DNA from: Candidatus Latescibacterota bacterium
GTDB taxonomy: Bacteria; Krumholzibacteriota; Krumholzibacteriia; WVZY01
NCBI GenBank assembly: GCA_011772205.1
Contig: WVZY01000008.1
Coordinates: 1-64,000, forward strand
Direction: 5' to 3'
Length of the DNA stretch: 64,000 nucleotides
The notes under the pieces were generated by a model, which made no database searches, was not told the origin of the DNA, and saw nothing but the letters and a program-made list of their open reading frames with translations. A program made the translations under genes and the position numbers. This document shows positions 1 to 64,000 of the stretch, one piece after another. How positions within the stretch are numbered: the first letter of the stretch is position 1; every line of letters begins with the position of its first letter.

Positions 1-18
1 ACTTTCACCCGGCCAGAA

Positions 19-60
19 GCGCCAAGCTTCGCTTGGCGCGCTAACGTCCATGGCATCAGC
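19..60. other. attC-like inverted repeat at left edge
   Basis: A perfect 9-bp stem (19-27 pairs with 31-39, loop TTC) is followed by GCTAACG and CATCAGCTGC, elements that recur in the gaps of this array. It lies downstream of the CYTH gene, where the attC site of that cassette should be. A clear right-hand box is not visible, so the site is partial or degenerate. Confidence 0.35.
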
Positions 61-121
61 TGCAACTTGTTTTGGCTTTAACTAGCATCCTTGCATCTAC
101 CTGGTCAGCCGATGCGGTATC

Positions 122-640
122 TTATCCAACTCCGCCATTTAGCAAATCAATATAAGCTTTGTCTACAAGGTCGGGTTCGAGGATTCCAAGCTTATCTATC
201 AAGTCTCGAGCAATTCGAACACCTTCTGTCGCACCTTGACCGGGGAGCAGTACTACTTCCAGCTCGATGAACTTACCAAGTCCTTCGACCTCGTCTAAAT
301 GGATTCTCGTTTGACCGATAACATAGATAGTTCGCCGCTTCCGAACAACTCCTCGAATCCCAATAGAACGAGATAGAATTTCAATAATCTCTCCGGGTGC
401 TGAGATCGACGAACGAATATAGCGGCACTCTGATGGTTCGATGGAATCAGGCCGATCATAATAGATAAGTTCACCTTTTGAATCCGAGAATTTTCTCAGC
501 TTGAGGCGGCCTCTTGAGCTTCGGAAGAATGTATCCTCGTGATCGATGAGAGTCGGTCCACAGTCGGCGATCGCGTTCACTCGTTCCGTGATGGCCGTGA
601 GATCAGAAATCTTAGCCTTGATTTCAATATTTCGTCTCAT
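122..640 (-). CDS. CYTH domain protein (class IV adenylate cyclase-like)
   Basis: Small single-domain CYTH protein of about 172 residues. It opens with RRNIEIKAKI, the N-terminal acidic/lysine motif of the fold that holds metal and triphosphate, and continues with RLKLRKF, the YYDRPD segment and HLDEVEGLGKFIELEV, the usual late CYTH signature. The family includes class IV adenylate cyclases and thiamine triphosphatases that act on nucleoside or inorganic triphosphates in the cytoplasm; the substrate here is unknown. The start at 640 is preferred because family members begin at MRRNIE; an upstream ATG at 667 would add nine residues. It lies 63 bp downstream of the oxidoreductase gene, with no clear attC between them, so the two may share a cassette. 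Confidence 0.8.
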   Translation of the reverse strand: MRRNIEIKAKISDLTAITERVNAIADCGPTLIDHEDTFFRSSRGRLKLRKFSDSKGELIYYDRPDSIEPSECRYIRSSISAPGEIIEILSRSIGIRGVVRKRRTIYVIGQTRIHLDEVEGLGKFIELEVVLLPGQGATEGVRIARDLIDKLGILEPDLVDKAYIDLLNGGVG

Positions 641-703
641 TGGTTCTGTACCAGGAGGGAAAAGCATTACCTCAGCCGCTCAGCATACTGAAAAGCCATT
701 GCG

Positions 704-1729
704 TCAGAGGGATGGCTCATCAGACACTCTGACGATGAGTTTTCCCTTATTCGAACCATCGAATAGCCTATTGACAACATTTGGTGCTTGTTCGAGCCCG
801 TCAACGACGTCAATACGATACTGAATTTTTCCTTCAGCCAGCCATTTCGTTAGATCCGCCACAGCTTCTTCTACGCGATGCTCGTAATCCAGGACAATAA
901 AACCTTCCATTCGAGCACGTTTGACGAGAACATTACTGATATTATGCAGGCCGGCCTCAGGAGTCGTGGCGTTGTACTGTGAAATCAAGCCACACAGAAC
1001 GATCCGAGCTTTGAGGTTGATGTGACTTAAAACGGCGTCCAATGTCTTCCCCCCAACGTTATCAAAATAGATGTCGACTCCTCCCGAACAATGGCGCCTC
1101 AAGCTTCTGAGGACAGACTGCGTTTTGTAGTTGATAGCAGCATCGAAGCCGAGATCCTCTTTGATCCAACGACACTTCTCATCAGTTCCCGCAATGCCGA
1201 CGACGCGACACCCTTTTATCTTCCCTATCTGTCCAACCAATGAGCCGACAGCGCCCGCAGCAGCGGAAACGACAAGTGTTTCCCCGGGCTTCGGTTTGCC
1301 AATGTCAAGTAATCCAAAATAGGCCGTAGTTCCTATGTGCCCAAATAGCCCGAAATGAGCAGTCAGTGGAATAGTAGGATCTTTAGGTAGAATCCTGAGC
1401 CCGGATCCGTTGCTGACCGCATATTCCTGCCAGCCGATCAATCCCTGCACAATGTCCCCAGCATGAAAATTGGAATTGCGCGATTCTTCAACGACACCAA
1501 TAGCAAAACCTCGCATAATCTCACCGATCTGTATGGGCGGAAGATACGACTCAGCCTGATTCACCCAGATCCGATTCGTGGGATCGAGCGATAGATAAAT
1601 ATTGCGGACCAGAACCTGCTCCCCTTCCAGGGCTGGAACGGCCTCCTCCCGCAATACAAAATCCGACTCTTTGAGCATGCCGGCTGGTCGAGCAGCGAGA
1701 CGCCATTGGCGGCTAACTCTATCTCCCAT
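704..1729 (-). CDS. NADP-dependent oxidoreductase, CurA/MDR family
   Basis: A 341-residue medium-chain reductase of the zinc-independent leukotriene B4 12-hydroxydehydrogenase/curcumin reductase group. Family landmarks in order: SLDPTNRIW and a proline-rich segment near residues 50-65, IMRGFAIGVV, an NADP-binding AAAGAVGSLVGQ motif near 155, the DIYFDNVGGKTLD segment near 220, and GLISQYN near 248. It would reduce activated double bonds of alpha,beta-unsaturated carbonyls with NADPH in the cytoplasm. The length is normal and a GAAGGAGC ribosome site precedes the ATG. Confidence 0.88.
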   Translation of the reverse strand: MGDRVSRQWRLAARPAGMLKESDFVLREEAVPALEGEQVLVRNIYLSLDPTNRIWVNQAESYLPPIQIGEIMRGFAIGVVEESRNSNFHAGDIVQGLIGWQEYAVSNGSGLRILPKDPTIPLTAHFGLFGHIGTTAYFGLLDIGKPKPGETLVVSAAAGAVGSLVGQIGKIKGCRVVGIAGTDEKCRWIKEDLGFDAAINYKTQSVLRSLRRHCSGGVDIYFDNVGGKTLDAVLSHINLKARIVLCGLISQYNATTPEAGLHNISNVLVKRARMEGFIVLDYEHRVEEAVADLTKWLAEGKIQYRIDVVDGLEQAPNVVNRLFDGSNKGKLIVRVSDEPSL

Positions 1730-1909
1730 TTAACAAATGCTCCTTCATGGTAGGACACCTTCAACTGACGGCTCAATTCCATCAGCGTCTGTCGAGCATC
1801 TGGATGATCCAGCAGTTATTCATTTCTACCGCTACCGCTTATTTTGTTGCACTAATATCCGAATCGAGCTTGACTTGAGCACTTCTTATTCAGATATTTC
1901 AGCGCAGTT

Positions 1910-2224
1910 TCAAGGCGTCCATTGATACTTTTCAAGAGATATTCGATCATCACGATTAAATTCAATTCCCTCCGCCTCGAGCAGGATCCGCTGCTCTTGT
2001 TCATAATTAGGAGCTAAACGTTTGCTGATCCCGCCTTTTGCATTTACGACACGGTGCCACGGCACGCCGCTATCATCTGGCAATACTTTTAGAGCATATC
2101 CCACTTGTCGCGCATGCCCGGGCAAGCCGGCGATCTCCGCGACTTGCCCATAAGTGGCGACCATTCCTCTCGGAATGGACATCACAACAGAATAAATAAG
2201 ATCGTATTCTCTAAACGCCTTCAT
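1910..2224 (-). CDS. atl: Alkyltransferase-like protein (ATL), MGMT family
   Basis: A 104-residue protein of the O6-alkylguanine-DNA alkyltransferase fold. The helix-turn-helix and active-site strand are clear (VATYGQVAEIAG, ARQVGYAL), but the active site reads PWHRVV instead of PCHRVV: tryptophan replaces the acceptor cysteine. That makes it an ATL protein, which in studied bacteria binds alkylated guanine and hands it to nucleotide excision repair without transferring the alkyl group. Its ATG overlaps the stop of the GNAT gene by four bases (ATGA), so the two are translationally coupled in one cassette. Confidence 0.88.
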   Translation of the reverse strand: MKAFREYDLIYSVVMSIPRGMVATYGQVAEIAGLPGHARQVGYALKVLPDDSGVPWHRVVNAKGGISKRLAPNYEQEQRILLEAEGIEFNRDDRISLEKYQWTP

Positions 2225-2727
2225 TCCACGAATTCCGGCCGATATTTGGCCACCCCCGAAATACCTTTCATTTCTGACTTATCAATTATTAAAACCATGA
2301 ACGTGTCATCAGACACTTCCCACTCGCACCGAATTCCGTGACGACTCGCGGGTTCGAAGCCAAACCGAGGGTAATATTCGGGATGCCCCAACACGATCAC
2401 AAAAGGACAATTGCTGTTTGACAGCTTATCGATTCCGACCTTGATCAGCTCTGAGCCTATTCCTTGTCGCTGGTGCTCGGGCAACACTGCCATTGGGGCT
2501 AAAGCCATTCCCTGAACCGTCCTGTTCTCGCATTCGATCCTAGCTTCACTGAAAAGGATATGGCCAACAATCCTATCGTTTATTACAGCCACTAAAGACA
2601 ATAGATCATTGCAATTCTTGCGAAGTTTGTCTACAATATCAGCTTCAGTACTTTGCCCAAAGGCGCGCACGTTTACTTCCCGAATTGCTTTTGTATCCTG
2701 TGCATGTTCTTCTCGGATCACAATCAT
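2221..2727 (-). CDS. GNAT N-acetyltransferase, YhbS-like
   Basis: A 168-residue GNAT acetyltransferase. Motif A for acetyl-CoA is visible as LPEHQRQGIGSELI, preceded by the strand GMALAPMAV; the C-terminal part has VLGHPEYYPRFGFEPAS, typical of the YhbS branch. The acceptor substrate cannot be read from the sequence. It is the first gene of a two-gene unit, overlapping the ATL gene at its stop. Length and motifs look intact. Confidence 0.85.
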   Translation of the reverse strand: MIVIREEHAQDTKAIREVNVRAFGQSTEADIVDKLRKNCNDLLSLVAVINDRIVGHILFSEARIECENRTVQGMALAPMAVLPEHQRQGIGSELIKVGIDKLSNSNCPFVIVLGHPEYYPRFGFEPASRHGIRCEWEVSDDTFMVLIIDKSEMKGISGVAKYRPEFVE

Positions 2728-2808
2728 TGTCCACTTTCAAAAGATCTATTCGAACTATTCTATTAGTGATTTATCTTCATAATAAACCCGGCGAGTACAT
2801 ACAAGCGA

Positions 2809-4056
2809 TCACTCCAGCAACTTGCGATAAGAAGCTAAATGTTCTCCCAATGCACCCGATGCAACATACTCTTCCCTAATTGTACTCTCCATAAAATCCA
2901 AAACCTCTTTTGCTCTTCTCTTGTTTTTATCCTTGTAATAATGAATCAACAGACGAAACAAAGCGGCTCGATAATTATTCAACATATGCGAGGCTCTGGG
3001 CATATTATTATCTGCTACAGATGCAATCGATTTATAATTATCTCCATCCATGAAAACGTCTTCAATACATTTAATGTCCAATTCCAGCTCTGTGTCTTTA
3101 GTTTGCGTCGGTATCAACCTATATGTCGTCCCACACGATTGAAAAAAATCGCCTAGCCCATGGTACATTCCTGGATGACACGCTACCGAAAAATAAATGG
3201 ATCTGGCCCACTGGTTGGTTTTGACAATATCCGCCAATACGGCCGCTCCCGCGCTCAATCTACCTTCAAAATCAGGTTCCAATTCCCATTCAAAATCTTT
3301 GTCAATTTGTAGCTCAGCTTTTATCGTTTCTGGTACGGCTATCAATATCAAGTTCGTTTTCCATTTATACGGATGCATATCATGTATTTGTTCTCTTGAC
3401 CAGCTAATGGGGGCAGCATTGATTGCATTCTCGATACCGTATTTAATCATTTGAACGAACCAAGGTCTGTTCAATAAGGCAATCGGAATAACTGTAACAT
3501 CTCTTCTATAATTTTCGACCAATTGCAAATATTCTATTGGATTCGTGTCTGCATCACCACCCGTAAATAGGATTGCGTCGCGATCACAAGTCTTCAGGTT
3601 GTTTCTCCCATATTCGATTAACCAATCAGGCAGCCCGCCTTTCTCTCTTGCAAGCCTGAACTCAAAAACAGCCCTATCTACTTCGCCCTTTCCAAGATGT
3701 CTCCGTGCTCTTACGCCATATTCAGCACCGATGAAATAGTACGCATCGCCGTAACTTGGCTTTAATTCGACAGCTTTTCCCAAATAGGCAAGAACCTCAT
3801 CTGACTTGCGAATATCAAAGCCGGTCAAAGGCACTGAATCATAGCAAAGATAATGAGTAAAATACCCAAGGCAGTAATACAGTTCCAGATCATCATTATT
3901 CTCTATCAAGGCATGCTCAAGTATTTCAATTGCTTTTGGATAGTTAGCTTTTTTGAACTCTTCGATTGCTAACTTTTTCAGATCTGCTGCATATACGTAA
4001 GAACATGAATAAAAGGAAATTATAAATAGAGAAAATATTAATTTTAGAGATGTCAT
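2809..4056 (-). CDS. Secreted TPR protein with DUF2723-like C-terminal region
   Basis: A 415-residue exported protein. The N-terminus is a signal peptide (MTSLKLIFSLFIISF, cleavage after YAA). Residues about 25-150 look like tetratricopeptide repeats (AIEILEHAL, AYLGKAVELKPSYGDAYYFIGAEY). From about 165, DAILFTGGDADTNPIEYLQ and RRDVTVIPIALLNRPWF resemble the soluble C-terminal part of DUF2723 membrane proteins (protein O-mannosyltransferase-like), here without their membrane half. Role unknown; periplasmic location inferred. The ATG at 4056 is preferred over an in-frame GTG at 4068 because of the signal peptide and the AAGGTG site. Confidence 0.7.
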   Translation of the reverse strand: MTSLKLIFSLFIISFYSCSYVYAADLKKLAIEEFKKANYPKAIEILEHALIENNDDLELYYCLGYFTHYLCYDSVPLTGFDIRKSDEVLAYLGKAVELKPSYGDAYYFIGAEYGVRARRHLGKGEVDRAVFEFRLAREKGGLPDWLIEYGRNNLKTCDRDAILFTGGDADTNPIEYLQLVENYRRDVTVIPIALLNRPWFVQMIKYGIENAINAAPISWSREQIHDMHPYKWKTNLILIAVPETIKAELQIDKDFEWELEPDFEGRLSAGAAVLADIVKTNQWARSIYFSVACHPGMYHGLGDFFQSCGTTYRLIPTQTKDTELELDIKCIEDVFMDGDNYKSIASVADNNMPRASHMLNNYRAALFRLLIHYYKDKNKRRAKEVLDFMESTIREEYVASGALGEHLASYRKLLE

Positions 4057-4215
4057 TTCTATGTACACCTTATATTCGAAGAGTTATGCTCCAGCGTTCG
4101 TGCGCGATCGAGACTTTGCCCGGTCAATTGATATGCCTCCCGGTCTCCGGAACCTGCTGTGCGATCCACAATATTCGGGCGCGACCCGTGACAAAATGTA
4201 CATCCGCGGCGATAA

Positions 4216-4791
4216 TCACAACGCACCTGTTTCCCTAAATGTCTGAAACAGCGTTAATTCTTCGAGCACTCTCTGGCGACAGGGGGCGGACTGGGTCCAA
4301 GCCTCGCTGGTGCATCCACCCAATGGCGGGCAGCAGATAAATTTCAGTCGTTCGGGAAAGATTTTCTTCATCGTCAACAGAACACGGCGCATGTGCCATT
4401 CCGAAGAAACTAAAATCACTGTCACAAGCTGATCCAATAATCCGCTCTTTTCAATGACAGCTTTGGAGAACCTGGCATTTTCGAAGGTAGTACAAGATTG
4501 CTCTTCGACGAAAAGATCTTTTTCTGGGACACGCAGGCTGAGGGCGATCTCCTCCATGCGTTTGGCCTCAGGCAAACCGCGTGCATTGATGTCACCGCCC
4601 GTAACCAGCAACTTGGGAACGAGTTTATCATGATACAGTTGAATTCCGCGACGCGTGCGACGGACCAGCTCATCTTCAAGCGTCGATCCAAAAACAATTG
4701 CTAAATCCGCGAAAGTTGGCTCTTCCCGAAGGAAGAGCAGCCTAGTAATCTCCTCATCGGTCATCGGGATGGGTTTCAAACTATCATCCAC
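4216..4791 (-). CDS. YdcF/SanA family protein (DUF218)
   Basis: A 191-residue DUF218 protein. It shows the family strands ADLAIVFGSTLEDELVRRT, KLLVTGGDINARG and the conserved region SCTTFENARFSKAV followed by VILVSSEWHMRRVL. Relatives such as SanA and ElyC are linked to envelope functions, but YdcF-type soluble members have no settled role. No signal peptide or membrane helix is seen, so it is probably cytoplasmic. Length is typical of the short YdcF form. Confidence 0.82.
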   Translation of the reverse strand: MDDSLKPIPMTDEEITRLLFLREEPTFADLAIVFGSTLEDELVRRTRRGIQLYHDKLVPKLLVTGGDINARGLPEAKRMEEIALSLRVPEKDLFVEEQSCTTFENARFSKAVIEKSGLLDQLVTVILVSSEWHMRRVLLTMKKIFPERLKFICCPPLGGCTSEAWTQSAPCRQRVLEELTLFQTFRETGAL

Positions 4792-4936
4792 GAATGCTAT
4801 TTCGCCTCCCTTTTGGTTCTAATCCGTGGCACCTATGGATATTGTCGAGAAACCTGCAAACCAACGCACGACTCCCTGCCGGTAAGAACATGCCAAGTTT
4901 TTATCGTCACCGCTGTCCAATGACATGATGCCGCCA

Positions 4937-5296
4937 TTAGATTCTATCCAGCGTCTCACGCGTCTTTGACGTTCGCACGTTTCCTGTGTTCAACGTGGAA
5001 ATCGGCTCAAATAACATCACGTGAGCTTCTTCCTCGGCAACAGGCCGATGGTCAATTCCGCTGGGAACGATGATGAAGTCCCCCTCGGCGAGATCTAAGG
5101 CTCGATCTCTGAACTCCATGCGGAATCCACCTTTGATAACAAAAAACATCTCATCCTCATTCTCATGGTGATGCCAATCAAATGGGCCTTTGAATTTCAC
5201 GACTTTGACATATTGACCATTCAGCTCTCCCACAATACGTGGAACCCAGGGGTCTTCGAATTGTGCTAATTTGTTGTATATATTGATTTTATCCAT
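4937..5296 (-). CDS. Cupin domain protein
   Basis: A 119-residue single cupin. The first cupin motif carries the metal ligands as WHHHENEDEMFFVIKGG and the second is LAEGDFIIVPSGIDHRPVA. Such small cupins bind a metal and serve as isomerases, dioxygenases or regulators; the substrate is unknown. The start at 5296 is chosen because GGGAGGG lies just upstream and the domain begins there; an upstream in-frame ATG would add 40 residues outside the fold. The CGGC gene is immediately upstream. Confidence 0.8.
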   Translation of the reverse strand: MDKINIYNKLAQFEDPWVPRIVGELNGQYVKVVKFKGPFDWHHHENEDEMFFVIKGGFRMEFRDRALDLAEGDFIIVPSGIDHRPVAEEEAHVMLFEPISTLNTGNVRTSKTRETLDRI

Positions 5297-5420
5297 TTTT
5301 TGACCCTCCCAAATATTGTCGAATCCAAAATGCCCATACAACGCCGCGGCGATCAGCCGTGGATCCCGCTTGAATGCACTCCCTCTGATCAAAGTGCACA
5401 GGTCATCACAACGCAACGTT

Positions 5421-5774
5421 TTAATACGAATGCGTGCCCAAAATCACGTTGATGCCAAATTTGCTTTCAAGCGCAGCTTTGAGACTGTCAAAATCTATCG
5501 GACATTCAGCTGTTTCCATTGCTAGCTTCATGCATGTGCCAAAATGAAGTGTCTCTATCTCCCTGCCGAGATTCGTTGTGATCTCACTCAATAGTTTGAC
5601 TCTTGGAAATGTTAGCCCAGGGCAATCTCCACAATCGGTCATGGCTACCAACTCGATTTCTTCATGTTGAGCAAACTCCCCGTTTTTCTCCGCCATCCCC
5701 TTGTAGCATTTTGCACCAGCGATGCACGAATGGTCTTTAACGCTTTTGCAGTAAAGTATCGCAGCTTTTGACAT
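5421..5774 (-). CDS. CGGC domain protein
   Basis: A 117-residue cysteine-rich protein of the CGGC family: ILYCKSVKDHSCIAGAKCY near the start, VAMTDCGDCPGL in the middle and LHFGTCMKLAME later. The spaced cysteines suggest metal or iron-sulfur binding, which is family inference. The ATG at 5774 has GGCGGAG upstream; a longer in-frame start would add 14 residues. It lies between the cupin and the AhpD-like gene, both also possible redox or metal proteins, but nothing ties the three together beyond adjacency. Confidence 0.7.
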   Translation of the reverse strand: MSKAAILYCKSVKDHSCIAGAKCYKGMAEKNGEFAQHEEIELVAMTDCGDCPGLTFPRVKLLSEITTNLGREIETLHFGTCMKLAMETAECPIDFDSLKAALESKFGINVILGTHSY

Positions 5775-5916
5775 TGGCATCTCCGCCCACAAAAATGAGC
5801 CATGATATTGATCCATAAACGGCGTCCTACTTAAGGCAATAGATCACCTGCCGATCTGCATTAAACTCTTTTCGGAAATCGGGGCACTTTTATTTTATTC
5901 ATAACTCAATTGCAAT

Positions 5917-6282
5917 TTATTTTGTTCTACTATGTCGCTCAATTTCATCCAATTCTTCTAAAACTTTAAAGACAAACCGAGCAGGCCATTCTGCTACACA
6001 TCCACAAAGAAACAAAGCAACAGCAGTTGCTTCTACTATTTCCTTTCTTTCGGCTCCAAGGTCAACAGCACTGCTGACATGATACTCTATTCAACCATAG
6101 CATCCGTTGGCAATGCTTACTCCTAAAGCGATAAGCTCCTTGTGCTTTTGTTCAAGAGCTCCATCTTTAAATGCGTTCTCTTCGGCATTTGCTATTTCGC
6201 GAAAAGTATTGATGCCACTAAGGAACATCTTGGCATTATATTTTTTCCTAAACGCTCTGATTTCACTAATGTTATCGTACAT
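5917..6282 (-). CDS. AhpD-like protein with in-frame TGA; candidate selenoprotein
   Basis: A carboxymuconolactone decarboxylase/AhpD-like gene of 121 codons with one internal TGA at 6091-6093 (codon 64). Upstream the reading is KELIALGVSIANGCYG; downstream it continues in the same frame as IEYHVSSAVDLGAERKEIVE and VLEELDEIERHSRTK, then TAA. The family motif is CxxCxxxH; here it reads C-Y-G-(TGA)-I-E-Y-H, so the TGA sits exactly at the second, redox-active cysteine. A hairpin suited to a bacterial SECIS follows (6061-6078). TGA is used as an ordinary stop elsewhere in the window. Read-through with selenocysteine would give a full-length thiol-dependent peroxidase-type protein; otherwise this is a pseudogene with a Cys-to-stop change. 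GGGAGG precedes the ATG. Confidence 0.6.
6061..6078 (-). promoter_or_regulatory. Possible bacterial SECIS hairpin
   Basis: Minus strand GTCAGCAGTGCTGTTGAC folds into a 7-bp stem (one G-T wobble) with loop GTGC. It begins 12 nt after the in-frame TGA, so the loop is about 20 nt from the TGA, within the distance known for bacterial SECIS elements, which also favour a small loop with an early G or GU. It overlaps coding sequence, as bacterial SECIS elements do. Short palindromes also occur by chance. Confidence 0.45.
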
Positions 6283-6375
6283 AGTGCCTCCCTAGGTAAC
6301 GTACTGCCCCCGAATAACAAAACAAATATTAAATTCGTTTGCACTCCGCTTACTTCAATCGGCTGAACATTGGAG

Positions 6376-6915
6376 TCAAACTCCTCCGCTCAGATATTTC
6401 TCGCTCAAAACTTCCATGTGGTGCTTTTCATGCCCGGCTATGATGTAAGCGATCGAGCGGACTGTGAATCGACAATCGCTCGCGATACCGGTTCGGTCCA
6501 GAATAGTTTCGTCGAAGCTGTCGAACAGTAGTATGTTTGCGGATCTCAGGTGCTGAAGTTCCTGCATGAGATCCGACATCGCACGCGCAGAGAAATTTGC
6601 TCCAGACATGAACTCTTCCTGATCGACTCCCGGCAATGGCGGCGTTTTGCAGCGAGCGAAGCTCAAAGCTCGATAGCTGAAGACCCACTCCATGTCGATG
6701 ACATGCCCCACCACCTCTTTCAGTGTCCACTTCCCAGGCGCATACCGGTGGTCTACCTTTTCCTGCGGAACTCCTCGAAGCAGCTCGAGAGTTGTCTGGA
6801 GCTGCTCCCTCAAAATCGCCACAATGTCCCCCTCCGGCACCAGCTTCACGTATCTATCGTAGAACTCGAAGTATTCCTTTTTCTCTGGACGATGTCCGAT
6901 GAATTTGTTGGGCAT
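6376..6915 (-). CDS. DinB family protein
   Basis: A 179-residue four-helix DinB/YfiT-type protein. Helix features include GKWTLKEVVGHVIDMEWVFSYRAL, with a metal-ligand histidine, and the closing IAYIIAGHEKHHMEVL, with the conserved H-x3-H pair. Such proteins are putative metal-dependent thiol transferases or damage-induced proteins; the substrate is unknown. The ATG at 6915 has AAGGAGAGGA directly upstream. Confidence 0.83.
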   Translation of the reverse strand: MPNKFIGHRPEKKEYFEFYDRYVKLVPEGDIVAILREQLQTTLELLRGVPQEKVDHRYAPGKWTLKEVVGHVIDMEWVFSYRALSFARCKTPPLPGVDQEEFMSGANFSARAMSDLMQELQHLRSANILLFDSFDETILDRTGIASDCRFTVRSIAYIIAGHEKHHMEVLSEKYLSGGV

Positions 6916-6973
6916 TCCTCTCCTTCCGTTAGAGTTCAAACTCGTTCATGCGTCAGTTCTCTGCATCGGCAAG

Positions 6974-7435
6974 CTATCCAAACCTCAACTCAAATCCCAA
7001 TACCAATGCTAACGTCAAAACCAAACCGCTCCCGAACAGACAGCCAGACATCTTGCCCAGCGAGGTAGTTACGGCCTCTCTCGACTCCTCAAAGCCGCGA
7101 GAACGCAGCCATTCAGAAACATGTCCTTCGAAAAGACCTGCGATCGCATCTGTTATTGCATCCCCAACCACACCGCCCGCCACCGCTCCTGCAACACCGA
7201 AGGCCAAACCACCCAAAATTGCTGGAATGGTAAGCAGACCTGTATCAACTGAACCGAAGACGAGATCAGGAACCGCTCTCGATAACGTCCTTCCGCTCGC
7301 GCGTATCACGAATAATGGAAGTATGCTCAGTACTAATATTAGAGGTCCGAGTGGTAATCGAAAATGTAGAATCAATATGCTGGAAAACGTCACAAAAGCC
7401 ACAACAGGTAAAACAATTCCGGCGCTACGAATCAT
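6974..7435 (-). CDS. Hypothetical membrane protein
   Basis: Unrecognised 153-residue membrane protein. Hydrophobic segments cover residues about 5-25, 28-45 and 65-95, the last glycine- and alanine-rich (GGLAFGVAGAVAGGVVGDAI), and a final helix lies near 130-150. No catalytic motif is seen. It lies 58 bp upstream of the DinB start, so the two may share a cassette; the attC-like site at 7457 lies on its other side. Confidence 0.6.
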   Translation of the reverse strand: MIRSAGIVLPVVAFVTFSSILILHFRLPLGPLILVLSILPLFVIRASGRTLSRAVPDLVFGSVDTGLLTIPAILGGLAFGVAGAVAGGVVGDAITDAIAGLFEGHVSEWLRSRGFEESREAVTTSLGKMSGCLFGSGLVLTLALVLGFELRFG

Positions 7436-7456
7436 TTCATACTCTCTCTTGGTTTC

Positions 7457-7551
7457 TTTTAACTCGAGCGCCAGATGCGGCTGGCAAAGCTTACTAATTG
7501 GCTCCCCAAACCAATACTCATCACCGACCGTCTGCTGCGCGCGAGTTGGAC
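7457..7551. other. attC-like recombination site
   Basis: Left box ttttaac, inner arm GATGCGGCTGGC, right arm GTCTGCTGCGCGCGA and a perfect right box gttggac (GTTRRRY) at 7545-7551. It separates the 7435 start from the small gene that ends at 7601. Confidence 0.55.
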
Positions 7552-7600
7552 GGCTGGACCTATATTAATTTGATAAAGGCGATTCCCTATTACCTGATAG

Positions 7601-7723
7601 TTACTTTCTCTTCCCTGTCAGCGAGAAGAGCAGGATGCCTGCAATCGTTAATATCCAGAGAGGCCAAAAAAAGAAGCCACCTATCAAAGTCATAAGAGCA
7701 AGTAAACAGCCACATCCTTTCAT
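7601..7723 (-). CDS. Small hydrophobic protein (40 aa)
   Basis: A short frame with a strong ribosome site (GGCGGGAG, spacing 4-5) encodes MKGCGCLLALMTLIGGFFFW, followed by PLWILTIAGILLFSLTGKRK. This is two tight hydrophobic stretches ending in a basic tail, typical of small bacterial membrane proteins. No family is recognised. It fills one interval between an attC-like site and the next gene. Confidence 0.55.
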   Translation of the reverse strand: MKGCGCLLALMTLIGGFFFWPLWILTIAGILLFSLTGKRK

Positions 7724-7748
7724 TTTTCTCCCGCCAAACTATCGACTG

Positions 7749-7826
7749 AATCCTCAGCCTTTCACAGCGCCTATTACGGCGATTTGGGAATGCAAAGTAA
7801 TGATCGTTGATGGCGCTTCCGGTTCA
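7749..7826 (+). pseudogene. Relic of a tricorn-type protease, opposite orientation
   Basis: On the plus strand the translation NPQPFTAPITAIWECKVMIV continues DGASGS. It matches the region just before the catalytic serine of the tricorn-like gene at 21255-24527 (RQPFTAPNAAIWGPKVMI, then INDAAGSGG). Only about 26 codons survive and there is no open frame for a full gene. It is the one protein-like signal on the plus strand in the window. Confidence 0.6.
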
Positions 7827-7837
7827 TGTCTCACCCG

Positions 7838-8335
7838 CTACATAAATTCCGATATATCAACCGAAATCCATTTCGCCGCGATCACCTGCCAATCGTCGCC
7901 ATTTCCTTTATGGAGCATAAAATTAAAACGCAGCATATCAGCTTGAAGATGTGTCAAATCCATGCCGCTCCCAATGGGCTGACCGGCCAGAGCGACTGCG
8001 ACGGCGAGCTCGGCTGAATTCGGATCGACAATCTTGATAGTCTTAACTTTTTTCAAAAGGTGAATCGATCGATTGTGAAGAAGATGATACGTCAGTATTC
8101 CTTGGATTAGTTTCTTGTCTCTACCCTCGTCATCACTATAGTTATCCGACACAAGGTCCCGTAGAGTTCTTAGATCACGTTCCTCTGCAGCTTTGGAAGC
8201 CTTTTCCAGCCAGGAACGAATTTCGTCTTCAGGGGATCCTCGATCAGAGCACGATAAATGCCATAGAAGCGAGAAAATAAAAGAGGATAACAAAACTGCT
8301 CGTGCCAGACATCGGATTTTACCGTAGCCAGTCAT
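7838..8335 (-). CDS. Lipoprotein with NTF2-like domain
   Basis: A 165-residue lipoprotein: hydrophobic signal near residues 10-27 and lipobox LLWHLSC, with Cys29 the lipidation site. The mature part (DEIRSWLEKASKAAEERDLR, LVSDNYSDDEGRDKKLI, HLLKKVKTIKI, SAELAVAVALAG) matches a family of small NTF2-like or SnoaL-like lipoproteins common in Gammaproteobacteria. Function unknown. Length is complete. Confidence 0.68.
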   Translation of the reverse strand: MTGYGKIRCLARAVLLSSFIFSLLWHLSCSDRGSPEDEIRSWLEKASKAAEERDLRTLRDLVSDNYSDDEGRDKKLIQGILTYHLLHNRSIHLLKKVKTIKIVDPNSAELAVAVALAGQPIGSGMDLTHLQADMLRFNFMLHKGNGDDWQVIAAKWISVDISEFM

Positions 8336-8508
8336 AACCTATCTCCTCCAAGCCATACCGGCTGTACAGTGGAGTTCACCGAGAATCCACTATTGTGCTC
8401 GCACATCTATGAACGGTGGTGCTCTGTCACGTCGACCAGGCGCGAGGAAGGCCGCGGCGTCCGCTTGAGGACGCATCATGTTGCAGCGGTTTACCAGGTG
8501 GGGCGTTT

Positions 8509-8715
8509 CTACTGCGCAAGCCTTCCAAACAGCCATGCAATCAACATAAGAAAAACACCTACCACTATCAGAACTACGTCGAGCGTAAAGACTACCAAAC
8601 CAAGCGAGCATGTAATTGATCTGCAGTCGATTGGCACGGGGATACTTTCAAAGTTGCTGGCTGCACCAAGTGAGAACGCCCCAAAGCCGATCAAAAACAT
8701 TATAAGCCGTATCAT
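8509..8715 (-). CDS. Hypothetical small membrane protein
   Basis: A 68-residue protein with an N-terminal hydrophobic segment (LIMFLIGFGAFSLGA) and a long C-terminal one (LGLVVFTLDVVLIVVGVFLM). Two cysteines lie in the loop between them (DCRSITCS) and might form a disulfide if exported. No family is recognised and no strong ribosome site is visible before the ATG. Confidence 0.5.
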   Translation of the reverse strand: MIRLIMFLIGFGAFSLGAASNFESIPVPIDCRSITCSLGLVVFTLDVVLIVVGVFLMLIAWLFGRLAQ

Positions 8716-8738
8716 TTGTTAGTAGCTTTTTGCGTTTT

Positions 8739-8828
8739 CCTCAATGCCCCGGCGCTTATCCGGAGCCAGGATCCCGGTGTGTCAAAGCATCTCCAAACTC
8801 ATAAGACTGTCGGCTGCAGAAGTTTATC
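8739..8828. other. attC-like recombination site
   Basis: Degenerate left box cctcaat followed by GCCCCGGCGCTTATCCGGAGCC, matching by position the arm seen in better sites (GCC-CGGCGCTAAG). The right arm is GTCGGCTGCAG with a weak box gtttatc. Confidence 0.45.
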
Positions 8829-8844
8829 AGGCAGTTCGCTTGAA

Positions 8845-9081
8845 TTACGTTCGCGACCACTCGATTTCGATATCGTCACGATCGCCAATCGCTCGCTCGA
8901 GAAGTTTCATAAGCGTTTCGGGAGCACCGCGGCTTTTCAACATATCTACCGTCGCACGAGTAAGATAGTAGTCTGCATCTTCTTCCCACTCTTCCTCCAA
9001 ATTATCTACCAGGAACTGCAGGTCTTCTTCTGATATGGACCCTAGAATGGAACCCGTCTCTTTGTTTCGCAGTTGAATCAT
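8845..9081 (-). CDS. Conserved small hypothetical protein
   Basis: A 78-residue acidic protein (IQLRNKETGSILGSISEEDL, FLVDNLEEEWEEDADYYL, GDRDDIEIEWSR). It resembles a family of short bacterial proteins seen across many phyla, sometimes carrying the unsupported label galactosyldiacylglycerol synthase; no enzymatic motif is present. A GGAGGGG ribosome site precedes the ATG. Confidence 0.65.
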   Translation of the reverse strand: MIQLRNKETGSILGSISEEDLQFLVDNLEEEWEEDADYYLTRATVDMLKSRGAPETLMKLLERAIGDRDDIEIEWSRT

Positions 9082-9263
9082 TTTTCCCCTCCGAATCTAG
9101 GTTTGATCGTCGTCGAGGCATGTGCCTCGATCACCCTGCACCCCGGACTTGGCCGAGACTACCCTCGCTCAGCTTCATCTATCTCGAAGACACAAGGCTG
9201 TCAGCCACAAAGTTACTTGCGCGGATCAACGTTATCAAACGGTGATCAGCATACTCTGTTTAG

Positions 9264-10166
9264 CTAGAGATCCATTGACATTCTGTGCCCGCCGTGAATC
9301 CATATCAATTGACCTGTTACCCAGCTAGCTTGCTCAGATGCAAGAAATACAATCAAATTAGCTACATCCTCGGGTCGACCAACGCGTCTCAGCGGAATAC
9401 TGTGTACCAATTTTTCTTCTACCTGTGACGTGATATAGCCAGTCTGGATCGGTCCCGGCGAAACAATATTTACCGCAATGCCGAAAGGCCCTAGCTCCGC
9501 GGCAGCACTACGACTAAACGACTCGAGCGCATACTTGCTGGCCCGATATGATATCTCACCGGGACAACCCCAAGCGCAGTCGGCACTTATATTGATGATT
9601 CTGCCCCAATTTCGTTCCCCCTCGATGTGCCGACGAGTAAATTCTGCCATCATTAGAGCTACCGCGCGGGTGTTAACGGCAAAGTGCCGGTCGTGGCTCT
9701 CCGCAGTGATAGTGAATTTAAGCGGGCCTTCCTCCCATAACGCCTGGCCACCGCCCTCCGCTGTCAGCCCGGGAAGAAACGTATCCGCTTGGTAATCCGC
9801 GGCATTATTAACCAGAACTTCGACAGGCCCAAATCTACGTTCCGCGCGTTCGAAGAGTTCAGGTATTGATTCCGGATCAGCAAGGTTGCATTCCCAGGAG
9901 TCCGCTTCTCCCCCCTGTTTGCGAATCCCCTCGACGACGTCATCCGCCGATTTTGTTTGCATCGCAAGAAAAAAAGGCACGCCAGGGGTGTCAATATCTT
10001 CGCTGCCGGATTCATCTTTAGAGGACCGGATTGCCGTCCGAAAATAATGAATGAATACCATCGCACCCTGCACGGCAAACGCTTTTGCCGTAGCAGCACC
10101 GATACCATAGGGATTGTTGCCACCGGTAATCAAAGCGACTTTCCCCTTTAATCCAGTTTCGATCAT
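9264..10166 (-). CDS. Short-chain dehydrogenase/reductase
   Basis: A 300-residue SDR. The cofactor motif is TGGNNPYGIGAATAKAFA (TGxxxGxG type with a two-residue expansion), then NNAA near 125, the catalytic serine in INISADCAWG and YRASKYALESF (YxxxK). The C-terminus has the usual PGPIQTGYI and GRPEDVANLIVFLASEQASW segments. It has two insertions relative to a 250-residue SDR, near 45-70 and near 130-150. Substrate unknown; it resembles 3-oxoacyl-ACP reductase-type enzymes. Confidence 0.85.
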   Translation of the reverse strand: MIETGLKGKVALITGGNNPYGIGAATAKAFAVQGAMVFIHYFRTAIRSSKDESGSEDIDTPGVPFFLAMQTKSADDVVEGIRKQGGEADSWECNLADPESIPELFERAERRFGPVEVLVNNAADYQADTFLPGLTAEGGGQALWEEGPLKFTITAESHDRHFAVNTRAVALMMAEFTRRHIEGERNWGRIINISADCAWGCPGEISYRASKYALESFSRSAAAELGPFGIAVNIVSPGPIQTGYITSQVEEKLVHSIPLRRVGRPEDVANLIVFLASEQASWVTGQLIWIHGGHRMSMDL

Positions 10167-10191
10167 GATTCATTAGCTCCGTATTGTCGCC

Positions 10192-10270
10192 ACCCAACGC
10201 AAACGAATTCCGTGCTGTCGGCCCGGTTTTTCGAAATGCCTATAGTGAACTGCTGACGTCTTGGCGTTCT
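10192..10270. other. attC-like recombination site
   Basis: Perfect left box acccaac (RYYYAAC) at 10192-10198, inner arm CCGTGCTGTCGG and right arm CTGCTGACGTCTTGGCGTTC. It lies between the SDR start and the small broken gene. Confidence 0.5.
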
Positions 10271-10323
10271 TCTTCCGTACACAGCCCAGGTTTTCGCACG
10301 AGCTTCGCAGGCTCCCAGGTGCG

Positions 10324-10527
10324 CTACGACTGCTCAGCCGACGCGCCCTTTATACGCTTCATCAATCCAACAATGTACTGGATCAATATAATCAAGGCTG
10401 CCAGCGCCCCGGCAAGAATTCCGACAGCCGGACTGAGATCCAGAGGCCAGATTACGCACCCGGCGTAAATCAGCCCGCTTCAAACTGCCATCCCGATCAG
10501 GGCTTTGAAAGCTCTTAGTAACTCCAA
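10324..10527 (-). pseudogene. Small membrane protein gene with in-frame TGA
   Basis: From a TTG start with AGGTGA seven bases upstream, the frame reads LLRAFKALIGMAV, then TGA at 10480-10482, then SGLIYAGCVIWPLDLSPAVG, ILAGALAALIILIQYIVGLM and KRIKGASAEQS to TAG. The two halves form one coherent two-helix membrane protein of 67 codons. The TGA probably replaces TGG (Trp) or another residue. No SECIS-type reason exists for read-through here, so it is read as a broken gene or a sequence error. Confidence 0.5.
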
Positions 10528-10553
10528 AATATATTCACCTGTCTTCTGAAGAT

Positions 10554-11273
10554 TTACGGCTTCTTTAAATCGAGGAAAAACCATTGATCCTTCTTTGCAC
10601 TGGCGCCTACCTTGAATCCCGCATTCTCGGCCAACTTCATGTAATAAGGCAGATCGCGTGCTTTATCCGGCCAATTCACACCATACCCCGTTGCAATTTC
10701 TTTATCAGGAAGTTTGACCAGGAGCGGGATTATGGCAACATCCTTCTTTTCGTCCTCGCGTTCCGGGAAAACAGCATCCCAGATCAAAAATCGCCCACCC
10801 CGTGCAAGTACACGGAATATTTCTTCAAATACTTCTTCATGATCTGCTCCATCGATATAACAGAGCGTAAAAAACGAGGCCGCCGTGTTGAAAGCTCCAT
10901 TGAGAAATTTCAGATCCCTGGCATCCATTACGATCTTCAAGGGGCCGGGAGGCGTTCCTTCCAACTCCCTTTTGCTGATATCAATGGCAACGACCTGCTG
11001 GCCCTTGAGCTGACCGATTATTCCTTCACCCCCTCCTCCAATAGCCAGAATATACCCTTCGGCCTCAAAGTCGCTAACGGTAACAACTTGCTCGTTAAAA
11101 CGATAAATCCTTTCCGGCGAAGGTCTTCCATGCCGATGGTCTTCTTGATCGCTCGTTTTGATGCCGGGCGTGCCAAGCCGACTCAATGCAGAAACGTTCT
11201 GGCTAAAAGCGATCACTATAGGCACCACCGTGGACAAAATCGCAATCAATATAATATCTTTTCCTTTATGCAT
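10554..11273 (-). CDS. Class I SAM-dependent methyltransferase, membrane-anchored or secreted
   Basis: A 239-residue protein with an N-terminal hydrophobic segment (IILIAILSTVVPIVIAFSQ) and a methyltransferase fold: motif I is ILAIGGGGEGIIGQL, the acidic residue after strand 2 is VVAIDIS, and motif III-like sequence follows as NTAASFFTLCYI and FRVLARGGRFLIWD. The hydrophobic start is odd for a cytoplasmic SAM enzyme and may anchor it to the membrane. GGGAGGC precedes the ATG. It lies 17 bp after the DUF1579 gene, so both probably form one cassette. Confidence 0.72.
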   Translation of the reverse strand: MHKGKDIILIAILSTVVPIVIAFSQNVSALSRLGTPGIKTSDQEDHRHGRPSPERIYRFNEQVVTVSDFEAEGYILAIGGGGEGIIGQLKGQQVVAIDISKRELEGTPPGPLKIVMDARDLKFLNGAFNTAASFFTLCYIDGADHEEVFEEIFRVLARGGRFLIWDAVFPEREDEKKDVAIIPLLVKLPDKEIATGYGVNWPDKARDLPYYMKLAENAGFKVGASAKKDQWFFLDLKKP

Positions 11274-11290
11274 AAATTGCCTCCCGGAAG

Positions 11291-11941
11291 CTAATCCTTC
11301 ATACGATAAGCCTCGATTACTTGGACTTCATCCCATGTCTCTTCGCCGTCCGTGGAGATTTCCGCTCGCCAAGTAAAGTGGTTTTCGGAAATGTCCGAGA
11401 AAGTGAGGCGAAAGAGAGTGTGCGGCGGAAAAAGTTTTCCAGCGAGGCGCTCCGGGACATAATGCATGAAAGTAATGGACGTATCATCGATCAGGACACC
11501 ACCGAGCTCCTCAGGTCCCAAATCCAGCCACGTCGAGGCCAGTGCATCATGCCACTTCATGACCCAGGCGTTCTTGTCGGTATCAAAGGACCGGTAGTTT
11601 TGCCCAAGCTGAATGAGTTCACCGCCGGGTCCCATCTGTCGGAATTCGTCAGCGATGACATAGCCATCGAGGATATAGCGTCCAGTCCATGTAGCCGGAT
11701 GCGTTTCAAACACTCCATCCTTTCCCTTCACTTTTGAGTCACAACGCCATTTACCGATGAGAAAGGCGAATTGCGAGAGTTGCCGAGGCGCGTCAGGATT
11801 GGGTTTCCCGTATGTTCGTTGTTCATGGGCCATGACTTCGAAATCCTCCTGTGTATCCTCGCTTGCCGATGGTGCATACATACCGCTATGCATCAGAAAT
11901 GCGGCTATAAGTAAAAGAAGGATAACTCTTGTCCTCATCAC
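11291..11941 (-). CDS. DUF1579 family secreted protein
   Basis: A 216-residue protein with a signal peptide (VILLLLIAAFLMHSGMYAPSA). The mature part is DUF1579-like: FAFLIGKWRCDSKVKGKDG, TWTGRYILDGYVIADEF and the closing TFSDISENHFTWRAEIS. The family is a beta-rich fold resembling lipid-binding proteins; function unknown. First gene of a likely pair with the methyltransferase. Confidence 0.75.
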   Translation of the reverse strand: MMRTRVILLLLIAAFLMHSGMYAPSASEDTQEDFEVMAHEQRTYGKPNPDAPRQLSQFAFLIGKWRCDSKVKGKDGVFETHPATWTGRYILDGYVIADEFRQMGPGGELIQLGQNYRSFDTDKNAWVMKWHDALASTWLDLGPEELGGVLIDDTSITFMHYVPERLAGKLFPPHTLFRLTFSDISENHFTWRAEISTDGEETWDEVQVIEAYRMKD

Positions 11942-12049
11942 CTCTCCGATCCATTATTCTGATGTTTTTGCGATCCGATCATCTTGTTTTATGTGCAAGC
12001 TATCCTTAGCTTTGGTAATTCAAAACACTCGATCATGCGCTCTCTAAAG

Positions 12050-12832
12050 CTAGCCTTCTAGCTCTTGTTCAGCCCACTCCGCTAAATGAGTTGCCACCCC
12101 TTCCAGAATAGCCTCGCCGAACTCGGAAGTGGCTCCCCTGGGATCGCCCAATACCCCGTTCTTTGTGATCACCTGGATGCCATCTCTCAGCACCCTTGAC
12201 AATTGTCCCTTGAGAGAACCGATATAGCCGGGCTCAAAGCAGTCTGTCCGGACGACTTCCGGCTTGAGGAAAAGAATCTCGCTGGTTTCTCCAATGCATG
12301 CATGCCCTCCAGCCTTCTCAGGCTCCAGGCCCAGCTTGGCGACCTCCTGCTGGTAAACTTCCATGAAACCTTTCAAGTCTCCGTAATGGATAAACCGAAG
12401 CTGAGGAAATTCGCGTACGAGAACAGGGGTGAATGTTTCCAAGGGCGCAAAATTGCCACCGTGGCTGGAAGCAAGTATGATCTTTTTGAAGCCGTGTCGG
12501 GCAAGGCAACGACAATAGTCGCGCAGCAAGTCCAGGAGTACCTCGGGACGGAGAGATATCGTGCCGGGCAAGCTCATGTGGTGGTCCGAGCATCCCGGAC
12601 GTATCGTGGGAGCAGCCAAAGCATTTCCCAACTTGCGTGCCATACGAATCGCAAGTTCATCGGCTATGAGTGTATCCGTGCTGATTGGCAAGTGGGGTCC
12701 ATGCTGCTCAATGGACCCAACCATTATGATAACAGTATCGAACCCGCGGTCCAAAGCCTCTGAAATTTCGCGCCATGTCATATCTTGCAAGGTTACCTTT
12801 TTCTGGGCATTGGAATGGTGTTGAGTTTCCAT
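12050..12832 (-). CDS. Creatininase family protein
   Basis: A 260-residue creatinine amidohydrolase-family enzyme. Metal and catalytic motifs are present: MVGSIEQHGPHLPISTDT, DHHMSLPGTISL, ILASSHGGNFAPL and GGHACIGETSEIL. The family includes creatininase, FAPy deformylase ArfB and MftE, all metal-dependent amidohydrolases; the true substrate is open. GGAGGC precedes the ATG. Length is normal. Confidence 0.85.
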   Translation of the reverse strand: METQHHSNAQKKVTLQDMTWREISEALDRGFDTVIIMVGSIEQHGPHLPISTDTLIADELAIRMARKLGNALAAPTIRPGCSDHHMSLPGTISLRPEVLLDLLRDYCRCLARHGFKKIILASSHGGNFAPLETFTPVLVREFPQLRFIHYGDLKGFMEVYQQEVAKLGLEPEKAGGHACIGETSEILFLKPEVVRTDCFEPGYIGSLKGQLSRVLRDGIQVITKNGVLGDPRGATSEFGEAILEGVATHLAEWAEQELEG

Positions 12833-13015
12833 CGAAAGCCTCCAATAAATGAATGAATCACGATTTTCGGAAAAGCAACCCAGCGCCTCGATACTCAGCT
12901 GCTGTGCTCTTCAATATATTACTATGCCTCGCATTAAATGCGTGCGAGAGCGAGATGGGATTTGCAAATCAAAACTGCTTGCATCTATATTTAGCTATAT
13001 TCCTCCGGAATATGA

Positions 13016-13639
13016 TTACATAGAAAAATCGCAGCCAAACGGCGCTGGATTCGAATAAATTGCGCAACTAAAATACCCGGAGACGTCCACCGAAGGCATT
13101 CCCGCATACTCACTTCCAACTGTAGCATCAATCGAAAAAACGAGTTTGACCGGCGGACCACAATCGAGTGAGTAAACGGTAATACTTCCTGATGATTCAG
13201 GTTCGTGGCTATATAGCTCATTCGAATTGCTAAAATCAACAAAGAACATACTCACAGGTGATCCATTCGTGGGAAGTGAATACGTGCTATCAACGGTAAG
13301 CTCATCCACAACAATAAATAATTTCCAAAATGATTGTTGAAACGACGGATCGTAGAAAAAGATTTTCAGCGCGTTTTTATCGATATAGCCTGGCTCCCAA
13401 ATGCCGCAGCATATTGCATAGTCACTCCCCATCTGTATTTCTCTTCCGCTCTGATACTTGAAAACCAAGTTGTTATCTACGCTGTTTATCCTCGGTCCTG
13501 TCGGTGAACCACCTTTTTCGTCCTCTGAACACGATAGGGCCAATAACAATGATAATGCGACCGCCATTATCAATTGGCGGTGCAGCGTTACTTTGGCTGA
13601 TTTCGATTTTGATAACAGGTTCCGACGTACTTTTTTCAT
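13016..13639 (-). CDS. Hypothetical lipoprotein
   Basis: An exported protein of about 207 residues. After MKKVRRNLLSKSKSAK comes a hydrophobic signal and the lipobox ALSC, then an acidic linker (SEDEKGGSPTG). The mature part has several cysteines (AICCGIWEP, SLDCGPP, CAIYSNPAPFGC) and looks beta-rich. No family is recognised. The start at 13639 is chosen for AGGAGG upstream and the signal peptide; a longer in-frame start would add 38 residues. Confidence 0.55.
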   Translation of the reverse strand: MKKVRRNLLSKSKSAKVTLHRQLIMAVALSLLLALSCSEDEKGGSPTGPRINSVDNNLVFKYQSGREIQMGSDYAICCGIWEPGYIDKNALKIFFYDPSFQQSFWKLFIVVDELTVDSTYSLPTNGSPVSMFFVDFSNSNELYSHEPESSGSITVYSLDCGPPVKLVFSIDATVGSEYAGMPSVDVSGYFSCAIYSNPAPFGCDFSM

Positions 13640-13703
13640 ATTTCTGCCTCCTGTGTTCCCGAGCGTGCCTCCAGCTTGGACTTGATTCTCTTTTGGTCTT
13701 GAA

Positions 13704-13781
13704 CCATAACGCACCTGCATAGATACAATCCAACCGTCACGGCGTCCAACCAATGAACGTGAATTCGAACGCGAGTTGCAT
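13704..13781. other. attC-like recombination site
   Basis: Left box ccataac, then GCACCTGC; right box gttgcat at 13775-13781, ahead of the stop of the 795-residue fusion gene. The arms are short and imperfect. Confidence 0.45.
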
Positions 13782-13788
13782 CGACCCG

Positions 13789-16176
13789 CTATCCGGCTTC
13801 TCCACTCCTGCGATCCTCGCGTATTTCGCTAAGCGCACGATCGACCGCGTTCAGCAATAGATCCGCGTCCGTCTCCAGAAACTGCAGCGGCGGTTTGATC
13901 TTGAGAACATTATGATGCGGTCCTTCCGCGCTGAGAAGTATACCCCAAGTTTTCAATCGTTCGATCAGTAGGGATGTTAGTTTCGTGGCGGGCGCACGTT
14001 TATCGCGGTCCAAAACCAGCTCAACTCCCATGAACATCCCCAAGCCCCGAACATCGCCGATCTCGGGATGCTGTGCACTGAGAGCAAGAAATCCTTCGGT
14101 TAGGTAGCTGCCGACCCGTGCCGCCCGATCGCGCAGCCGCTCCTCTTCGATAACGTCTAATACAGCCAGGCCGACCGCAATCGAGACAGGATTTCCGCCG
14201 AATGTGCTGAAAAACTCCATTCCATTGTCGAACGAGCGAGCGATTTCGGTAGTCGTGACCACTGCTCCGAGGGGATGTCCGTTGCCGATGGGCTTGCCGA
14301 TGGTGACAATATCAGGAACCACACCTTGTGTTTCGAATGCCCACCAGTGGGAGCCAACCCGCCCCATGCCGACCTGAACCTCGTCGACCACACACAAGCC
14401 TCCCACCGATCGGACGTGGGCGAAAGCCCGACGAAGGTAGCCTTCCGGCAGCACGATCTGGCCGCCGCATCCGAGGATGGGCTCACAGATAAAAAAGGCC
14501 GGAGGATGGCCTTCCGCATCCAGGCGTTCGCATACCTTTCGAACGTGCTCGGCATATGCGCGCCCCACACCCTCCCCCGTGCCTCGGTACGGGCCTCGAT
14601 AGGGATCGGGCTTCACCACCTCATGCGCCCAATCTGGGAGGCCTCGCCCGCCAGGCCCTTCACATTTGTAGGGACTGAGATCAACCAGCATCGATGTACT
14701 GCCGTGATATCCATCTTCCAGGACGATAGCATCATGCCGGTCCGTGTGAGTGCGGGCGAGCCGAACGGCCAGCTCGTTCGCCTCGCTTCCTGAATTCACA
14801 AAGTAGCAGACTTTCAGCGGATCCGGCATGGTCGCCGTTAGACGTTCCGCGTATTCGACCAAGTACGGATGCAGGTACCGGGTGTTCGTGTTCAAGATCG
14901 CCGCCTGTTCGGAAAGCGCAGCCAATACTTTGGCATGGCAGTGTCCGACATGGCAGACGTTGTTGACGCAATCCAGATAGGCTTTCCCGCCTGGCTCGAA
15001 CAGGAACTGGCCGCGACCTCGAACGATTTCGAGGGGTGTTTCATAGGAGAGGCTCAATGAAGGGCCGATCCGCATGCGCCGCTCTTCGAGCAGTTCCCCA
15101 TGCTTCCATCGCCGCTTCCCGAAATGCGTCGAAGGTCGCTTCTCGAGTCCGCATGCAATCCGCAAACGATTTTCGGCATCCCGCCAGTCGATTCGCTCGA
15201 GCTGCTCCAGCATATCCCAGGCAGGCCTGTCACTGATCTGCCGGTATTCGTTGTCGGGATCCTCTTCCGCGGCGATGGCAGACATTGTGACGCTGACACA
15301 CAAACGCATGCATGTAAGCGGGAAAAGGACAAAAAGCTCGTCTCCTGTGAGTGGCCGGGCGCGGTGATACCCGGCAGTGATTCCCTCCATTACCTTCAGT
15401 GGATCCGCAGACCCCAAGACCGCGTACGCACAGGCAATTGCAAGCTCGTTCACGGTATGAGATCTCAACATGTCTCCAAAATCCAACAGCCCCGCGACCC
15501 TCCACCCACCCTCGGCATCCGGCGCCAGAAGGATGTTCTCATCATTCGCGTCGTTGTGGATGACGCTGGTGGGGAGGTTGGCAAGCACGGGTGTGATGCG
15601 TCCCCGGTATTGGAGAAGCACTCCCTCCACAATTCCCCGCTTTTGGAGGTTGGGCATGCGGCGGGTATACGCAATGATCCACTCCGCCCGTCGAAGATCC
15701 CATGGCAGTTCCCGGTCCATCGCCTCGTGCCGAAAGTCAGCCAGGCAGCGGTCGAGATCGCCCAGCGCGTAGCCAAGACGGTCCAGGCTCCGCTCACAGA
15801 GAGGGCGCACGGTTGCCAGAGGCTTTCCAGGCAGATATGTCAGCACCCTCATCCGGAATAACGCCCCATTGCGGCCGGACACTATGGCGATTTTTTCACC
15901 TGCCAACGAGCTGAGAACGCGCGGGCTCTTCCCCGACACCCAAATCTCGGACAGACGATTCATGGCCGCGTTCTGGAATTCCAATACCTCGGTTCGGCGA
16001 CCCTGATTGGCGATCTTCACTACAAATGCTTCTGCATCTCCGCAGTCGAGCCGGAAGTTCTGGTCCCATTCTGCAGGCAGCGGCTCCAGCGTGCCATCAA
16101 TCCCATAGAGGTCCCGGATCAGCCCACGGACCACCGTCGTCGAAAACGTTGGTCGACCCTCAACTGATAATTCCAT
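13789..16176 (-). CDS. Aminoglycoside phosphotransferase-like kinase fused to class III aminotransferase-like enzyme
   Basis: A 795-residue fusion. Residues about 20-340 are an APH/choline kinase-type domain: [14 protein letters not shown] is the catalytic loop and GLLDFGDM the magnesium motif. Residues about 370-790 are a class III PLP enzyme: [44 protein letters not shown] and [16 protein letters not shown] with the PLP lysine. Known counterparts are hydroxylysine kinase plus phospholyase (AGXT2L type), which remove phosphate and ammonia from phospho-amino alcohols. Many bacterial homologues also have a peptidase M23-like domain between the two parts; it is absent here. One of the largest and most GC-rich genes in the array. 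Confidence 0.86.
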
Positions 16177-16322
16177 TATGGGAATCCCTCACTCTTTTCC
16201 GGTTCTCAGCTGCAAGTTGCGTTGGTGGATCGTCGAGTGCGGTGCTGGAATGAACATCTCCCGCGTGCAAGGCCTATCGCCCTATGACTGACTCAAACAG
16301 ATTCTCATGAGGTCATAAAAAA

Positions 16323-16490
16323 TTAATTTCTATTGTCTTGTTTACTGCGCCTCCCATTCGCTATCGATAGAATGCCCAATAATAAAAAAAATCCCCCACT
16401 GTAAAAAACTCGCGCCCCATCGCCAAATAGAAAAATTAGAGCAGCAACCACGAAACTGAAAATACCAAGAGCCAAAGCTATTTTTCGCAA
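16323..16490 (-). CDS. Small membrane protein (55 aa)
   Basis: From a TTG start placed six bases after a perfect AGGAGG, the frame encodes RKIALALGIFSFVVAALIFL, FGDGARVFYSGGFFLLLGIL and SIANGRRSKQDNRN: two membrane helices and a basic tail. An overlapping frame to 16542 also begins hydrophobically (FAALMGIVMLLG), so a longer ancestral gene with a frameshift is possible. No family is recognised. Confidence 0.55.
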   Translation of the reverse strand: MRKIALALGIFSFVVAALIFLFGDGARVFYSGGFFLLLGILSIANGRRSKQDNRN

Positions 16491-16631
16491 AAATACCCTC
16501 CTTCCCCAAAAGCATGACAATACCCATCAAAGCTGCGAACAAGGAAGCACGGCATTTGCCCTGCAGGAATCGTTACGCTGAAGGAGTACGGCTAGCGCTA
16601 TCTATAGTAAGGTTCCGCGCGCCTGCTGAGA

Positions 16632-16907
16632 TCACCTGCGCCGCCTTCTCGGGCCGCCTGAGTCACGTCGTGGCCGCGCTTCGTTCACGTTAAGCTTGCG
16701 ACCATCTAACTCTGTCTCGTTCAGCGCCGAAATCGCAGCTGACGCTTCTTCGGCATTCGGCATCGTCACAAAACCGAATCCACGAGGCCGTCCCGTTTCG
16801 CGGTCAGTCGGGAGATTAATTTCCTCGACTACACCGTACTGAGCGAACTTCTCACGAAGCTGCTCTTCTGTAGTCGAATAGGCCAAATTACCAACATAAA
16901 TCTTCAA
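16632..16907 (-). CDS. RNA-binding protein, RRM type
   Basis: A 91-residue RNA recognition motif protein of the bacterial glycine/arginine-rich type. RNP2 is [12 protein letters not shown]1 is RGFGFVTM, and the tail is basic (GGPRRRRR). Such proteins bind single-stranded RNA and are often cold-induced. The TTG at 16907 is preferred because GGAGGTG lies 6-7 bases upstream and the fold begins at KIYVGN. Confidence 0.88.
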
Positions 16908-17029
16908 GGTACACCTCCGGTTTGTGATGACCACGGCGGCATGGAGGCCTACGCGGACGTCACGGAACAGTTCTGGATCTCACAGTCTTTGCTGGGCTCT
17001 CGCTAAAAATGCTACCTCCTTTAAACGAG

Positions 17030-17116
17030 ACCTAACGCCCCGGCGCTCTGACGAGGGCTGCGCCCGAAGGGTCCTCCGTCGCCCCGAGCGCCTGCAGGCC
17101 CTTCTGCAGCAGCTCC
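17030..17116. other. attC-like recombination site (right box unclear)
   Basis: Perfect left box acctaac followed by GCCCCGGCGCTCTGACG, closely like other sites. The right arm CTGCAGGCCC-TTCTGCAGCAGC runs into the stop of the SnoaL-like gene, and no clean GTTRRRY is seen. Confidence 0.5.
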
Positions 17117-17518
17117 TTAAGCTGCACCCAAACGTTTCATAATCCGTCTTATCGGTTCTATGTTAACATACAATTGCCACACGGCGATTTGTTCGCTTTT
17201 AACGACAGCACGCCACGCTGCTGGCACCGACCAATGATACTCCGGGTTGAGAGCTCCATCTTTAGTGAACGTGCCAGCGGCGGTGCCCAGAAAAACCACC
17301 GTGTTGTCCCGCGTAAATACCTCTTCTACTTCTATTCTGTAGTCTGGAACTATCTTGAAATATTCCGCCCACGCCTCATGCATTCTCTCGCGACCTTTCA
17401 CTTCTTCCCCATCCGGCTCAATGTAGACATGATTAGGCGTCATCAACTCGAAAATCCCATCAACTCGCTTGGTGTTAATCGCTTCAACGAATAATGATGC
17501 TACTTCATTGGGCGTCAT
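17117..17518 (-). CDS. SnoaL/NTF2-like protein
   Basis: A 133-residue NTF2-fold protein: VASLFVEAINTKRVDGIFEL, MTPNHVYIEPDGEEVKGRE, YRIEVEEVFTRDNTVVFLG and AAWRAVVKSEQIAVWQLY, the usual cone-shaped fold in order. Members serve as isomerases, hydrolases or ligand carriers; function here unknown. No signal peptide. Confidence 0.8.
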   Translation of the reverse strand: MTPNEVASLFVEAINTKRVDGIFELMTPNHVYIEPDGEEVKGRERMHEAWAEYFKIVPDYRIEVEEVFTRDNTVVFLGTAAGTFTKDGALNPEYHWSVPAAWRAVVKSEQIAVWQLYVNIEPIRRIMKRLGAA

Positions 17519-17624
17519 TCATCTACCCCATATGCTGCTCCAGCAGCATGCCGTTCAACCGTGCCACCCGCTTGGACGTCATGGGCTAATGCGACATTCA
17601 CAAATAAACGATTGCAGTAGTGTG

Positions 17625-18263
17625 CTAAGCTGATCTTTCTTCATTTAATTTTCCTTTAATTAATATGATCCCTTTCCAAAACAAGCTTGCACCTGCAAGT
17701 ATACTCCCAATTGCCCGCAAGATAAAGGGGGGAAATAAAATGACCCCGGTCAATGGCATTCCAATTGTGAAAAGCACAGCACCAAAACGCGGAAAAACTT
17801 TTGCGCGAATCATGGCAATTCCAAATACGATGAACCCAATTGTGCCCAGATATACTATCAGATTATGTGCAACTGAAAAAATCGAAGCTCGAAAAAGTGG
17901 ACCCGAAAAGTCGATCAATTCAGGGGCATGAATGCTAAGGATCGGCCAGACGAATGCCATATCGAAAAGCATACAACTATTAATTACTGCGCCAAGAGCA
18001 GCTAGGACAAAGCCAATTAATCCAATGATTCCCGATTCTTTATACTGCTTTACATACAGTCCTATGATTACAATAGGAAATAGCATATAAAGGGCAAAAG
18101 CGAGAACGCTAATGACTCTCCATTGTTGATCATTCACCCCTTCGATCATTGTCTTATCAACTGGAAGTGTTATTGATGGCAGGATTACCAAGATGATGAG
18201 GAAAATGCTTGTTATGATCAATAGGATCCCAATTAAGCGATTCAACAATCCAGTGCTTATCAT
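17625..18263 (-). CDS. Multi-pass membrane protein
   Basis: A 212-residue protein with about six hydrophobic helices (residues about 8-30, 48-70, 78-100, 125-150, 158-180, 183-203). The spacing resembles DUF4386-like proteins of unknown function. The C-terminus is hydrophilic (KGKLNEERSA). GAGGAGA precedes the ATG. Confidence 0.6.
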   Translation of the reverse strand: MISTGLLNRLIGILLIITSIFLIILVILPSITLPVDKTMIEGVNDQQWRVISVLAFALYMLFPIVIIGLYVKQYKESGIIGLIGFVLAALGAVINSCMLFDMAFVWPILSIHAPELIDFSGPLFRASIFSVAHNLIVYLGTIGFIVFGIAMIRAKVFPRFGAVLFTIGMPLTGVILFPPFILRAIGSILAGASLFWKGIILIKGKLNEERSA

Positions 18264-18291
18264 TATTCTCTCCTCTATATGCAGCGATCCT

Positions 18292-18350
18292 GCCTAACGG
18301 CTGGATTTAGCGAGGTGATTGCGTTGCCTGTTGCTCCGCTCGATTAATGC
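18292..18350. other. attC-like recombination site, 59 bp
   Basis: Perfect left box gcctaac at 18292-18298, arm GGATTTAGCGAGG, right arm GCTCCGCTCGATTAATGC with a degenerate right box. Its length equals the classical 59-base element. Confidence 0.6.
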
Positions 18351-18361
18351 TACTTTAGTCT

Positions 18362-18934
18362 TCAATAAAAGACATTTTCTGTAGCAACACAGCCTGCTTC
18401 GTCGAAGCCAACGCCCTCCACTTCCAGCAGCGCCCTTTTCATTTCAAGGCCACCCTGATACCCTCCCAGCGTTCGATCAGTGCGTACGGCTCGGTGGCAC
18501 GGAATAATCACGGGAAACGGATTGGTGGCCAAAGCTGTGCCGACAGCGCGAGCCCCAAACGGCTCGCCTAGATGTTTAGCTATCCGTTTGTAGGTGCTTA
18601 CAGATCCGCGAGGAATTCCGTGCTCGGCGCGTAGAACCTTCTGTTGAAACTTGGAACAGAGATCGAGACGGATAATGTCGAGCGAAAAGAGAACATCGTT
18701 TCCACGCAAGAATGCTTCGATTTGATCAGCATGCTTATCAATTACACTGCACGAAGAGGAGATGGCATCCGAAAATGACGCTTTCACAATTTGAACGGCC
18801 GAGAGTCCCGGTTTGGAAAGCGCCACGCGGCAAATCCTAGGACGGCCGCCTTGGATTGACCAAATGACAGCAACAGGTCCAAAAGGGCTCGAGCGGAAGC
18901 AGTAAGATACCTGTGCTGTGACTGTGTTCTTCAT
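18362..18934 (-). CDS. ogt: Methylated-DNA-[protein]-cysteine S-methyltransferase
   Basis: A protein of about 190 residues that directly reverses O6-alkylguanine in DNA. The active site is intact (IIPCHRAVRTDRTLGGYQGG), with the DNA-binding helix as STYKRIAKHLGEPFGARAVG and the arginine finger region preserved. It differs from the ATL gene at 1910, which lacks the cysteine. No clear ribosome site is visible; a GTG at 18952 would add six residues. Confidence 0.88.
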   Translation of the reverse strand: MKNTVTAQVSYCFRSSPFGPVAVIWSIQGGRPRICRVALSKPGLSAVQIVKASFSDAISSSCSVIDKHADQIEAFLRGNDVLFSLDIIRLDLCSKFQQKVLRAEHGIPRGSVSTYKRIAKHLGEPFGARAVGTALATNPFPVIIPCHRAVRTDRTLGGYQGGLEMKRALLEVEGVGFDEAGCVATENVFY

Positions 18935-18990
18935 TAGTTTCGCGAATTGCACATCAGCTGCAGGGAGACGCTAAATGCTCCTGTGATTTT

Positions 18991-19473
18991 TCAATCACCG
19001 CTGCCAATCTTTGGCACCCACTTTCCCGTTCTTATCTTATAGCTCCTGTATTCTTCGCCAAACTTTTTATGCAACAACTTCTCCTCGTAGCTCGCAATAT
19101 AATTGTAGAAGATGAATATCATAACCAGCAGCGCCAGGGACAAAAGCGAAGCTGTAGAAATTGACAGGCCGAGGTAGAACAACAGGCTCGCCAAGTACAA
19201 GGGGTGCCTGACATACCGGAAGGCTCCGGTTGACACCACGCCAGCAGCGCGATGCACATGACTGGTCACAACATGGCCTGACTTGGAAAAATACACAGCG
19301 GCGATGAGAACAAGGCCCAGAATGATTAGCCGAATATAGAGGGATACGTAATCCGATAGAAATGTCGATATGCGAAGGAAAAACGAGTCACCTGCCCAAA
19401 CGACGAGAAACAAAACGAGCAATATCAACTGTCTAGCGTCACCGAAAGGGTGCTCACCGTTTTTTTCTTTCAT
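18991..19473 (-). CDS. Isoprenylcysteine carboxyl methyltransferase-like membrane protein
   Basis: A 160-residue integral membrane protein of the ICMT/PEMT superfamily. Four hydrophobic helices are seen, and the conserved SAM-binding region is GAFRYVRHPLYLASLLFYLG with the closing YEEKLLHKKFGEEYRSYK. Bacterial members methylate unknown lipids or small molecules. Confidence 0.8.
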   Translation of the reverse strand: MKEKNGEHPFGDARQLILLVLFLVVWAGDSFFLRISTFLSDYVSLYIRLIILGLVLIAAVYFSKSGHVVTSHVHRAAGVVSTGAFRYVRHPLYLASLLFYLGLSISTASLLSLALLVMIFIFYNYIASYEEKLLHKKFGEEYRSYKIRTGKWVPKIGSGD

Positions 19474-19557
19474 CTATACTCTGTTCATTTAAGCTCGTGC
19501 ATTTTAGGTCGCATAAGCAGCGATAAATGCATCTTTTTCAACCCCAAAAGTTCTTTG

Positions 19558-20052
19558 CTACTTCTTCATTAGAACATCAAGATCTTCGAGAAGAGCTTGC
19601 AAATCCTCTTCATGCTCGACTTCATCCTGAAGAATCTGGACTGCCATATTATAGGTGACCGGATCCTTTAACCCAACTTCTCCAATCATGGCATGATACA
19701 CGCTTATGGCGCATTGCTCTCCCTTGATATTTTGTTGTAGGATATTTTGAACAAATGAATTATCTGGAGAGTCATAACCGCAATTCGTGAAATCAAACCA
19801 CTTTTTCGGAGTGGTCAATGGTGCACCGCCAAGCTGAATTATGCGATTGCTCACCATATCCGCATGACGCAATTCGTCAGCTGCATGCTGCATAAGCTCG
19901 GCGATTACCGCATCCTTCATCGGACCAGAGACCACTTTGGCACCGAGCCAGTACTGATAGTAAGCAAGCCACTCATCGGCGAAAGCCTTATTGAGAAGCT
20001 CCAAAACCTTATTGACATCCAAACCGACAATTTCACGACCTTTGGTGCCCAT
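19558..20052 (-). CDS. Ferritin-like DPS-type protein
   Basis: A 164-residue ferritin-like protein. Iron ligands are spread over the helices: NKAFADEWLAYYQYWLGAKV, HAADELRHADMVSNRI, GEQCAISVYHAMIGEVG and QDEVEHEEDLQALLEDL. The order and length fit the Dps-like (DPSL/bacterioferritin-related) branch, which stores iron and removes peroxide in the cytoplasm. Cysteines in FTNCGYDSP and GEQCAIS recall the paired cysteines of DPSL proteins. AGGAGG precedes the ATG. Confidence 0.83.
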   Translation of the reverse strand: MGTKGREIVGLDVNKVLELLNKAFADEWLAYYQYWLGAKVVSGPMKDAVIAELMQHAADELRHADMVSNRIIQLGGAPLTTPKKWFDFTNCGYDSPDNSFVQNILQQNIKGEQCAISVYHAMIGEVGLKDPVTYNMAVQILQDEVEHEEDLQALLEDLDVLMKK

Positions 20053-20092
20053 CGAAACCTCCTAACTGAATATCAATTAATAGATTACAGGT

Positions 20093-20223
20093 GCTTAACT
20101 TCGCTCATCGGAGCGACCCGACGTCTTGGTGTTCGTCCACAAGCGGCACTATTTGATCCCATTCAACGTTACCTCCTCGTTCGCTATGCCGCTTTTCGGC
20201 TGCAGCAGAACTTCATGTGGCAT
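20093..20223. other. attC-like recombination site
   Basis: Perfect left box gcttaac at 20093-20099 followed by TTCGCTCATCGGAGCGA; a right arm TCGGCTGCAGCAGAAC precedes the stop of the cupin pseudogene. An internal gttcgtc at 20131 could be an alternative right box. Confidence 0.45.
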
Positions 20224-20233
20224 GAGATGGAGA

Positions 20234-20662
20234 TCATTCTGTCTTCGCCACGATATAAATGTATCTCAGTTGCCCCGATCCTGTATTGATTACGTTGTGT
20301 TCTGTTCTTGGCGGGCAGTACGCAACCCTACTAGTTCTCAAGATCAGAGTAGGCCTGTCGGTAATCACCATTTTGCCTTCGCCTTCGAGTACGACTAAGA
20401 CTTCTTCTTATGAGTCGGTATTATGAGTTCCCACTGACTTTCCTGGAGCGAGCACGACCAGCCCCGCGCGCATCGTCACGGTTTCTGGCGGCCCAGCTAG
20501 TACTCTCATGTAATCTTTCACATCGGGATTTAGCGTGACAACCTTTGGTTCAGGGACCTTCTCCGCGTAAACCTTCAGACTAAAAACAGAAATAATGCCT
20601 AAAATCCATACAAAAACCAGGCTGCTCAAGACGAGTCGATGAACTTGAAATAAAAATCGCAT
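20234..20662 (-). pseudogene. Secreted cupin gene with premature TAA
   Basis: From an ATG with GGAGG three bases upstream the frame gives a signal anchor (LVLSSLVFVWILGIISVFSL), then VLAGPPETVTMRAGLVVLAP and GKSVGTHNTDS, a TAA, and on in the same frame EEVLVVLEGEGKMVITDRPT, VAYCPPRTEHNVINTGSGQL and RYIYIVAKTE to TGA. The stop cuts the first cupin motif (G-x5-H-x-H-type region) while both flanks remain cupin-like. Otherwise intact, so the mutation is recent or a sequence error. Confidence 0.75.
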
Positions 20663-20710
20663 AATCCTCCATGTGACACACGCATTATACAACTCTTAGC
20701 CAAACCGGGG

Positions 20711-20825
20711 ACTTAACTTCGCATCCCAAGTTACAAATGCGTCATGCCCAAAAAAGCAGGTTGCAACGGGAAGTCCGAGACTCCGCAAATAGCCGGCTCC
20801 AATGCCACGACTAACCGATAATACT
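20711..20825. other. attC-like recombination site
   Basis: Perfect left box acttaac at 20711-20717; arms around AGCAGGTTGCAACGGG and GCCGGCTCC. The right box is not clear before the Mop gene stop at 20832. Confidence 0.35.
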
Positions 20826-20831
20826 ATGCTA

Positions 20832-21041
20832 CTAATCAACAGCTATCATTACGTTAGATGCTTTTATGACTGCATAGACATCCTTGCCAACTTCCAGGCC
20901 GAGCCCCTTTGCCGATTTAACAGTGATAATAGAAACGATCTGCATGCCTCCTGGCAATTCAATCTCCACTTCTGTATTCACAGCACCAGGAGTGATTTGA
21001 GATACTTTGCCTTTGAGCATATTCCGAGCACTGATCTCCAT
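20832..21041 (-). CDS. Molybdopterin/molybdate-binding Mop (TOBE) domain protein
   Basis: A 69-residue single Mop domain: MEISARNMLKGKVSQITPGA, VNTEVEIELPGG and ITVKSAKGLGLEVGKDVYAV, IKASNVMIAVD. Such molbindins store molybdate or tungstate as small oligomers, or regulate its uptake. No transporter or ModE-like partner is nearby, consistent with a stand-alone cassette. The ATG at 21041 has AAAGGA upstream. Confidence 0.87.
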   Translation of the reverse strand: MEISARNMLKGKVSQITPGAVNTEVEIELPGGMQIVSIITVKSAKGLGLEVGKDVYAVIKASNVMIAVD

Positions 21042-21126
21042 CGAAGATCCTTTCTTTTGACTCTCCTCAGGACAATCAAGACACCTTTGTGATCTAGCAC
21101 CCACTCATACGGCTCGTCTCTTCAGC

Positions 21127-21203
21127 ACTTAACCGCAGCTCAGCTCTTGCCTCAATCAGCCTTTGTACCGGTAGGACATTGCTTGCAGCAGCGTGTTGTA
21201 AGC
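21127..21203. other. attC-like recombination site
   Basis: Perfect left box acttaac at 21127-21133, inner arm CGCAGCTCAGC, right arm GCTTGCAGCAGCGT and right box gttgtaa with trailing GC. Confidence 0.55.
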
Positions 21204-21254
21204 TCTCGCTCCAGCATACACACGTCCGTACAACTTGAGTGCAACAAGAGCTGA

Positions 21255-24200
21255 TCAGTTCTCCGGGCGCTTGACGCGAATCGGATCTTGGGGTTGCGGC
21301 AGTATTTCAATCCCCTGTGTTTCTAGTAACTCCAGAGCTACCCTGACGGCTTCCTCTAATTGTGGATCATGCCCTTCGTTTACCAACTTCGGCTCTTGTT
21401 CAACTTCAACATCCGGCTTTACTCCCTCATTTTCGACGTCCCATTCGCCTTGCAAATTGTAAAAACCGCCTCTTGGAGCCGTAATATAACCTCCATCAAC
21501 TAATGGCGGCACGTCCCAAATCCCAACCAATCCCCCCCAAGTGCGCGTGCCTACAAGCGGGCCGATACCCTTCAAACGAAACATGTAAGGCAAAAAGTCG
21601 CCACCAGAACCGGCAGCATCATTAATAATCATTACTTTAGGTCCCCAAATTGCTGCATTGGGCGCTGTGAAAGGCTGACGATCCCCGATTGGGTTATTGA
21701 AATATCCGAGCAATTCCCGCGAGAGCAAGTCAACGATGTAATCCGCAATGTATCCGCCTCCGTTGAAGCGTTCATCAATTACCGCTCCTTTTTTATCTTT
21801 TTGCGCGAAATAATATCGATTGAAACTTGTGTATCCAGAAACGGATGTATTGGGCAGCCATACGTAGGCTAATTTGCCGTTTGATAGTTCATCTACTTTT
21901 CTACGATTGTTTTCAATCCAGGCTCGTCTTCTTAAAGCGGTCTCACTATTAATCGGCACTACAGTTACTTCTCGGCAGCCTTTCATGGTTGGTTTGTCAT
22001 TCACCGAGATTGATGTTTGTTTTTCCGCTGTGTGCTCAAAGAAGGCATAGAGGTTCTTACCTGAATCCAATTGAATACCATTTACGGCTAAAAGATAATC
22101 GCCTTCCTTTACGTCGATTCCCGGCCCGCTAAGCGGCGCCCGCAGCTCCGGATTCCAATTCTCTCCTGAATAAATCTTCTTGATACGAAAGCGTCCGTCC
22201 TCTACTGCAAAATCAGCTCCTAGCATGCCAACAGGAGTTCTTTCAACATTCGGCCAGTCCCCTCCACCTGTGAAAGAATGACCGATAGCTGTTTCACCAC
22301 CTAATATATCTAGAACATAAGTTAGATCAGCTCTATGCCGCACATGCTCGACCCAAGGAGCGTACGTGCTGTATGCCCACTCGAGATCGAGCCCATGCAC
22401 ATTGTCAACATAAAAATAATCCCTTTGATAACGCCAGGCTTCCCTGAATATTTGCTTCCATTCCTCCGGCGGATCTACCTTCATGCGCATATCTTCTGTG
22501 TTAATTTTCCCTTCATCCGCTTTTATTTGGCCGTTTGCATCGGCAACTGCCCATTGATTCGGGCCCTTGGAGTAAAGCAACTTTTCTCCATCAGCTGATA
22601 ACGAATAGTCTACAACACCCTGCAGTATTTCTTTTGCTTCGCGATCCTTCATTATATATCGATGCAATTTCAGCGTTTCTTCGTTTTGCTGACCTTCCAA
22701 ATAGAATATCGTTCCCTCTTTTCCCGCTTTAAGTGTGCGGTAATCGCGAGCAGGAACATCGAGGGCGATAACTCTTTGATCAATACCCTCAAAATCTATC
22801 TGAACTTCGACATCTCTTTTCTTTTGCACTTCATCATCTTTGTTCTTTCCCTTCTTTTCTTCGTCTTTAGATTCATCATCAGCTTCTTCTCCACCAATTT
22901 CGTCATCACTTTCCGGAAGCAGCGGTGAAGGTTCCTTGGAAGAAAGAACGGCTAAATAAATGGCCCTTCTAACTGGGCGCTCCAATGAACTCAGATCGAG
23001 CCATCCCACATTCAAGCCATAATTTGTGCTGGCGAGGAAATAGATATACTTGCCGCCAGCATCCCATGCAGGCGACTTACAATCCGATAATCCATCTGTC
23101 AGCTGAAATGATTTGTTTTTTTCGAGTGAATAGATAAAGATTGCATTATATTGATTTATTAATCGCTTAGTATAAGCAATCCATTTTGAATCCGGTGACC
23201 ATTCTGGATATATCGTCCGCTCGGGATGCGTAAAACCTTCGTTATCAATCAAGCTGATTTTCTTTGTATCTATGTTTACAATCCAAAGGTTTCGATCAGC
23301 ATCTCCAAAACTAAGGTATTTGCAATCAGGCGACCAGGCTGGTGTGTAATAAAACGTGGGATTTTCGAGCGCGATTGTCTCCTTATTGCTTCCATATTGA
23401 TCAGCAATGACCAAATGATATTCCCCACCCTCATCCGAAAACCAGCTGATGTATTTTCCATCTGGTGACCAGATGGGATTCCGATCGGCAGTTCCAGAGC
23501 TCGATGTTAAATTCCGAATATCCCCCTTTTTCTCAGGAACGGTGAAAATATCACCCCGCGCTTCGAACACCGCGCGTTTTCCAGTCGGAGATAGCGACCG
23601 ATTTACGATTTGGTCTCCAACTGTTTTCCAATGCGTCCGCGCCCAGGGAAAATCCCCCCGAACAGCGACCGAAAGCTTTTCGGGTTTTCCTGCCGCAGGA
23701 TCGTAAATATATAAGTAGCCACTATTTTCAAAAATCAGCTTGCCGCCACCTGCTTCCAGATTCTTGCAGTCAAAATCTTTAAAATAAGTTTCTTGTTTTA
23801 ATTTTTTTGCATCCAATTCGTAAGACCAAATGTTCATGACATAATCTCGGTCGGAGAGAAAGAAAATTTTATTGTTCATCCACATTGGTGTGTTGTCATT
23901 CGCACCATCCCAGGGTAGTTTTTCGACTTCCAACGTATTTAAATCTATAATACGGATCGGATTATTTTGGCCTCCGCGGTAGTTGCGCCATTCCGATTCC
24001 CATGGCCATATTTTCTGGTAAACGAACTTCTTGTCATCCAGAGAAAATTTTCCTTCTGCAACCCTTGGAATTGGTAGAGGTATTGGCATGCTTCCTTTTA
24101 AGCTCACCTTCCAGAGTTTGGGATAATTAATTGGCGCATTCTCTCTACCTGACGCGAATACGATATATTCCCCATCGTTCGTCCAGCCACGCACTACGTC

Positions 24201-24527
24201 GTATATCGGATGCCAAGTCAATCGCTTTGGTTCTCCCCCCGTTGTTGGAACGACGTAAACGTCTGTATTCCCGTCATATTGGCCAGAGAAAGCGATGAGT
24301 TTACCATCAGGTGAAAAATGCGGTTCGGTCTCAGCTCCCTGAAATGACGTTAGACGACGCGCTTCTCCACCGCTTAGCTTCGCAACCCAAATATCATTGG
24401 AATAAACAAAAGCAATATGCGATTCGCTTATATCGGGATTGCGTAAAAGGCGAGTTTCCTGTGCTATTGAGCTCGATGGCAGGATAAGAAAGTAAACAAG
24501 AAACGTAAGAATTGCTCCGCGAAGCAT
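21255..24527 (-). CDS. Tricorn-type S41 protease, secreted
   Basis: About 1,090 residues with a signal peptide (ILTFLVYFLILPSSSIAQ). Residues about 25-600 are beta-propeller blades (EPHFSPDGKLIAFSGQYDG, NPIWSPDGKYISWFSDEGG). A lysine/glutamate-rich linker near 555-580 is followed by a PDZ segment (AVNGIQLDSGKNL) and the S41 core: DERFNGGGYIADYIVDLL, VMIINDAAGSGGDFLPYMF with the nucleophile serine and GTRTWGGLVG. Tricorn degrades peptides released by other proteases; exported relatives are common in FCB and acidobacterial genomes. GGAGGTG precedes the ATG. At 3.3 kb it is unusually large for a cassette. Confidence 0.88.
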   Translation of the reverse strand: MLRGAILTFLVYFLILPSSSIAQETRLLRNPDISESHIAFVYSNDIWVAKLSGGEARRLTSFQGAETEPHFSPDGKLIAFSGQYDGNTDVYVVPTTGGEPKRLTWHPIYDVVRGWTNDGEYIVFASGRENAPINYPKLWKVSLKGSMPIPLPIPRVAEGKFSLDDKKFVYQKIWPWESEWRNYRGGQNNPIRIIDLNTLEVEKLPWDGANDNTPMWMNNKIFFLSDRDYVMNIWSYELDAKKLKQETYFKDFDCKNLEAGGGKLIFENSGYLYIYDPAAGKPEKLSVAVRGDFPWARTHWKTVGDQIVNRSLSPTGKRAVFEARGDIFTVPEKKGDIRNLTSSSGTADRNPIWSPDGKYISWFSDEGGEYHLVIADQYGSNKETIALENPTFYYTPAWSPDCKYLSFGDADRNLWIVNIDTKKISLIDNEGFTHPERTIYPEWSPDSKWIAYTKRLINQYNAIFIYSLEKNKSFQLTDGLSDCKSPAWDAGGKYIYFLASTNYGLNVGWLDLSSLERPVRRAIYLAVLSSKEPSPLLPESDDEIGGEEADDESKDEEKKGKNKDDEVQKKRDVEVQIDFEGIDQRVIALDVPARDYRTLKAGKEGTIFYLEGQQNEETLKLHRYIMKDREAKEILQGVVDYSLSADGEKLLYSKGPNQWAVADANGQIKADEGKINTEDMRMKVDPPEEWKQIFREAWRYQRDYFYVDNVHGLDLEWAYSTYAPWVEHVRHRADLTYVLDILGGETAIGHSFTGGGDWPNVERTPVGMLGADFAVEDGRFRIKKIYSGENWNPELRAPLSGPGIDVKEGDYLLAVNGIQLDSGKNLYAFFEHTAEKQTSISVNDKPTMKGCREVTVVPINSETALRRRAWIENNRRKVDELSNGKLAYVWLPNTSVSGYTSFNRYYFAQKDKKGAVIDERFNGGGYIADYIVDLLSRELLGYFNNPIGDRQPFTAPNAAIWGPKVMIINDAAGSGGDFLPYMFRLKGIGPLVGTRTWGGLVGIWDVPPLVDGGYITAPRGGFYNLQGEWDVENEGVKPDVEVEQEPKLVNEGHDPQLEEAVRVALELLETQGIEILPQPQDPIRVKRPEN

Positions 24528-24734
24528 TTCCACCTCCCTGGATGTGTAATTACTTATTGCAGATAGACTAGGTTATTAAAGCAGAAGTTCTTGCGAATGT
24601 CAAAGCTTGATTGTCATTATGAGCATCAAACGTCCCTGCGCTCTGCTCTCGCGCCCGCCCGGATGTGTCGACTTGCTGTCAGATCGCATAGCAGTGCCAT
24701 CAGTGGGGTCCGGCGAGCGCCTTTAATAAAATGC

Positions 24735-25214
24735 TCAAGGCCCCCTGCCTCGCCACAGTACGTGAATCGATTCGCCTAGGTGTGCTTGATCGTAAATTTC
24801 GTATATGCTTACTTTGATGCAATCGCTACAGGCATATACTGAATCTTTGAGCACATGCACAAACTCAAAAGACCAACGCCAGTTCGGACTCAAGGGAGCG
24901 ACCAAGGAGCCGTCACAGAACGGAGAGCCGTTACTCGTGACCAAATGGAATATCATTTGCAGAGTCCCATTCGCCTGGGTTTGAACCTCTGGGCTCGTGA
25001 AGCGATTCGAATCTGTCTCAACTCTCCGGAAATTGTGTGGCTCAAACTCCCAGATCGAGTTGCCATCATCCAGAGTCACGTACACGGATTTCAGCGAAAG
25101 CAGAGAGTCTTGGATGTAATAAACTCTAGCTCGTGAGTCCGAAGCTTGCTCTTCTTCCGAACATGCCCCAACGGCAAGCACGGCTAACAAGAAGTATGCT
25201 AATCTTGATTTCAT
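24735..25214 (-). CDS. Hypothetical lipoprotein
   Basis: A 159-residue lipoprotein with signal and lipobox MKSRLAYFLLAVLAVGACS, the lipidated cysteine at 18. The mature part holds SPFCDGSLV and YACSDCIKV cysteines and is otherwise beta-rich. No family is recognised. GAGG lies just upstream of the ATG. Confidence 0.55.
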   Translation of the reverse strand: MKSRLAYFLLAVLAVGACSEEEQASDSRARVYYIQDSLLSLKSVYVTLDDGNSIWEFEPHNFRRVETDSNRFTSPEVQTQANGTLQMIFHLVTSNGSPFCDGSLVAPLSPNWRWSFEFVHVLKDSVYACSDCIKVSIYEIYDQAHLGESIHVLWRGRGP

Positions 25215-25328
25215 GTTGCCTCGATCGTCAAGCGCTCTTCCATCAAATGCGATTGCTCGATTGCACTTACGATTCTCCCGTCATCAGCAAGCCGTCCGAC
25301 ATAGAGCTACGTTGGGCTACTCCGAGCC

Positions 25329-25721
25329 TCAGAGAAATTTCGGGTCATTCGCGAAGCTCACGGACAATCCACTTTTGACAATATATATTATCACCGAGTT
25401 GTACTCGATCCAGTTGATCAGCGTATCAGCTTCGGCAAGGTCTCCGTAAATCCTCACGCGCGACTCGGCACCACTAATCTTCGGAACCGGCACCTCAGTG
25501 AGCAAGTCGCTTCTTGAGGGTTTTTTGATAATTCCGTTAAAGACAAGAATATCATCCACGCTTATTTTCAATATCTTTCCGTTTGTGTGTCCGCTAACGT
25601 AGATCTGCTTGTTTTCAGCAGTAGCTCCATTGTAGACAACTCCGCCCATGTCTCTGAGACGCACAGTGAGCACTGCAAGCACGACAATTATAAAAAGCAG
25701 AAACCAGAGAATTTTTGACAT
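25329..25721 (-). CDS. Hypothetical membrane-anchored protein
   Basis: A 130-residue protein with an N-terminal anchor (ILWFLLFIIVVLAVLTVRL) and an extracytoplasmic tail (AENKQIYVSGHTNGKILKIS, RVRIYGDLAEADTLINWIEY). No family is recognised. The ATG at 25721 is chosen because the anchor begins there; a longer in-frame start adds 11 polar residues. Confidence 0.5.
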   Translation of the reverse strand: MSKILWFLLFIIVVLAVLTVRLRDMGGVVYNGATAENKQIYVSGHTNGKILKISVDDILVFNGIIKKPSRSDLLTEVPVPKISGAESRVRIYGDLAEADTLINWIEYNSVIIYIVKSGLSVSFANDPKFL

Positions 25722-25862
25722 GTTAGACGAAATCTCGTGTCCCACGTCGCACATTAGCCGCGATAGGAACCCGGGACGGGCACATCGAAACCGGCCTGCC
25801 AGCTGCAGCCGTCAGCTCCATGTGCGAGTTAAGGAGGAATAAAACGAATGGCCCTTTCAGAT

Positions 25863-26123
25863 TCATCTGAGAACCAGCCCAATAATTGCAAATACTAATG
25901 CAAGATTCATTGAAATGATGTAGGCGTAAAACCATCGCCCCGGCTTTCCCTGCTCCTGCATAGTTATTTTACGGTACTGATGTATATATTTCAACACCAT
26001 GACCCTGAAAAACAATAGACCAATCTTAATTCCACGATTGGATAAAAATGAAGCGACGACAATAGAGGATACAACTCCCCAAACAAGACATAGGATCGCT
26101 AATATAAGGGATAAATTGCTCAT
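25863..26123 (-). CDS. Small two-helix membrane protein
   Basis: An 86-residue protein: helix 1 LILAILCLVWGVVSSIVVAS, a positively charged loop (RKITMQEQGKPGRWFY), and helix 2 SMNLALVFAIIGLVL. Its ATG lies two bases after the stop of the decarboxylase gene, so the two are probably co-transcribed in one cassette. No family is recognised. Confidence 0.55.
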   Translation of the reverse strand: MSNLSLILAILCLVWGVVSSIVVASFLSNRGIKIGLLFFRVMVLKYIHQYRKITMQEQGKPGRWFYAYIISMNLALVFAIIGLVLR

Positions 26124-26125
26124 TA

Positions 26126-27625
26126 CTATTCAGTGGCAGAGTCTCTGGACTGGTCCATCTCCTTACCGATCCGTATCGCCTCGCGCACCAGAACGTCAAA
26201 ATCTTCCCGGCGGCTGCGGTGATTGGTGATTGCTACATGCAGAACGCACCTACCTCTAATCGTCGTCACAGATGGCACAGCAATGCCTCGTTCCTGTAGC
26301 TCCACCTCGATTTGCTTGTTCAGTTCGTCGAGAGCAGTATCATCCAGCCCAGCTCTGGTGTATCGAAAACAGACAACATTCAGTGTTACCGGAGCTGCAA
26401 GCTCAAGCTCCGGCGCGGCATCGATCAGTTCGCCAAGGTAACGGGCCTGATCGATATTCTGCTGGATCAGTCGACCATACTTGCTAGCGCCATGCTCCTT
26501 AATAGACATCCAGGCCTTGAGCGCCCGGAATCCGCGGGAAAGCTGGAAGCCGTAATCGCTGAACCAGGGGAGATCACTCCCCGCCAATCCGCGCCCGACT
26601 TCCCCGTGAGATAGGTACGCAGGCGTCAAGGAAAAAGCTTTGCGATGATCGTCTTCACTCCGCACCAGGATGCACCCGATTTCACATGGCATGTACATCC
26701 ACTTGTGTAAATCCAAAGCCAGCGAGTCCGCCCGTTCCATCCCGTCCACCAAGTGTCTTGCATCGGGGACCAGTGCGGCCCACGCACCGAACGCACCATC
26801 CACATGCAGCCAGAGGCCTTCCTCCTGGCAGATATCGGCCAGCGCGCTGAGATCGTCGATAGCTCCGGTGTTGGTCGTCCCCGCTGCGCCAACGACGCAG
26901 AATGGCAAATGGCCGTCTTGGCGATCCTTCGCGATGGCCGTCTGCAGTGCATTCAGGTCAATCTGGTAGATGTCGTTGACGGGCACCAGACGGAGCGCAT
27001 CCCTTCCCAGGCCCAGCAGTTCCACCGCTTTATGGACTGATGTGTGGATTTCATTCGATGCATACAGCACCATTTTCTGGGGCGCGACTTGAATGCCTTC
27101 GCTCCGCAGATCATAGCCAGCTTTTGTATTTCGGGCGACGCCCAGCCCGATCAGATTTGCGGCCGAGCACCCGCTGGTCAGCAAACCGCTGGCCGATGCG
27201 GGGTAGCCCAACATTTCTTTGGTCCAGTCGATCACCTGCTTCTCAACGTAATTGGCGCTATGATAGGCACCACCACCTGTGTTCGTGTTCATCGATGCTG
27301 CCAGTAGCTCGGCCAACGCACCAAACACAGTCCCCGTGCCCATAACCCAACCCCAGAAACTCGGATGGAGGTTGCCGACCGGGTATGGCAGCACATACTC
27401 CAGGAACTCATCGTAGATCTCCTCTTGCGGCTGAGGATCATACGGCAGAGGCTTGCTGAAGTGAGCCTTGACCTTGTCCGGAGCGTGCCGCCAGGCGGGG
27501 CGTTCCCGCAATGTTCTCATGTAATCCATCATGTCATCGAGCATCCGACGACCGAGCGCCCGCACGGACTCCCAGTCTTCAGGATCGAGTGTTTCTTCCG
27601 TAGGCATCTTTATCTCTTTTGTCAT
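26126..27625 (-). CDS. Group II PLP-dependent amino acid decarboxylase
   Basis: A 499-residue enzyme of the aromatic-L-amino-acid/glutamate decarboxylase family. Landmarks: HPSFWGWVMGTGTVFGALAE, GLLTSGCSAANLIGL, ASNEIHTSVHKAVELLG, VVGAAGTTNTGAIDDL, WLHVDGAFGAWAAL with the PLP aspartate, and ALDLHKWMYMPCEIGC with the PLP lysine. It removes the alpha-carboxyl group of an amino acid; aromatic substrates are likely but unproven. Full length; AGGTAGA precedes the ATG. Confidence 0.87.
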   Translation of the reverse strand: MTKEIKMPTEETLDPEDWESVRALGRRMLDDMMDYMRTLRERPAWRHAPDKVKAHFSKPLPYDPQPQEEIYDEFLEYVLPYPVGNLHPSFWGWVMGTGTVFGALAELLAASMNTNTGGGAYHSANYVEKQVIDWTKEMLGYPASASGLLTSGCSAANLIGLGVARNTKAGYDLRSEGIQVAPQKMVLYASNEIHTSVHKAVELLGLGRDALRLVPVNDIYQIDLNALQTAIAKDRQDGHLPFCVVGAAGTTNTGAIDDLSALADICQEEGLWLHVDGAFGAWAALVPDARHLVDGMERADSLALDLHKWMYMPCEIGCILVRSEDDHRKAFSLTPAYLSHGEVGRGLAGSDLPWFSDYGFQLSRGFRALKAWMSIKEHGASKYGRLIQQNIDQARYLGELIDAAPELELAAPVTLNVVCFRYTRAGLDDTALDELNKQIEVELQERGIAVPSVTTIRGRCVLHVAITNHRSRREDFDVLVREAIRIGKEMDQSRDSATE

Positions 27626-27886
27626 TGTCTCTACCTGCCTTTAGAATGCAATATTTAATAAGATAATGATTAAAATACTAATCAATATGCTGCAGTGAGC
27701 TGTCAGACGCACTGAGCGCCCAAGCGGAATTCCCGCACCTCAACGGCGCGTGAATCCTTGGAGAATCCCGCCTGCCTTCCGTGGATAGATAACCATAGCG
27801 TAATGCATATCTTTTGCCTTCGCGCCACGAACGCTTTAGAGCCTGGCGCTCTGCCGCCGCTCCTCCACAACAGTACTCTGCGCCAG

Positions 27887-28579
27887 CTACATAGCCTTTT
27901 TCCCAGCACCGTCGCGACCAGCTCGCCCCTTGGAAGCTCCCGATGTGAGCCGTCGCTTGATAAATTTTTCGGCCTTTTTCCTGGTGGCGTTTCTCGGATT
28001 CCTGAGCTGTTTTTTCACTAGCTTGGAAATCGCCCCTTGAAGCTTGGACCGTCCGTATAGCTGATCGAAGGCATCGATGGCGCGACCCAGAGCGACGTTG
28101 CGACACATCGATGTTTTGTATCGGGCTTTTTCAACATTCAAAATAGCTCTCACAATCCTGTCGATGAGTCTGGGCTTCGCCATGGCGATCTTTGTTGCTC
28201 CAGCGATCACGTTTGCAGCAGTAACGAGTTCAGGACCAGAGATGGGCTCGAGATATTTCTCCAGTACTCTATCGATTATGTTTTTGGAATCGACTTCAGC
28301 CAAGTTACCAATGACACGTACAGCACCCCATTTGAGTATCTTGTTCTCACAGTCAAGGAGATCGATAAATGAATGAAGCGATGGATAAACGACTGCCGGT
28401 GCTCTCTCTGAAATGAGCAAGAGGATCTTGCTGGCGCTAAACTTAACAGCCGCCTGGTCGGAACCTAGAGCCGCAACAAGCTCCGGTGCCAGCTCCGGCT
28501 TCCGAATGACGCTCGCGGCAAGCTTGTCCTTATTTGCATCCTTACGTGCAAGCTGTTGAAATAACTTCTTTGTCTCCAT
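27887..28579 (-). CDS. HEAT-like repeat protein
   Basis: A 230-residue all-helical protein with HEAT/ARM-like repeats (KFSASKILLLISERAPAVVY, KWGAVRVIGNLAEVDSKNII) and a strongly basic tail (RNPRNATRKKAEKFIKRR). The repeats suggest a protein-binding scaffold; the basic tail could bind nucleic acid. The 261 bp after its stop (27626-27886) hold no convincing gene. Confidence 0.6.
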   Translation of the reverse strand: METKKLFQQLARKDANKDKLAASVIRKPELAPELVAALGSDQAAVKFSASKILLLISERAPAVVYPSLHSFIDLLDCENKILKWGAVRVIGNLAEVDSKNIIDRVLEKYLEPISGPELVTAANVIAGATKIAMAKPRLIDRIVRAILNVEKARYKTSMCRNVALGRAIDAFDQLYGRSKLQGAISKLVKKQLRNPRNATRKKAEKFIKRRLTSGASKGRAGRDGAGKKAM

Positions 28580-28634
28580 GAGTGGTCTCTCTTTAGATTT
28601 TCATTCTTGAAATACAATTGGACTTAGCTGGAAT

Positions 28635-29453
28635 TTACTGTTGCGCGTTCCTTGCCAACCCTAATTGCCATCGACGCGATAAAAATCTAATCCAAAGTAT
28701 CGACAGGCCGCCTGGGATAATACCAAAGAAAAGAATACCATATAATGCTGAAGTTACATCCTGGGTATCAAGACCAGGAAACCACACACCAACAAGAGCA
28801 TTTAGGAAATAATGCAACAAAATAAGTGGTATCAGCGATTTCATTCTTATAAACATGTATGCGTACATAATTCCCAATCCGAATGCCCACGCTGCTTGTC
28901 CCAAAACCCAAGACTGATTCATTTCCGGATTCAGCATGTTGAGCAAGCGAATCCCGGCAAATATTGCCGCGGATATTACGACTGCCTTTGATTCAGCGTG
29001 CCTTATCAATAATAGCGTCAGAATGATTCCACGAAATAAGATTTCCTCGAATATACCGGCAATAATCGACTGTGATCCAAGCAAGCTGTGTCGGGAAAAA
29101 TCGAAGATATAGTGACTACTACGAGTTGAATAGTAGATTAGTGATCCACTGAGTTGACTAATGATGAATATGAAGTAGCAGGTTAGCACTGCAAAAATGA
29201 TCCGGTTGAAAGGGAAATAGATGACCAAGCCAATCCTTCTCATGTAATTACCGAAAGAAGTTATATCCGCCGACTTTCTTATGATATATGGAACGATGAA
29301 GAGAATGTAGAGAGAGAAGAATACGAACTTTGTGAGCACTCTGATGATGTAATTATCTGGGATTAGTAAACGAACTGTCGTCTCAGACACTAATTCAACA
29401 ATAATATATAGGACTAGAACAACCGTTATTGTCAATGCGATACGAGATTTCAC
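28635..29453 (-). CDS. CPBP family intramembrane metalloprotease
   Basis: A 272-residue membrane protein of the CAAX-protease and bacteriocin-processing (ABI) family. Motif 1 is AGIFEEILFRGIILTLLL, with the catalytic glutamates and arginine; a later FGLGIMYAYMF and LIPLILLHYFLNALVG carry the histidine-bearing helices. The GTG at 29453 is preferred since AAGGAGA lies upstream and the longer in-frame extension runs through an attC-like site. Substrate unknown. Confidence 0.8.
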   Translation of the reverse strand: MKSRIALTITVVLVLYIIVELVSETTVRLLIPDNYIIRVLTKFVFFSLYILFIVPYIIRKSADITSFGNYMRRIGLVIYFPFNRIIFAVLTCYFIFIISQLSGSLIYYSTRSSHYIFDFSRHSLLGSQSIIAGIFEEILFRGIILTLLLIRHAESKAVVISAAIFAGIRLLNMLNPEMNQSWVLGQAAWAFGLGIMYAYMFIRMKSLIPLILLHYFLNALVGVWFPGLDTQDVTSALYGILFFGIIPGGLSILWIRFLSRRWQLGLARNAQQ

Positions 29454-29522
29454 TGGCAGGATCTCCTTCACAATGAGTTTATCAGCAAAAGACGAGTTCC
29501 CAAAGAATTGCGGACCAGCGAT

Positions 29523-29630
29523 GCATAACGGTTTGCCTTTCGACCGCTGAGCAAATATAGGAAGCGTTTTTGCCACAACACTCGCCAAAAGCGCTCTGAG
29601 CCGATAACTTCCACATGTGATAGGTTGGTC
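29523..29630. other. attC-like recombination site
   Basis: Left box gcataac at 29523-29529, arm CGACCGCTGAGC, right arm AAGCGCTCTGAGCC and right box gttggtc at 29624-29630. It lies between the CPBP gene start and the upstream cupin gene. Confidence 0.55.
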
Positions 29631-29707
29631 CGTAGCAACTTCGGGGTAGCAGATGCCCCGTAACAATACCCGCGTCATGCCTTTCCCTCTATCGAAGCAC
29701 GACCCAA

Positions 29708-30037
29708 TCAGTATTGGTAATCTTCTCGAATAGGGCTGAAAATATCCAATACTCTGGCGGAAGCATCGCCTGTCCTGCCACCGTGCTCAATACCTCCAGG
29801 AATGATGTAAGTATCCCCTGACTTGAGCCGGCGTGTTTCCCCGGCTATGGTCAGCTCGAACTCGCCTGAGATAATGGTACCAGCTTGCTCGTGAGGATGA
29901 CTATGAACAGGTACAACCACGTTTGGAACAAAATCGGCGATGGACACCAGCATCTCGTTTCCCCAAAAGGTGCGAATACGCGCACCAGGGACAATTTCTT
30001 TCGGTTCCCTGTTCTGCAAATCGCAGAAACACTCCAT
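29708..30037 (-). CDS. Cupin domain protein
   Basis: A 109-residue single cupin: metal motif [20 protein letters not shown] and second motif [18 protein letters not shown]. Resembles small cupins with sugar-isomerase or regulatory roles; substrate unknown. AGGAGG precedes the ATG. Not closely alike to the cupin at 4937 in sequence. Confidence 0.82.
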
Positions 30038-30080
30038 CTGCGCCTCCTACTCATATTAGTTCAGTCTCTCGTAGCAGATA

Positions 30081-30105
30081 GCCCCTCGCCACTCTGTCGA
30101 GGGGC
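30081..30105. repeat. Strong hairpin in an intergenic gap
   Basis: GCCCCTCG and CGAGGGGC form a perfect 8-bp stem around a 9-nt loop, followed by CAGCTGTGGCGTTC. Its place between two minus-strand genes fits the stem of a degenerate attC site; a terminator is less likely as no T-run follows on the minus strand. Confidence 0.4.
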
Positions 30106-30227
30106 CCAGCTGTGGCGTTCTCATAAAGCCCCGAAAATCCCATAAACATTATCGCTAGATATGCTTCCTCGTCCCATGCGCTGTCCGCTACCCGTGCTAG
30201 TCTGTCGTATTCACTCCACTAGCGCAA

Positions 30228-30695
30228 TCATATCTTGCCCTCCCCATACTGCGCGTTGCATGCACGAAACAACTGCAGAAGGATGACTAGGTTATAAGTC
30301 AATTGGATCGTCAAGAAGATGTACAGTATTATCCACTCGCCAAGTACCTCCCATCCTAACAGGTATTCTCGGCCGATCTCGTCTACCATCACTTTTTCTC
30401 CTGGCAACGAGACCAGACAGAGGGTTCCGAAAACCATCGTTGGTATATCGCTGATAACAATATTTCGAGACGGGTGCTTTCTTAATAAAATCCATAGGAT
30501 GGACACAATGTCAAATACCAGGATCAGGCCAAATCCGATCAAAATTAGTATCTCCACGCTCGAAAACATATCGCGTTCGATAAAGATTTGATTTTTATAA
30601 ATCATTGTTGCCAGCATGTTATACACCGAGAATCCGGTGGAGAAAATCGCCAGAATGTAAGTGGATCTATATAGAAAACCGGTATGTTTTTTCAT
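30228..30695 (-). CDS. Hypothetical membrane protein
   Basis: A 155-residue protein with about four hydrophobic helices (residues about 10-30, 45-68, 80-100, 118-145). No motif recognised. AGGATAGG precedes the ATG. Confidence 0.55.
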   Translation of the reverse strand: MKKHTGFLYRSTYILAIFSTGFSVYNMLATMIYKNQIFIERDMFSSVEILILIGFGLILVFDIVSILWILLRKHPSRNIVISDIPTMVFGTLCLVSLPGEKVMVDEIGREYLLGWEVLGEWIILYIFLTIQLTYNLVILLQLFRACNAQYGEGKI

Positions 30696-30809
30696 TTCCT
30701 ATCCTCATTGTTTAGGAATTAAAACATATCGCCTCAGTGAACCATCCCTTCTAAATCCCTTATAGCATCCGGCCTCGCGCCCCGCAGCCCCACACAGATC
30801 TCAGGAAAC

Positions 30810-31247
30810 TCATCGAATCTCCGCCTTCACATAGGAGGACAATGGGCAAAACAATGTCAACGTATCCGGCCAGTCATCGATCGAAGCTTCGATGGCTGAC
30901 GGTCTCCCATCACAAATCTCGGTGCTCTCTTCCGTCAGGGACCATTGCCCGGGAAGGAAATGCCATCCCCAAGCGAGATTGTGCCCCCCGCTCCCAAGCC
31001 CTATCACACCATGAATGTGAAGGCTGCGCTGCGATGCAGGGAGCAGGAGCTGTGCTCGCGCGCTCGATATGATCCCCTTATCTGCGGTCACAGCGACGAA
31101 GTCCTCGACTCCCGTGGTGTCATCCCATATGCCAAAGCGAAATCCTGTTTCTCCATCAAGATCCTGCAGATCCTTTTCTGAACCACAACTGCTTGTGAAG
31201 GCTACTAGCACGATAATTAGAATTGCCCAGGGCCCGATCAGGGGCAT
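30810..31247 (-). CDS. Lipoprotein with BP74-like domain
   Basis: A 145-residue lipoprotein: signal WAILIIVLVAFTSSC with lipidated cysteine. The mature part (GFRFGIWDDTTGVEDFVAVT, QRSLHIHGVIGLGSGGHNLA, WGWHFLPGQWSLTEESTEIC) resembles the N-terminal domain of BP74 and related bacterial proteins of unknown function. The ATG at 31247 has GAGGAAG upstream. It lies 44 bp after the metallophosphoesterase gene, with no attC between them, so the two are probably a pair. Confidence 0.6.
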   Translation of the reverse strand: MPLIGPWAILIIVLVAFTSSCGSEKDLQDLDGETGFRFGIWDDTTGVEDFVAVTADKGIISSARAQLLLPASQRSLHIHGVIGLGSGGHNLAWGWHFLPGQWSLTEESTEICDGRPSAIEASIDDWPDTLTLFCPLSSYVKAEIR

Positions 31248-31291
31248 GATCGCTTCCTCAATGAAAGGCTTTTCATCCCGCCATTTGCTCA

Positions 31292-32113
31292 TCACTCTAT
31301 CTCGAACACTTTGAAGTCCGCACGACCGTAATCAGCTTCGGCCGTGTATGCAATGAGATTCGGTAAAATTTGTGCCGTACCGCTGCCATGGGTGTGCCCG
31401 CAGAGAACCGTGACCTTACAAGAAGGCTTTGCGCTTACGGACTCAATTAGTAAATCTCCGATGGCTTTACATGTAAAAAATGGCATCCATTCTTCCTCAG
31501 AAATTTTTCCTCCGTGCCAACAAGCTTCTTTAAACGGAGGCACATGCGTTAACATGAACACAGTTGAATAGTCATTGAGCGCTTGCTCCAGTAGTGGTTT
31601 TAACGTAGCTGCATCACGATCGCCGAGCTCCTGCAACTTCAGTTTCAGCGCTTCACGATGCTCAAAACCGTCCGCCAGGTCATTCATATCTATAGTGCTT
31701 TGCAAATCTTTGATGAATAGAAAATCACTGAGAATCACAGATGAACGTGCATAATCGCCCAATCGTGCGTCTCCCCACCCTCCAACACCGACTAAGGCCG
31801 ATTTGCTCGTTAAACCCACGCATCCCTCGGCCGGAAGCCATCGAAGATACGTTGAATTCAATTCACTTACTTCGTGCCGAACACTTGCGATATCACTGCC
31901 GTAGTAATCGTGATTTCCAAGCACGAAATAAATATGCCGCTGTAGTTTCGATTCGAGTAACCGGAGCCATTCTAAGAGATCAGGAGCCTCGGCTATGTCT
32001 CCCCCGATAAGTACTATATCCACGCCCGACTCGATTATTCGGCTGCAAAATCTTTGTATGTCATCCTCTTCCATAACGTTGAGGTGAATATCGGTTGCCC
32101 AAGCCAGTTTCAT
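31292..32113 (-). CDS. Metallophosphoesterase
   Basis: A 273-residue calcineurin-type phosphoesterase with all metal motifs: ATDIHLN, LIGGDIAEAPD, VLGNHDYYGSD, MLTHVPPF and CGHTHGSGT. It would hydrolyse a phosphomonoester or diester with two metals in the cytoplasm; substrate unknown. GGAG precedes the ATG. Confidence 0.87.
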   Translation of the reverse strand: MKLAWATDIHLNVMEEDDIQRFCSRIIESGVDIVLIGGDIAEAPDLLEWLRLLESKLQRHIYFVLGNHDYYGSDIASVRHEVSELNSTYLRWLPAEGCVGLTSKSALVGVGGWGDARLGDYARSSVILSDFLFIKDLQSTIDMNDLADGFEHREALKLKLQELGDRDAATLKPLLEQALNDYSTVFMLTHVPPFKEACWHGGKISEEEWMPFFTCKAIGDLLIESVSAKPSCKVTVLCGHTHGSGTAQILPNLIAYTAEADYGRADFKVFEIE

Positions 32114-32250
32114 GTAACTCCGTGAGACATCACGCCTTTATATATATAATTCCTTTGTCGGTCCGAAACTCTGGCGCTTTACGGCAGCGCGCAAGACTGC
32201 TGCGTCGCTTTTTGGAAGGTATTATTTATCCTTTGGCAACCGATGAATAC

Positions 32251-32592
32251 TTAGTATTTCAACGATTTGACCTGCCATGCATATGCTCGCCAGGAAGGCG
32301 AGGCCGCCTCACCCAAGACCTTTTTCCCTTCGAACGCTGCTTCAAGATCATCTACCTCGAACGCGATGTGAGGCACCGTTTTTACAAGCTCGGATACCGG
32401 GCTGTCCTTCTCAAAGCGCATCCACTCAATCCCGTAAGGGCTGGTATCGAAGCCTGTTACGTACATCTTGAATTGCTTCAAGTAACGCTCGCGGGGCTTT
32501 GGAGTTTCTGTGGGCACGCCAATATGGTGATACCGCCAGCCTTCTTCAGCAACAACAGAAGGGGGCTCGTGATTCTTTCGCTTTTTCGCCAA
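32251..32592 (-). CDS. VOC (glyoxalase-fold) protein, altered C-terminus
   Basis: A VOC domain protein: EEGWRYHHIGVPTETPKPRE, VTGFDTSPYGIEWMRFEKDS and TVPHIAFEVDDLEAAFEGKK. After GEAASPS the frame turns to WRAYAWQVKSLKY and stops, unlike the hydrophobic GAP-IEFLEF-type ending of the family. Another frame continues GQIVEILSIHRLPKDK to a TAA at 32222, which looks like the lost ending, so a frameshift near 32290 is likely. The TTG at 32592 follows GGAG; an ATG at 32607 is the alternative. Confidence 0.6.
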   Translation of the reverse strand: MAKKRKNHEPPSVVAEEGWRYHHIGVPTETPKPRERYLKQFKMYVTGFDTSPYGIEWMRFEKDSPVSELVKTVPHIAFEVDDLEAAFEGKKVLGEAASPSWRAYAWQVKSLKY

Positions 32593-33013
32593 GTTTGCCT
32601 CCAACATCTAAATGATGGTACTTGCCTTGCAGCGGAGTTGAACGGATGATCAGTTGAGTAGTTGTGCCTAGCTCGAGCCCCGGCCCTCGAGTAATCCAGC
32701 CACCACGAACGTAACGCCGATGCCCGAGCCCATAGCCCCGATGTTCACGCCGTACGAACAGGTCATCAATAAACGCATCACGACCGCTGTACTCCATGCT
32801 GAATCCCACTGTTAGAACCACGTACCCGGCAGCCGTTCCGCGACGTTCAAGAATCCACACACGACCGATCCTCTCGTCTTGCAGTATGCCATCAAACGCG
32901 CGAATCGTTCGATCCGTCTCGAAAGGCGTGCCTGACTCGGCATAGAATTCCTCCATCATTTTCACGAGCAAGTCGCGATCACCCGGTGTCGCAGGTCGAA
33001 CCCGAGGAGTCAT
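32546..33013 (-). pseudogene. GNAT acetyltransferase, damaged C-terminal half
   Basis: The first about 100 residues are a normal GNAT domain (RVRPATPGDRDLLVKMMEEF, GYVVLTVGFSMEYSGRDAFI, DDLFVRREHRGYGLG with the acetyl-CoA loop). Beyond this the frame becomes arginine- and glycine-rich without the expected last strand and helix, and it overlaps the start of the VOC gene. The C-terminal half seems lost or frameshifted. Confidence 0.6.
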
Positions 33014-33047
33014 TTCTTGTTTTTCGTCCAATTGAAAACCGACGTCT

Positions 33048-33128
33048 GTCTGATGATCTGGCGCTGAGCCGCAGCGCTTGGCGGGGCGCTCACGCATGAG
33101 CACCCCGGTGCCTTTGTCGCCGTTAGCT
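33048..33128. other. attC-like recombination site
   Basis: Degenerate left box gtctgat, arms GGCGCTGAGCCGCAGCGC and GGTGCCTTTGTCGCC, and right box gttagct at 33122-33128, ahead of the dockerin fragment. Confidence 0.5.
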
Positions 33129-33151
33129 TCAGCGATGTGATAGAAGGCTGT

Positions 33152-33406
33152 TTAGGAACAGCCATGACGGAAGTGCTGTGCAAACAATGCCAAATCTACG
33201 AGACCGATTTGACCGTCACCGTAAATATCAAAACGCGGATCGTATGGACGTGGCGGTGAAATATATCCACCGGCGAACATCGAAAAGTCGATGAGATTGA
33301 CAATCGAATCCGCATCAATATCCGGACTCACCAGTACCAAACGTACGTACTTCTCGTAGCAATACGGAGCGGCAAACAACTTCCACGTCCGCGATCTTTT
33401 GCCCAC
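33152..33406 (-). CDS. Dockerin-like fragment
   Basis: An 84-residue frame consisting of a dockerin-type double calcium-binding repeat: VSPDIDADSIVNLIDFSMFA and FDIYGDGQIGLVDLALFAQH. The last 60 residues parallel the C-terminus of the secreted protein at 41787-42377, including a shared LVLVSPDI. No signal peptide or N-terminal domain is present, so it looks like the tail of a truncated gene, although a GGAGGAG site precedes its GTG start just after the stop of the propeller gene. Confidence 0.65.
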   Translation of the reverse strand: MGKRSRTWKLFAAPYCYEKYVRLVLVSPDIDADSIVNLIDFSMFAGGYISPPRPYDPRFDIYGDGQIGLVDLALFAQHFRHGCS

Positions 33407-33410
33407 TTAG

Positions 33411-34526
33411 TTATTCTCCTCCAGTTGTCGTTCGTAGAATGGTGCCGAATGCTCCCACTACCGTCCCCGTATTCGCATCCGTGAACGAAACACCAAAAAG
33501 CGAATTATTCGTGCCACTCGTTTGACCAACCCAGGTATCCCCGCCGTCCGTCGTCCGGAGAATCGTACCCCCTTCTCCGACGATGGTGCCCGTGCTCGCA
33601 TTCACGAATGAAACATTGAGGAGCTCTCTACGTGTTCCGCTCGGGTGACTCACCCACGTATCCCCACCGTCCGCCGTCCGGAGAATCACACTCCTCCCAA
33701 CGGCAATCCCCACGCTCGCATTCGCGAATGCGACCGCGAAGAGATCGTCATTCGTAACGCTCGGCAGGCTCACCCACGTGGTTCCGCCATCTGTCGTCCG
33801 GAGCATCGTGCCCGAATTCCCCACCGCCAGCCCCGTATTCGCATCCGTAAAGAAAACATCCCAGAGAATTTCGGACGTGCCGCTCGTTTGGCCCACCCAG
33901 GTGGCCCCCCCATCCGTCGTCCGGAGAATGGTGCCGCCTTCCCCCACCGCCGTCCCCGTGTTCGCATCCGTGAACGATACAGCAAAGAGTAATTTGTTAG
34001 TGCCGCTTGTTTGCCTCTCCCAAGTGGCACCCCCATCCGTGGTCCGAAGAATCATGCCCGGACACCCCACAACCGTCCCAGTATCCGCGTCCGTGACTGC
34101 AACATCCGTAAGCCAGTACGTCGTTCCGCTGTTTTGCTTCACCCACGTGGCGCCGCCATCCGTGGTTCGAAGTATTATGCCGTGCATGCCAACGGCCACC
34201 CCATTGTTCCCATCAACGAACGAGACACCCGTAAGAGCTGTACCCTCACCGCTCGTTTGATTCACCCACGTGGCTCCTCCATCCACCGTCCGAAGAATCG
34301 CACCGATTTCCCCAACGACCACTCCGGTGTCGACATCCGTGAATGAGACATCCCAAAGCCCATTTCCCTGGGGCAACGGATTCTGCCAAATCCACCCAGA
34401 TGGGGATGATGGTGACGGCGATGACGGTTTGAGGGGATTACCGGAGCAAGCGAAGATCTGAAGAAAAAATGCAAGAACAGCCAGAATCTGGCATCTGCCC
34501 CACTTATTGCGTAGTGCTTCACACAT
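33411..34526 (-). CDS. Ycf48-like beta-propeller lipoprotein
   Basis: A 371-residue lipoprotein (LAVLAFFLQIFACSG with lipidated cysteine, then a proline/serine linker) made of eight near-identical units of about 41 residues, each with GTILRTTDGGATWV-QTSGT and TDANTGTAVG. This is the Ycf48/BNR propeller repeat. At DNA level it is a tandem repeat of about 123 bp. Likely a surface protein; binding partner unknown. GGGAGG precedes the ATG. Confidence 0.82.
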   Translation of the reverse strand: MCEALRNKWGRCQILAVLAFFLQIFACSGNPLKPSSPSPSSPSGWIWQNPLPQGNGLWDVSFTDVDTGVVVGEIGAILRTVDGGATWVNQTSGEGTALTGVSFVDGNNGVAVGMHGIILRTTDGGATWVKQNSGTTYWLTDVAVTDADTGTVVGCPGMILRTTDGGATWERQTSGTNKLLFAVSFTDANTGTAVGEGGTILRTTDGGATWVGQTSGTSEILWDVFFTDANTGLAVGNSGTMLRTTDGGTTWVSLPSVTNDDLFAVAFANASVGIAVGRSVILRTADGGDTWVSHPSGTRRELLNVSFVNASTGTIVGEGGTILRTTDGGDTWVGQTSGTNNSLFGVSFTDANTGTVVGAFGTILRTTTGGE

Positions 34527-34829
34527 AAGGATTCCTCCCGGTGTACGTTGTGGGGTTTTTGACCAGTGAAACTTTCCAAGGCCATCTAGCGCCTTGAGAT
34601 TAAGACACCTACCCGGTTCTTGGACTCGCAGTCACCGCCCGCACAGAAAGATGGTACCTTATATTTTAAGTTATGTAAACTAATGGTCTTACGATTTATC
34701 TACAAGATAACGCCCCCGTGCTGAGATGCCCAAGGGTTCAAACGCACGCACCTTGATTTTTTCACCAAAACTCGATTAGAGCACCAAGCTCACGTACTTA
34801 TAAAGCTGCTCTTGTGTCAGCCCGATGAT
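34527..34829. other. Gene-free stretch with one attC-like site
   Basis: No convincing gene is seen. Positions 34705-34711 hold agataac, then CGCCCCCGTGCTGAGATGCCC, a good left half of an attC-like site; the right half may end at AAAGCTGCTCTTGTGTCAGCC near 34825, next to the stop of the following gene. The AT-rich part 34640-34704 may be promoter-proximal sequence, but no clear promoter is recognised. Confidence 0.4.
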
Positions 34830-35678
34830 CTAATCAGCCTTATCACCGTTATAGAGCGCTTTCACCCTGCCCCAAGACGTCATCGCCGCTGGAACTGCAC
34901 TACCGGTTGTGAAAGCCCAGATGGGAGACTCCGTCGTTCCAGCATCGGAGTCATAGACTCCGACCCTCCAGTAATACGTCGTAGCAGGTGCCAAAGACCC
35001 CGGATCGTAAATCGAAGGATCAAGGTACTGTGCCACCATAGGCGGATCAGGAGTCGTCCCGAAAAAGACGGTATTCCACACGACCCCGAGCCCGCAACTG
35101 CACTGCTGAATCCTCCAGCTCAATTTCGCCTCGAGTGGCTGGCCCACAGCTCCATCGCTTGGTTCAGGGCTGTGCACTAGCGGTGGTGCCCATGATCCAT
35201 CGCTTGTCACAAATGACGTATACTCATTACCAATGAGCACATTGCCACCGCAGTCGATAACCTCGATCTCACCGGATTCGAGAGATGGATCAGGTAAAAC
35301 AGGGTAAGGGCAGCACGCATTCACCAACCCAGAGGTCATAACATTAATTGTGAGAACGTGAACTGGTGAGGGCAAACATGAGCCAAGAGCGATAGCGATA
35401 CCTGTCTGCGAGTTTCCGATCGTAATAAAATGAGACGTGTCCGAAATCCATGGTGCCCCCTCCCAACATTCCGGAAGAGGAGCAGAAAACTGTAAACCCG
35501 TCACCCCAGGCGAGTACATCATAACCACGTATATCGACAGCATGCCCGGTCCATCATCCGGCATTCCACAGGTGGCAGGCGTGGGATCGCGAAAAAGACC
35601 AACCGAAGTACATTGGGCACTGATGGCGGATCCCGCTACAATGAGGCAAAACAGTGATGCAAACATGATCAGTCGCAT
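34830..35678 (-). CDS. Secreted protein with fibronectin-like end and WGRVKALY tail
   Basis: A protein of about 282 residues with a signal peptide (IMFASLFCLIVAGSAISAQ). The first half is cysteine-rich and unrecognised; residues about 180-265 resemble a fibronectin type III-like domain (HSPEPSDGAVGQPLEAKLSW, PATTYYWRVGVYDS). The C-terminus is SWGRVKALYNGDKAD, a motif shared with the secreted protein at 61463. AAGGAGGG precedes the ATG at 35678. Confidence 0.6.
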   Translation of the reverse strand: MRLIMFASLFCLIVAGSAISAQCTSVGLFRDPTPATCGMPDDGPGMLSIYVVMMYSPGVTGLQFSAPLPECWEGAPWISDTSHFITIGNSQTGIAIALGSCLPSPVHVLTINVMTSGLVNACCPYPVLPDPSLESGEIEVIDCGGNVLIGNEYTSFVTSDGSWAPPLVHSPEPSDGAVGQPLEAKLSWRIQQCSCGLGVVWNTVFFGTTPDPPMVAQYLDPSIYDPGSLAPATTYYWRVGVYDSDAGTTESPIWAFTTGSAVPAAMTSWGRVKALYNGDKAD

Positions 35679-35818
35679 ATAGAAACTCCCTCCTTCGCGC
35701 CGCTGGTCCGGCAAACGATCCGACGTTCAGCTGCTAATGACGAAGCCCCCCTCACTGAGCGTCAGGTCATTTTTTCGCCACCGTTCGGCGGCTGCAGCTG
35801 CGTATTGGCATTCTCTTT

Positions 35819-36253
35819 TTATCTACTCTCAGTTTTCCGGATAGGAATGTGGATGAGCACGACAGAACTTGCATCTTCCGCAGGCGGATACTTCTCAAAA
35901 GTCGGCACGGAGCTATCAAGTTCATAGCCTGACGTCGAAAACCATTCTTCAAATATGTAGCGATACATATCACCAATCGCCTGTAAGAGACAGGTGAATA
36001 CGGCATACTTAGCCCTTGGAATTTTGCGAATCTCTAAACCTTCAGGGATTGTCATGGGTTTCTTCACCGCCATACCGGCCATATACTCGATTATACCACG
36101 TTCTCTTGTGCCAAAGCTCACGCCATAATAACAGAGATCACAGCTGAATGGTTTGATCCGCTAATGATGGGACTCGAATTCATTCCAGATTGAGCTGAAC
36201 TCCTCCGCGCTCTCGGTTCCCCGTTTGATTCGAGTAACCGTCCCCATGACCAT
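35819..36253 (-). pseudogene. GyrI-like/effector-binding domain gene with premature TAG
   Basis: One frame reads MVMGTVTRIKRGTESAEEFS, SIWNEFESHH, then TAG at 36161-36163, then RIKPFSCDLCYYGVSFGTRE, YMAGMAVKKPMTIPEGLEIR, KIPRAKYAVFTCLLQAIGDM, YRYIFEEWFSTSGYELDSSV and PIRKTESR to TGA. This is a whole Bacterial effector-binding (GyrI-like) domain split by one amber codon. The half after the stop could be translated alone but would lack the first strands. Confidence 0.75.
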
Positions 36254-36361
36254 AAACCCATTTTTATCATGGATTTAGGGTGTTGACCGCGATTTGCGTG
36301 CCATATGAGCCTGCTTTCTCCCAGAACTCCCCTCTCTTGTCTCGCAAGCCATTTCTCAATG

Positions 36362-37909
36362 CTACCGGCGCGATGCCCCAGGCTCCAGATGAGGCGGCTG
36401 TGGATCGAGAGGTCTGAGGCGCCGATTGGCCAAGGCCGGATGATCCGGCGGAATGTGCTCGGTCCGAAACACAGAATAGGGAGGATCCCCAGCGGGATTG
36501 GGGGCATCACCCGAGTAAGGATTATAGTACTCCCAAACGATATCTCCCTTCGCGGTCACCTCGAAGAACCGTCCTTGGGGACCCGAACAAATGAAGGTAT
36601 TCCCGTTGGCCAAACGCTGGGCTCCGGAAATGAAATCCGAAAAGAAGGACCGTTTATTCGGAGCTGTGTACTCCCATACAGGCTCGTCCGGCCTGAAACG
36701 CTTCCGTGCCCTGATCGAGTATTGCCAATTGGCATCGAGAGGGGGCCGGATCTCGATCACTGAAGAGTAACCTCCTGCCAGCCGATCGGATCCGTTGTTG
36801 AACACCAGGATGTTGCCGGCGCCTGGATAACCATCAGGAATCCACCGTGCATCATGCTGGGCAAAGAGCTGCTGGTTCTCGATCGCGCCCCGATGGCAGG
36901 TCTTGGGATTCCCCCAGCGATAAAGGAGGTCCCCTCCCCTGCCTGCGCGTCCGCCGGTGTGACCAGCCGCCTCTTTTGTAGTGGTGCTATGGTCAATGAT
37001 CCAGATCTCGTTGAAGGTAAGCACGCTGAGCGCGATTTGATCGAGCCGAGGATTGTACGCGATCGAGTTGGTGTGCGCGAAATCAGCACGAAGGTCCTTT
37101 GCATCCGTGGCACTACCTACATAACCTAAGGCCTTGAGCCGCCGGAGCTGCTCGTCGGAGGACCGATCCAGCTGTCGATCCCCGTTGATATCGATGAGTT
37201 CCGGATGCTCCGATACATCACCGTAGTTCTCACGATTTGGATCGTAATCCTGGATCATGTGGTCCCAGAGATGCCATTCCCACACGATCCGTCCCTCGTT
37301 CGGGCGATGTGGTTGTACCTCAAGGATGCAGTCAGGCCAGAGCCCCGCCGAACTCACTAGATTCGGATTTCGTCCAGCGCGGACGGTCTGTTCGGAGCTC
37401 TTGCGTTCCCAGGAAATGAGAAGGACGTTGCCATTTGGCAGGGGCTCAATATCGTGATGCTGCAGCCTCTCTTTGGAGGCGAGAATCCAGTCCCAAACGA
37501 GCGTCCCATCCCAGGTAAACTCCTGTATGCGTCCTCCCTCCCCACCCCCATGAAAAATGGGGACATCCGGTTGCCGCCCGCAACGCAACAAGTGCCCGTT
37601 GTCAAGGAGATATACCGAGGCTCCCGGCGCAAACTCGCTCTCCCAGGTATGAACCACTCTTCCCTTGCGATCAATGAGGTAGGTCGTGGTCGACAGGAGC
37701 GGAGAGAACAGAATGTATCCCTGTGATGCACCACCATTGCCCCGCACCACACCTCTGGTCTGCATATCTCCGATGCTCTGAATCGGTTCCCTGGCGAGAG
37801 AGTTGGAGTGCTCGTGCGTCGATCCGAAGCTTCCACCAAAGAGGCTCATAAACAGAACACTGCACCCGAAGATCTTCTTGAGAATTCCCCGGTACCTAGT
37901 TGCGTCCAT
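36362..37909 (-). CDS. Arylsulfotransferase (ASST)-like secreted protein
   Basis: A 515-residue exported protein (signal near 10-29). The sequence has six-bladed propeller features of the ASST family: GYILFSPLLSTTTYLIDRKG, ASVYLLDNGHLLRCGRQPD, FTWDGTLVWDWILASKERLQ, HHDIEPLPNGNVLLISWERK, FAQHDARWIPDGYPGAGNIL and NGNTFICSGPQGRFFEV. Known ASSTs move sulfate between phenols in the periplasm using a histidine; the same histidine-bearing motifs (HHDIEPLPNGN) appear. The substrate is open. Confidence 0.8.
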   Translation of the reverse strand: MDATRYRGILKKIFGCSVLFMSLFGGSFGSTHEHSNSLAREPIQSIGDMQTRGVVRGNGGASQGYILFSPLLSTTTYLIDRKGRVVHTWESEFAPGASVYLLDNGHLLRCGRQPDVPIFHGGGEGGRIQEFTWDGTLVWDWILASKERLQHHDIEPLPNGNVLLISWERKSSEQTVRAGRNPNLVSSAGLWPDCILEVQPHRPNEGRIVWEWHLWDHMIQDYDPNRENYGDVSEHPELIDINGDRQLDRSSDEQLRRLKALGYVGSATDAKDLRADFAHTNSIAYNPRLDQIALSVLTFNEIWIIDHSTTTKEAAGHTGGRAGRGGDLLYRWGNPKTCHRGAIENQQLFAQHDARWIPDGYPGAGNILVFNNGSDRLAGGYSSVIEIRPPLDANWQYSIRARKRFRPDEPVWEYTAPNKRSFFSDFISGAQRLANGNTFICSGPQGRFFEVTAKGDIVWEYYNPYSGDAPNPAGDPPYSVFRTEHIPPDHPALANRRLRPLDPQPPHLEPGASRR

Positions 37910-37977
37910 GTATAGATGATGCAGGATTCACTCCCCCCTCAGGAAGCATGGTTCAGATCTTCATCACTCTAGGTGCC

Positions 37978-38072
37978 ACATAACTTCCCTGCGCCGAGCT
38001 GCGGATGGAGGCGAATGCATTGCCCTACTAGCGCCGTGACAGGCGGCTTGCGGCTTCATTGGCGTGTTATAC
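37978..38072. other. attC-like recombination site, 95 bp
   Basis: Left box acataac at 37978, arm CTGCGCCGAGCTGCGG, right arm GCGGCTTCATTGGCGT and right box gttatac at 38066-38072. Confidence 0.65.
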
Positions 38073-38099
38073 GTTTAATAGAAACTTAATATATACGCG

Positions 38100-38474
38100 C
38101 TATAATTTTCTCAGCTTCCTTGATAAAAAACCAAAAGAAGTGACAATAACAATATTGATAGTAGAATTTATTATGAAAAGATATAACACTTCTCCTATGC
38201 TATGGAATAATGGTAAAGACCAGTGAGTTCCAAAGGAAAGTATAAAGCCGATGAAACTAATCTGTGGTAGGGTAAATTGAAATTTTCTTGTCGTTGTCCA
38301 ACCAGCCAAGCCAAGGACAATTAATCCAACTGACATAACAGTTGTCTGTATAATAGATGAATAAACATCGAACTTTCTCAAGAGGACGGTGATCAACGCA
38401 AGAAAGAAAATTATGGCAAAATATTTCTTTGAGGCAATCAAATACTCATTTAGTGTCTTACCAGCGAATATCAT
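38100..38474 (-). CDS. Hypothetical membrane protein
   Basis: A 124-residue protein with four hydrophobic helices (AIIFFLALITVLL, MSVGLIVLGLAGW, QISFIGFILSFG, TINIVIVTSFGFL) and basic ends. AT-rich compared with its neighbours. No family is recognised. Confidence 0.5.
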   Translation of the reverse strand: MIFAGKTLNEYLIASKKYFAIIFFLALITVLLRKFDVYSSIIQTTVMSVGLIVLGLAGWTTTRKFQFTLPQISFIGFILSFGTHWSLPLFHSIGEVLYLFIINSTINIVIVTSFGFLSRKLRKL

Positions 38475-38529
38475 TTGATCTTATTGCTTCAGCATTTCCC
38501 TGAAAGAACACAAACTCGCCGCCAACTCA

Positions 38530-39345
38530 TCATGCCGGCTTTCTGAATTCCAGGCAATACCCGTGATACTGACCATGCCGTTTCCAAATACCGTCCGCAC
38601 ATACCTCTTCCATAGCGTCCGGAACGAGGTGAACGGGTACGGACGCGTCCACCTTCCTGCCCAGATTTGAGCGCGATAAACGGAGGAAACGAGAGATGAG
38701 TTGTGCCACCCGTTCCGATTCATCAGCAATCACGATTTTGCTTCCCGGCCGGGCGACTCGGATCATCTCGTCAATGGCCTTCTTCTTTTCCGAGAAAAAG
38801 TTTATCCCGCCAATATGAAAGACATTGTCAAATGAATCTGTTTTGAAAGGCAACGCCTCTGCCATTCCCAAGAAAAGATCTACTGGCCATCTTCGAGTTT
38901 TAACGCATTTGCGACAGCGGGTCAGCTGCGCTGCTGATATATCCAGGCCATATATCTCGCCCGCTTTGGGCGACTCAAACAAGTAAGGCAGATTACGACC
39001 CGATCCGATCGAAACCTCCAGAACCCGGCCACCGCTCAGCTCCAATCGGCGCAAAATCTCTGTGCGTGCTTTGCGCTCCCCTCCCATCGATAAAAAAGAC
39101 AACTTATCGAAAATTGCCTCGAAGCGTGAAAACCGCTCATAGAATTGAGCGAATCGGCGGTTAAGGCCTTCCAGCTCCTGCAGAGAAATAAAATGAGGGA
39201 TGCCATTCCTGATGAGGAAGCTCCGCTCACAGTGCGAGCAAAACAATTCCCCGTCATCCAAAGTGCCGTCACTGCGCTCATCGCCCGGAGAAAGCGCACC
39301 TTGGCAATTGGGGCAACATAGCAACTGTAATTTCGAGCATTTCAT
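38530..39345 (-). CDS. Methyltransferase with Trm112-like zinc N-terminus
   Basis: A 271-residue SAM methyltransferase. Residues 1-50 form a Trm112-like zinc ribbon (LLCCPNCQGAL and LFCSHCERSFLIRNGIPHF). The catalytic part begins with VLEVSIGSGRNLPYLFE (motif I), then EIYGLDISAAQL, EALPFKTDSFDNVFHIGG and RVARPGSKIVIADES. Similar fusions methylate ubiquinone-type or small substrates; here unknown. Start at 39345 chosen where the zinc ribbon begins. Confidence 0.8.
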   Translation of the reverse strand: MKCSKLQLLCCPNCQGALSPGDERSDGTLDDGELFCSHCERSFLIRNGIPHFISLQELEGLNRRFAQFYERFSRFEAIFDKLSFLSMGGERKARTEILRRLELSGGRVLEVSIGSGRNLPYLFESPKAGEIYGLDISAAQLTRCRKCVKTRRWPVDLFLGMAEALPFKTDSFDNVFHIGGINFFSEKKKAIDEMIRVARPGSKIVIADESERVAQLISRFLRLSRSNLGRKVDASVPVHLVPDAMEEVCADGIWKRHGQYHGYCLEFRKPA

Positions 39346-39453
39346 TTTTACGTCCCAAGCCACGATGCAGCACGCCAATATCTAGGTGCCAAGCTGCCAG
39401 CGGCGAAACGTAGCCCCATTCCACCTCAATGCTCACCGTCCGTCGCCAGCGTG

Positions 39454-39825
39454 CTAGCCAGATTCTCTCCAGCTGTCCGCTGTTAGACAAGCAAGATCCT
39501 GATAATACGAGTCCGGCAGATTTTTACTCGGTGATTCGCTTTGCAGCAACTTGTACATATGGCGGGCCAGAACCGACCCGATCGCGTGAACCGCATCGTG
39601 CCTATCCAATCCATCTGCTAACAATCTTCCCAGAGTTTTCAAAACGGGAGCTTCCCCCATCGCCAGCTGGTTCTCAACGACCACGTGCAGCACCGCATGA
39701 AGTCTTTCATTTGGAGCTTCGAATCCAGCATCCTTGTGGTATTCAAGAACCGCCCCGATTCGGTCGGCCTCGCCAAACTCAATCCATACCTGCGGGTCCG
39801 GAGCTTTCAAAGGATCGTATTCCAT
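39454..39825 (-). CDS. DUF1841 family protein
   Basis: A 123-residue protein matching DUF1841: HKDAGFEAPNERLHAVLHVV, VENQLAMGEAPVLKTLGRLL, GLDRHDAVHAIGSVLARHMY. The histidine-rich helices suggest a metal-binding helical fold. Function unknown. GGGAGG precedes the ATG. Confidence 0.8.
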   Translation of the reverse strand: MEYDPLKAPDPQVWIEFGEADRIGAVLEYHKDAGFEAPNERLHAVLHVVVENQLAMGEAPVLKTLGRLLADGLDRHDAVHAIGSVLARHMYKLLQSESPSKNLPDSYYQDLACLTADSWRESG

Positions 39826-39857
39826 GACTTTCTATACCTCCCTTCGTTGCGACTGCT

Positions 39858-39957
39858 TGCTAACGACCCGGAACTCAGCCGCGCGTGGCGAAGCCGTCCA
39901 AGCGCTGCGCAGCTCAAAAGCACGCCACAGGCCGACAGCTGCATGCGCGTATTAGAC
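39858..39957. other. attC-like recombination site, 100 bp
   Basis: Left box tgctaac at 39858, arm GGAACTCAGCCGCGCG, inner repeat AGCGCTGCGCAGCTC, right arm GACAGCTGCATGCGC and right box attagac at 39951-39957. Confidence 0.6.
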
Positions 39958-39965
39958 GAATCATT

Positions 39966-40217
39966 CTAAGACTTTTCCCAATAGCCAAATTCCTTCTTAT
40001 AGCACGAAGCGTCGAGATCCGCGGTTCTCTCTTCGAAAAACGCACGGGCGTCCGCAATCGCTTGATTGTAGACAGTAGGGCCCATCTCCTTCAGGAAATA
40101 ATCGAGAAGTAGATCGGCTTTCAGGTCGCCAATCTCCTCGTCCATGCGTTCTTCAAAGTACCGCTTGATGGAAGCGATCAACTTCTTTTTAGCTTCTGGT
40201 GAGAGAGTAATAGACAC
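39966..40217 (-). CDS. DUF2164 family protein
   Basis: An 83-residue protein matching DUF2164: LSPEAKKKLIASIKRYFEER, DEEIGDLKADLLLDYFLKEM, GPTVYNQAIADARAFFEER. A GTG at 40217 follows GGAG at good spacing; a TTG at 40229 is less favoured. Small, acidic, helical and of unknown function, common in Proteobacteria and Firmicutes. Confidence 0.8.
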   Translation of the reverse strand: MSITLSPEAKKKLIASIKRYFEERMDEEIGDLKADLLLDYFLKEMGPTVYNQAIADARAFFEERTADLDASCYKKEFGYWEKS

Positions 40218-40413
40218 AGAATACTCCAATCAGATTGCTTGACCTTCTAAAGTTTTGGAGCCAAGCGCAGCATCTTACTTGGAAGCCCCAACAGCTCTGC
40301 AATTGCTGTTACTTCCAGCATCTCTCAGGTTCACGTGCTACGAGCAGTATCGGCTTGCTATCCAGCTTCTTCCCTATGGCCTGCGGTGTTTACGGATTTA
40401 TTCCTTGCGCAGT

Positions 40414-41610
40414 TCAGCGAAATCGCTTGAAGCGTCGCTTGAAATCGGTATCTGATATGAGGCTCTCCATTAAATCATCGACACTCACGTCCTTGTTCTT
40501 CACTCGTGGATCCGGATTTGCAATCTGCGCGATCGCATCCAGTCTGTTGCTTTCGTTGAACCAGCCCTCGACAGCCGTAACTCCTACGTAATCGGAGAGC
40601 GGCTTCTGGCAGATCCAGCCATCGCAATACATATCCAGACGGAAATCTTCGGCGCTATGGCTCCAGTAGCTATTCGTATCCCGAAGGCGTCCGAAAGGCG
40701 AGTCAACAATGTCGAAGCCCACGCGCCGCTCTTCGTCCGCCATTTTCGAGAACAATGCATCGATGATCCCGTCGGCCGGGTACACCCCTGGATCTGAATA
40801 TCCGGTCACCGCAGGCCACGGAGAGTGGAGAAAAATGGTAAAACAACATTCTCCAATCTCCGAGTAAATCCGGTTACCCATCCGATTTGAAACAAGCCGC
40901 ACCAGCTCGCCGCTCTCTTCGTCTACTATCGGCTGCTGAAACTTTGTATAAGCGTGGTTGATCCCCGAGTAAATGAGAGCTTTTTCACCTTTCGCTAGGA
41001 TTTCTCGCCGAATCGTTTCTGCCATAACCTCGTCTGAATCGCCATCGGGAAGCACTTTCTTCATAACCTCCCGATTGCCTCTGTCCTCCTCGCTCCAAAC
41101 ATGACTCCAATCCATACGAGCATTGAGCCCGATGACCCGAAAGGGGAGTTCCTCTTCCGATAAGTTTTTGTTGACCTCCCAGGCAACACGGAGTATGTCA
41201 ATGTATTCCTTGTAGCCCCAAAACGGCCACTGATTCCAGAAGATCGTGTTTGCCAGCTTCTCGTCAAATGAATCCATGGTGAGAAGCCGATCGATAGCAT
41301 CCTGATCACGGGCGCGAGCGAACTCAATACCAAGGTTACGTATCCCCTCCAGGTAGAGAAGCGGAATCAAGTCTTGCACTAGAACAGCGTCATGTCGTAT
41401 CCGGTGGTACTCTCCCAGAAAAATGATGTCATGGTCCGCAAACTTTGACAAAACATAGTTCTCGGGAGATTTTCCATGATCGTGCAACCACGCGAGAAGG
41501 TCTTTCTCGATCTCGGAGTCGATCTTAGGCAAGGGAAGTTTGTTCTCTGACCAAGTGCTGAAGACAGTAACCAGCATCCCCGCAACCACCCCAAGGATCA
41601 AGGGACGCAT
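40414..41610 (-). CDS. ChaN/Tiki-type (EreA-like fold) protein
   Basis: A 398-residue protein with an N-terminal membrane segment (RPLILGVVAGMLVTVFST). The fold signature is IIFLGEYHRIRHDAVLVQDL, LGIEFARARDQDAIDRL and a distal GEKALIYSGINHAYTK, the glutamate and histidine pattern of the ChaN/Tiki/erythromycin-esterase superfamily. Members bind heme or act as metalloproteases; the exact role is not set. GGAGGTGG precedes the ATG at 41610. Confidence 0.68.
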   Translation of the reverse strand: MRPLILGVVAGMLVTVFSTWSENKLPLPKIDSEIEKDLLAWLHDHGKSPENYVLSKFADHDIIFLGEYHRIRHDAVLVQDLIPLLYLEGIRNLGIEFARARDQDAIDRLLTMDSFDEKLANTIFWNQWPFWGYKEYIDILRVAWEVNKNLSEEELPFRVIGLNARMDWSHVWSEEDRGNREVMKKVLPDGDSDEVMAETIRREILAKGEKALIYSGINHAYTKFQQPIVDEESGELVRLVSNRMGNRIYSEIGECCFTIFLHSPWPAVTGYSDPGVYPADGIIDALFSKMADEERRVGFDIVDSPFGRLRDTNSYWSHSAEDFRLDMYCDGWICQKPLSDYVGVTAVEGWFNESNRLDAIAQIANPDPRVKNKDVSVDDLMESLISDTDFKRRFKRFR

Positions 41611-41786
41611 AAATCCACCTCCGGATGAATCTTGGTCAAGTCTGAACAATGCGATGGCGCCCAGCTACCCCGCATTAACAAGAGTCCTCATACTAACTCC
41701 GTAGACTCCCGGGCCCGCTACGTCACCCTCGCCACACAAGGAGCTCAACATTAACCGTCGGCTCCACAACCGCGTTAGAATACCAC

Positions 41787-42377
41787 CTACGAACATCTAT
41801 GCAGCCAATGCTGGGCAAATAATGAAAAATCCACAATATCAACACTTCCATCGCCATCGAAGTCGAGACGAGGATCGTATGGCTTTGACGGTGATGGGAA
41901 CCCAGCAGCAAATATAGAAAAGTCAACAAGGTCAACCGCGAGATCCGCATTGATATCCGGACTTACGAGTACTAAAGGGACGTAACTCATCATGCAATCC
42001 TGATTTACAAGATGGACGAGGTACCAGACAATTTCAGTATCATATCCACCGCCGGCCATTGGTCCGCTCACGGTCGTCTGCCCGTTATCGCCGGTAAAAC
42101 TATCCGCCCTCAGAGGACCGCCGCACCAGACAATACCCCCGTTGCACCCTCCGGTTGAAAAAGGTCGTTCGGGTTTAACGATGTCCTGGTATGTAAGTGT
42201 GATAATAGCACCCGCTTCCGCAAGTGTTGGCCCGTCCCCTTGCGGACAAATCAGTACGACGTGATTCCCCGGCGGTAGAGATTGCAGACAACCACAGTCA
42301 GTTCTCGAGCCAACTGCGCCTAGTGTTACGCCACACCATAGTGTGAAGATGATAAATAATAGTCGTGTTCGCATCAT
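41787..42377 (-). CDS. Secreted dockerin-containing protein
   Basis: A 196-residue exported protein (signal LLFIIFTLWCGVTLGA). The middle (NHVVLICPQGDGPTLAEAGA, DSFTGDNGQTTVSGPMAGGG) is beta-rich and unrecognised. The C-terminus is a dockerin type I-like pair (DINADLAVDLVDFSIFAAGF and DFDGDGSVDIVDFSLFAQHW), with aspartates at calcium positions. Such domains bind cohesins in cellulosomes, but in FCB-type bacteria they often act as cell-surface tags. A truncated relative lies at 33152. Confidence 0.78.
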   Translation of the reverse strand: MMRTRLLFIIFTLWCGVTLGAVGSRTDCGCLQSLPPGNHVVLICPQGDGPTLAEAGAIITLTYQDIVKPERPFSTGGCNGGIVWCGGPLRADSFTGDNGQTTVSGPMAGGGYDTEIVWYLVHLVNQDCMMSYVPLVLVSPDINADLAVDLVDFSIFAAGFPSPSKPYDPRLDFDGDGSVDIVDFSLFAQHWLHRCS

Positions 42378-42405
42378 CGATCCTCCGGGCTTTTTTACTT
42401 CCAGG

Positions 42406-42480
42406 CGCTAACATGCCGGCGGATGACGCGAACCTCGCCTCGCAAGGGACATAGCGCCCAGCTGTAGCTTCAGAAGCATT
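42406..42480. other. attC-like recombination site
   Basis: Left box cgctaac at 42406, arm GCCGGCGGATGACGCG, central CTCGCAAGGGACATAGCG (like the centre of the 46439 and 61350 sites) and right arm CCAGCTGTAGCTTC. Right box unclear. Confidence 0.45.
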
Positions 42481-42504
42481 TTGATCGCTCCTCGAATTCC
42501 AACA

Positions 42505-42891
42505 TCAGACCTGCCGTCGTCTTAAACCCGATACTGCGACGACAATCGCCCAAATACCGGCAAGGTAGCAAAGCAGCACTCCGAGAGTCCCTATGTAGAT
42601 CGCTCCAGTAATGGCACCGAGATGCCCGAGTACGATCGTCAGGACTCCCCCGAGTACGACCAACCAGCGGTTGGTCCGCTCGTAGATCGGGGTGATCAGG
42701 AAAACTATGATTAGCCCGATTGCTACCGCTGCAACACCTGCGATGATCCCGACATCGCCCATCTTGCCTCCCGGATAAGCATCGTATAGGATAGCGCCGA
42801 TACGTGCTCCGAGTACAGCGTTTACGACGCCGCTAATGGTGATTAACATTCCACCGATCTTCGCAATTCTCTTGGGGATTTTCAGTTTCAT
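42505..42891 (-). CDS. Hypothetical membrane protein
   Basis: A 128-residue protein with four hydrophobic helices (GGMLITISGVVNAVLGA, VGIIAGVAAVAIGLIIVFL, WLVVLGGVLTIVLGHLGAI, LLCYLAGIWAIVVAVSGL). Resembles short conserved membrane proteins of unknown role. Confidence 0.55.
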   Translation of the reverse strand: MKLKIPKRIAKIGGMLITISGVVNAVLGARIGAILYDAYPGGKMGDVGIIAGVAAVAIGLIIVFLITPIYERTNRWLVVLGGVLTIVLGHLGAITGAIYIGTLGVLLCYLAGIWAIVVAVSGLRRRQV

Positions 42892-43043
42892 CCTGTACTT
42901 TCGTCTACGCGTCGTTTAAGGGCTAGCGCTGAGCCGCGAGCTGGCCTGGCTCAGGTCCATAGAAAGTATGGGTCGTGACAGGATAGGGCCGTCCAGCGCA
43001 ACCGGCGACCAACGAAGCGAAGCGAAATTGGGCGCCAGTGAGA

Positions 43044-46000
43044 TCAAAACTCGGGAATTGGCTGTCCCTCTACCCATGGGGCTCCCGCCTTCCTTAATGC
43101 TTCTTCCATTTCAGGTAATTGCTCATTGAGGATATTCTCCAATGTGGCCTTCAATTCATCAAACTGGACGTATGCAATTTCCAGGCTGTTCTTAAGGGTT
43201 GGTGTTGGACCATATGTCGAGTGTCTAGTGCCGCCCATGGCAAAACGCAAACGGCTGTTGATGGTTGGATTAATCTTCTCTCCGACTTTTCGTTTGGAGC
43301 GATTGCCGTTTAATTGCTCATCAAATTCCAGCAAGGTTTGCCTCAATTCATGCAATTGTCCATCCAGCCCCCCAGGCGCGGCTGGTGTGCGCGATAAGGC
43401 GGCTCGCATGGCATCGACTTTCTTCAATGCATTCTCTAAAACCAGCGAAGCTGCAGTGGTCGCTCGCTGTAGTTTTGCAATTTGCTGCCAGAATGCCGCA
43501 ACATCTTTGTCTTCTGCACCGTCTAACGCACCCCGACGCATACGCTCAACTTCAAATGGTAAGGGCTTAGATAAATCTGTAACTGTTCCATCGATCTGTT
43601 TGGATAACGTTACTGTGTACTCGCCCGGCGCCGCCAGCACCCCGACCTGGTTTCCTGCGTCAAGGTCGCCTCTATAATCAATGGCATTTGTGGCCGGAAA
43701 ATGTAAGTCCCAGGCCACTCGATGGAAGCCCTTTTTGGTAGGGCCTGCAATGCGTCTTACCACATTGCCATCACCATCTTTCACAGTTAACCAGATCATG
43801 GGTTCTGCTTGCCTGCGTTCGGACTCCATTTCTTCCCAACCGAGGAAAGGAACATCCTTTTTTTGCTTGATGAGTTCCTTTTCTTTCTCTTGACGAACGG
43901 CCTTTTTGGTTTTCAGTTCTTCAGCCAAGTAATACGTGAATACGGCACCGAAGGGCGGATTCGGAGCAGTGTAAAATGCTGCACCTTGAGAGGCTTTTTC
44001 GCTAAATCCTAATACAGGACGCTCGATATACCACAAGGCTTTACGGATAGGGAAAAGCGTTGCTTCCCGCTTTAGTTGTTGTTCCGAAACATGGCGCAAA
44101 ATACTATAATCATCAAATACATAGAATCCACGTCCGAAGGTGGCTCCAACGAGATCATTTTCTCGACGTTGAATGGCCAGATCGCGGAAGGAGATGGTTG
44201 GGACATCGCCTGAAAGTTTCATCCATCGCCCACCACCATCTATCGTAAAATAGATGCCAAACTCCGTACCCGCAAATAACAGATCGGGCTTGATATGATC
44301 CTGTACTACACGCCAAATCAGCGTCCGCTCGGGAATATTGCCTTTGATTGAACGCCAACTCTTACCGCGGTCGGTACTCTTCAACAAGTATGGATTGAGA
44401 TCGCCGAACTTATGATTGTCCAGGGCAATATAAACCGTGTTGGCATCGTGCAAATCCGCTTTGATGTCGTTTACAAAAGCGGTCTTGGGCACACCAGATA
44501 AACTGCCGACTTCCACTTGGCGCCAGTTCTTACCGTCGTCTTGAGTAATTTGGATCAGACCATCATCGGTACCGGCAAAAATGAGGCCTTCCTGCAGGGG
44601 TGATTCCGCCAATGAGGTAATAGTATTGTAGTTTGACATTGCCGCAAGGTCCCAGGGCGAATCCCAACTCCAGGTTTTGTCCATAATGGGAAGTGTTATC
44701 CGTTCCTGATCACGGGTGAGATCGCCGGAAATGGCAGTCCAGCTATCGCCTCGGTCGTCGGACCGCCATACGCGCTGTGAGGCAAAATACAATCTCGTAG
44801 GAGAGTGCGGACTCACCAGGATGGGTGCATCCCAGTTGAACCGTTCAAACTCTTCACCAGCTTCCGGCTGCGGTTGAATATATACAATTTCACCGGTCGT
44901 GCGATCAACACGTACCAGGAATCCCTGTTGCATTTCTGAATACATGATGTCGGGATTACCCGGTTCTGTAGCAGGCTGATGCCCATCACCGAAAAGCGTG
45001 ATACACCAGTCGGAGTTTCTGATGCCATGCAAATTATCGGTGCGAGAAGGACCACCCTGCGTGTTATTATCCTGAGTGCCTCCATAGATGTTATAGAAAG
45101 GCTCGGTATCGTCCAAGGCAACTTTGTAGAATTGCGTGACAGGCAAATTGGCGATAAAACGCCAGTTCTCCGCAAGATCAAAACTTTCGTAAATGCCGCC
45201 ATCCGTTCCCACCAGTAAATAATCGGGATCATCAGATCGGAATGCCAACGCATGATTGTCCACATGCTTATGCTCTTCCTTCATTCGACGGAAATTTTTG
45301 CCGCCGTCTTCCGAGACCTGCATGCGCACATCCATCAGGTAAATGCGGTCATACTGATGTGGGCTGGCGTAGATCTCCTGATAGTAATGGGGACCTGTGC
45401 CACCGGAAATGGCTTCCGATTGTTTTGTCCAGGAACCGCCGCGATCGGATGAACGGTATACGGCGCCGGTTCGTCGATCCAGTTCAATAGCAGCATAAAG
45501 GACATCGGGTCTTTGCGCCGATATCGCTAGGCCAATTTTACCCATATTCGATTTGGGCAATCCTTTGCCGAGTTTCTCCCAGGTATCTCCGCCATCGGTA
45601 GAACGGTGGATTCCAGAACCGGGACCACCGCCCATGTATGCAGCGACATTACGATGACGCTGCCACGTAGCAGCGTATAGCCAATCCGGATTGCGAGGAT
45701 CGATCACAGTATCCGTCGCGCCAACCCATTCATCATCTCCCAACACCTTTTTCCAGGTTTTTCCATTGTCAACAGATTTGTAGAGTCCGCGCTCACCTCC
45801 TTTCGACCAAAGTGGACCCTGAGCAGCTGCCCAAATGATATTGGAGTATTTCGGATGTATGATAATTTTAGAAATATGATGTGATTCTTTTAATCCGAGG
45901 TTCTCCCAGCTGGTGCCGCCATCCTGACTTCGATAAATACCGTCACCATAGCCGACATGCCGGCCTCCGACGTTTTCTCCGGTGCCCACCCAGATCACGT

Positions 46001-46340
46001 GAGGATTGTTGGGATCAATGGTAACACATCCGATAGAATAAGAGGACTGATCATCAAAAATCGGTGTCCAGGTAACGCCCGCATTTTTTGTTTTCCAGAC
46101 CCCACCAGAGCCTACAGCGACATACCATAGATTATTGTCATCTGGGTGGATTGCAATATCGGCAATCCGACCCGCCATCAACGCTGGCCCCACATTTCTG
46201 AGCTTCAGGCCGGCGAATGTCGTATCTGATAAAAGGGACGTACTTTCCTTTTGCCCGGCAAATACCACATTGGGGACGACTGCCAGGGCAAAACTAAGAA
46301 CGAAGAACTTTGTTAGTGTTTTCAAGTCGTTTCCTTTCAT
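43044..46340 (-). CDS. Large secreted BNR/VPS10-type beta-propeller protein
   Basis: A 1,098-residue exported protein (signal FFVLSFALAVVPNVVFAG). Residues about 40-760 contain many BNR/sortilin-type blades (VAVGSGGVWKTKNAGVTWTP, GIYRSQDGGTSWENLGL, SGIHRSTDGGDTWEKLGKGL, LKSTDRGKSWRSIKGN). Residues about 780-1090 are a separate part with an Ig-like segment (PGEYTVTLSKQIDGTVTDLS) and a helical tail. The family occurs widely in FCB, Acidobacteria and Gemmatimonadota and is of unknown function, sometimes labelled glycosyl hydrolase without catalytic proof. Very large for a cassette gene. Confidence 0.82.
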   Translation of the reverse strand: MKGNDLKTLTKFFVLSFALAVVPNVVFAGQKESTSLLSDTTFAGLKLRNVGPALMAGRIADIAIHPDDNNLWYVAVGSGGVWKTKNAGVTWTPIFDDQSSYSIGCVTIDPNNPHVIWVGTGENVGGRHVGYGDGIYRSQDGGTSWENLGLKESHHISKIIIHPKYSNIIWAAAQGPLWSKGGERGLYKSVDNGKTWKKVLGDDEWVGATDTVIDPRNPDWLYAATWQRHRNVAAYMGGGPGSGIHRSTDGGDTWEKLGKGLPKSNMGKIGLAISAQRPDVLYAAIELDRRTGAVYRSSDRGGSWTKQSEAISGGTGPHYYQEIYASPHQYDRIYLMDVRMQVSEDGGKNFRRMKEEHKHVDNHALAFRSDDPDYLLVGTDGGIYESFDLAENWRFIANLPVTQFYKVALDDTEPFYNIYGGTQDNNTQGGPSRTDNLHGIRNSDWCITLFGDGHQPATEPGNPDIMYSEMQQGFLVRVDRTTGEIVYIQPQPEAGEEFERFNWDAPILVSPHSPTRLYFASQRVWRSDDRGDSWTAISGDLTRDQERITLPIMDKTWSWDSPWDLAAMSNYNTITSLAESPLQEGLIFAGTDDGLIQITQDDGKNWRQVEVGSLSGVPKTAFVNDIKADLHDANTVYIALDNHKFGDLNPYLLKSTDRGKSWRSIKGNIPERTLIWRVVQDHIKPDLLFAGTEFGIYFTIDGGGRWMKLSGDVPTISFRDLAIQRRENDLVGATFGRGFYVFDDYSILRHVSEQQLKREATLFPIRKALWYIERPVLGFSEKASQGAAFYTAPNPPFGAVFTYYLAEELKTKKAVRQEKEKELIKQKKDVPFLGWEEMESERRQAEPMIWLTVKDGDGNVVRRIAGPTKKGFHRVAWDLHFPATNAIDYRGDLDAGNQVGVLAAPGEYTVTLSKQIDGTVTDLSKPLPFEVERMRRGALDGAEDKDVAAFWQQIAKLQRATTAASLVLENALKKVDAMRAALSRTPAAPGGLDGQLHELRQTLLEFDEQLNGNRSKRKVGEKINPTINSRLRFAMGGTRHSTYGPTPTLKNSLEIAYVQFDELKATLENILNEQLPEMEEALRKAGAPWVEGQPIPEF

Positions 46341-46438
46341 CTAAAGGTTCCAAGTAACGAGTAATGTAAATGATCCATATCAAAAATCGATATTCCTTCA
46401 ACTTGCGAACTGACACTGCGTATTGCAGTTCGATTGCA

Positions 46439-46520
46439 GCATAGCGTTCCGGCGCAAAGCTGCGGGAGGGCGTTCCTTGCCCCGCAAGGGACGTGATAGC
46501 CGACCGTAAGCCTCAGCATG
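46439..46520. other. attC-like recombination site
   Basis: Left box gcatagc, arm GGCGCAAAGCTGCGGG, central TTGCCCCGCAAGGGACG hairpin and right arm TAAGCCTCAGCATG with degenerate box gtcagcc overlapping the next stop. Confidence 0.5.
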
Positions 46521-47195
46521 TCAGCCGGCACTCAAGCGTGATCTTGAGATGTTTTGCCCACGCTTCAGTGTCTGCAGAAGAACAATACCGGGGCCTGCCA
46601 GCCGCGTCATGAAGAATCCCTCTTTTCCGAACAAAGTCTTTCTCAGGGCTCCGACACGTTGAACATCGTAACCCACGGTTTTCGCGAAGGCAGCAAGATT
46701 GCCCGTACTTACGATAATTTCCTCCCCTTCCCTTAGCTCTTCCCTCTGGAAATCTCCACGGCCATGAATCAAGACGGTACCGCTTCCCTCTACACGCTGG
46801 AGTACCAGGCCGGCACCGCCGAACAGGGCAGCTCCTGCCCTGCGGGCCACGGCGATCGAAATCTCGATGTTGGAACCCCACGCTGCGAGAAACGCGCCCC
46901 GGGTTGTGAGAACGGGACCCTCATCAGCCAGATCCCAGCTAGCGATATGTCCAGGTTCGTTCGCACCTAGTGTAACTCGTTGCTCATCGCTCGTGGCCAC
47001 TATTCTCGCCAGAGCGACTCCTTCCCCTGAGAAGACGCGCTTTACGGCTGCTGAGATCCCGCCGGGCACTCTCACGTCCCACTCAAGACCAGACGAATAA
47101 GACACTATGGAGCCCTTCGATGCCCAGAGGCTCTCGTCCTTCTGCAGGCTGAGCTGCGCGGTTTGCGCCACTGTCCCGTGGATTCTGACGTCCAT
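46521..47195 (-). CDS. AIM24 family protein (TIGR00266-like)
   Basis: A protein of about 224 residues of the AIM24 fold: VRIHGTVAQTAQLSLQKDES, ASKGSIVSYSSGLEWDVRVP, GAFLAAWGSNIEISIAVARR, GAGLVLQRVEGSGTVLIHGR, LREGEEIIVSTGNLAAFAKT and FMTRLAGPGIVLLQTL. The double beta-barrel is tryptophan RNA-binding-like; function unknown in bacteria. Start at 47195 is the first methionine of the domain; an upstream in-frame ATG would add 18 residues. Confidence 0.82.
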   Translation of the reverse strand: MDVRIHGTVAQTAQLSLQKDESLWASKGSIVSYSSGLEWDVRVPGGISAAVKRVFSGEGVALARIVATSDEQRVTLGANEPGHIASWDLADEGPVLTTRGAFLAAWGSNIEISIAVARRAGAALFGGAGLVLQRVEGSGTVLIHGRGDFQREELREGEEIIVSTGNLAAFAKTVGYDVQRVGALRKTLFGKEGFFMTRLAGPGIVLLQTLKRGQNISRSRLSAG

Positions 47196-47269
47196 AGTGT
47201 TATTCACGAAGGAGTCTGCGCGCAATGCCGGCGGTCCGGCTGGCCGCACGCAGCACTTGCGAGTTGGCC

Positions 47270-47375
47270 ATCAAACGGCTTTGAGCTGAGCGGTCCGCAT
47301 TAGCAACTCGCAAACTCGTGACGTCTTAAGTCCGGGTCCGCTCCAGCGAGTGGCTATGCGGCAGCCAATATCAGT
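47270..47375. other. attC-like recombination site (weak)
   Basis: Left box atcaaac, arm CTTTGAGCTGAGCGG, right arm CTATGCGGCAGCCAATATC. Position between two genes fits, but both boxes are degenerate. Confidence 0.35.
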
Positions 47376-47381
47376 CCAGCC

Positions 47382-48317
47382 TCAATCAATGCCAAGATGC
47401 AATTTCATGAACTTAATGGTCTTCTCGATGATTTCGGCAGACTGGTCGGTACGCTGCTCAACATCGAAGCCGTGAAGGCCGTCTTTGTATTCAATATAGG
47501 TTATAGGAATGGCTTCATCGGCAAAATTCGCCATGAAATGGTCAATTGACTCATTCACATGGGGGAGGACATCGCGTCCTGCCCGCACGATGAACAATGG
47601 CAGATCACTCCGGATTTGCTGAATATCTTTCAATTCCTTGCTGTAACACCCGCGCTGTGCACACTGGGCGTTTATTTCTTCCCGCAGGTAATTGTCCGGC
47701 GATAGCATGTGCCCGTAGTAGAGCACCGCAAACTTCGCAATGTCCTCGCCCTCTTGCATAACATATGACATCGCAGTCGGAACATTCGATGAACTCGCCC
47801 ACAACCCAATCCGCTCAGGATCGATTTTAAACTCGGCAGCATGCTCTTGCAAGAAAGCTATCAGGGTCTCCAGATCGACATTGGGTCGTTCTGTATCATA
47901 TGCGATCCCAACTATTCCCTCGGCTGCCACCAGCCGACCCCACGATTCATACTGATAGAAATTCCGAAGATCGATGGCGGATGTTTTGTAGCCAAAAACA
48001 AAGATCACGGATGGGAACGGTGCTTCATCCATTCCATCCGGCGGATAATAGATATCGACAGTTAAAGGTTTACCCTCGAAGGATGCGTATTCGACATTGT
48101 GAACCTGAACGTCTTCCATTCCCGGAACACCGTAGGCCAGGGAATTGAAGAAAGAGCGCTTTGTTGGCTTCGGGATGCCGGTTGGTGAGGAAACTGGTGT
48201 TCGGGGCTCTTCGGCAATGATGTGTTGAGTCTCAATCATACTTTTCGGCAGTGTCTGAGCCGTGAAGCACCCAATGACAATAAAAGAGACAACTAGCCCA
48301 AATCCGATAAACCTCAT
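47382..48317 (-). CDS. Alpha/beta hydrolase, dienelactone hydrolase-like, lipoprotein
   Basis: A 311-residue exported hydrolase: signal FGLVVSFIVIGC with possible lipidated cysteine. FPSVIFVFGYKTSAIDLRNF and RLVAAEGIVGIAYDTERPNV precede the nucleophile region, where the usual GxSxG reads GLWASSSNV: the last glycine is changed but the serine is kept. The acid and histidine parts are IVRAGRDVLPHVNESID and YKDGLHGFDVEQRT. Esterase role inferred. GGGGAGG precedes the ATG. Confidence 0.75.
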   Translation of the reverse strand: MRFIGFGLVVSFIVIGCFTAQTLPKSMIETQHIIAEEPRTPVSSPTGIPKPTKRSFFNSLAYGVPGMEDVQVHNVEYASFEGKPLTVDIYYPPDGMDEAPFPSVIFVFGYKTSAIDLRNFYQYESWGRLVAAEGIVGIAYDTERPNVDLETLIAFLQEHAAEFKIDPERIGLWASSSNVPTAMSYVMQEGEDIAKFAVLYYGHMLSPDNYLREEINAQCAQRGCYSKELKDIQQIRSDLPLFIVRAGRDVLPHVNESIDHFMANFADEAIPITYIEYKDGLHGFDVEQRTDQSAEIIEKTIKFMKLHLGID

Positions 48318-48369
48318 GATCCTCCCCCCATTTGGCACAAATCTGATGCACGCAGATGGGCTTCCTGCA

Positions 48370-48517
48370 GCCTAACAGCTTGCGCGTCAGGGGCGCGCAC
48401 CGCCGTCAGGTTGATCCGTGTGGTTGACCGCAACCCCACCCGCGTTACCGAACTATAGTACATTGTACGCTGCCGTGAATGCCTCCTGGACTTCTCCAAC
48501 AACAGCCGCGGTTGTAT
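48370..48517. other. attC-like recombination site, about 148 bp
   Basis: Perfect left box gcctaac at 48370-48376, arm AGCTTGCGCGTCAGGGGCGCG and right box gttgtat at 48511-48517. A long centre, like Vibrio-type repeats. Confidence 0.5.
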
Positions 48518-48535
48518 TCAAGAGGTCAATTCACC

Positions 48536-49306
48536 TCACTCTTTGTCTTTTAAGATCTCCTTCCGCAGGATGTTCCTGAATCTCCCTTTGCTCACGTAGT
48601 GATCTGAAAGGAGCCGCCCGTCCCATATGAGACTGAAAACACCGTAATAAGAAGGCGCATTCTGTGCTTCTCGCGCGCTCTTGAGCAGTGTGGTTTTTAG
48701 TTCCAGGTCATGTTCGGCTGCCATCTCTGACAAGTCGTTCACCGACTTCAGCAGCATTGGGCATTGGGCGCAATACACGATATGCAGTCCCTTGTACTTT
48801 GCCAGGTTGCCGCTGATATCGCGGAAGCGTGGCTCCGGCCCTTCTCTCAGTCGATGAATGACCAGCTGGAATCGATCAGTCTCGGCTACCTGCACGAATG
48901 CGTTCTTGAGAAACACCTCCTTTCCTGCCATCCAGGCTCCGTCGCTCGCCATGGCGGCCACGCCTCTGGCGCCTGCCTGCCGCGCTTCCTCCACGCAAGC
49001 CCGGATCAACCGGCCGCCCAGCCCGCCCACTTTTTGTGCTTTGGGATATACCCACACACAATGGACAAACAGCCAGCCTCTGGCTTCCACCGGCCGCCAA
49101 GCGTATTCCCCTGGCACGTACTCGAGGAACGCCAGCGGCTTGCCTTTTTCGTCACGGTATAGCAAGAAGCGTAGGCCTTCAGCGAAGCGTTTCTGCAGCC
49201 ATTCGGCCTTGGGCCCGTAACCTTTATTCTTCGGATTTGTAAGGCAGCCGATGCCGCAATCCGACAGGTTTGCGGGACCGACTTTTTCCAGCGTTATCCC
49301 ATGCAT
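48536..49306 (-). CDS. GNAT acetyltransferase with YoaP-like domain
   Basis: A 256-residue protein. Residues about 10-155 form a GNAT domain (CVWVYPKAQKVGGLGGRLIR as motif A). Residues about 170-250 (GLHIVYCAQCPMLLKSVNDL, SYYGVFSLIWDGRLLSDHYV) match the YoaP-like thioredoxin-type domain with a CAQC pair that could be redox-active. Acceptor unknown. Confidence 0.8.
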   Translation of the reverse strand: MHGITLEKVGPANLSDCGIGCLTNPKNKGYGPKAEWLQKRFAEGLRFLLYRDEKGKPLAFLEYVPGEYAWRPVEARGWLFVHCVWVYPKAQKVGGLGGRLIRACVEEARQAGARGVAAMASDGAWMAGKEVFLKNAFVQVAETDRFQLVIHRLREGPEPRFRDISGNLAKYKGLHIVYCAQCPMLLKSVNDLSEMAAEHDLELKTTLLKSAREAQNAPSYYGVFSLIWDGRLLSDHYVSKGRFRNILRKEILKDKE

Positions 49307-49336
49307 TTGTCGAAGCTTCCCAAGCTTGCTTTAAAG

Positions 49337-49381
49337 AAGCTGAAACCGGAAGCCGGAGCTCTTTAAATTCCGGTTCAGCTT
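49337..49381. repeat. Long hairpin between two cassettes
   Basis: AAGCTGAAACCGGAA (49337-49351) pairs with TTCCGGTTCAGCTT (49368-49381), 14 bp with one bulged A and a 16-nt loop. No R-box is visible beside it and no T-run follows. A structured attC without clear boxes or a terminator are both possible. Confidence 0.4.
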
Positions 49382-49408
49382 ATTGTCCCTTACAGTCCGG
49401 TCTTCCTA

Positions 49409-50405
49409 TCAATGACTCAGTACGATGCGATAATGCGCCTGACCGTTTCTTAGTCTTTCGATGGCCTCGTTTACTTGATCAAAGCTATATTTTTCGATAA
49501 CGGGCTTTATATCATGTTGGCCTGCAAAGTTTAGCATCCTGGCAACATTCCCTGGGCTACCAACAGGAGAACCCGAAATAGAACGCTGTCCCATGATCAA
49601 GGGAAATACGCCTACATCAAGTGGTTCCAAGGTTGTACCTACAAAATGCAAGCGGCCTTTCGGTCGTAATGTTCCTAAATGAGCATTCCAGTCAAGTTTT
49701 ACGTTGACTGCGGAAAGAACCAGATCGAATTGTCCTGTTGCTGCCTCAATCTCAGATAGCTCACGGGAATTCAGCGCATAATGAGCGCCCAGCTCCAACG
49801 CTTCTATTTTTTTCCTTTCACTCGATGTAAATGCCGTGACTTCACAACCCCAAGCGTTCAAAAACTGCAGCGCCATATGCCCCAAACCACCTATTCCTAT
49901 GACTCCGACCTTGTCCGTAGGCTTTATTTCAAATTGAATCAACGGATTGAAGACTGTAATTCCGCCGCGGGGGGTGGGCACTTTCTTTGTCAACGGAATC
50001 AGGCAGTCTTACAACACTGGCTGCACTGGCACGAACCTTATCTGCAAAACCTCCGTGACGCCCAACAATAGTTCCCTGTGCCGAAGAACACAAATTGTGA
50101 TCTCCGGACAAGCAAGAATTGCAGGTCATGCAATAGCCCGAATGCCAGCCCATACCTACGTAATCACCTATATTTAAATGACTTACATTATCACCGATCG
50201 ATGATATTGTGCCTACGACTTCGTGTCCGGGGACAATGGGATATTGGGTAATATTCCAATCGTTATCGATCATATTCAGATCGCTGTGACAGATACCACA
50301 ATGCTCGACATCGATTTCAACTTCATTATCGCCCAACAAACCAGGGTCGTACTCGAATGCGGAGAGTTCGCCTTTGGGTTCATGAACAGCATAAGCCTTG
50401 ATCAT
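49409..50405 (-). pseudogene. Zinc-type alcohol dehydrogenase (CAD/YahK-like), frameshifted
   Basis: The N-terminal part (VEHCGICHSDLNMIDNDW, PIVPGHEVVGTISSIG, CMTCNSCLSGDHNLC) holds the catalytic and structural zinc ligands; the C-terminal part, in another frame, gives GGITVFNPLIQFEIKPTDKV, GVIGIGGLGHMALQFLNAWG and FDLVLSAVNVKLDWN. The frames meet near 49970-49985 at a C-rich run, where the family has APLLCAGIT: the LLC residues, including a zinc-ligand cysteine, are lost. So this is a real frameshift with deletion, or a homopolymer error plus deletion. AAGGAG precedes the ATG. Confidence 0.8.
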
Positions 50406-50518
50406 GTTACTTCTCCTTTCAATTGGCTTTGCGTTTAGAAAAAAGTTTCGACTAACAAGTTTAACTTGATCAATGGAATGGCCGTCAGCTACAGCGACGG
50501 GCTAGGATTCAATTGAGT

Positions 50519-51430
50519 TCACCCTTTATATTTAATGAAAATCCCCTGCTTATACTCCTCAAAAGCGATTCGCAATTCTTCATGAGTGTTCATGACTATG
50601 GGACCATACCATGCGACAGGTTCACCAATGGGCTTACCGGAAATCAGGAGGAATCTCACTTTATGCCCCTCGGTAAAGGCGATTATCTCGTCACCGTCAT
50701 CGAACAGAACGATCATCCCGCTACCGATAAATGGATCGCGTTGAAGGTCGAAGTAGTTTCTTCCTTCCACTTCGTAAGTGAAAGGATCTTTCTCCTCGCA
50801 GAAATACCCCTGGCCGTCGATTACGTAGGCGAAGACCGTATGGCCTTGTTTCGTGGGGTGTCTGAATTCTGAATTTGCAGGAACTGTAACATCGATATAC
50901 TCAGGATCAATTACAATATCCTGTACGGGACCTTTAGTACCGGATACTTCACCGGAAATGATCTTGATGCTCGTATCATTGGGGAGCTTGACTTCCGGTA
51001 TTTGTTCGTTCGCTACGTCCCGATACCGCGGATCCATCATCTTTTGCCGGGACGGCAGATTGGCCCAGAGCTGAAATCCATACATTTTTCCGCTCGCATC
51101 ACCTTTTGGCATTTCCTGGTGGACGATCCCACTTCCGGCGGTCATCCACTGTACATCCCCCGAGCTGATAATTCCTTTGTTTCCAAGACTGTCACCGTGT
51201 TCTACGTCTCCCTCCAGAACATAGGTGATCGTTTCAATCCCACGGTGAGGATGCCAAGGGAAACCTTTCATGTAGTGTTCCGGATTATCAGAGCGGAAAT
51301 CATCGAGAAGCAGAAAAGGATCGAACATGGGCACTTCACTGAATCCAAAGACTCTTTTCAAGTGAACGCCAGCACCTTCAATCGTGGGCTTGCTCTTGAG
51401 GACCTTCCGGATCTTTCGAACTGCAGGCAT
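50519..51430 (-). CDS. Pirin family protein
   Basis: A 303-residue bicupin of the pirin family. Metal residues lie in FPWHPHRGIETITYVLEGDV and GIVHQEMPKG, and the C-terminal cupin is KVRFLLISGKPIGEPVAWYG, then IVMNTHEELRIAFEEYKQG. Some bacterial pirins have quercetinase activity and others affect metabolism as binding partners. AAAGGAGGG precedes the ATG. Confidence 0.88.
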   Translation of the reverse strand: MPAVRKIRKVLKSKPTIEGAGVHLKRVFGFSEVPMFDPFLLLDDFRSDNPEHYMKGFPWHPHRGIETITYVLEGDVEHGDSLGNKGIISSGDVQWMTAGSGIVHQEMPKGDASGKMYGFQLWANLPSRQKMMDPRYRDVANEQIPEVKLPNDTSIKIISGEVSGTKGPVQDIVIDPEYIDVTVPANSEFRHPTKQGHTVFAYVIDGQGYFCEEKDPFTYEVEGRNYFDLQRDPFIGSGMIVLFDDGDEIIAFTEGHKVRFLLISGKPIGEPVAWYGPIVMNTHEELRIAFEEYKQGIFIKYKG

Positions 51431-51453
51431 CTACGCATCCCTCCTTTATGAAT

Positions 51454-51576
51454 GCCTAACGCCTTCGGCATCAGCGGCGCGATGGACCAGCGCGTTTGTC
51501 AGCTCTTGCAGCCGGGACGCCCGCTCATATACAGGGGCGTGACGCCGAAGTCACTCGGCTGCATGCCTTGTTATGC
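51454..51576. other. attC-like recombination site, 123 bp (one of the clearest)
   Basis: Perfect left box gcctaac at 51454-51460, arm GCCTTCGGCATCAGCGGCGCG, long right arm GCCGAAGTCACTCGGCTGCATGCC (in two parts), and right box gttatgc at 51570-51576. The two ends are nearly mirror images. Confidence 0.75.
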
Positions 51577-51616
51577 CGCCTTCTACCAATGCGTGTCGCC
51601 CTCTCGTGACTCGTCT

Positions 51617-52804
51617 TCAATGCGGCAGATCAACAGAGCCTTCACCAGATTTCTGTTCCGTCGTCTTCTTGTCGATCCAATCCTCCATCACTCTCAGGGC
51701 AAGCCCGATATTGCCGATCTGGCAGTGATTGTGTGCGTGCTCTTCCCTCATGAAGACTCTGTCGGCAACGGACCTCGCGGAGGTGAGGCGGCGCAATTGC
51801 TCTTTATGCAGTCTGAAAGGTATGAAGTGGTCCTGTCTGGAGACCAGGATCAGCACATCCTGTCTCACTTTGTCCGAGTGCAAGTTCTCTTCGTTCATAC
51901 TGAAAGCGAAGTCCAGAGCTGCCATCGGCTCGTCGAGGCCCAACACGTACATCATATGGCTGATGTTCCATGCCTCCATACCGCCTTTCCGGATCTTCCA
52001 TCTCGATAGCTTATTGGTGAACTCCCGCAAGTGATTGCGGAAGAACATGAGGAGCCAAGTAGCTGGTGCCGGGGCCACCTTTCGGTAGTCATAGGCGTGT
52101 CCCGAGGCAATGACTCTTTTGACTCGCGGTTCGAAGGCCGCCGTCCTTAGAGCGAAATATCCCCCCATGGAGAGGCCGATCAATGTGACTTCTTCCAGGC
52201 CGAAATGATTCAGGACCGCTCCGACAGGTTTCTCCCATTCGAAATCGAGCAAAAGACCGCTCTTGCGCCGAGCAGCTCCCTGCCCGGGCCCATCGAACCC
52301 GATGATCCTGAAGCTCGATGCAGCGAAGTACCGCATCAGAGAGTAGAACTCCTCGATGAAGGAGTCGTAGCCCCCGTGCAGGATGATGTTACCTCTTGGC
52401 GTCCCCTCCGGATCGACGATTATGGCGGGCAGGTGATTGGCGCCGTAGGGGATCCGGACCCTCTCGATCCCGTGATCTTCAAAGGCGCGATAGAAGAGCT
52501 CGGAGAACCGGTCGTACAGCGGCTGCTTGTCCGGGTCGCCGGGAAAGGTGTAAAACTCGACCGCCCGGTAGTAGAAGGCCGCGTTCATCAGCCGGTCCTC
52601 AGAGAGGGCCTCCTCCGCCAGCCGGAGCATTTCCGTCTTCCATTCGGTGAATGTGGTGATCTTTTTTCCAGCTTCTTCTAGATCTTCAAACCGGGCGTAA
52701 CCCAGAGAATACGGACGGTTCAGCTGGAAATTGAACAGCTGGTTCTTGTGGAACCGATGGTATCCCACTGGAAAGGCGAATCCACCATGGCCCTCAGAAT
52801 TCAT
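51617..52804 (-). CDS. Alpha/beta hydrolase, acylaminoacyl-peptidase/dihydropseudooxynicotine hydrolase-like
   Basis: A protein of about 395 residues. A helical N-terminal part (RLAEEALSEDRLMNAAFYYR) precedes an alpha/beta hydrolase core: ILHGGYDSFIEEFYSLMRYF, IIGFDGPGQGAARRKSG, VTLIGLSMGGYFALRTAAFE (GxSxG) and LVSRQDHFIPF with an acid, HNHC near the end giving the histidine. The layout matches the bacterial 2,6-dihydropseudooxynicotine hydrolase/BEM46-type group that cleaves C-C or ester bonds. Start chosen downstream of the attC site. Confidence 0.78.
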   Translation of the reverse strand: MNSEGHGGFAFPVGYHRFHKNQLFNFQLNRPYSLGYARFEDLEEAGKKITTFTEWKTEMLRLAEEALSEDRLMNAAFYYRAVEFYTFPGDPDKQPLYDRFSELFYRAFEDHGIERVRIPYGANHLPAIIVDPEGTPRGNIILHGGYDSFIEEFYSLMRYFAASSFRIIGFDGPGQGAARRKSGLLLDFEWEKPVGAVLNHFGLEEVTLIGLSMGGYFALRTAAFEPRVKRVIASGHAYDYRKVAPAPATWLLMFFRNHLREFTNKLSRWKIRKGGMEAWNISHMMYVLGLDEPMAALDFAFSMNEENLHSDKVRQDVLILVSRQDHFIPFRLHKEQLRRLTSARSVADRVFMREEHAHNHCQIGNIGLALRVMEDWIDKKTTEQKSGEGSVDLPH

Positions 52805-52864
52805 GGCCTCCTCTATTGCGAAGGACACGCTGGACGTTGTTCGACTGGCCCCAGACGAACAGTG

Positions 52865-52966
52865 ACATAACAGCATGGCGCGAAGCTGCGCGCCGGGCCA
52901 GGCGCGATGGATGCGTTGCAGCCGTTGCGACAGGCCGGAATATCAGCTCGAGCAGGCTTGTTAAGT
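52865..52966. other. attC-like recombination site, 102 bp
   Basis: Left box acataac at 52865, arm GGCGCGAAGCTGCGCGCC (itself a strong stem), right arm CAGCTCGAGCAGGCTT and right box gttaagt at 52960-52966. Confidence 0.7.
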
Positions 52967-52980
52967 GGGCGGTGCCAATC

Positions 52981-53514
52981 TCAATTCGTGGCGAGTACTC
53001 CAGTTGCCACACCCTTCCATAGAAGCTGATACATCCCTTTTTTGGGCATCCACATGTGCTGTGGAGGAATATCGGTCTCAAACACTGAGAGTTCCGCAAT
53101 GAGTTGCAGACTTCCTCGAACATCTGCAATCTCTTGAAGCCCCTGAACGACGTGTCGCCCACCATCCATCAGGCTCCCCAGGCTACCACCGGTGTTTCGC
53201 CTGAGCTCAACACGTTCCGTTCCCCTAAAGTAGTATAAAGTCCACTCACACCCGACTACCATTTTATGCCCGACCATGAGCTTCAGCTTACAAGTTGACT
53301 GCTGGTCGAAACCGACATAAGTTCCGTTCGGCTTCGACTCTACAATCAACGCAGTGGGAACCGCCACAGTTTCAACGTGACGCCGCTCTGGATCTGCGCC
53401 TTCAATAGGACCGATTTCCTGAAAAAGCGTTGGTCGTGGTTTGTCTTGAACCCCAGGATTTGAGATGAGAAATGCTGAGACCAAGATCAATGCCATTGTG
53501 AGAAAATGTTTCAT
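52981..53514 (-). CDS. Hypothetical secreted protein
   Basis: A 177-residue exported protein: signal HFLTMALILVSAFLISNPG. Mature part beta-rich (PTALIVESKPNGTYVGFDQQ, LKLMVGHKMVVGCEWTLYYF, GSLQLIAELSVFETDIPP). No family recognised. The longer in-frame extension runs through an attC-like site, so the ATG at 53514 (GGAG upstream) is preferred. Confidence 0.55.
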   Translation of the reverse strand: MKHFLTMALILVSAFLISNPGVQDKPRPTLFQEIGPIEGADPERRHVETVAVPTALIVESKPNGTYVGFDQQSTCKLKLMVGHKMVVGCEWTLYYFRGTERVELRRNTGGSLGSLMDGGRHVVQGLQEIADVRGSLQLIAELSVFETDIPPQHMWMPKKGMYQLLWKGVATGVLATN

Positions 53515-53528
53515 GAATACTCCATGCC

Positions 53529-53629
53529 AGCTAATACTCAGACGCTCAGCTGTGGCGGTTTGGCACCCGCTGCAGCTGATATCCTTACAATTCAATGCCG
53601 CCGCCGTCAGCTGAATGATATCGTTAGAC
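53529..53629. other. attC-like recombination site, about 100 bp
   Basis: Weak left box agctaat, arm CGCTCAGCTGTGGCGG, inner GCTGCAGCTGATATCC, right arm GCCGTCAGCTGAATGATATC and a perfect right box gttagac at 53623-53629. Confidence 0.6.
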
Positions 53630-53648
53630 GGCGCTTCAGAGCAAGGAC

Positions 53649-54128
53649 TCATGCGTTCAGTCGCCAGATCTGGAAGTTGAGCGCCGATGCGAATCCCACC
53701 CAACACAGGTAGGGCAATAGAAGAACTCCGGCAAGCAGGCTCATCCTCCAGAAACACACGAGTGTCAACAATATCACGATCCAGAGAATGACAATCTCAA
53801 AGAACGCTAACATCGGTTGATGCGCGCCAAAGAACAGGTACGACCAAAGAGCATTCAGCACCAGCTGGACGATGAACAGAACCAGAGGAACCATCGCACC
53901 CGAAAAGCCGCTTCTTCTCCAGACCAGCCAGGCGGCAACTCCCATTAGAACATAGAGCGCTGTCCACACAGGCGCGAAGACGACGTTCGGCGGAGTCCAT
54001 GCAGGCTTGACAAGAGAAACGTACCACTCGCCTGGCATGAACTGCGAGCCAATCCAGCCGGCGGCCATCGATGCAATGATCCACAGAATAAGCCCTGGCA
54101 CAGTGCTTATGATCTTGTTTTCTCCCAT
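53649..54128 (-). CDS. tspO: TspO/MBR family protein
   Basis: A 159-residue five-helix membrane protein. TspO signatures: SLVKPAWTPPNVVFAPVWTA, LYVLMGVAAWLVWRR, LNALWSYLFFGAHQPMLAFF and the final CWVGFASALNFQIWRLN. TspO binds porphyrins and tetrapyrroles in the membrane and helps manage their photooxidation. Complete length. Confidence 0.9.
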   Translation of the reverse strand: MGENKIISTVPGLILWIIASMAAGWIGSQFMPGEWYVSLVKPAWTPPNVVFAPVWTALYVLMGVAAWLVWRRSGFSGAMVPLVLFIVQLVLNALWSYLFFGAHQPMLAFFEIVILWIVILLTLVCFWRMSLLAGVLLLPYLCWVGFASALNFQIWRLNA

Positions 54129-54271
54129 TCCGCTTTCAAACGTCTGCCTTCAGCTGCATCGAGCCTGGCGTTACGGATCTGAGACGTAAGCATGATCGAC
54201 TGGTTAAACCCCATTCCTTATATCTAGAAAATATCTGATCCCAATTCCTTCCATATAAATATTTCGAAATG

Positions 54272-54466
54272 TTATTTATGCTTACTCATAGCACCCCAAA
54301 ACATGAGGAGCCCAAATACACCAAAAACGACCGCTCGTACAACATCCCCTATTGAAGCGCCCTCCAAACGTATCATCCCTAAATAGATACCCGAGGCTAG
54401 TAATCCTCCTATTGCTAATATCGCAAATAGCCATCTTGGTAATGTTGATACTCCTTTTTTAGCCAT
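54272..54466 (-). CDS. Small membrane protein (64 aa)
   Basis: A 64-residue protein with two helices (WLFAILAIGGLLASGIYLG and VVRAVVFGVFGLLMFWGAM) and basic ends. No family recognised. Confidence 0.55.
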   Translation of the reverse strand: MAKKGVSTLPRWLFAILAIGGLLASGIYLGMIRLEGASIGDVVRAVVFGVFGLLMFWGAMSKHK

Positions 54467-54496
54467 TGTATTGCTGCCTATTCAGGTTCACCGTGG

Positions 54497-54584
54497 GTCT
54501 AGTACCTTGACACTAAGCTGCGCCCTGGTGGCGTATCCCTGGCCGCGAGTCGGAGCTCGCAGCCGGGCCGTCTGCTTGTTACGG
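54497..54584. other. attC-like recombination site
   Basis: Left box gtctagt (degenerate), arm ACACTAAGCTGCGCCC, right arm GCTCGCAGCCGGGCCGTCTGC and right box gttacgg at 54578-54584. Confidence 0.55.
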
Positions 54585-54629
54585 CGGAGGTTTCACAGGA
54601 CGGTTTCTTAACTGGATGCGCATATTAGT

Positions 54630-55460
54630 TTACCCGCACCCCAACTTATTAATTATGTCTATGTCTACTTTAGTATCTTGTCTCACATTGCTTTTTAAAT
54701 AGTTTTTCCATGAATTCTCAATCTGGTTTACGTCGGCACCCAACAAATCTTTAAAGCTCTCAACGCCATTAAGCCAAATGTCGCGTAAAGCTTGCGCACC
54801 GTGGGTCCTTTGGATAAAGCCGATTAAACTTGCAGCATAAAAACCGGCACGGATTTCACCCAGGCTATTAAAGTCGTCCAAAAACTCTCGAAGTGGTGGA
54901 AGCTGACCGTTGGATAGAAGATGAAACGCGACCTCGTCAACAGTGTACTCGCGACACCATCCATCACAATGGATGGCAATCCCTTCGATCATCCACCTGC
55001 TGGTGATATCAGGAGGGCCCCACACTCCCATAGTGACCACATGGGCGAACTCATGTTTCTCGAAGGAACGCCAATTGGGATTTAGTACCATAAATATAGC
55101 GTTAGCGGCCCAGTCTGAAAATCCGGAGTAAGATCGACCAACGATTCGTTTCATCTTCTCTCTTGATTCGACGTAGAATACGTTGAGAACAGAATCGCAC
55201 TCGGATGCTTCCAAGATTTTCAAAACCTCGTCAACCGCAGTTATCATGCTGCGGAGCATCATCATCCGATGTCTTTCAGCGAACGAGTCTTCTTCATAGT
55301 AGATTCTTATTTTATTCGATGCGATGGACCTCCAAGCGAAACTGGAATCCGCAAGAGCTCTTTGCACGAAATTGGCATTTTCCTGACTAGATACCCCTGT
55401 TGCAATGACATTCAGGATCATTGCCAAGACAATAACGCGATGAATGTGTTTGTTATGCAA
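54630..55460 (-). CDS. Secreted zinc metallopeptidase-like (gluzincin) protein
   Basis: A 276-residue exported protein (signal VIVLAMILNVIATGVSS). The zinc motif HEFAHVVT lies in a KHEFAHVVTMGVWGPPD context, followed 20 residues on by WMIEGIAIHCDGW, the downstream glutamate of gluzincins (peptidase MA-like). Substrate unknown. The TTG start has AGGAGG six bases upstream. Confidence 0.72.
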   Translation of the reverse strand: MHNKHIHRVIVLAMILNVIATGVSSQENANFVQRALADSSFAWRSIASNKIRIYYEEDSFAERHRMMMLRSMITAVDEVLKILEASECDSVLNVFYVESREKMKRIVGRSYSGFSDWAANAIFMVLNPNWRSFEKHEFAHVVTMGVWGPPDITSRWMIEGIAIHCDGWCREYTVDEVAFHLLSNGQLPPLREFLDDFNSLGEIRAGFYAASLIGFIQRTHGAQALRDIWLNGVESFKDLLGADVNQIENSWKNYLKSNVRQDTKVDIDIINKLGCG

Positions 55461-55491
55461 ATGATTCCTCCTAAGTATTGAGCCACAAGTG

Positions 55492-55583
55492 GCTCAACGC
55501 CTCGGCGCTAAGCTGCGGGCAACACGACTATTACCCCCCAAGCGGCGTAACACGCGATCGCCAGCATCAGCGGGAGGTCAGAG
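55492..55583. other. attC-like recombination site, 92 bp
   Basis: Perfect left box gctcaac at 55492-55498, arm GCCTCGGCGCTAAGCTGCGGGC, right arm GCCAGCATCAGCGGGAG and degenerate right box gtcagag. Confidence 0.65.
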
Positions 55584-55591
55584 GGCTATCC

Positions 55592-55720
55592 TCAGCGCCG
55601 CTTTCGCTGTGCGAATAACCAGTCAATCAAACCATCTTCAAAATATGCCCGATCCCAGATTGACGTAAGTCTTCTGTAGGAACCGCTCGTCCGGTTCACG
55701 AGACGTACAACCGAGGATAA
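55592..55720 (-). pseudogene. Relic of a hydrolase C-terminus
   Basis: One frame gives RLVNRTSGSYRRLTSIWDRA, then YFEDGLIDWLFAQRKRR to TGA, like the last about 40 residues of bacterial predicted peptidases (dienelactone hydrolase-like, ending DGL-WLF-QRR). No upstream frame continues it. A different frame (55638-55781) starts with ATG and encodes a lipoprotein-like SNIVVGFILGCTSREP of 47 residues; either or neither may be expressed. The interval 55461-55892 otherwise holds two attC-like sites. Confidence 0.4.
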
Positions 55721-55801
55721 AGCCGACTACTATGTTCGAGACGATGAGATACATAGACTTCTTCGATCTAAGAACTCTCATTGCACATATTCTTCCGGCC
55801 T

Positions 55802-55869
55802 GTCTAACGAATACGCAAAGCTGCAGGCGCCGTCACATAGAAGCCAGCAGCTTCAGAGGCATGTTGGAT
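55802..55869. other. attC-like recombination site, 68 bp (clearest)
   Basis: Both boxes are perfect: left gtctaac (RYYYAAC) at 55802-55808 and right gttggat (GTTRRRY) at 55863-55869. Arms ATACGCAAAGCTGCAGGC and CAGCAGCTTCAGAGGCAT fold on each other. Confidence 0.8.
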
Positions 55870-55892
55870 TATCATTATTTATAAAGTCTCTT

Positions 55893-56333
55893 TTAAAAAG
55901 CAATAAAGGTTTCAAAGCCGAACATACATCTACTATCCCTGCATGGAATAATAAAAGGGCAAGCCTTCAATAGGAATGATTTCCGACCATCATCTGGATT
56001 TCTAGCTCGGTTGCTAGAGCACTTGAAAATGCTAAATGTACCTGTAATAAACGATACGGCTCCGCAGAATAAAGATATATTGGGATGTTCAGATTTAGGC
56101 TGAGTTCCAATATACACAGCACCAAAGCCAGATACTATCCCAAGGAAACCCGTCAAAAAGTCACCGTCCCCTTGGCATAACAGAAATGTATTGATTCCAG
56201 AAATGAGAAGGCTGCTTACAATAAATGGTTTCTCGAATACTTCTTCGAATGCTGCCTCTGTCACATTCGCTTGGATGGATGGTGCAATAAATGCCATAAC
56301 CAATAATACGCAATATAGTGATATTAATATCAT
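55893..56333 (-). CDS. Hypothetical membrane protein
   Basis: A 146-residue protein with a signal-like first helix (LISLYCVLLVMAFIA) and three further hydrophobic segments (FIVSSLLISGINTFLLC, FLGIVSGFGAVYIG, LFCGAVSFITGTFSIF). A tail with several cysteines follows. The ATG at 56333 has GGAG eight bases upstream. No family recognised. Confidence 0.5.
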   Translation of the reverse strand: MILISLYCVLLVMAFIAPSIQANVTEAAFEEVFEKPFIVSSLLISGINTFLLCQGDGDFLTGFLGIVSGFGAVYIGTQPKSEHPNISLFCGAVSFITGTFSIFKCSSNRARNPDDGRKSFLLKACPFIIPCRDSRCMFGFETFIAF

Positions 56334-56364
56334 AAGCAGTCTCCGTGCTTTCCACACTTTATCA

Positions 56365-56460
56365 AACTAACGCCTTGCCGCTCATCCGCTGGATGGCTCG
56401 CCCGGCTGAAAGTCGGCTGAATCGGTGTGCTGCATCCTGAACAGTAACGGTGTGTTGGGC
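56365..56460. other. attC-like recombination site, 96 bp
   Basis: Left box aactaac, arm CTTGCCGCTCATCCGC, right arm CGGTGTGCTGCATCC and a perfect right box gttgggc at 56454-56460. Confidence 0.65.
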
Positions 56461-56469
56461 CGACAAAGT

Positions 56470-56856
56470 CTAGTCGGCTACAGTAATGACCACTACTGCC
56501 AAAATAGCGGTCCCTACCAAGCCTCCGCCAAGAGAAGACCACATATTCTTCTTTCTTGCTTTCCCGGAATAGCCATTGATGTAACAAGCTTCATTATATC
56601 CTTCTGGGATAACTTTCGGCCTGGGACTGGATCCTGCCGACATCGCTGTTAAAATGCCCGTTCCAATGAATCCCAGCAATACACCTGAGGCCACTCCACC
56701 GTAAAACCAACTCTTTGAGGTGTGTTTCGACGCTGCGTCATTTTCTCCTCGAACAATCGCTTCAGTACAAGTTTCCGAAAGCGCCGGAATTGGAATAAGG
56801 CAAATACAGCATAGAATAGCAATGGATCTGAATAATCGCGATGTCGGGTATAACAT
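56470..56856 (-). CDS. Hypothetical exported membrane protein
   Basis: A 128-residue protein with a signal peptide (SIAILCCICLIPIPALS), a glycine-rich helix (YGGVASGVLLGFIGTGILTA) and a second helix (GGGLVGTAILAVVVITVAD) at the very end. EACYINGYSGKARKKN recurs in similar small proteins of uncultured FCB-type bacteria. Function unknown. Confidence 0.55.
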   Translation of the reverse strand: MLYPTSRLFRSIAILCCICLIPIPALSETCTEAIVRGENDAASKHTSKSWFYGGVASGVLLGFIGTGILTAMSAGSSPRPKVIPEGYNEACYINGYSGKARKKNMWSSLGGGLVGTAILAVVVITVAD

Positions 56857-56919
56857 TTCATGTCCCTTTCTGAGTAACGGCGAGGCTCATCTTTGTCATC
56901 TACTTATATCTTAACATCG

Positions 56920-57010
56920 GCCTAACGAATCATGAGCTGAGTGGCAAATGAGCCCAACCCTTTTGTCCGATCGAGTGAGGGATTGGGAGATGTGCTGAAA
57001 ACGGTAGTCA
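56920..57010. other. attC-like recombination site (right end unclear)
   Basis: Perfect left box gcctaac at 56920-56926, arm CATGAGCTGAGTGG and right arm GATGTGCTGAAAACGGTAGTC next to the following stop. No clean right box. Confidence 0.45.
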
Positions 57011-57013
57011 ACA

Positions 57014-57562
57014 TCAACGCCGCCTTTCCGGCTCAACCGGGTCCTCTGGTTCTGATGTGGTCTCAGGTCGTGGTGGGCCAAGAGGACTCTCTGGGCACGA
57101 CTCTGTCTCGACTGTATAGACACCACCGGTCAGCTTCCATCCATTTGCGGTCTTGACGAGATCGAACACATCGATCCCACAGTGACTGAAACGCCCACTC
57201 TTATAAAAGTCGTAGGCAGTCCACACGGTGGCGATGCGCCCGTGAACCCGAACCTCTGAGTTCCACACGCGCTCAAGAATCGACCCGGAGCGCATTGCCC
57301 ATTTGTCCATGTCCTCCTGAAACGTGAATGTACGAATGACCGGCTCATCCGCTTCGATTCGCACGGAAAAGACACGACCCTCCGGCATCACGACCTTCCG
57401 CGCCTCCGCGGTATCGCGCTGTGCCATGGCATCGAGAAAATGCTGAACGGCAGCCAAGACAGCGACACGCTCTGTCTCTCCCGCTTCTTGCGCGCGGATC
57501 GGGAAGACCGCGGCGCACAGAAGGAGTGCTACCACGAGGGCACATCCCGCCTTGCTCATCAT
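57014..57562 (-). CDS. Secreted NTF2-like/DUF4440-type protein
   Basis: A 182-residue exported protein: signal CALVVALLLCAAVFPIRAQ. The mature part is NTF2-like (VLAAVQHFLDAMAQRDTAEA, RVHGRIATVWTAYDFYKSGR, CGIDVFDLVKTANGWKLTGG) and ends in a proline-rich acidic tail (PPRPETTSEPEDPVEPE). AGGAGG precedes the ATG. Confidence 0.7.
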   Translation of the reverse strand: MMSKAGCALVVALLLCAAVFPIRAQEAGETERVAVLAAVQHFLDAMAQRDTAEARKVVMPEGRVFSVRIEADEPVIRTFTFQEDMDKWAMRSGSILERVWNSEVRVHGRIATVWTAYDFYKSGRFSHCGIDVFDLVKTANGWKLTGGVYTVETESCPESPLGPPRPETTSEPEDPVEPERRR

Positions 57563-57604
57563 TTCGATGTACCTCCTGCTGGTTCGCGTCACCTGACGCT
57601 CTGC

Positions 57605-57685
57605 CGCTAACCCGCCTTGCCTATTTCGTGCGCTCACTCCACCCGGCGTCGGAGCAGCGCTGCCGGCTGCAGCGGCAAGTCATAC
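57605..57685. other. attC-like recombination site, 81 bp
   Basis: Left box cgctaac, then CCGCCTTGCC; right arm CCGGCTGCAGCGGCAA and degenerate right box gtcatac at 57679-57685. The right half is alike to the site at 58306. Confidence 0.55.
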
Positions 57686-57760
57686 GATCGACTCCAAAAC
57701 CTCACCCATACAAGCGCGCTCAATACCCTTTTCTCGAAGTGTTGGTACTCTGCTACTACC
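57686..57760 (-). pseudogene. Relic of an outer-membrane protein C-terminus
   Basis: The minus-strand frame FEKRVLSALVWVRFWS parallels FEKRGLTSLAGVKF-stop of the fragment at 58402, with TGA changed to TGG. About 75 bp of DNA are alike, directly beside the matching attC halves. The rest of the gap up to 57889 shows no gene. Confidence 0.45.
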
Positions 57761-57889
57761 CAAATATCCCTAGCGTTTGATTGGATGACCGTCCCGCTCC
57801 ACCTCACATAGCGATGTCAAAGAACGGAGGTTGTCTGTCCTGCCCCTTACCCGAACTCGCGAATAACTGGAGAATGCTTCAAGCGCATA

Positions 57890-58291
57890 TCAAGATCCAA
57901 GGCGATCATGAATGCGCATAGACATGACGCCAGGATCGTCGTCTGGCGAAGTTCGTTGATAAGCCCAAATTACATATGAAGCTAATTCTTCGGGAACGTC
58001 TCCTTGCTCCAGAATATCACGCTTATTCTTGCATCGATGTGGAATATCCCACTTGACTTTGAGACCCCAAAGTTCCTTGAATATTTTCAGACGGCGTATC
58101 CGCATTTCACCTTCTAAGACTATTTGAACACGCGCAAGAAGAGTCCGGTCAATTCCCATTGGAATGAAAGTCGAATCAACTTCTAAGCATCTTGAATATT
58201 TAGCGCCGATAATTTTTGACCAGTCAAGCTTCACTGTCCGCTGCTTCGGCGTGAGCCTTCGAATTCTTATGATTTTAACCGAATATTTCAT
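57890..58291 (-). CDS. Hypothetical protein
   Basis: A 133-residue basic protein (KIIRIRRLTPKQRTVKLDWS, EGEMRIRRLKIFKELWGLKV, DIPHRCKNKRDILEQGDVPE). No signal peptide, helix or known motif. The ATG at 58291 lies just left of the attC-like site; a longer frame would cross it. No strong ribosome site. Confidence 0.45.
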   Translation of the reverse strand: MKYSVKIIRIRRLTPKQRTVKLDWSKIIGAKYSRCLEVDSTFIPMGIDRTLLARVQIVLEGEMRIRRLKIFKELWGLKVKWDIPHRCKNKRDILEQGDVPEELASYVIWAYQRTSPDDDPGVMSMRIHDRLGS

Positions 58292-58305
58292 TGTGAATTG
58301 TACAT

Positions 58306-58393
58306 GCCTAGCGCAAAGGGAATCAGCCGCGGGCCTTGCCAAAACTCGATGCCCCAAAGGCCGTGGCCCATCGGCTGCAACGTCAAGTTATAC
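58306..58393. other. attC-like recombination site, 88 bp
   Basis: Left box gcctagc, arms AATCAGCCGCGGGCC and GGCCGTGGCCCATCGGCTGC, and right box gttatac at 58387-58393. Confidence 0.6.
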
Positions 58394-58401
58394 CATCGAC
58401 T

Positions 58402-58605
58402 TCAAAACTTCACCCCTGCAAGGGAGGTCAGTCCCCTCTTCTCGAAGTCAAGCCCGGCAACATTGGTCGGATCGGTGAAATCCATGTCGAATGGCACTTC
58501 GGTTATAAAGGAGACATTGGCCGCTCTCCGAACCTCCAATCCCAATCCGATGCTCCCTCCCAGCACCGCGATCGAGTAATCGTCGGGAATTCGGCTCGCC
58601 AGCAA
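58402..58605 (-). pseudogene. Outer-membrane beta-barrel C-terminal fragment
   Basis: Only the end of a barrel protein: SIAVLGGSIGLGLEVRRAAN, VSFITEVPFDMDFTDP and FEKRGLTSLAGVKF-stop, closing with the terminal phenylalanine and alternating pattern that BAM recognises. No signal peptide and no upstream part, so it is a truncated gene. Confidence 0.55.
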
Positions 58606-58623
58606 CGCATATCCTGCCCGAAG

Positions 58624-59820
58624 TTATTTCTTTGCGTCATTAATCTTCTGATTAATCCTATCCAAGAAGTTCTTTACCCATTTGATCTGAGGATACGATG
58701 TCGATATTGCAATTTGATAGGCTTTCTCAAAAGATTCTTTAGCTAAACCAAGCTGGTTGTTTTCTTCGTATGCCCTGCCTAATGCGATATAAGAACCTGC
58801 ATTATTAGGATTCTTCTCAATTTCATATTTAAATATCTCAATGGCTTCATCGTATCTATTTTCTCTCCTAAGTTTTATTCCAGCTCGTCTCAATGCAGAT
58901 GTTGACACGCCGATTTCATAGCCAAACTCGTTATTTAACGTGCGCTCATGTCGTTTAATCTCTTCCAATCCTTTGTCCACAATTTCATCCGGTATCTGGT
59001 ACCAATCCTCAAAAAGCGAGCGTAATCCCGAGTAAATTGATCGATGGGGTGTTGATGTATGATCTTCCTCTGGCCAGTGATGATATTCCCACTCAAGGCC
59101 TTGTTTTGGATTCTCTTTTAGAATGCCAATAAAGGTCTCCAAATCGGGCAGAAGTATTGACTCATTATCCATTGTCATATACAAATAGTTGTTATGATAG
59201 ATCTTTCTTTTCAAAATACTGGCCGCATTCTCAATGATAAACCGATTTTGATCTTCATAATTCACCCAAGGAATACTGGCTATTCCTGTCTGAAATAGAT
59301 CTGGCTGAGTCAATATTGCATAAACTATGAACGCAGCACCCCAGGAGTTTGAGAATATAATTCGATAATTATGGACTCGGTAATTTGAGTCCATAAAAGG
59401 GAACAATTCTTCTCTAAAAAACTTTAGAAATTTATCTGCCTGCCCTGAATTTGGATCACTTTCAATTTTAGTCGGCGTGAGATAACTATATTCGTAGTTA
59501 TCAATTTGAACATATATGATTTTAGGGATTAAGCTATAATCGTAAAGACTCTTGATAACTCCAGCTATTTGTTCGAAATGAGTTTGGAAAGTGTATAATA
59601 CAGGGTATCTTACATTTGAGCCTTGATAATCATCGGGTATGTGTATAGAGAGATGCATCTCTTTTTCAAGAATGTATGACTGCATTCTGACTTTTTTGCC
59701 GATTACGATCTTTTCTTCTTCCTGAGCATAGACCAATTCACACAGGAATAAAAAAGCAGCCATAATTATGAAAATACAAAATACCTTCTGCTTTGATTTA
59801 GAACAGCTTCTAGTCATCAT
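58624..59820 (-). CDS. Secreted esterase-like protein with TPR tail
   Basis: A 398-residue exported protein: signal VFCIFIIMAAFLFLCELVYA. Residues about 45-290 are an esterase D/IroE-like alpha/beta hydrolase (LSIHIPDDYQGSNVRYPVLY, FREELFPFMDSNYRV, IIFSNSWGAAFIVYAI with the nucleophile serine, HHWPEEDHTSTPH with the histidine). Residues about 320-385 form tetratricopeptide repeats (AIEIFKYEIEKNPNNAGSYI, LGRAYEENNQLGLAKESFEK). AT-rich. AAGGAG precedes the ATG. Confidence 0.78.
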   Translation of the reverse strand: MMTRSCSKSKQKVFCIFIIMAAFLFLCELVYAQEEEKIVIGKKVRMQSYILEKEMHLSIHIPDDYQGSNVRYPVLYTFQTHFEQIAGVIKSLYDYSLIPKIIYVQIDNYEYSYLTPTKIESDPNSGQADKFLKFFREELFPFMDSNYRVHNYRIIFSNSWGAAFIVYAILTQPDLFQTGIASIPWVNYEDQNRFIIENAASILKRKIYHNNYLYMTMDNESILLPDLETFIGILKENPKQGLEWEYHHWPEEDHTSTPHRSIYSGLRSLFEDWYQIPDEIVDKGLEEIKRHERTLNNEFGYEIGVSTSALRRAGIKLRRENRYDEAIEIFKYEIEKNPNNAGSYIALGRAYEENNQLGLAKESFEKAYQIAISTSYPQIKWVKNFLDRINQKINDAKK

Positions 59821-59843
59821 TATTCTCCTTTTTGTTTATAGCT

Positions 59844-59960
59844 ACATAACGCCGCGTATCATCTGGAATGCTCAGCTGGTAGAACCATCTGGCGGCCCGT
59901 GCCATGCAAGGCCATGACAGAGAGCTTTGCCAGATGGATGCGCATGTCGCCGGCTCTCCC
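59844..59960. other. attC-like recombination site
   Basis: Left box acataac at 59844, arm CATCTGGAATGCTCAGCTGG, centre GCCATGCAAGGCCATG hairpin, right arm GCTTTGCCAGATGG. The right box is degenerate (gtcgccg). Confidence 0.55.
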
Positions 59961-59976
59961 AGAGACAAAAATCGCA

Positions 59977-60543
59977 TCATTCCGACTCATTGCCGTGGTC
60001 ATTAGACCACCAGTTCCCGAATTTTGCGCGCATGGCGGCGTTGAACTCATCGGACTTGCCTGGGGCAATGCTCAGTGTTTGCCAGGCATTTCCTGTCAAG
60101 TGTCTGGCCAACTGAACAATCTGACCAGTGTGATAGACTACGTGGTTCAAGTTGCGGTGAATGGCCTGAACGACGGATAAGGGCTGTCCTCGGATGGTAA
60201 TCGTGCGCTCCAAGTCAGCGGAACCGAGATTTGCCAATGTCTCGAATGCGATGCGCCATCCCTCCTCCCACTTTTCATGGATTGAAGCACGCGTCTCTCC
60301 TTCAGCGGTGAATTCAGTTTCGCGGTGCCGGTCTTGCTTCTCACCATCTGTAGTCAGGAAGTTGCGCCATCGCGAACGGTGGTTGCCTCCAATGTGCTTC
60401 ATCAGTACAGCAATGCTATGGGGGCTACGTCCAAACGACACAAAGAAATCATCATCGGATACTTGCGCTGCAGCGCGTTCGCACTTGTCCTTGTAATCGC
60501 GATATAGGGATTGCATTTCGTCGAGCCAAACGCGTCCTTCCAT
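59977..60543 (-). CDS. DinB-like protein, DUF1572 family
   Basis: A 188-residue four-helix protein: SPHSIAVLMKHIGGNHRSRW with the first metal histidine, FETLANLGSADLERTITIRG, and VVQAIHRNLNHVVYHTGQIV with the H-x3-H pair. Related to, but distinct from, the DinB protein at 6376. Function unknown. CGGAGG precedes the ATG. Confidence 0.82.
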   Translation of the reverse strand: MEGRVWLDEMQSLYRDYKDKCERAAAQVSDDDFFVSFGRSPHSIAVLMKHIGGNHRSRWRNFLTTDGEKQDRHRETEFTAEGETRASIHEKWEEGWRIAFETLANLGSADLERTITIRGQPLSVVQAIHRNLNHVVYHTGQIVQLARHLTGNAWQTLSIAPGKSDEFNAAMRAKFGNWWSNDHGNESE

Positions 60544-60601
60544 GTTTGCCTCCGCACTCTGAGCGATCCGAAGACCGCCCTCGATTCTGCCTAAAAAGAG
60601 C

Positions 60602-60715
60602 AGCTAACGGCATGGTGCTGAGCTGCGCAGCCAACATGGCGTCGCACTCGGCACTGAGCACTAAGACGCTCGTCAGCTTCAGCCGCGTGACAGGTGGCTG
60701 ACAATGTAGATCGGA
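60602..60715. other. attC-like recombination site
   Basis: Left box agctaac at 60602, arm GGTGCTGAGCTGCGCAGCC, right arm CGTCAGCTTCAGCCGCGTGAC. Right box not clear before the next stop. Confidence 0.5.
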
Positions 60716-60720
60716 AGACT

Positions 60721-61332
60721 CTACAAATCGCCAATTGATTCTGCTCTTCTCTTGATACCCAACATGTGCTTGCGCATCATGATTATCTCGAAATAGTCCA
60801 GCATGAATTTGGATAGCACGCTTTCTGTGCGAACTCGCAAGCGCGTTACCATGCGTGTGACTCCAGCTTCTTCCTGATACAATCCCCATACCCAAGTTGC
60901 CAGCGAATCCGGCTCGAAAATCAATAACAAATATTCGTTTGTTTCCAATGCACCTACTATGGCATTGCTGTCCTTGCTCAGGGGGATTCGATCTCCTTGC
61001 TGCAGCCCCTGATAATCGGGGATGATTTGCTCGGCACTTGAAATCCCATCATTATCCAGAAAATCCCAGCTGTAGAATCCAGCGCGCTTATAGCCTATCT
61101 GGATGATCCACGGCCAGATTCGCTCGGGGCTTGCGTTAATCGTAACAGCTCGAGTAGCAATGAAGGATGGTTGGTCCACGACTCTGTCGCCGACCATGGC
61201 ACGATTGACTTCCTCATCAGTTGCTCCCCAAGTCATCTGCCACGGTCGATAAACGAAATAGGACAACATGCCGACGACAATTATAACGGTACACACCGCA
61301 GCGACGATCTTTTTCAAAGATTGTGCCTGCAT
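60721..61332 (-). CDS. SRPBCC family membrane-anchored protein
   Basis: A 203-residue protein with an N-terminal anchor (IVAAVCTVIIVVGMLSYFV) and a START/SRPBCC-like fold: ATRAVTINASPERIWPWIIQ, GYKRAGFYSWDFLDNDGI, VGALETNEYLLLIFEP and MVTRLRVRTESVLSKFMLD. The pocket binds hydrophobic ligands; ligand unknown. Confidence 0.75.
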   Translation of the reverse strand: MQAQSLKKIVAAVCTVIIVVGMLSYFVYRPWQMTWGATDEEVNRAMVGDRVVDQPSFIATRAVTINASPERIWPWIIQIGYKRAGFYSWDFLDNDGISSAEQIIPDYQGLQQGDRIPLSKDSNAIVGALETNEYLLLIFEPDSLATWVWGLYQEEAGVTRMVTRLRVRTESVLSKFMLDYFEIIMMRKHMLGIKRRAESIGDL

Positions 61333-61349
61333 TGTCGTGTCTACATTGA

Positions 61350-61450
61350 TCGGACGGCCTGCGGCATGCCCCTAAGCTGCGCTTGGAAGATGCGTCCCTT
61401 GGCTTGCAGGGAACGTAATAGCTGTCCATCAGCTTCTTGGCGTGTTATGC
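61350..61450. other. attC-like recombination site
   Basis: Degenerate left box, then CCCCTAAGCTGCGCTTGG, centre CCCTTGGCTTGCAGGGAACG hairpin, right arm CATCAGCTTCTTGGCGT and right box gttatgc at 61444-61450. Confidence 0.65.
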
Positions 61451-61462
61451 TCGCCAAATATC

Positions 61463-62047
61463 TTACTTCGATATCGAATACAATGATTTAATAGCTCCCC
61501 AGGTATTAATCTCTACGGGAACCGGAAAATCACCGTCGATAATGAGGTGCGCATTGGTAATTTCTACGCTAGGTACTATAATCTCACTGCATGTCAATAC
61601 ATATGGAAGTGGACACCACATAAGAGATAGATCGCCTGTACCTTGCTTCATAAAATCCCAAGTTGCTTGTGATTGCGTCTGAAATTTCATCGTAAAATCA
61701 AGAGCACTCGAAGAGTCTTCATATGTATAACTCGCTCCCCACAGCAATCCAGTTGTTGAGTCCTTCATCGTAGCTTCATAATGAGTCCACCAAGGGCCGA
61801 GGATTTCCTGTCCATATGGCCCCTCGCAGGAGAGCAGTCCAGTATCGGCAATCCCACATAACCGTATCCATACATCGTGAACTTCAATTGGAGCTCTATC
61901 CATTTGAAAATGAGCCGTGCGCGTATAAGTCGAATCGACAGAATAAAGTCCTTGAATGTCCGGCAGAGCGATTTCGACCATCTCTGCATGGAGAGGTGTA
62001 GAAATAAGCAAAAGAAATAAAACTATTCTCAATAAATATCCGCGCAT
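61463..62047 (-). CDS. Secreted protein with WGAIKSLY tail
   Basis: A 194-residue exported protein: signal IVLFLLLISTPLHA. Mature part PDIQGLYSVDSTYTRTAHFQ, IRLCGIADTGLLSCEGPYGQ, GASYTYEDSSSALDFTMKFQ. C-terminus NTWGAIKSLYSISK, like the end of the protein at 34830. GAGGGA precedes the ATG. A truncated relative lies upstream at 62898. Confidence 0.6.
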   Translation of the reverse strand: MRGYLLRIVLFLLLISTPLHAEMVEIALPDIQGLYSVDSTYTRTAHFQMDRAPIEVHDVWIRLCGIADTGLLSCEGPYGQEILGPWWTHYEATMKDSTTGLLWGASYTYEDSSSALDFTMKFQTQSQATWDFMKQGTGDLSLMWCPLPYVLTCSEIIVPSVEITNAHLIIDGDFPVPVEINTWGAIKSLYSISK

Positions 62048-62078
62048 ATTCCCTCTTGTAATGGTGCTTTCGTTGCGA

Positions 62079-62290
62079 GCATAACGATCAAGCGATCTGC
62101 TATGGCGCTTGCCGACGCCACTATACGCCCTAGTTAATATTTACAGTTCAAAAAGTATGCGAAACTCCCAGCGCCATCAGCAGAAAAGCCCTATCCTGGC
62201 CTTCAGCCGAGGCCCTTGCTGATCCTCGCTAAAACACATTGCTGATTGGCCGTCGGCTGCAGAGGCTTGTCAAGTTGCTCATTATGCGAG
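62079..62290. other. Gap with one or two attC-like sites
   Basis: Left box gcataac at 62079 begins a short element that may end at gttaata near 62140. A second right half, GGCCGTCGGCTGCAGAGGCTTGTC, lies at about 62248-62271. This may mark a cassette whose gene has been lost. No gene is seen between 62048 and 62296. Confidence 0.4.
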
Positions 62291-62296
62291 TTCTCT

Positions 62297-62761
62297 TTAT
62301 TCTAAGTTTTTCAGATGCTTGGACATGATCGCATAAGGCGAATCGATGAATCCACAACGACGATAGGCTTCAATCGCTCGTTTGTTTCTCGTGTGAACGT
62401 ACAGACGCAGGTCTGCCGCGCCACTATTTCGAGCTTCAGCCGACAATACCCCAATCATCATCTCGACAAGCCCTCGACCACGGTGACCTGGCACGACATA
62501 CATACTCTGAATCCACCAATAGTCTTGAGCGTGCCAATCACTCCACTCTCTTACCACCGAGGTGCTCGCTACGACCTCGCCTTGGTTTGACTCGACAACC
62601 CAGTACATCGCAACAGCCCTGTTCGATAGTCCTGCCTCCACGCCGCGCCGAACAATGGATGGGTCCCTTTCGTCTCCTTCCGCTTCGCGAGCTTCGGCTA
62701 CCGCGAAAGAAACCAGGCTGTCGAGGTCTTTGTCCTGAGCTCTTCTAACAACGTAGTTCAT
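62297..62761 (-). CDS. GNAT N-acetyltransferase
   Basis: A 154-residue GNAT protein: VVRRAQDKDLDSLVSFAVAE, QSMYVVPGHRGRGLVEMMIG (motif A) and LYVHTRNKRAIEAYRRCGFI (motif B). Acceptor unknown. A longer frame to 62893 passes through an attC-like site, so the internal ATG at 62761 is chosen. Confidence 0.82.
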   Translation of the reverse strand: MNYVVRRAQDKDLDSLVSFAVAEAREAEGDERDPSIVRRGVEAGLSNRAVAMYWVVESNQGEVVASTSVVREWSDWHAQDYWWIQSMYVVPGHRGRGLVEMMIGVLSAEARNSGAADLRLYVHTRNKRAIEAYRRCGFIDSPYAIMSKHLKNLE

Positions 62762-62789
62762 CGGGTATTGATCAATCACGTCTTGGGTG

Positions 62790-62891
62790 GTCTTACGCCC
62801 CCGTGCTAAGCTGCGAGCCGATCCTGTCGAGCCGGCTGCCCTACAGCCAGCGTGATAGGTTGGAGCCATCATCTTTAGCGGCTTGTCGGGC
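62790..62891. other. attC-like recombination site, 102 bp
   Basis: Left box gtcttac, arm GCCCCCGTGCTAAGCTGCGAGCC, right arm TTAGCGGCTT and right box gtcgggc at 62885-62891. An inner gttggag at 62859 is an alternative right box. Confidence 0.6.
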
Positions 62892-62897
62892 AATGTC

Positions 62898-63164
62898 CTA
62901 TTTACTTAATAATGTTTCACAGAAGTTAAGATCGTCATAGCAGCATTCCATAAGACCACTTGTGGTTTTGCCCCATAGATTCACGGTCACTGCGCGAACA
63001 GCAGCCGTCGGTCCGAAATACGTGAGTGTGTCGTCCCGGTGTATGGTTGGACCGTACCAAGAATAATATCCCTGCACACCTGGAAGTTCATAGTAAACGA
63101 CCTCGGCCTGCGCGAAACCATAAAGCGCAATTAAAAGAAAAAGGATTGCAATTGAAATCTTCAA
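62898..63164 (-). CDS. Truncated secreted protein, relative of 61463
   Basis: An 88-residue frame with a signal peptide (IAILFLLIALYGFAQA), then PGVQGYYSWYGPTIHRDDTL and RAVTVNLWGKTTSGLMECCY. It parallels the first half of the 61463 protein (PDIQGLYSVDST, IRLCGIADTGLLSC) and stops where that protein continues for another 100 residues. So it is the N-terminal half of a paralogue cut short at the cassette end. TTG start with AGGAA upstream. Confidence 0.55.
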   Translation of the reverse strand: MKISIAILFLLIALYGFAQAEVVYYELPGVQGYYSWYGPTIHRDDTLTYFGPTAAVRAVTVNLWGKTTSGLMECCYDDLNFCETLLSK

Positions 63165-63195
63165 ATTCCTATGACCTCATATTGATGATCTGTGC

Positions 63196-63277
63196 CTTTA
63201 ACGCAGAATGGCCTGCGTATGTCCTGCAGCCACGGAGTGGCTGTCAAGCGCATGTGCTCGCTGGGCGGCAGTAGACT
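63196..63277. other. attC-like recombination site
   Basis: Left box ctttaac, arm GAATGGCCTGCG, centre CAGCCACGGAGTGGCTG hairpin, and degenerate right box gtagact. Confidence 0.45.
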
Positions 63278-63381
63278 AATGGCAAATGTCATGAGTAAAA
63301 CGGACCCCCTCCTGCACTACTGAAGGTGCACACGAGCCCACCAAGGCAATCCCAGGCCGTGATGGAAATCGCCTTGGCCCT

Positions 63382-63795
63382 CTACTCGCTGCTTGCAGGC
63401 GGCTGGTCGCTATTGGCGATCAGACGGGCGATCTTCCATGAGCCGTCAGGCTGGCGTTTTACGATGAACACGGACTTTCTTTCGTCCTCGATCGGCTCGC
63501 CACCGGCTCTTGGCATGGCCGTCACCGTGCAGGCACTCCGGAAGTGCCCCTAGTCCCCAGCTACTTCGACCTCCAAAAGCTCACCGCCTCCATTGACGGC
63601 GAATTCATCAAAGACGGATTGATACGGCGAACGAATAGCTTCCCTTCCAATCACGGCTGGCTGATTCTGAGGCATCAAGACCGGATCATCCGTGTAAAGG
63701 GCAAGAAGAGCACCGGCGTCACCGGCAAGCCACCCGGCATGCCATTCCTCAGCAAGCTGCCTGATCGCATCTGTATCTTCAGTTTGCCCGGCCAT
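63382..63795 (-). pseudogene. SnoaL/SgcJ-like gene with premature TAG
   Basis: The frame MAGQTEDTDAIRQLAEEWHA, GWLAGDAGALLALYTDDPVL, MPQNQPAVIGREAIRSPYQS and GGGELLEVEVAGD meets TAG at 63550-63552, then goes on as GHFRSACTVTAMPRAGGEPI, EDERKSVFIVKRQPDGSWKI and ARLIANSDQPPASSE to TAG. Relatives have GDWGYF at this point, so TGG became TAG. Otherwise a complete NTF2-fold protein of about 137 codons. Confidence 0.78.
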
Positions 63796-63828
63796 TCCCG
63801 TTACCGATGATGACGTGCCGCCTGACAT

Positions 63829-64000
63829 TTAGTATCTTGCCCCATAGTGCCCAATACATCGCCAGGAAAAGGCAAGATATCACCAACCACCAATTCTTCT
63901 TAACCGCTCTAATACTCCATACTCATTAAATGTATACGTTAAAATGTTGGATCTTTCAGTGCTGGAAAAACAATGCCGTGCACGGATGACAAATCGAATA
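63829..64000. other. Right edge, no firm gene
   Basis: A minus-strand frame is open from the window edge to a TGA at 63880 (ending FNEYGVLERLRRIGGW) and could be the tail of a gene that starts beyond 64000. Another frame has one hydrophobic stretch (WWLVISCLFLAMYWALW). Neither is convincing. Confidence 0.2.

Follow-up and report, generated by a model that had tools for sequence, protein, structure and literature searches.

The window analyzed here, a 64,000-nt stretch of contig WVZY01000008.1 (positions 1..64000; the contig is labeled C64 in contig-level searches), carries on its minus strand a decayed integron cassette array transcribed leftwards, as judged from gene strand, covariance model matches, and our reading of the flank. 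We consider it probable (at roughly 0.78) that this array is a fossil CALIN, a CALIN being a cluster of attC sites lacking an integrase according to PMC9024848; that is, it would be a large, old sedentary array, with the integrase absent from the assembled genome. The right limit lies near 64.3 kb of the contig, where the last minus-strand open reading frame (ORF) ends at 64,267, and the left limit is cut by the contig end. The host is represented by a metagenome-assembled genome (MAG; 4.13 Mb, 81 contigs, 96.5% complete) in the same class as a Candidatus Krumholzibacteriota MAG.

Gene calls with a hexamer model place 48 of 48 genes between 704 and 63,795 on the minus strand, in agreement with the one-strand layout claimed in a preliminary description of this DNA (the 80 greedy ORFs of at least 60 aa in the window come from a list built from the minus strand alone). 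By itself this layout is weak evidence for a cassette array, because same-strand runs of 26 and 36 genes occur in the remainder of the contig. The functions of the array genes are unrelated to one another, as had also been described, and their GC3 varies more than that of the remainder of the contig (SD 0.084 versus 0.043; Levene p = 1e-9); the GC3 is mixed and looks foreign. The genes to which we refer by position are as follows.

16635-16979: RRM gene, enclosing an R1 match at 16791-16847
20237..20695, minus strand: cupin gene with an in-frame TAA
35822..36160, minus strand: Cass2 cassette gene, integron-associated effector-binding protein (PF14526, E 2.2e-15)
49409..50405, minus strand: alcohol dehydrogenase with a frameshift, its GroES-like and zinc-binding domains in two overlapping frames
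63385..63828, minus strand: SnoaL/DUF4440-type gene with an early stop; it appears to continue in another frame, but that part has no Pfam match

Simple motif searches recover little of the array. A plain scan for RYYYAAC...GTTRRRY pairs does not clearly separate it from the remaining contig, and a scan for R and L boxes with one unpaired base barely does so: at scores of at least 8, we count 7.29 hits per 10 kb on the array sense strand and 5.27 on the other strand, versus 4.70 and 5.93 on the two strands of the remaining contig, and at scores of at least 10, the corresponding pairs are 0.47 and 0.62 versus 0.83 and 0.64. The plain pair/box scan succeeds on the intact arrays of relatives, so its poor performance in the window provided a first hint of decay.

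Covariance models give a much clearer picture. Model R1 was built from 26 attC sites of relatives, none of them from the window, and detects 17 minus-strand window sites at 15 bits or more, the best at 39.9. At 11.5 bits or more, it yields 20 minus-strand versus 3 plus-strand matches in the window, and those 3 mirror minus-strand matches. Across 184,689 bp of the same contig (a control region that excludes one 20-kb stretch, L027, of the remaining contig), R1 gives 0 matches at 15 bits or more and 3 at 11.5 or more, with a best score of 14.3. Model R2 reports 26 window sites at 13 bits or more, of which 18 are its own training sites and 8 are additional minus-strand sites outside the training set, compared with a highest score of 10.0 in an 80-kb control. 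Recognizable sites number about 20 (R1) to 26 (R2). They are listed below with R1 scores unless R2 is named; "untrained" marks sites outside the R2 training set, "core" refers to the AAC and GTT triplets, and z is the single-strand folding score.

7457..7551, minus strand: weak attC-like match, 13.2 bits; not found by R2
8739..8832, minus strand: attC remnant, R2 17.7 bits, untrained; z 1.55
17030..17127, minus strand: attC remnant, R2 21.2 bits, untrained; z -2.37
25739..25834, minus strand: attC-like site, best of the left half, 19.1 bits, R2 21.8 (untrained); 3' core lost
33044..33145, minus strand: attC-like site, 20.7 bits; both cores lost
35710..35810, minus strand: attC-like site, 10.5 bits (below the 11.5 counted); R2 training member
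37978..38072, minus strand: attC-like site, 11.8 bits; both cores kept per alignment reading; z 0.17
39858..39957, minus strand: attC-like site, 15.2 bits; 5' core AAT
42912..43015, minus strand: attC-like site, 9.8 bits (below the 11.5 counted); R2 training member
46447..46530, minus strand: attC-like site, 16.4 bits; both cores lost
47270..47359, minus strand: attC-like site, 18.9 bits; 5' core lost
51454..51576, minus strand: attC-like site, 24.0 bits; both cores kept; z 0.03
52865..52966, minus strand: attC-like site, 39.9 bits, best by R1; both cores kept; z -2.23
53529..53629, minus strand: attC-like site, 17.1 bits, R2 23.2 (untrained), plus-strand mirror 23.9; within a 258-aa ORF without a Pfam match
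55492..55583, minus strand: attC-like site, 15.6 bits; 5' core lost
55802..55869, minus strand: attC-like site, 22.3 bits; both cores kept; z -1.15
56365..56435, minus strand: attC-like site, 12.5 bits
56920..56988, minus strand: attC remnant, R2 17.0 bits, untrained
57591..57685, minus strand: attC-like site, 17.7 bits; both cores lost
58306..58393, minus strand: attC-like site, 21.8 bits; 3' core lost
59844..59952, minus strand: attC-like site, 16.1 bits; 5' core lost; z -2.04
60602..60695, minus strand: attC-like site, 18.8 bits; 5' core lost
61356..61450, minus strand: attC remnant, R2 22.9 bits, untrained
62189..62275, minus strand: attC-like site, 19.5 bits; both cores lost
62790..62891, minus strand: attC-like site, 33.8 bits; both cores lost; z -0.25

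The 20 R1 matches at 11.5 bits or more have a mean non-coding fraction of 0.70 versus a background of 0.17, a value reached in 0 of 5000 random placements; 14 of them are at least half non-coding, and 4 lie wholly within an ORF. Aligning the window sites (alignment A3, read by eye) reveals L''/L' boxes with an extra unpaired base, in the form of TGCAGC.GACGG and GCAGCTNAG-like boxes, the extra base falling in the same column as in the relatives. The class attC consensus, CTTGCAGC.GACGG ... GC.GCTGAAG ... CGTTAG, is common to window sites and relatives. One R1 match, at 16791-16847 (17.1 bits), we hold to be false, as it lies inside the RRM gene and has no core; it is retained in the R1 match counts, the core count, the 16-kb bins, and the placement test. 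A search against Rfam returned no match.

These control searches bear on whether any integron need be invoked. The stretch might instead be an ordinary genomic island whose genes were acquired horizontally and share one orientation, a reading that draws on the long same-strand runs elsewhere on the contig and on how poorly the simple box scan and folding separate array from control. After the control searches this reading is strongly disfavored, and we regard it as very improbable: the matches come from an independent model, share one orientation, are mostly intergenic, and are absent at such strength from the control, and a Cass2 gene is present. The earlier proposal of a very large sedentary cassette array in an uncultured, non-Vibrio bacterium is upheld.

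The sites are severely eroded. Functional attC sites have an R'' box ending in AAC and an R' box beginning with GTT; both triplets are present in only 3 of the 17 strongest R1 sites and missing from the other 14, whereas 11 of 15 relatives' sites outside the training set retain both (Fisher p = 0.0036; with 6 nt of slack, 3 of 17 versus 12 of 15). Functional sites also fold into a bottom-strand hairpin, and as a group the window sites hardly do so: their mean z for single-strand folding is -0.57 (n = 22) versus -5.97 for untrained sites of relatives (n = 13; Mann-Whitney p = 3.5e-5), with z < -2 in 3 of the 22. (The set of 22 comprises 16 of the 17 strongest R1 sites, those starting at 56365, 37978, and 35710, and three R2-only sites; 16791-16847 and 7457-7551 were left out.) Whole gaps behave similarly, with a mean z of -0.28 in the window (n = 55; z < -2 in 7) versus -2.51 in relatives' arrays (n = 41; p = 2e-5). 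Relative to control gaps (mean z -0.64), there is no folding excess in either the left half (-0.13) or the right half (-0.29). The preliminary description, which overlooked the decay and poor folding, had reported approximately 30 gaps with attC-like inverted repeats whose ends match or approach RYYYAAC and GTTRRRY; attC-like sites in one orientation are indeed there, but approximately 20 to 26 are recognizable, most are poor inverted repeats, and the expected ends survive as AAC and GTT in just those 3 of 17.

No integrase accompanies the array. The window has no match, as previously noted, and over the whole draft the integron-integrase model TIGR02249 reaches at best 80.9 bits against a cut-off of 265, so that none pass, with C64 absent among the matches listed. 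PF00589 identifies six tyrosine recombinases in the whole draft and 0 on C64, and a tyrosine recombinase with the IntI-specific insertion, as a complete integron would have, was not found in the draft. Ordinary genes begin at 64,531 of the contig: three plus-strand genes that read as AmmB-like, MEMO1-like, and a spermidine-synthase-like membrane protein, followed by a cluster reading as heme biosynthesis. An integrase to the right of 64,000, as the preliminary description had placed it, is not borne out by the ordinary genes of the right flank, and PF00589 detects no tyrosine recombinase in the 204,689 bp of contig beyond the window. Among the outcomes named in advance as counting against an integron, a flank of ordinary operons without an integrase is what we find; matches are neither few nor randomly oriented. 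An integrase gene could conceivably lie in the missing part of the 96.5%-complete MAG.

A related observation comes from the extreme left of the window.

1..46, unstranded: repeat X, common to contig C56:17-62 with one mismatch in 46

The likeness stops at GTTAGCG on the minus strand, which corresponds to the 3' core of an attC-like sequence, and the attC-like sequence beside the second copy (C56:55-172) folds somewhat (z -2.28). Because the copies are nearly identical and begin at an attC-like core, they suggest a cassette duplication that postdates the decay of most sites; this counts against the fossil reading, as does the folding of the neighboring C56 sequence, of 3 of 22 window sites, and of 7 of 55 window gaps. 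In contigs C56, C73, and C47, the first 20 kb hold isolated attC-like matches only, with no integrase or array piece; the matches on C56 (4309-4397), C73, and C47 are unfolded (z 1.43, 1.30, and -0.73), in favor of the fossil reading.

Repeat X, which suggests a cassette present at least twice, would fit a working integron whose intI is missing only from the draft and whose array is still being shuffled. The MAG is in 81 contigs and 96.5% complete, and assemblies do fail at such arrays: contigs of six relatives (G019, G025, G029, G038, G056, and G075) end 216-341 bases downstream of intI. Here, however, the upstream array end, where intI would be expected, is assembled into ordinary genes, and sites that must fold in a working integron hardly do so, unlike those in the arrays of ten relatives, nine with intact intI. 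We therefore consider a working integron quite improbable.

Integrases can also insert cassettes at non-classical, attG-like chromosomal sites. The array could accordingly be a CALIN assembled at such a site by an integrase operating from another location, in which case it would never have been an integron in its own right and would have decayed afterwards. No intI remnant was found on C64, and in one relative with intact intI (G005), attC matches, mostly paired, are scattered over five places. Against this origin, the array, at 64 kb or more, greatly exceeds the average CALIN of the survey PMC9024848, which has almost 6 attC sites. The MEMO1-like locus of G004 and G005 has no array beside it (no match above 11.7 bits in 100 kb) and differs in gene order; the lack of an array there fits either origin. 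On balance this origin appears rather unlikely, if less so than a working integron.

Under the preferred reading of a fossil CALIN, cassettes would have been captured successively at an attachment site at the right end, placed there because of the attC orientation, leaving co-oriented genes of mixed origin separated by sites of the class type. The integrase, absent from the draft, would then have been lost; with it gone, attC sites would no longer be maintained and would mutate until mainly the central boxes could be recognized, barely forming the single-strand hairpin that the integrase needs. In the host family (six genomes, mostly incomplete drafts), one genome has an intact intI and another has intI in pieces, a pattern consistent with integrase loss. 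Most of the larger array genes, including very large ones of 1092 and 1098 aa, are still open, and the longest are thus probably under selection as ordinary chromosomal genes, with some others broken (the frameshifted alcohol dehydrogenase, for instance). The CMD/AhpD gene at 6291-5920 probably encodes a selenoprotein and is not taken to be a pseudogene. When the 3.3-kb propeller gene was compared with plasmids at the nucleotide level, there was no match.

Detectable sites become sparser leftwards, away from the presumed entry end of new cassettes: R1 matches at 11.5 bits or more number 1, 2, 5, and 12 per 16-kb bin from left to right (KS p = 8e-4 against uniformity), and the gaps number 12, 15, 12, and 16. 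Because recognizable sites are few there, the evidence for cassettes in the left half comes mainly from strand, from gene type, and from four R2 remnants scoring 13.1-21.8 bits. The left half could carry another, foreign attC type, so that the apparent erosion gradient would reflect cassette source and not age; attC types differ among taxa according to PMC8352920, and R1 is class-specific. A working attC type should nevertheless show excess folding, and none of the left-half gaps (n = 27, sense strand) has z < -2, so that we judge a foreign type unlikely. As a tentative extension of the fossil reading, possible but not favored, the array may be stratified, with ordered entry at the right, attC decay rising with age leftwards, and most genes domesticated and outliving their sites. 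If true, the extent of attC decay could serve to date the captured genes, to place them in order of arrival, and to time the death of the integrase.

A 64-kb array that pairs dead sites with long genes still largely open offers a way to ask what happens to captured genes once the capturing machinery dies: which of them persist, which become broken, and at what rate attC sites erode. Because the majority of its sites are missing a core and barely fold, most of the array would probably escape structure-based finders, which suggests that structure-based surveys undercount old arrays. The class itself, in which integron-integrase matches over the cut-off are common (40 of 80 genomes, the host genome being among the 80), joins the taxa considered for integrons; we found no open-access full text naming Krumholzibacteri* together with integrons, and the name is absent from the phylum list in PMC8618304.

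Sedentary chromosomal integrons such as Vibrio superintegrons hold dozens of cassettes of unrelated function in one orientation. The window array likewise comprises dozens of co-oriented cassettes of unrelated function, but differs in having no intI, decayed attC sites, genes of 1092 and 1098 aa, and no identified attI, a site that is defined relative to intI. With the integrons of its class it shares the attC consensus; in those, however, 9 of the 10 relatives examined keep an intact intI, and of the 41 sites on the array strand, 26 of which had served to train the model, 37 have scores of 37-93 bits. In inactivated Xanthomonas integrons (PMC12444791) and intI pseudogenes (PMC2426708), function is described as lost while cassettes persist and become stable, and loss is judged there from intI; for the window array, no intI is found, and decay extends to the attC sites themselves. 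Closest are CALINs, earlier proposed as degraded integrons according to PMC9024848: the array resembles them in its one-orientation attC-like sites, mostly at gene junctions with no integrase nearby, and departs from them in its size and in sites that mostly lack a core and barely fold. CALINs are already known, and the window array is an unusually large and decayed one.

The cassette array in the window is real, and the evidence that carries this reading comes from covariance models of the attC site searched against both strands. The first model (R1) was trained on 26 intact attC sites from relatives' arrays adjoining intI, with none from the window, and was run with filters off. It gave 31 matches in the window up to an E value of 10 (25 minus, 6 plus); at 15 bits or more, 17 minus-strand matches stand against a single plus-strand one, and at 11.5 bits or more 20 stand against three, these plus-strand matches being mirrors of minus-strand matches. 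A control of 184,689 bp from the other part of the same contig (C64; 268,689 bp, of which the window is positions 1-64,000; the assembly totals 4.13 Mb in 81 contigs and is 96.5% complete) yielded 12 matches up to E 10, the best at 14.3 bits. The R1 matches are intergenic more often than chance allows, with 4 of 20 lying wholly within an ORF of our greedy list. A second model (R2), trained on 18 sites from the right half of the window and 8 sites of relatives, found 8 additional minus-strand sites of at least 13 bits outside its training set, half of them (4/8) in the left half; its three plus-strand matches above 12 bits are all mirrors of minus sites (one, at 53558-53629, scores 23.9 bits, slightly over the 23.2 of its minus partner), and an 80-kb control reached a maximum of 10.0 bits. 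Common motifs are also found among the array gaps. The preliminary description had seen attC-like gaps in one orientation; the models bear this out, but when gaps are folded, or boxes simply scanned for, the array scores hardly above the control, or below it.

The same description had put all genes on the minus strand, as indeed are 48 of the 48 called by a hexamer model between 704 and 63,795. Because the remaining part of the contig has same-strand runs of 26 and 36 genes, this uniformity is little proof alone. In the same gene calls the one-strand pattern stops at 64,531. In integrons, cassettes read away from the end that holds the attachment site, which therefore belongs at the right end of this array, since the cassettes there read away from the right. 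There is no intI at that end: where an integrase had been predicted to the right of 64,000, extending the contig meets ordinary genes, namely three plus-strand genes (which we take to encode an AmmB-like, a MEMO1-like and a membrane spermidine-synthase-like protein) and then haem-biosynthesis-like genes, all named by reading. A profile search of the draft genome found six tyrosine recombinases that pass PF00589, none of them on this contig, and no gene of that draft passes the integron-integrase cut-off.

Among relatives, an integron-integrase match above the cut-off occurs in 40 of the 80 class genomes searched (our own among the 80), some of these matches being partial or at contig ends, and in 0 of 18 more distant genomes; an R1 match at E<=0.001 is present somewhere in 32 of 38 genomes, our own included. 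An intact intI is present in the family member G005; G000 (the genome studied here), G001, G003 and G004, several of them incomplete drafts, have no integrase above the cut-off. The integrase of a further member, G002, is in pieces, with a C-terminal part (L046, on C392 at 3833-5059) whose frame is without the middle of the protein and which has attC sites on both its sides, and an N-terminal part at C207:6729-7004. In the nine model-searched relatives with intact intI, that gene and the cassettes are co-oriented, with the sites downstream of the gene; the same-class genome G044 has its intI at 52,033-52,977.

The window sites are decayed. Of 41 array-strand sites in relatives (26 of them training members), R1 gives 37 a score of 37-93 bits and the other four 21-32 bits, and the best window sites reach 39.9 and 33.8 bits. 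Both core triplets are kept in 3 of 17 window sites versus 11 of 15 untrained relatives' sites (Fisher p 0.0036), or 3 of 17 versus 12 of 15 when each end is allowed 6 nt of slack. Folded as bottom strands with DNA parameters and compared with dinucleotide shuffles, relatives' sites have a mean z of -5.29 (26 training) and -5.97 (13 untrained), and window sites -0.57 (n=22; 3 below -2). The weak folding is independent of the model's site boundaries, because whole gaps show likewise, with a mean z of -0.28 in the window (n=55; 7 below -2) versus -2.51 in relatives' arrays (n=41; 23 below -2). attC sites unable to fold should not recombine.

Recognisable sites are unevenly spread along the array: from left to right, R1 matches per 16-kb bin number 1, 2, 5 and 12 (of the two in bin two, one is a probable false match), and gaps of at least 70 nt number 12, 15, 12 and 16. 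Provided that cassettes were captured at the right end, the left part would be older and ageing would yield this gradient. A left part carrying a different attC type would explain it too, but the left gaps show no excess folding.

Pfam scans of 60 proteins and 10 segments confirmed that the genes are unrelated in function. They encode accessory functions: GNAT acetyltransferases, DinB/DUF1572, cupins, pirin, methyltransferases, alkyltransferase domains, ferritin, SnoaL, a CAAX protease, a tricorn-like protease, BNR propellers, an RRM protein and a Cass2 protein; a sizeable fraction of the scanned proteins has no Pfam match. GC3 of the array genes is lower (0.514, sd 0.084, n=51) than in the rest of the contig (0.598, sd 0.043, n=146), with twice the variability. 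The longest frames (1098, 1092 and 795 codons) are unbroken although the attC sites have lost structure, which suggests purifying selection on the genes. Not every cassette gene was kept, since an alcohol dehydrogenase is frameshifted, a cupin has an in-frame stop and a SnoaL-type gene is broken. Individual features of the window are as follows.

1910-2224, alkylguanine-alkyltransferase domain gene
5920-6291, minus strand, CMD/AhpD-type gene, in-frame TGA at the presumed second Cys of the CxxC core (by reading)
10327-10534, minus strand, small membrane-protein-like frame, in-frame TGA (MAV*SGLIYAG, by reading)
18362-18952, second, different alkylguanine-alkyltransferase domain gene
53529-53629, attC remnant inside a 258-aa open frame without Pfam match

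The CMD/AhpD-type gene probably encodes a cassette-borne selenoprotein: its two halves each match PF02627, though the second does so weakly (E 0.0011), and an AhpD selenoprotein model finds the N-terminal half with a score under that model's cut-off. The genome encodes SelA at C8:286950-288047. The other TGA frame may be either a pseudogene or a case of recoding, and the 258-aa frame, because an attC remnant lies inside it, may not be a real gene or may run through two cassettes.

Positions 1-46 of the window recur at C56:17-62 with one mismatch, and the first 23 bases, with up to 3 mismatches allowed, occur only at these two places in the assembly. Both contigs begin with this repeat, which contains a GCGCCAAGC-GAA-GCTTGGCGC hairpin; the likeness ends on both at GTTAGCG, the 3' end of attC-like sequences with weak R1 scores (10.1 and 10.6 bits). 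The pattern resembles that of a two-copy cassette at which the assembly broke. The near identity of the copies argues for movement or copying after most sites had decayed, which sits somewhat awkwardly with our other results. Isolated attC-like sites also lie elsewhere in the genome, at C56:4309-4397, C73:1632-1732, C47:767-884 and C50:11385-12464; the first three were fold-tested and do not fold. In G005, the member with an intact intI, contig C1 has nine attC matches near 5.2, 307, 838, 1166 kb and 2.038 Mb, eight of them in pairs spaced 0.57-1.27 kb, at four scattered places, in a pattern that insertion of single cassettes around the chromosome might leave. Papers on attG sites reportedly exist.

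Clusters of attC sites lacking an integrase (CALINs) have been defined, with a mean of almost 6 attC sites, and proposed to be degraded integrons (PMC9024848); another account gives proposed CALIN origins and a phylum list without Krumholzibacteriota (PMC8618304). Further studies report that intI was inactivated repeatedly in Xanthomonas (PMC12444791), that pseudogenes make up nearly a third of intI genes (PMC2426708), that attC sites are taxon-specific and inverted intI genes form a sub-clade (PMC8352920), and, in a single mention, extremely degenerate attC regions (PMC2674596). The literature searched held no paper linking Krumholzibacteri* with an integron. A decayed array as such is thus an already known kind of thing; what seems new here is how large it is, that long genes persist where folding has been lost, and the class of the host.

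Follow-up and report, generated by a model that had tools for sequence, protein, structure and literature searches.

This locus raises two questions: whether the in-frame TGA at a catalytic position of an AhpD-like gene is read as selenocysteine (Sec, U), and whether the gene has travelled as a mobile cassette. We analysed a stretch of 64,000 nucleotides, which as a whole is called the window here. The gene lies on the minus strand and reads ATG ... TGC TAT GGT TGA ATA GAG TAT CAT ... TAA from 6282 to 5917. It contains a single in-frame TGA (6093-6091, codon 64) that occupies the second redox position of a CxxUxxxH motif. The features of the gene are as follows.

5917-6282, minus strand: predicted selenoprotein gene of CMD/AhpD-like type; 121 codons, of which codon 64 is U, and the stop TAA
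6091-6093, minus strand: putative Sec codon TGA (U64), the second redox position of CxxU, assigned from the sequence and the orthologues
6079-6102, minus strand: catalytic motif C61-Y-G-U64-I-E-Y-H68, with E49 upstream, in the AhpD proton-relay pattern
6061-6078, minus strand: putative bSECIS hairpin GTCAGCA-GUGC-UGUUGAC, 7-bp stem and 4-nt loop, with codon freeze
6287-6293, minus strand: Shine-Dalgarno-like AGGGAGG, about 5 nt 5' of the ATG, assigned from the sequence

When the product was read through the TGA, residues 29-104 matched PF02627 (CMD) with 62.1 bits (cut-off 23). Since this match spans the TGA, the frame 3' of the stop is homologous family sequence rather than chance, and the redox Cys position is an in-frame TGA with homology on both sides. 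The first-pass annotation had placed the TGA at the second Cys of a CxxCxxxH motif and had let family sequence continue past it to the TAA at 5917, and our results agreed on both points. With a mechanical ORF caller this gene comes out at 63 aa, and standard gene callers would likewise cut it to 63 residues. A Cys-rich CGGC-domain protein is encoded directly 3' of the gene (5421-5816, minus strand) and is not kept beside the orthologues.

Close relatives were then sought in 84,980 species genomes, in a scan which used Cys-containing peptide patterns among others and does not count U forms fairly. Three were found, all deltaproteobacterial. Two of them (L040, 71% identity; L041, 74%) have TGA at the Sec codon of the window gene, and the third, more distant one (L042, 59%) has TGT, encoding Cys. 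A six-frame search reading through stops was carried out in 389 genomes of the Desulfobacterota class of L040. Orthologues with 55-75% identity were detected in 12 of these genomes (L040 and L041 counted among the 12), and all 12 carry one TGA at the same codon. Homologues with U and with Cys, which the first-pass annotation had suggested looking for, both exist, and its proviso that close homologues might all have Cys was contradicted by the twelve TGA genes.

The hairpin GTCAGCA-GTGC-TGTTGAC (6078-6061) begins 12 nt 3' of the TGA. Its loop has 4 nt with G as the first base, and the UGA-to-loop distance is 19 nt. The bSECIS model in the excerpted text of a published source (PMC13188914) has a loop of 3-9 nt, a stem of 4-16 bp, a G within the first two loop positions and a spacing of 16-37 nt, and the window hairpin agrees with the model as given there. 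Both the 7-bp hairpin with loop GTGC and its fit to the position of bacterial SECIS elements, as originally described, were thus reproduced. In one sequence alone, the hairpin is weak evidence and its stability is not exceptional: a stem of at least 7 bp in the bSECIS position arose in 3.8% of random synonymous-codon versions of the gene, and 32% of such versions folded as stably as the window hairpin. For this reason hairpin energy in the single gene was dropped as evidence.

The significance of the hairpin comes instead from its exact conservation across genomes. In the 13 TGA genes (the window gene included), there are 40 columns with an unchanging amino acid that more than one codon can encode, and only +5 to +8 among them use a single codon in 13 of 13 genes. 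These four consecutive codons, GTC AGC AGT GCT, encode most of the hairpin, and two of them are for serine, which has six possible codons each time. Over the TGA genes the hairpin has the form GTCAGCA-GTGC-TG[T/C]TG.., and in L042, the gene with Cys, the protein motif is retained but the hairpin is absent. We take this as a bacterial SECIS element under RNA-level selection for Sec insertion. With 4 of 40 codons frozen, the gene offers a clean case of such selection.

One might argue from the single MAG contig, the existence of Cys forms (L042) and a hairpin that in one sequence is not strongly non-random that the TGA results from faulty sequencing or assembly, or that an ordinary Cys gene has recently become a pseudogene by nonsense mutation. 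However, the TGA stands at the same codon in 12 of 12 orthologues from separate genomes, the hairpin codons are frozen synonymously, and the frame is intact with conserved residues 3' of the TGA, which makes this explanation highly improbable. Still less credible is a real stop with a 63-residue N-terminal peptide as the functional product, which has the ORF caller's length in its favour. Such a stop would split the catalytic motif, conservation does not drop from the N-terminal part to H68 and the C-terminal helices, there is a full-length Cys homologue, and the host has Sec machinery. The conserved TGA in the orthologues and the frozen hairpin codons led us to reject the error, pseudogene and true-stop explanations. 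The gene is therefore almost certainly a functional bacterial selenoprotein gene, and we infer that Sec is inserted at codon 64.

Such a gene would depend on SelA, SelB, SelC and SelD in the host, as had been pointed out before, and the absence of sel genes would have spoken against it. All four were present in the host genome (4.13 Mb, 96.5% complete): a tRNA-Sec with anticodon TCA (72.6 bits), selA (474 bits), selB (384 bits) and selD (405 bits). The host also carries a second selD (L020, G000:C3:42923-43846) with an in-frame TGA at the catalytic position (RLTKYATCAG*ASK), and a Cys-SelD (HGLGCACK, on C25) exists alongside this Sec-SelD. As this TGA is located where SelD has its redox Cys or Sec, the host very probably encodes two or more selenoproteins. 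In the phylum of the window, selA was detected in 78 of 80 genomes.

A fold model built from 11 homologues was all helical (pLDDT 88.7) and matched the solved CMD/AhpD structures 1p8c, 5dik and 1vke, which were also found by sequence profiles. The proton relay of M. tuberculosis AhpD consists of Glu118, Cys130, His132, Cys133 and His137 (PMC3141380). Four of these five residues correspond to E49, C61, U64 and H68 of the window protein with the same spacing (E118/C130/C133/H137), whereas the fifth (His132) is Gly63 and the second Cys is replaced by Sec. The window protein also differs from M. tuberculosis AhpD in being a single short domain. The score for TIGR00777 (AhpD proper) was 21.2 bits against a cut-off of 191.95, and by its sequence the protein is classed as AhpD-like rather than AhpD proper. 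The best NCBIfam match was the AhpD domain of NF041537 (55.3 bits, cut-off 510), the ArsM_AhpD_UU arsenite methyltransferase/AhpD domain selenoprotein; the AhpD domains align, but the window protein is a stand-alone domain without the methyltransferase. The GSU3128 family (NF041047, the 'distant AhpD homologue' of Geobacter; 32.4 bits, cut-off 110) is likewise a small AhpD-like (seleno)protein with CxxU, but a family separate from the window protein. Judged by these scores, the protein does not fully belong to any (seleno)protein family named in NCBIfam.

We propose the following mechanism. SelB carrying Sec-tRNA(Sec) would bind the bSECIS hairpin 12-30 nt 3' of the UGA, and the ribosome would then read UGA codon 64 as selenocysteine. 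The product would be a small all-helical CMD/AhpD-like protein with the redox site C61-x-x-U64-x-x-x-H68 and E49. By analogy with AhpD, U64 is most likely the reactive residue in place of Cys133, and its selenol may reduce peroxide or disulfide. The product is thus most likely a selenol/thiol peroxidase or a disulfide-reducing adaptor, its activity and partners being predicted from this analogy. The gene was probably acquired by a host from a phylum in which selenoproteins were already being made, and it now stands in a CALIN-like, integron-type array.

The surroundings of the gene bear on the second question. In 1-64000 there are 64 ORFs on the minus strand versus 9 on the plus strand, and the plus ones are mostly overlapping or spurious; practically every genuine gene lies on the minus strand. 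The encoded functions include DinB, CGGC, cupin, GNAT, SDR, SnoaL, methylguanine methyltransferase, creatininase and hydrolase; these genes are of cassette-typical kinds with variable G+C. Ordinary plus-strand genes start at about 64.5 kb (L043), and the array ends where the attC-like sites end. These sites were located with a home-made covariance model built on seven hand-picked intergenic seeds, in which a first automatic consensus structure (3 pairs only) had been replaced by an R''/R', L''/L' structure. Four more strong sites were found beyond the seeds, giving at least 11 sites at 38-63 kb, all on the minus strand:

1-64000, minus strand: CALIN-like array, about 60-70 small genes in one orientation with unrelated functions
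8739-8833, minus strand: possible decayed attC, the nearest to the AhpD gene (13.9 bits, E 0.055 in 18.5 kb; weak)
37978-38073, minus strand: attC-like site, 76.9 bits, seed
39858-39958, minus strand: attC-like site, not a seed
42395-42487, minus strand: attC-like site, not a seed
46439-46527, minus strand: attC-like site, seed
52865-52967, minus strand: attC-like site, seed
54497-54585, minus strand: attC-like site, seed
55492-55584, minus strand: attC-like site, not a seed
55802-55870, minus strand: attC-like site, seed
60602-60696, minus strand: attC-like site, seed
61357-61451, minus strand: attC-like site, seed
62790-62892, minus strand: attC-like site, not a seed

The consensus ends are GCCTAAC...GTTAGGC, the canonical attC core. 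As a control, 140 kb of the host genome was scanned with the model and contained no site. The covariation of the pairs was no greater than in shuffles, and the family is for this reason defined by sequence and position. A strict attC scan of RYYYAAC...GTTRRRY with folding gave one spurious match only, an ungapped repeat search and an all-against-all BLAST of intergenic DNA revealed no common repeat, and the Rfam search of the window had no match. An integron integrase was also sought and none scored above the family cut-off; the best candidates, on C77, scored as XerD/XerC and were rejected. With attC-like sites and no integrase over the cut-off, the region is classed on sequence features as CALIN-like. 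It resembles a CALIN (an attC cluster without an integron integrase) in the co-oriented array, the attC-like sites and the lack of a detected integrase, and is unlike one in that the array end with the selenoprotein gene shows no recognisable attC.

Genomes of the window's own family also carry attC-like sites. In one of them (G003:C1), paired attC-like sites about 0.6-1.3 kb apart (for example 1166322-1166420 and 1166895-1166993) occur in several parts of the chromosome and resemble dispersed mini-arrays. Within the window, an intergenic repeat of 77 nt is present at 57664-57740 and at 58372-58448, 708 bases apart and with 82% identity. It overlaps weak matches of the attC model and may represent the same cassette end in duplicate. 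A protein encoded at 33418-34526 has at least 7 repeats of 123 nt (about 41 residues each) that are 62-82% alike. A 67-codon hydrophobic ORF (10527-10324, minus strand) contains an in-frame TGA at 10482 (LELLRAFKALIGMAV*SGLIYAGCVIWPLDLS...) with a strong hairpin 3' of it, lacks both a Pfam match and a redox motif, and may be a pseudogene.

The first-pass annotation regarded the selenoprotein gene as a mobile cassette. This idea is supported for the region, with its one-strand array and attC-like sites, but did not carry over to the gene itself: with filters off, no attC match above 2.3 bits was detected in 5700-6500, and no attC-like site was observed in the 1.5-4 kb examined beside the orthologues. 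The gene may instead be a selenoprotein gene of ordinary chromosomal kind, otherwise acquired, that stands in a strand-biased region outside any integron-type array. The bare flanks of the gene and its orthologues, the integrase result and the 32-57 kb that separate the gene from the strong attC-like sites, with nearer ones being weak remnants, all favour this explanation, to which we give slightly under an even chance. Against it are the small, unrelated genes of cassette type with variable G+C, which share one orientation over about 64 kb, the stop of the array where the attC-like sites stop, and the weak remnant at 8739-8833 near the gene.

Cassette status is therefore no more than plausible from the sequence context. 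That the gene entered the genome as an integron cassette, and that SECIS-bearing selenoprotein genes travel singly and work only in Sec-decoding hosts, is a tentative proposal which we consider rather doubtful. If true, a recoded gene would be shareable through integrons with its recoding signal inside the coding sequence, and its spread would be limited only by the Sec trait of the recipient. Our literature search returned no report of selenoprotein genes moving as integron cassettes, and its matches were incidental.

The origin of the gene was judged from its distribution. Only 1 of 80 genomes of the window's phylum has the gene (E<=1e-25), which is its own genome, versus the scattered occurrence in the Desulfobacterota class; other CMD proteins in the phylum carry CxxC, with identities of about 37% at most. 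This distribution indicates that the gene was probably acquired horizontally, with Desulfobacterota-like bacteria as the presumed source. As the tree leaves the branching point of the window gene unresolved, it is the distribution that suggests the direction of transfer. Viral contigs and phage records contained no relatives, plasmid records contained only distant ones (<60% identity), and the neighbourhoods of the orthologues had no conserved gene in common with the window that would point to a partner or substrate. Since selA is nearly universal in the phylum, the Sec trait was already present and nothing but the gene had to arrive; the gene, not the Sec machinery, looks like the newcomer. 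The conserved UGA, its Cys counterpart, the RNA-level constraint, the Sec machinery, the fold family and the array with attC-like sites were all established at the sequence level.

Selenoproteins of this type are not new. AhpD-like and CMD-domain selenoproteins were listed in the Sargasso Sea set in 2005 (PMC1088965), AhpD-like 1 and 2 selenoproteins in GOS in 2008 (PMC2398784), and a CMD-like PF02627 CxxU selenoprotein (MBW1767730.1) in a 2026 review (PMC13188914), as far as the excerpted texts of these sources go. By these excerpts, CxxU CMD/AhpD-like selenoproteins have been known since 2005, and the first-pass annotation had mentioned them from marine metagenomes. The CMD-domain/AhpD-like 2 selenoprotein of the excerpts and the window protein have PF02627, CxxU and Sec insertion by bSECIS in common, whereas those excerpts name neither the window's phylum nor an integron-like array as a setting. 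The window gene adds a well-supported CMD/AhpD-like selenoprotein to a phylum whose genomes can almost all make Sec, and is unusual mainly as a lone, probably horizontally acquired gene in an integron-like array of unrelated genes.
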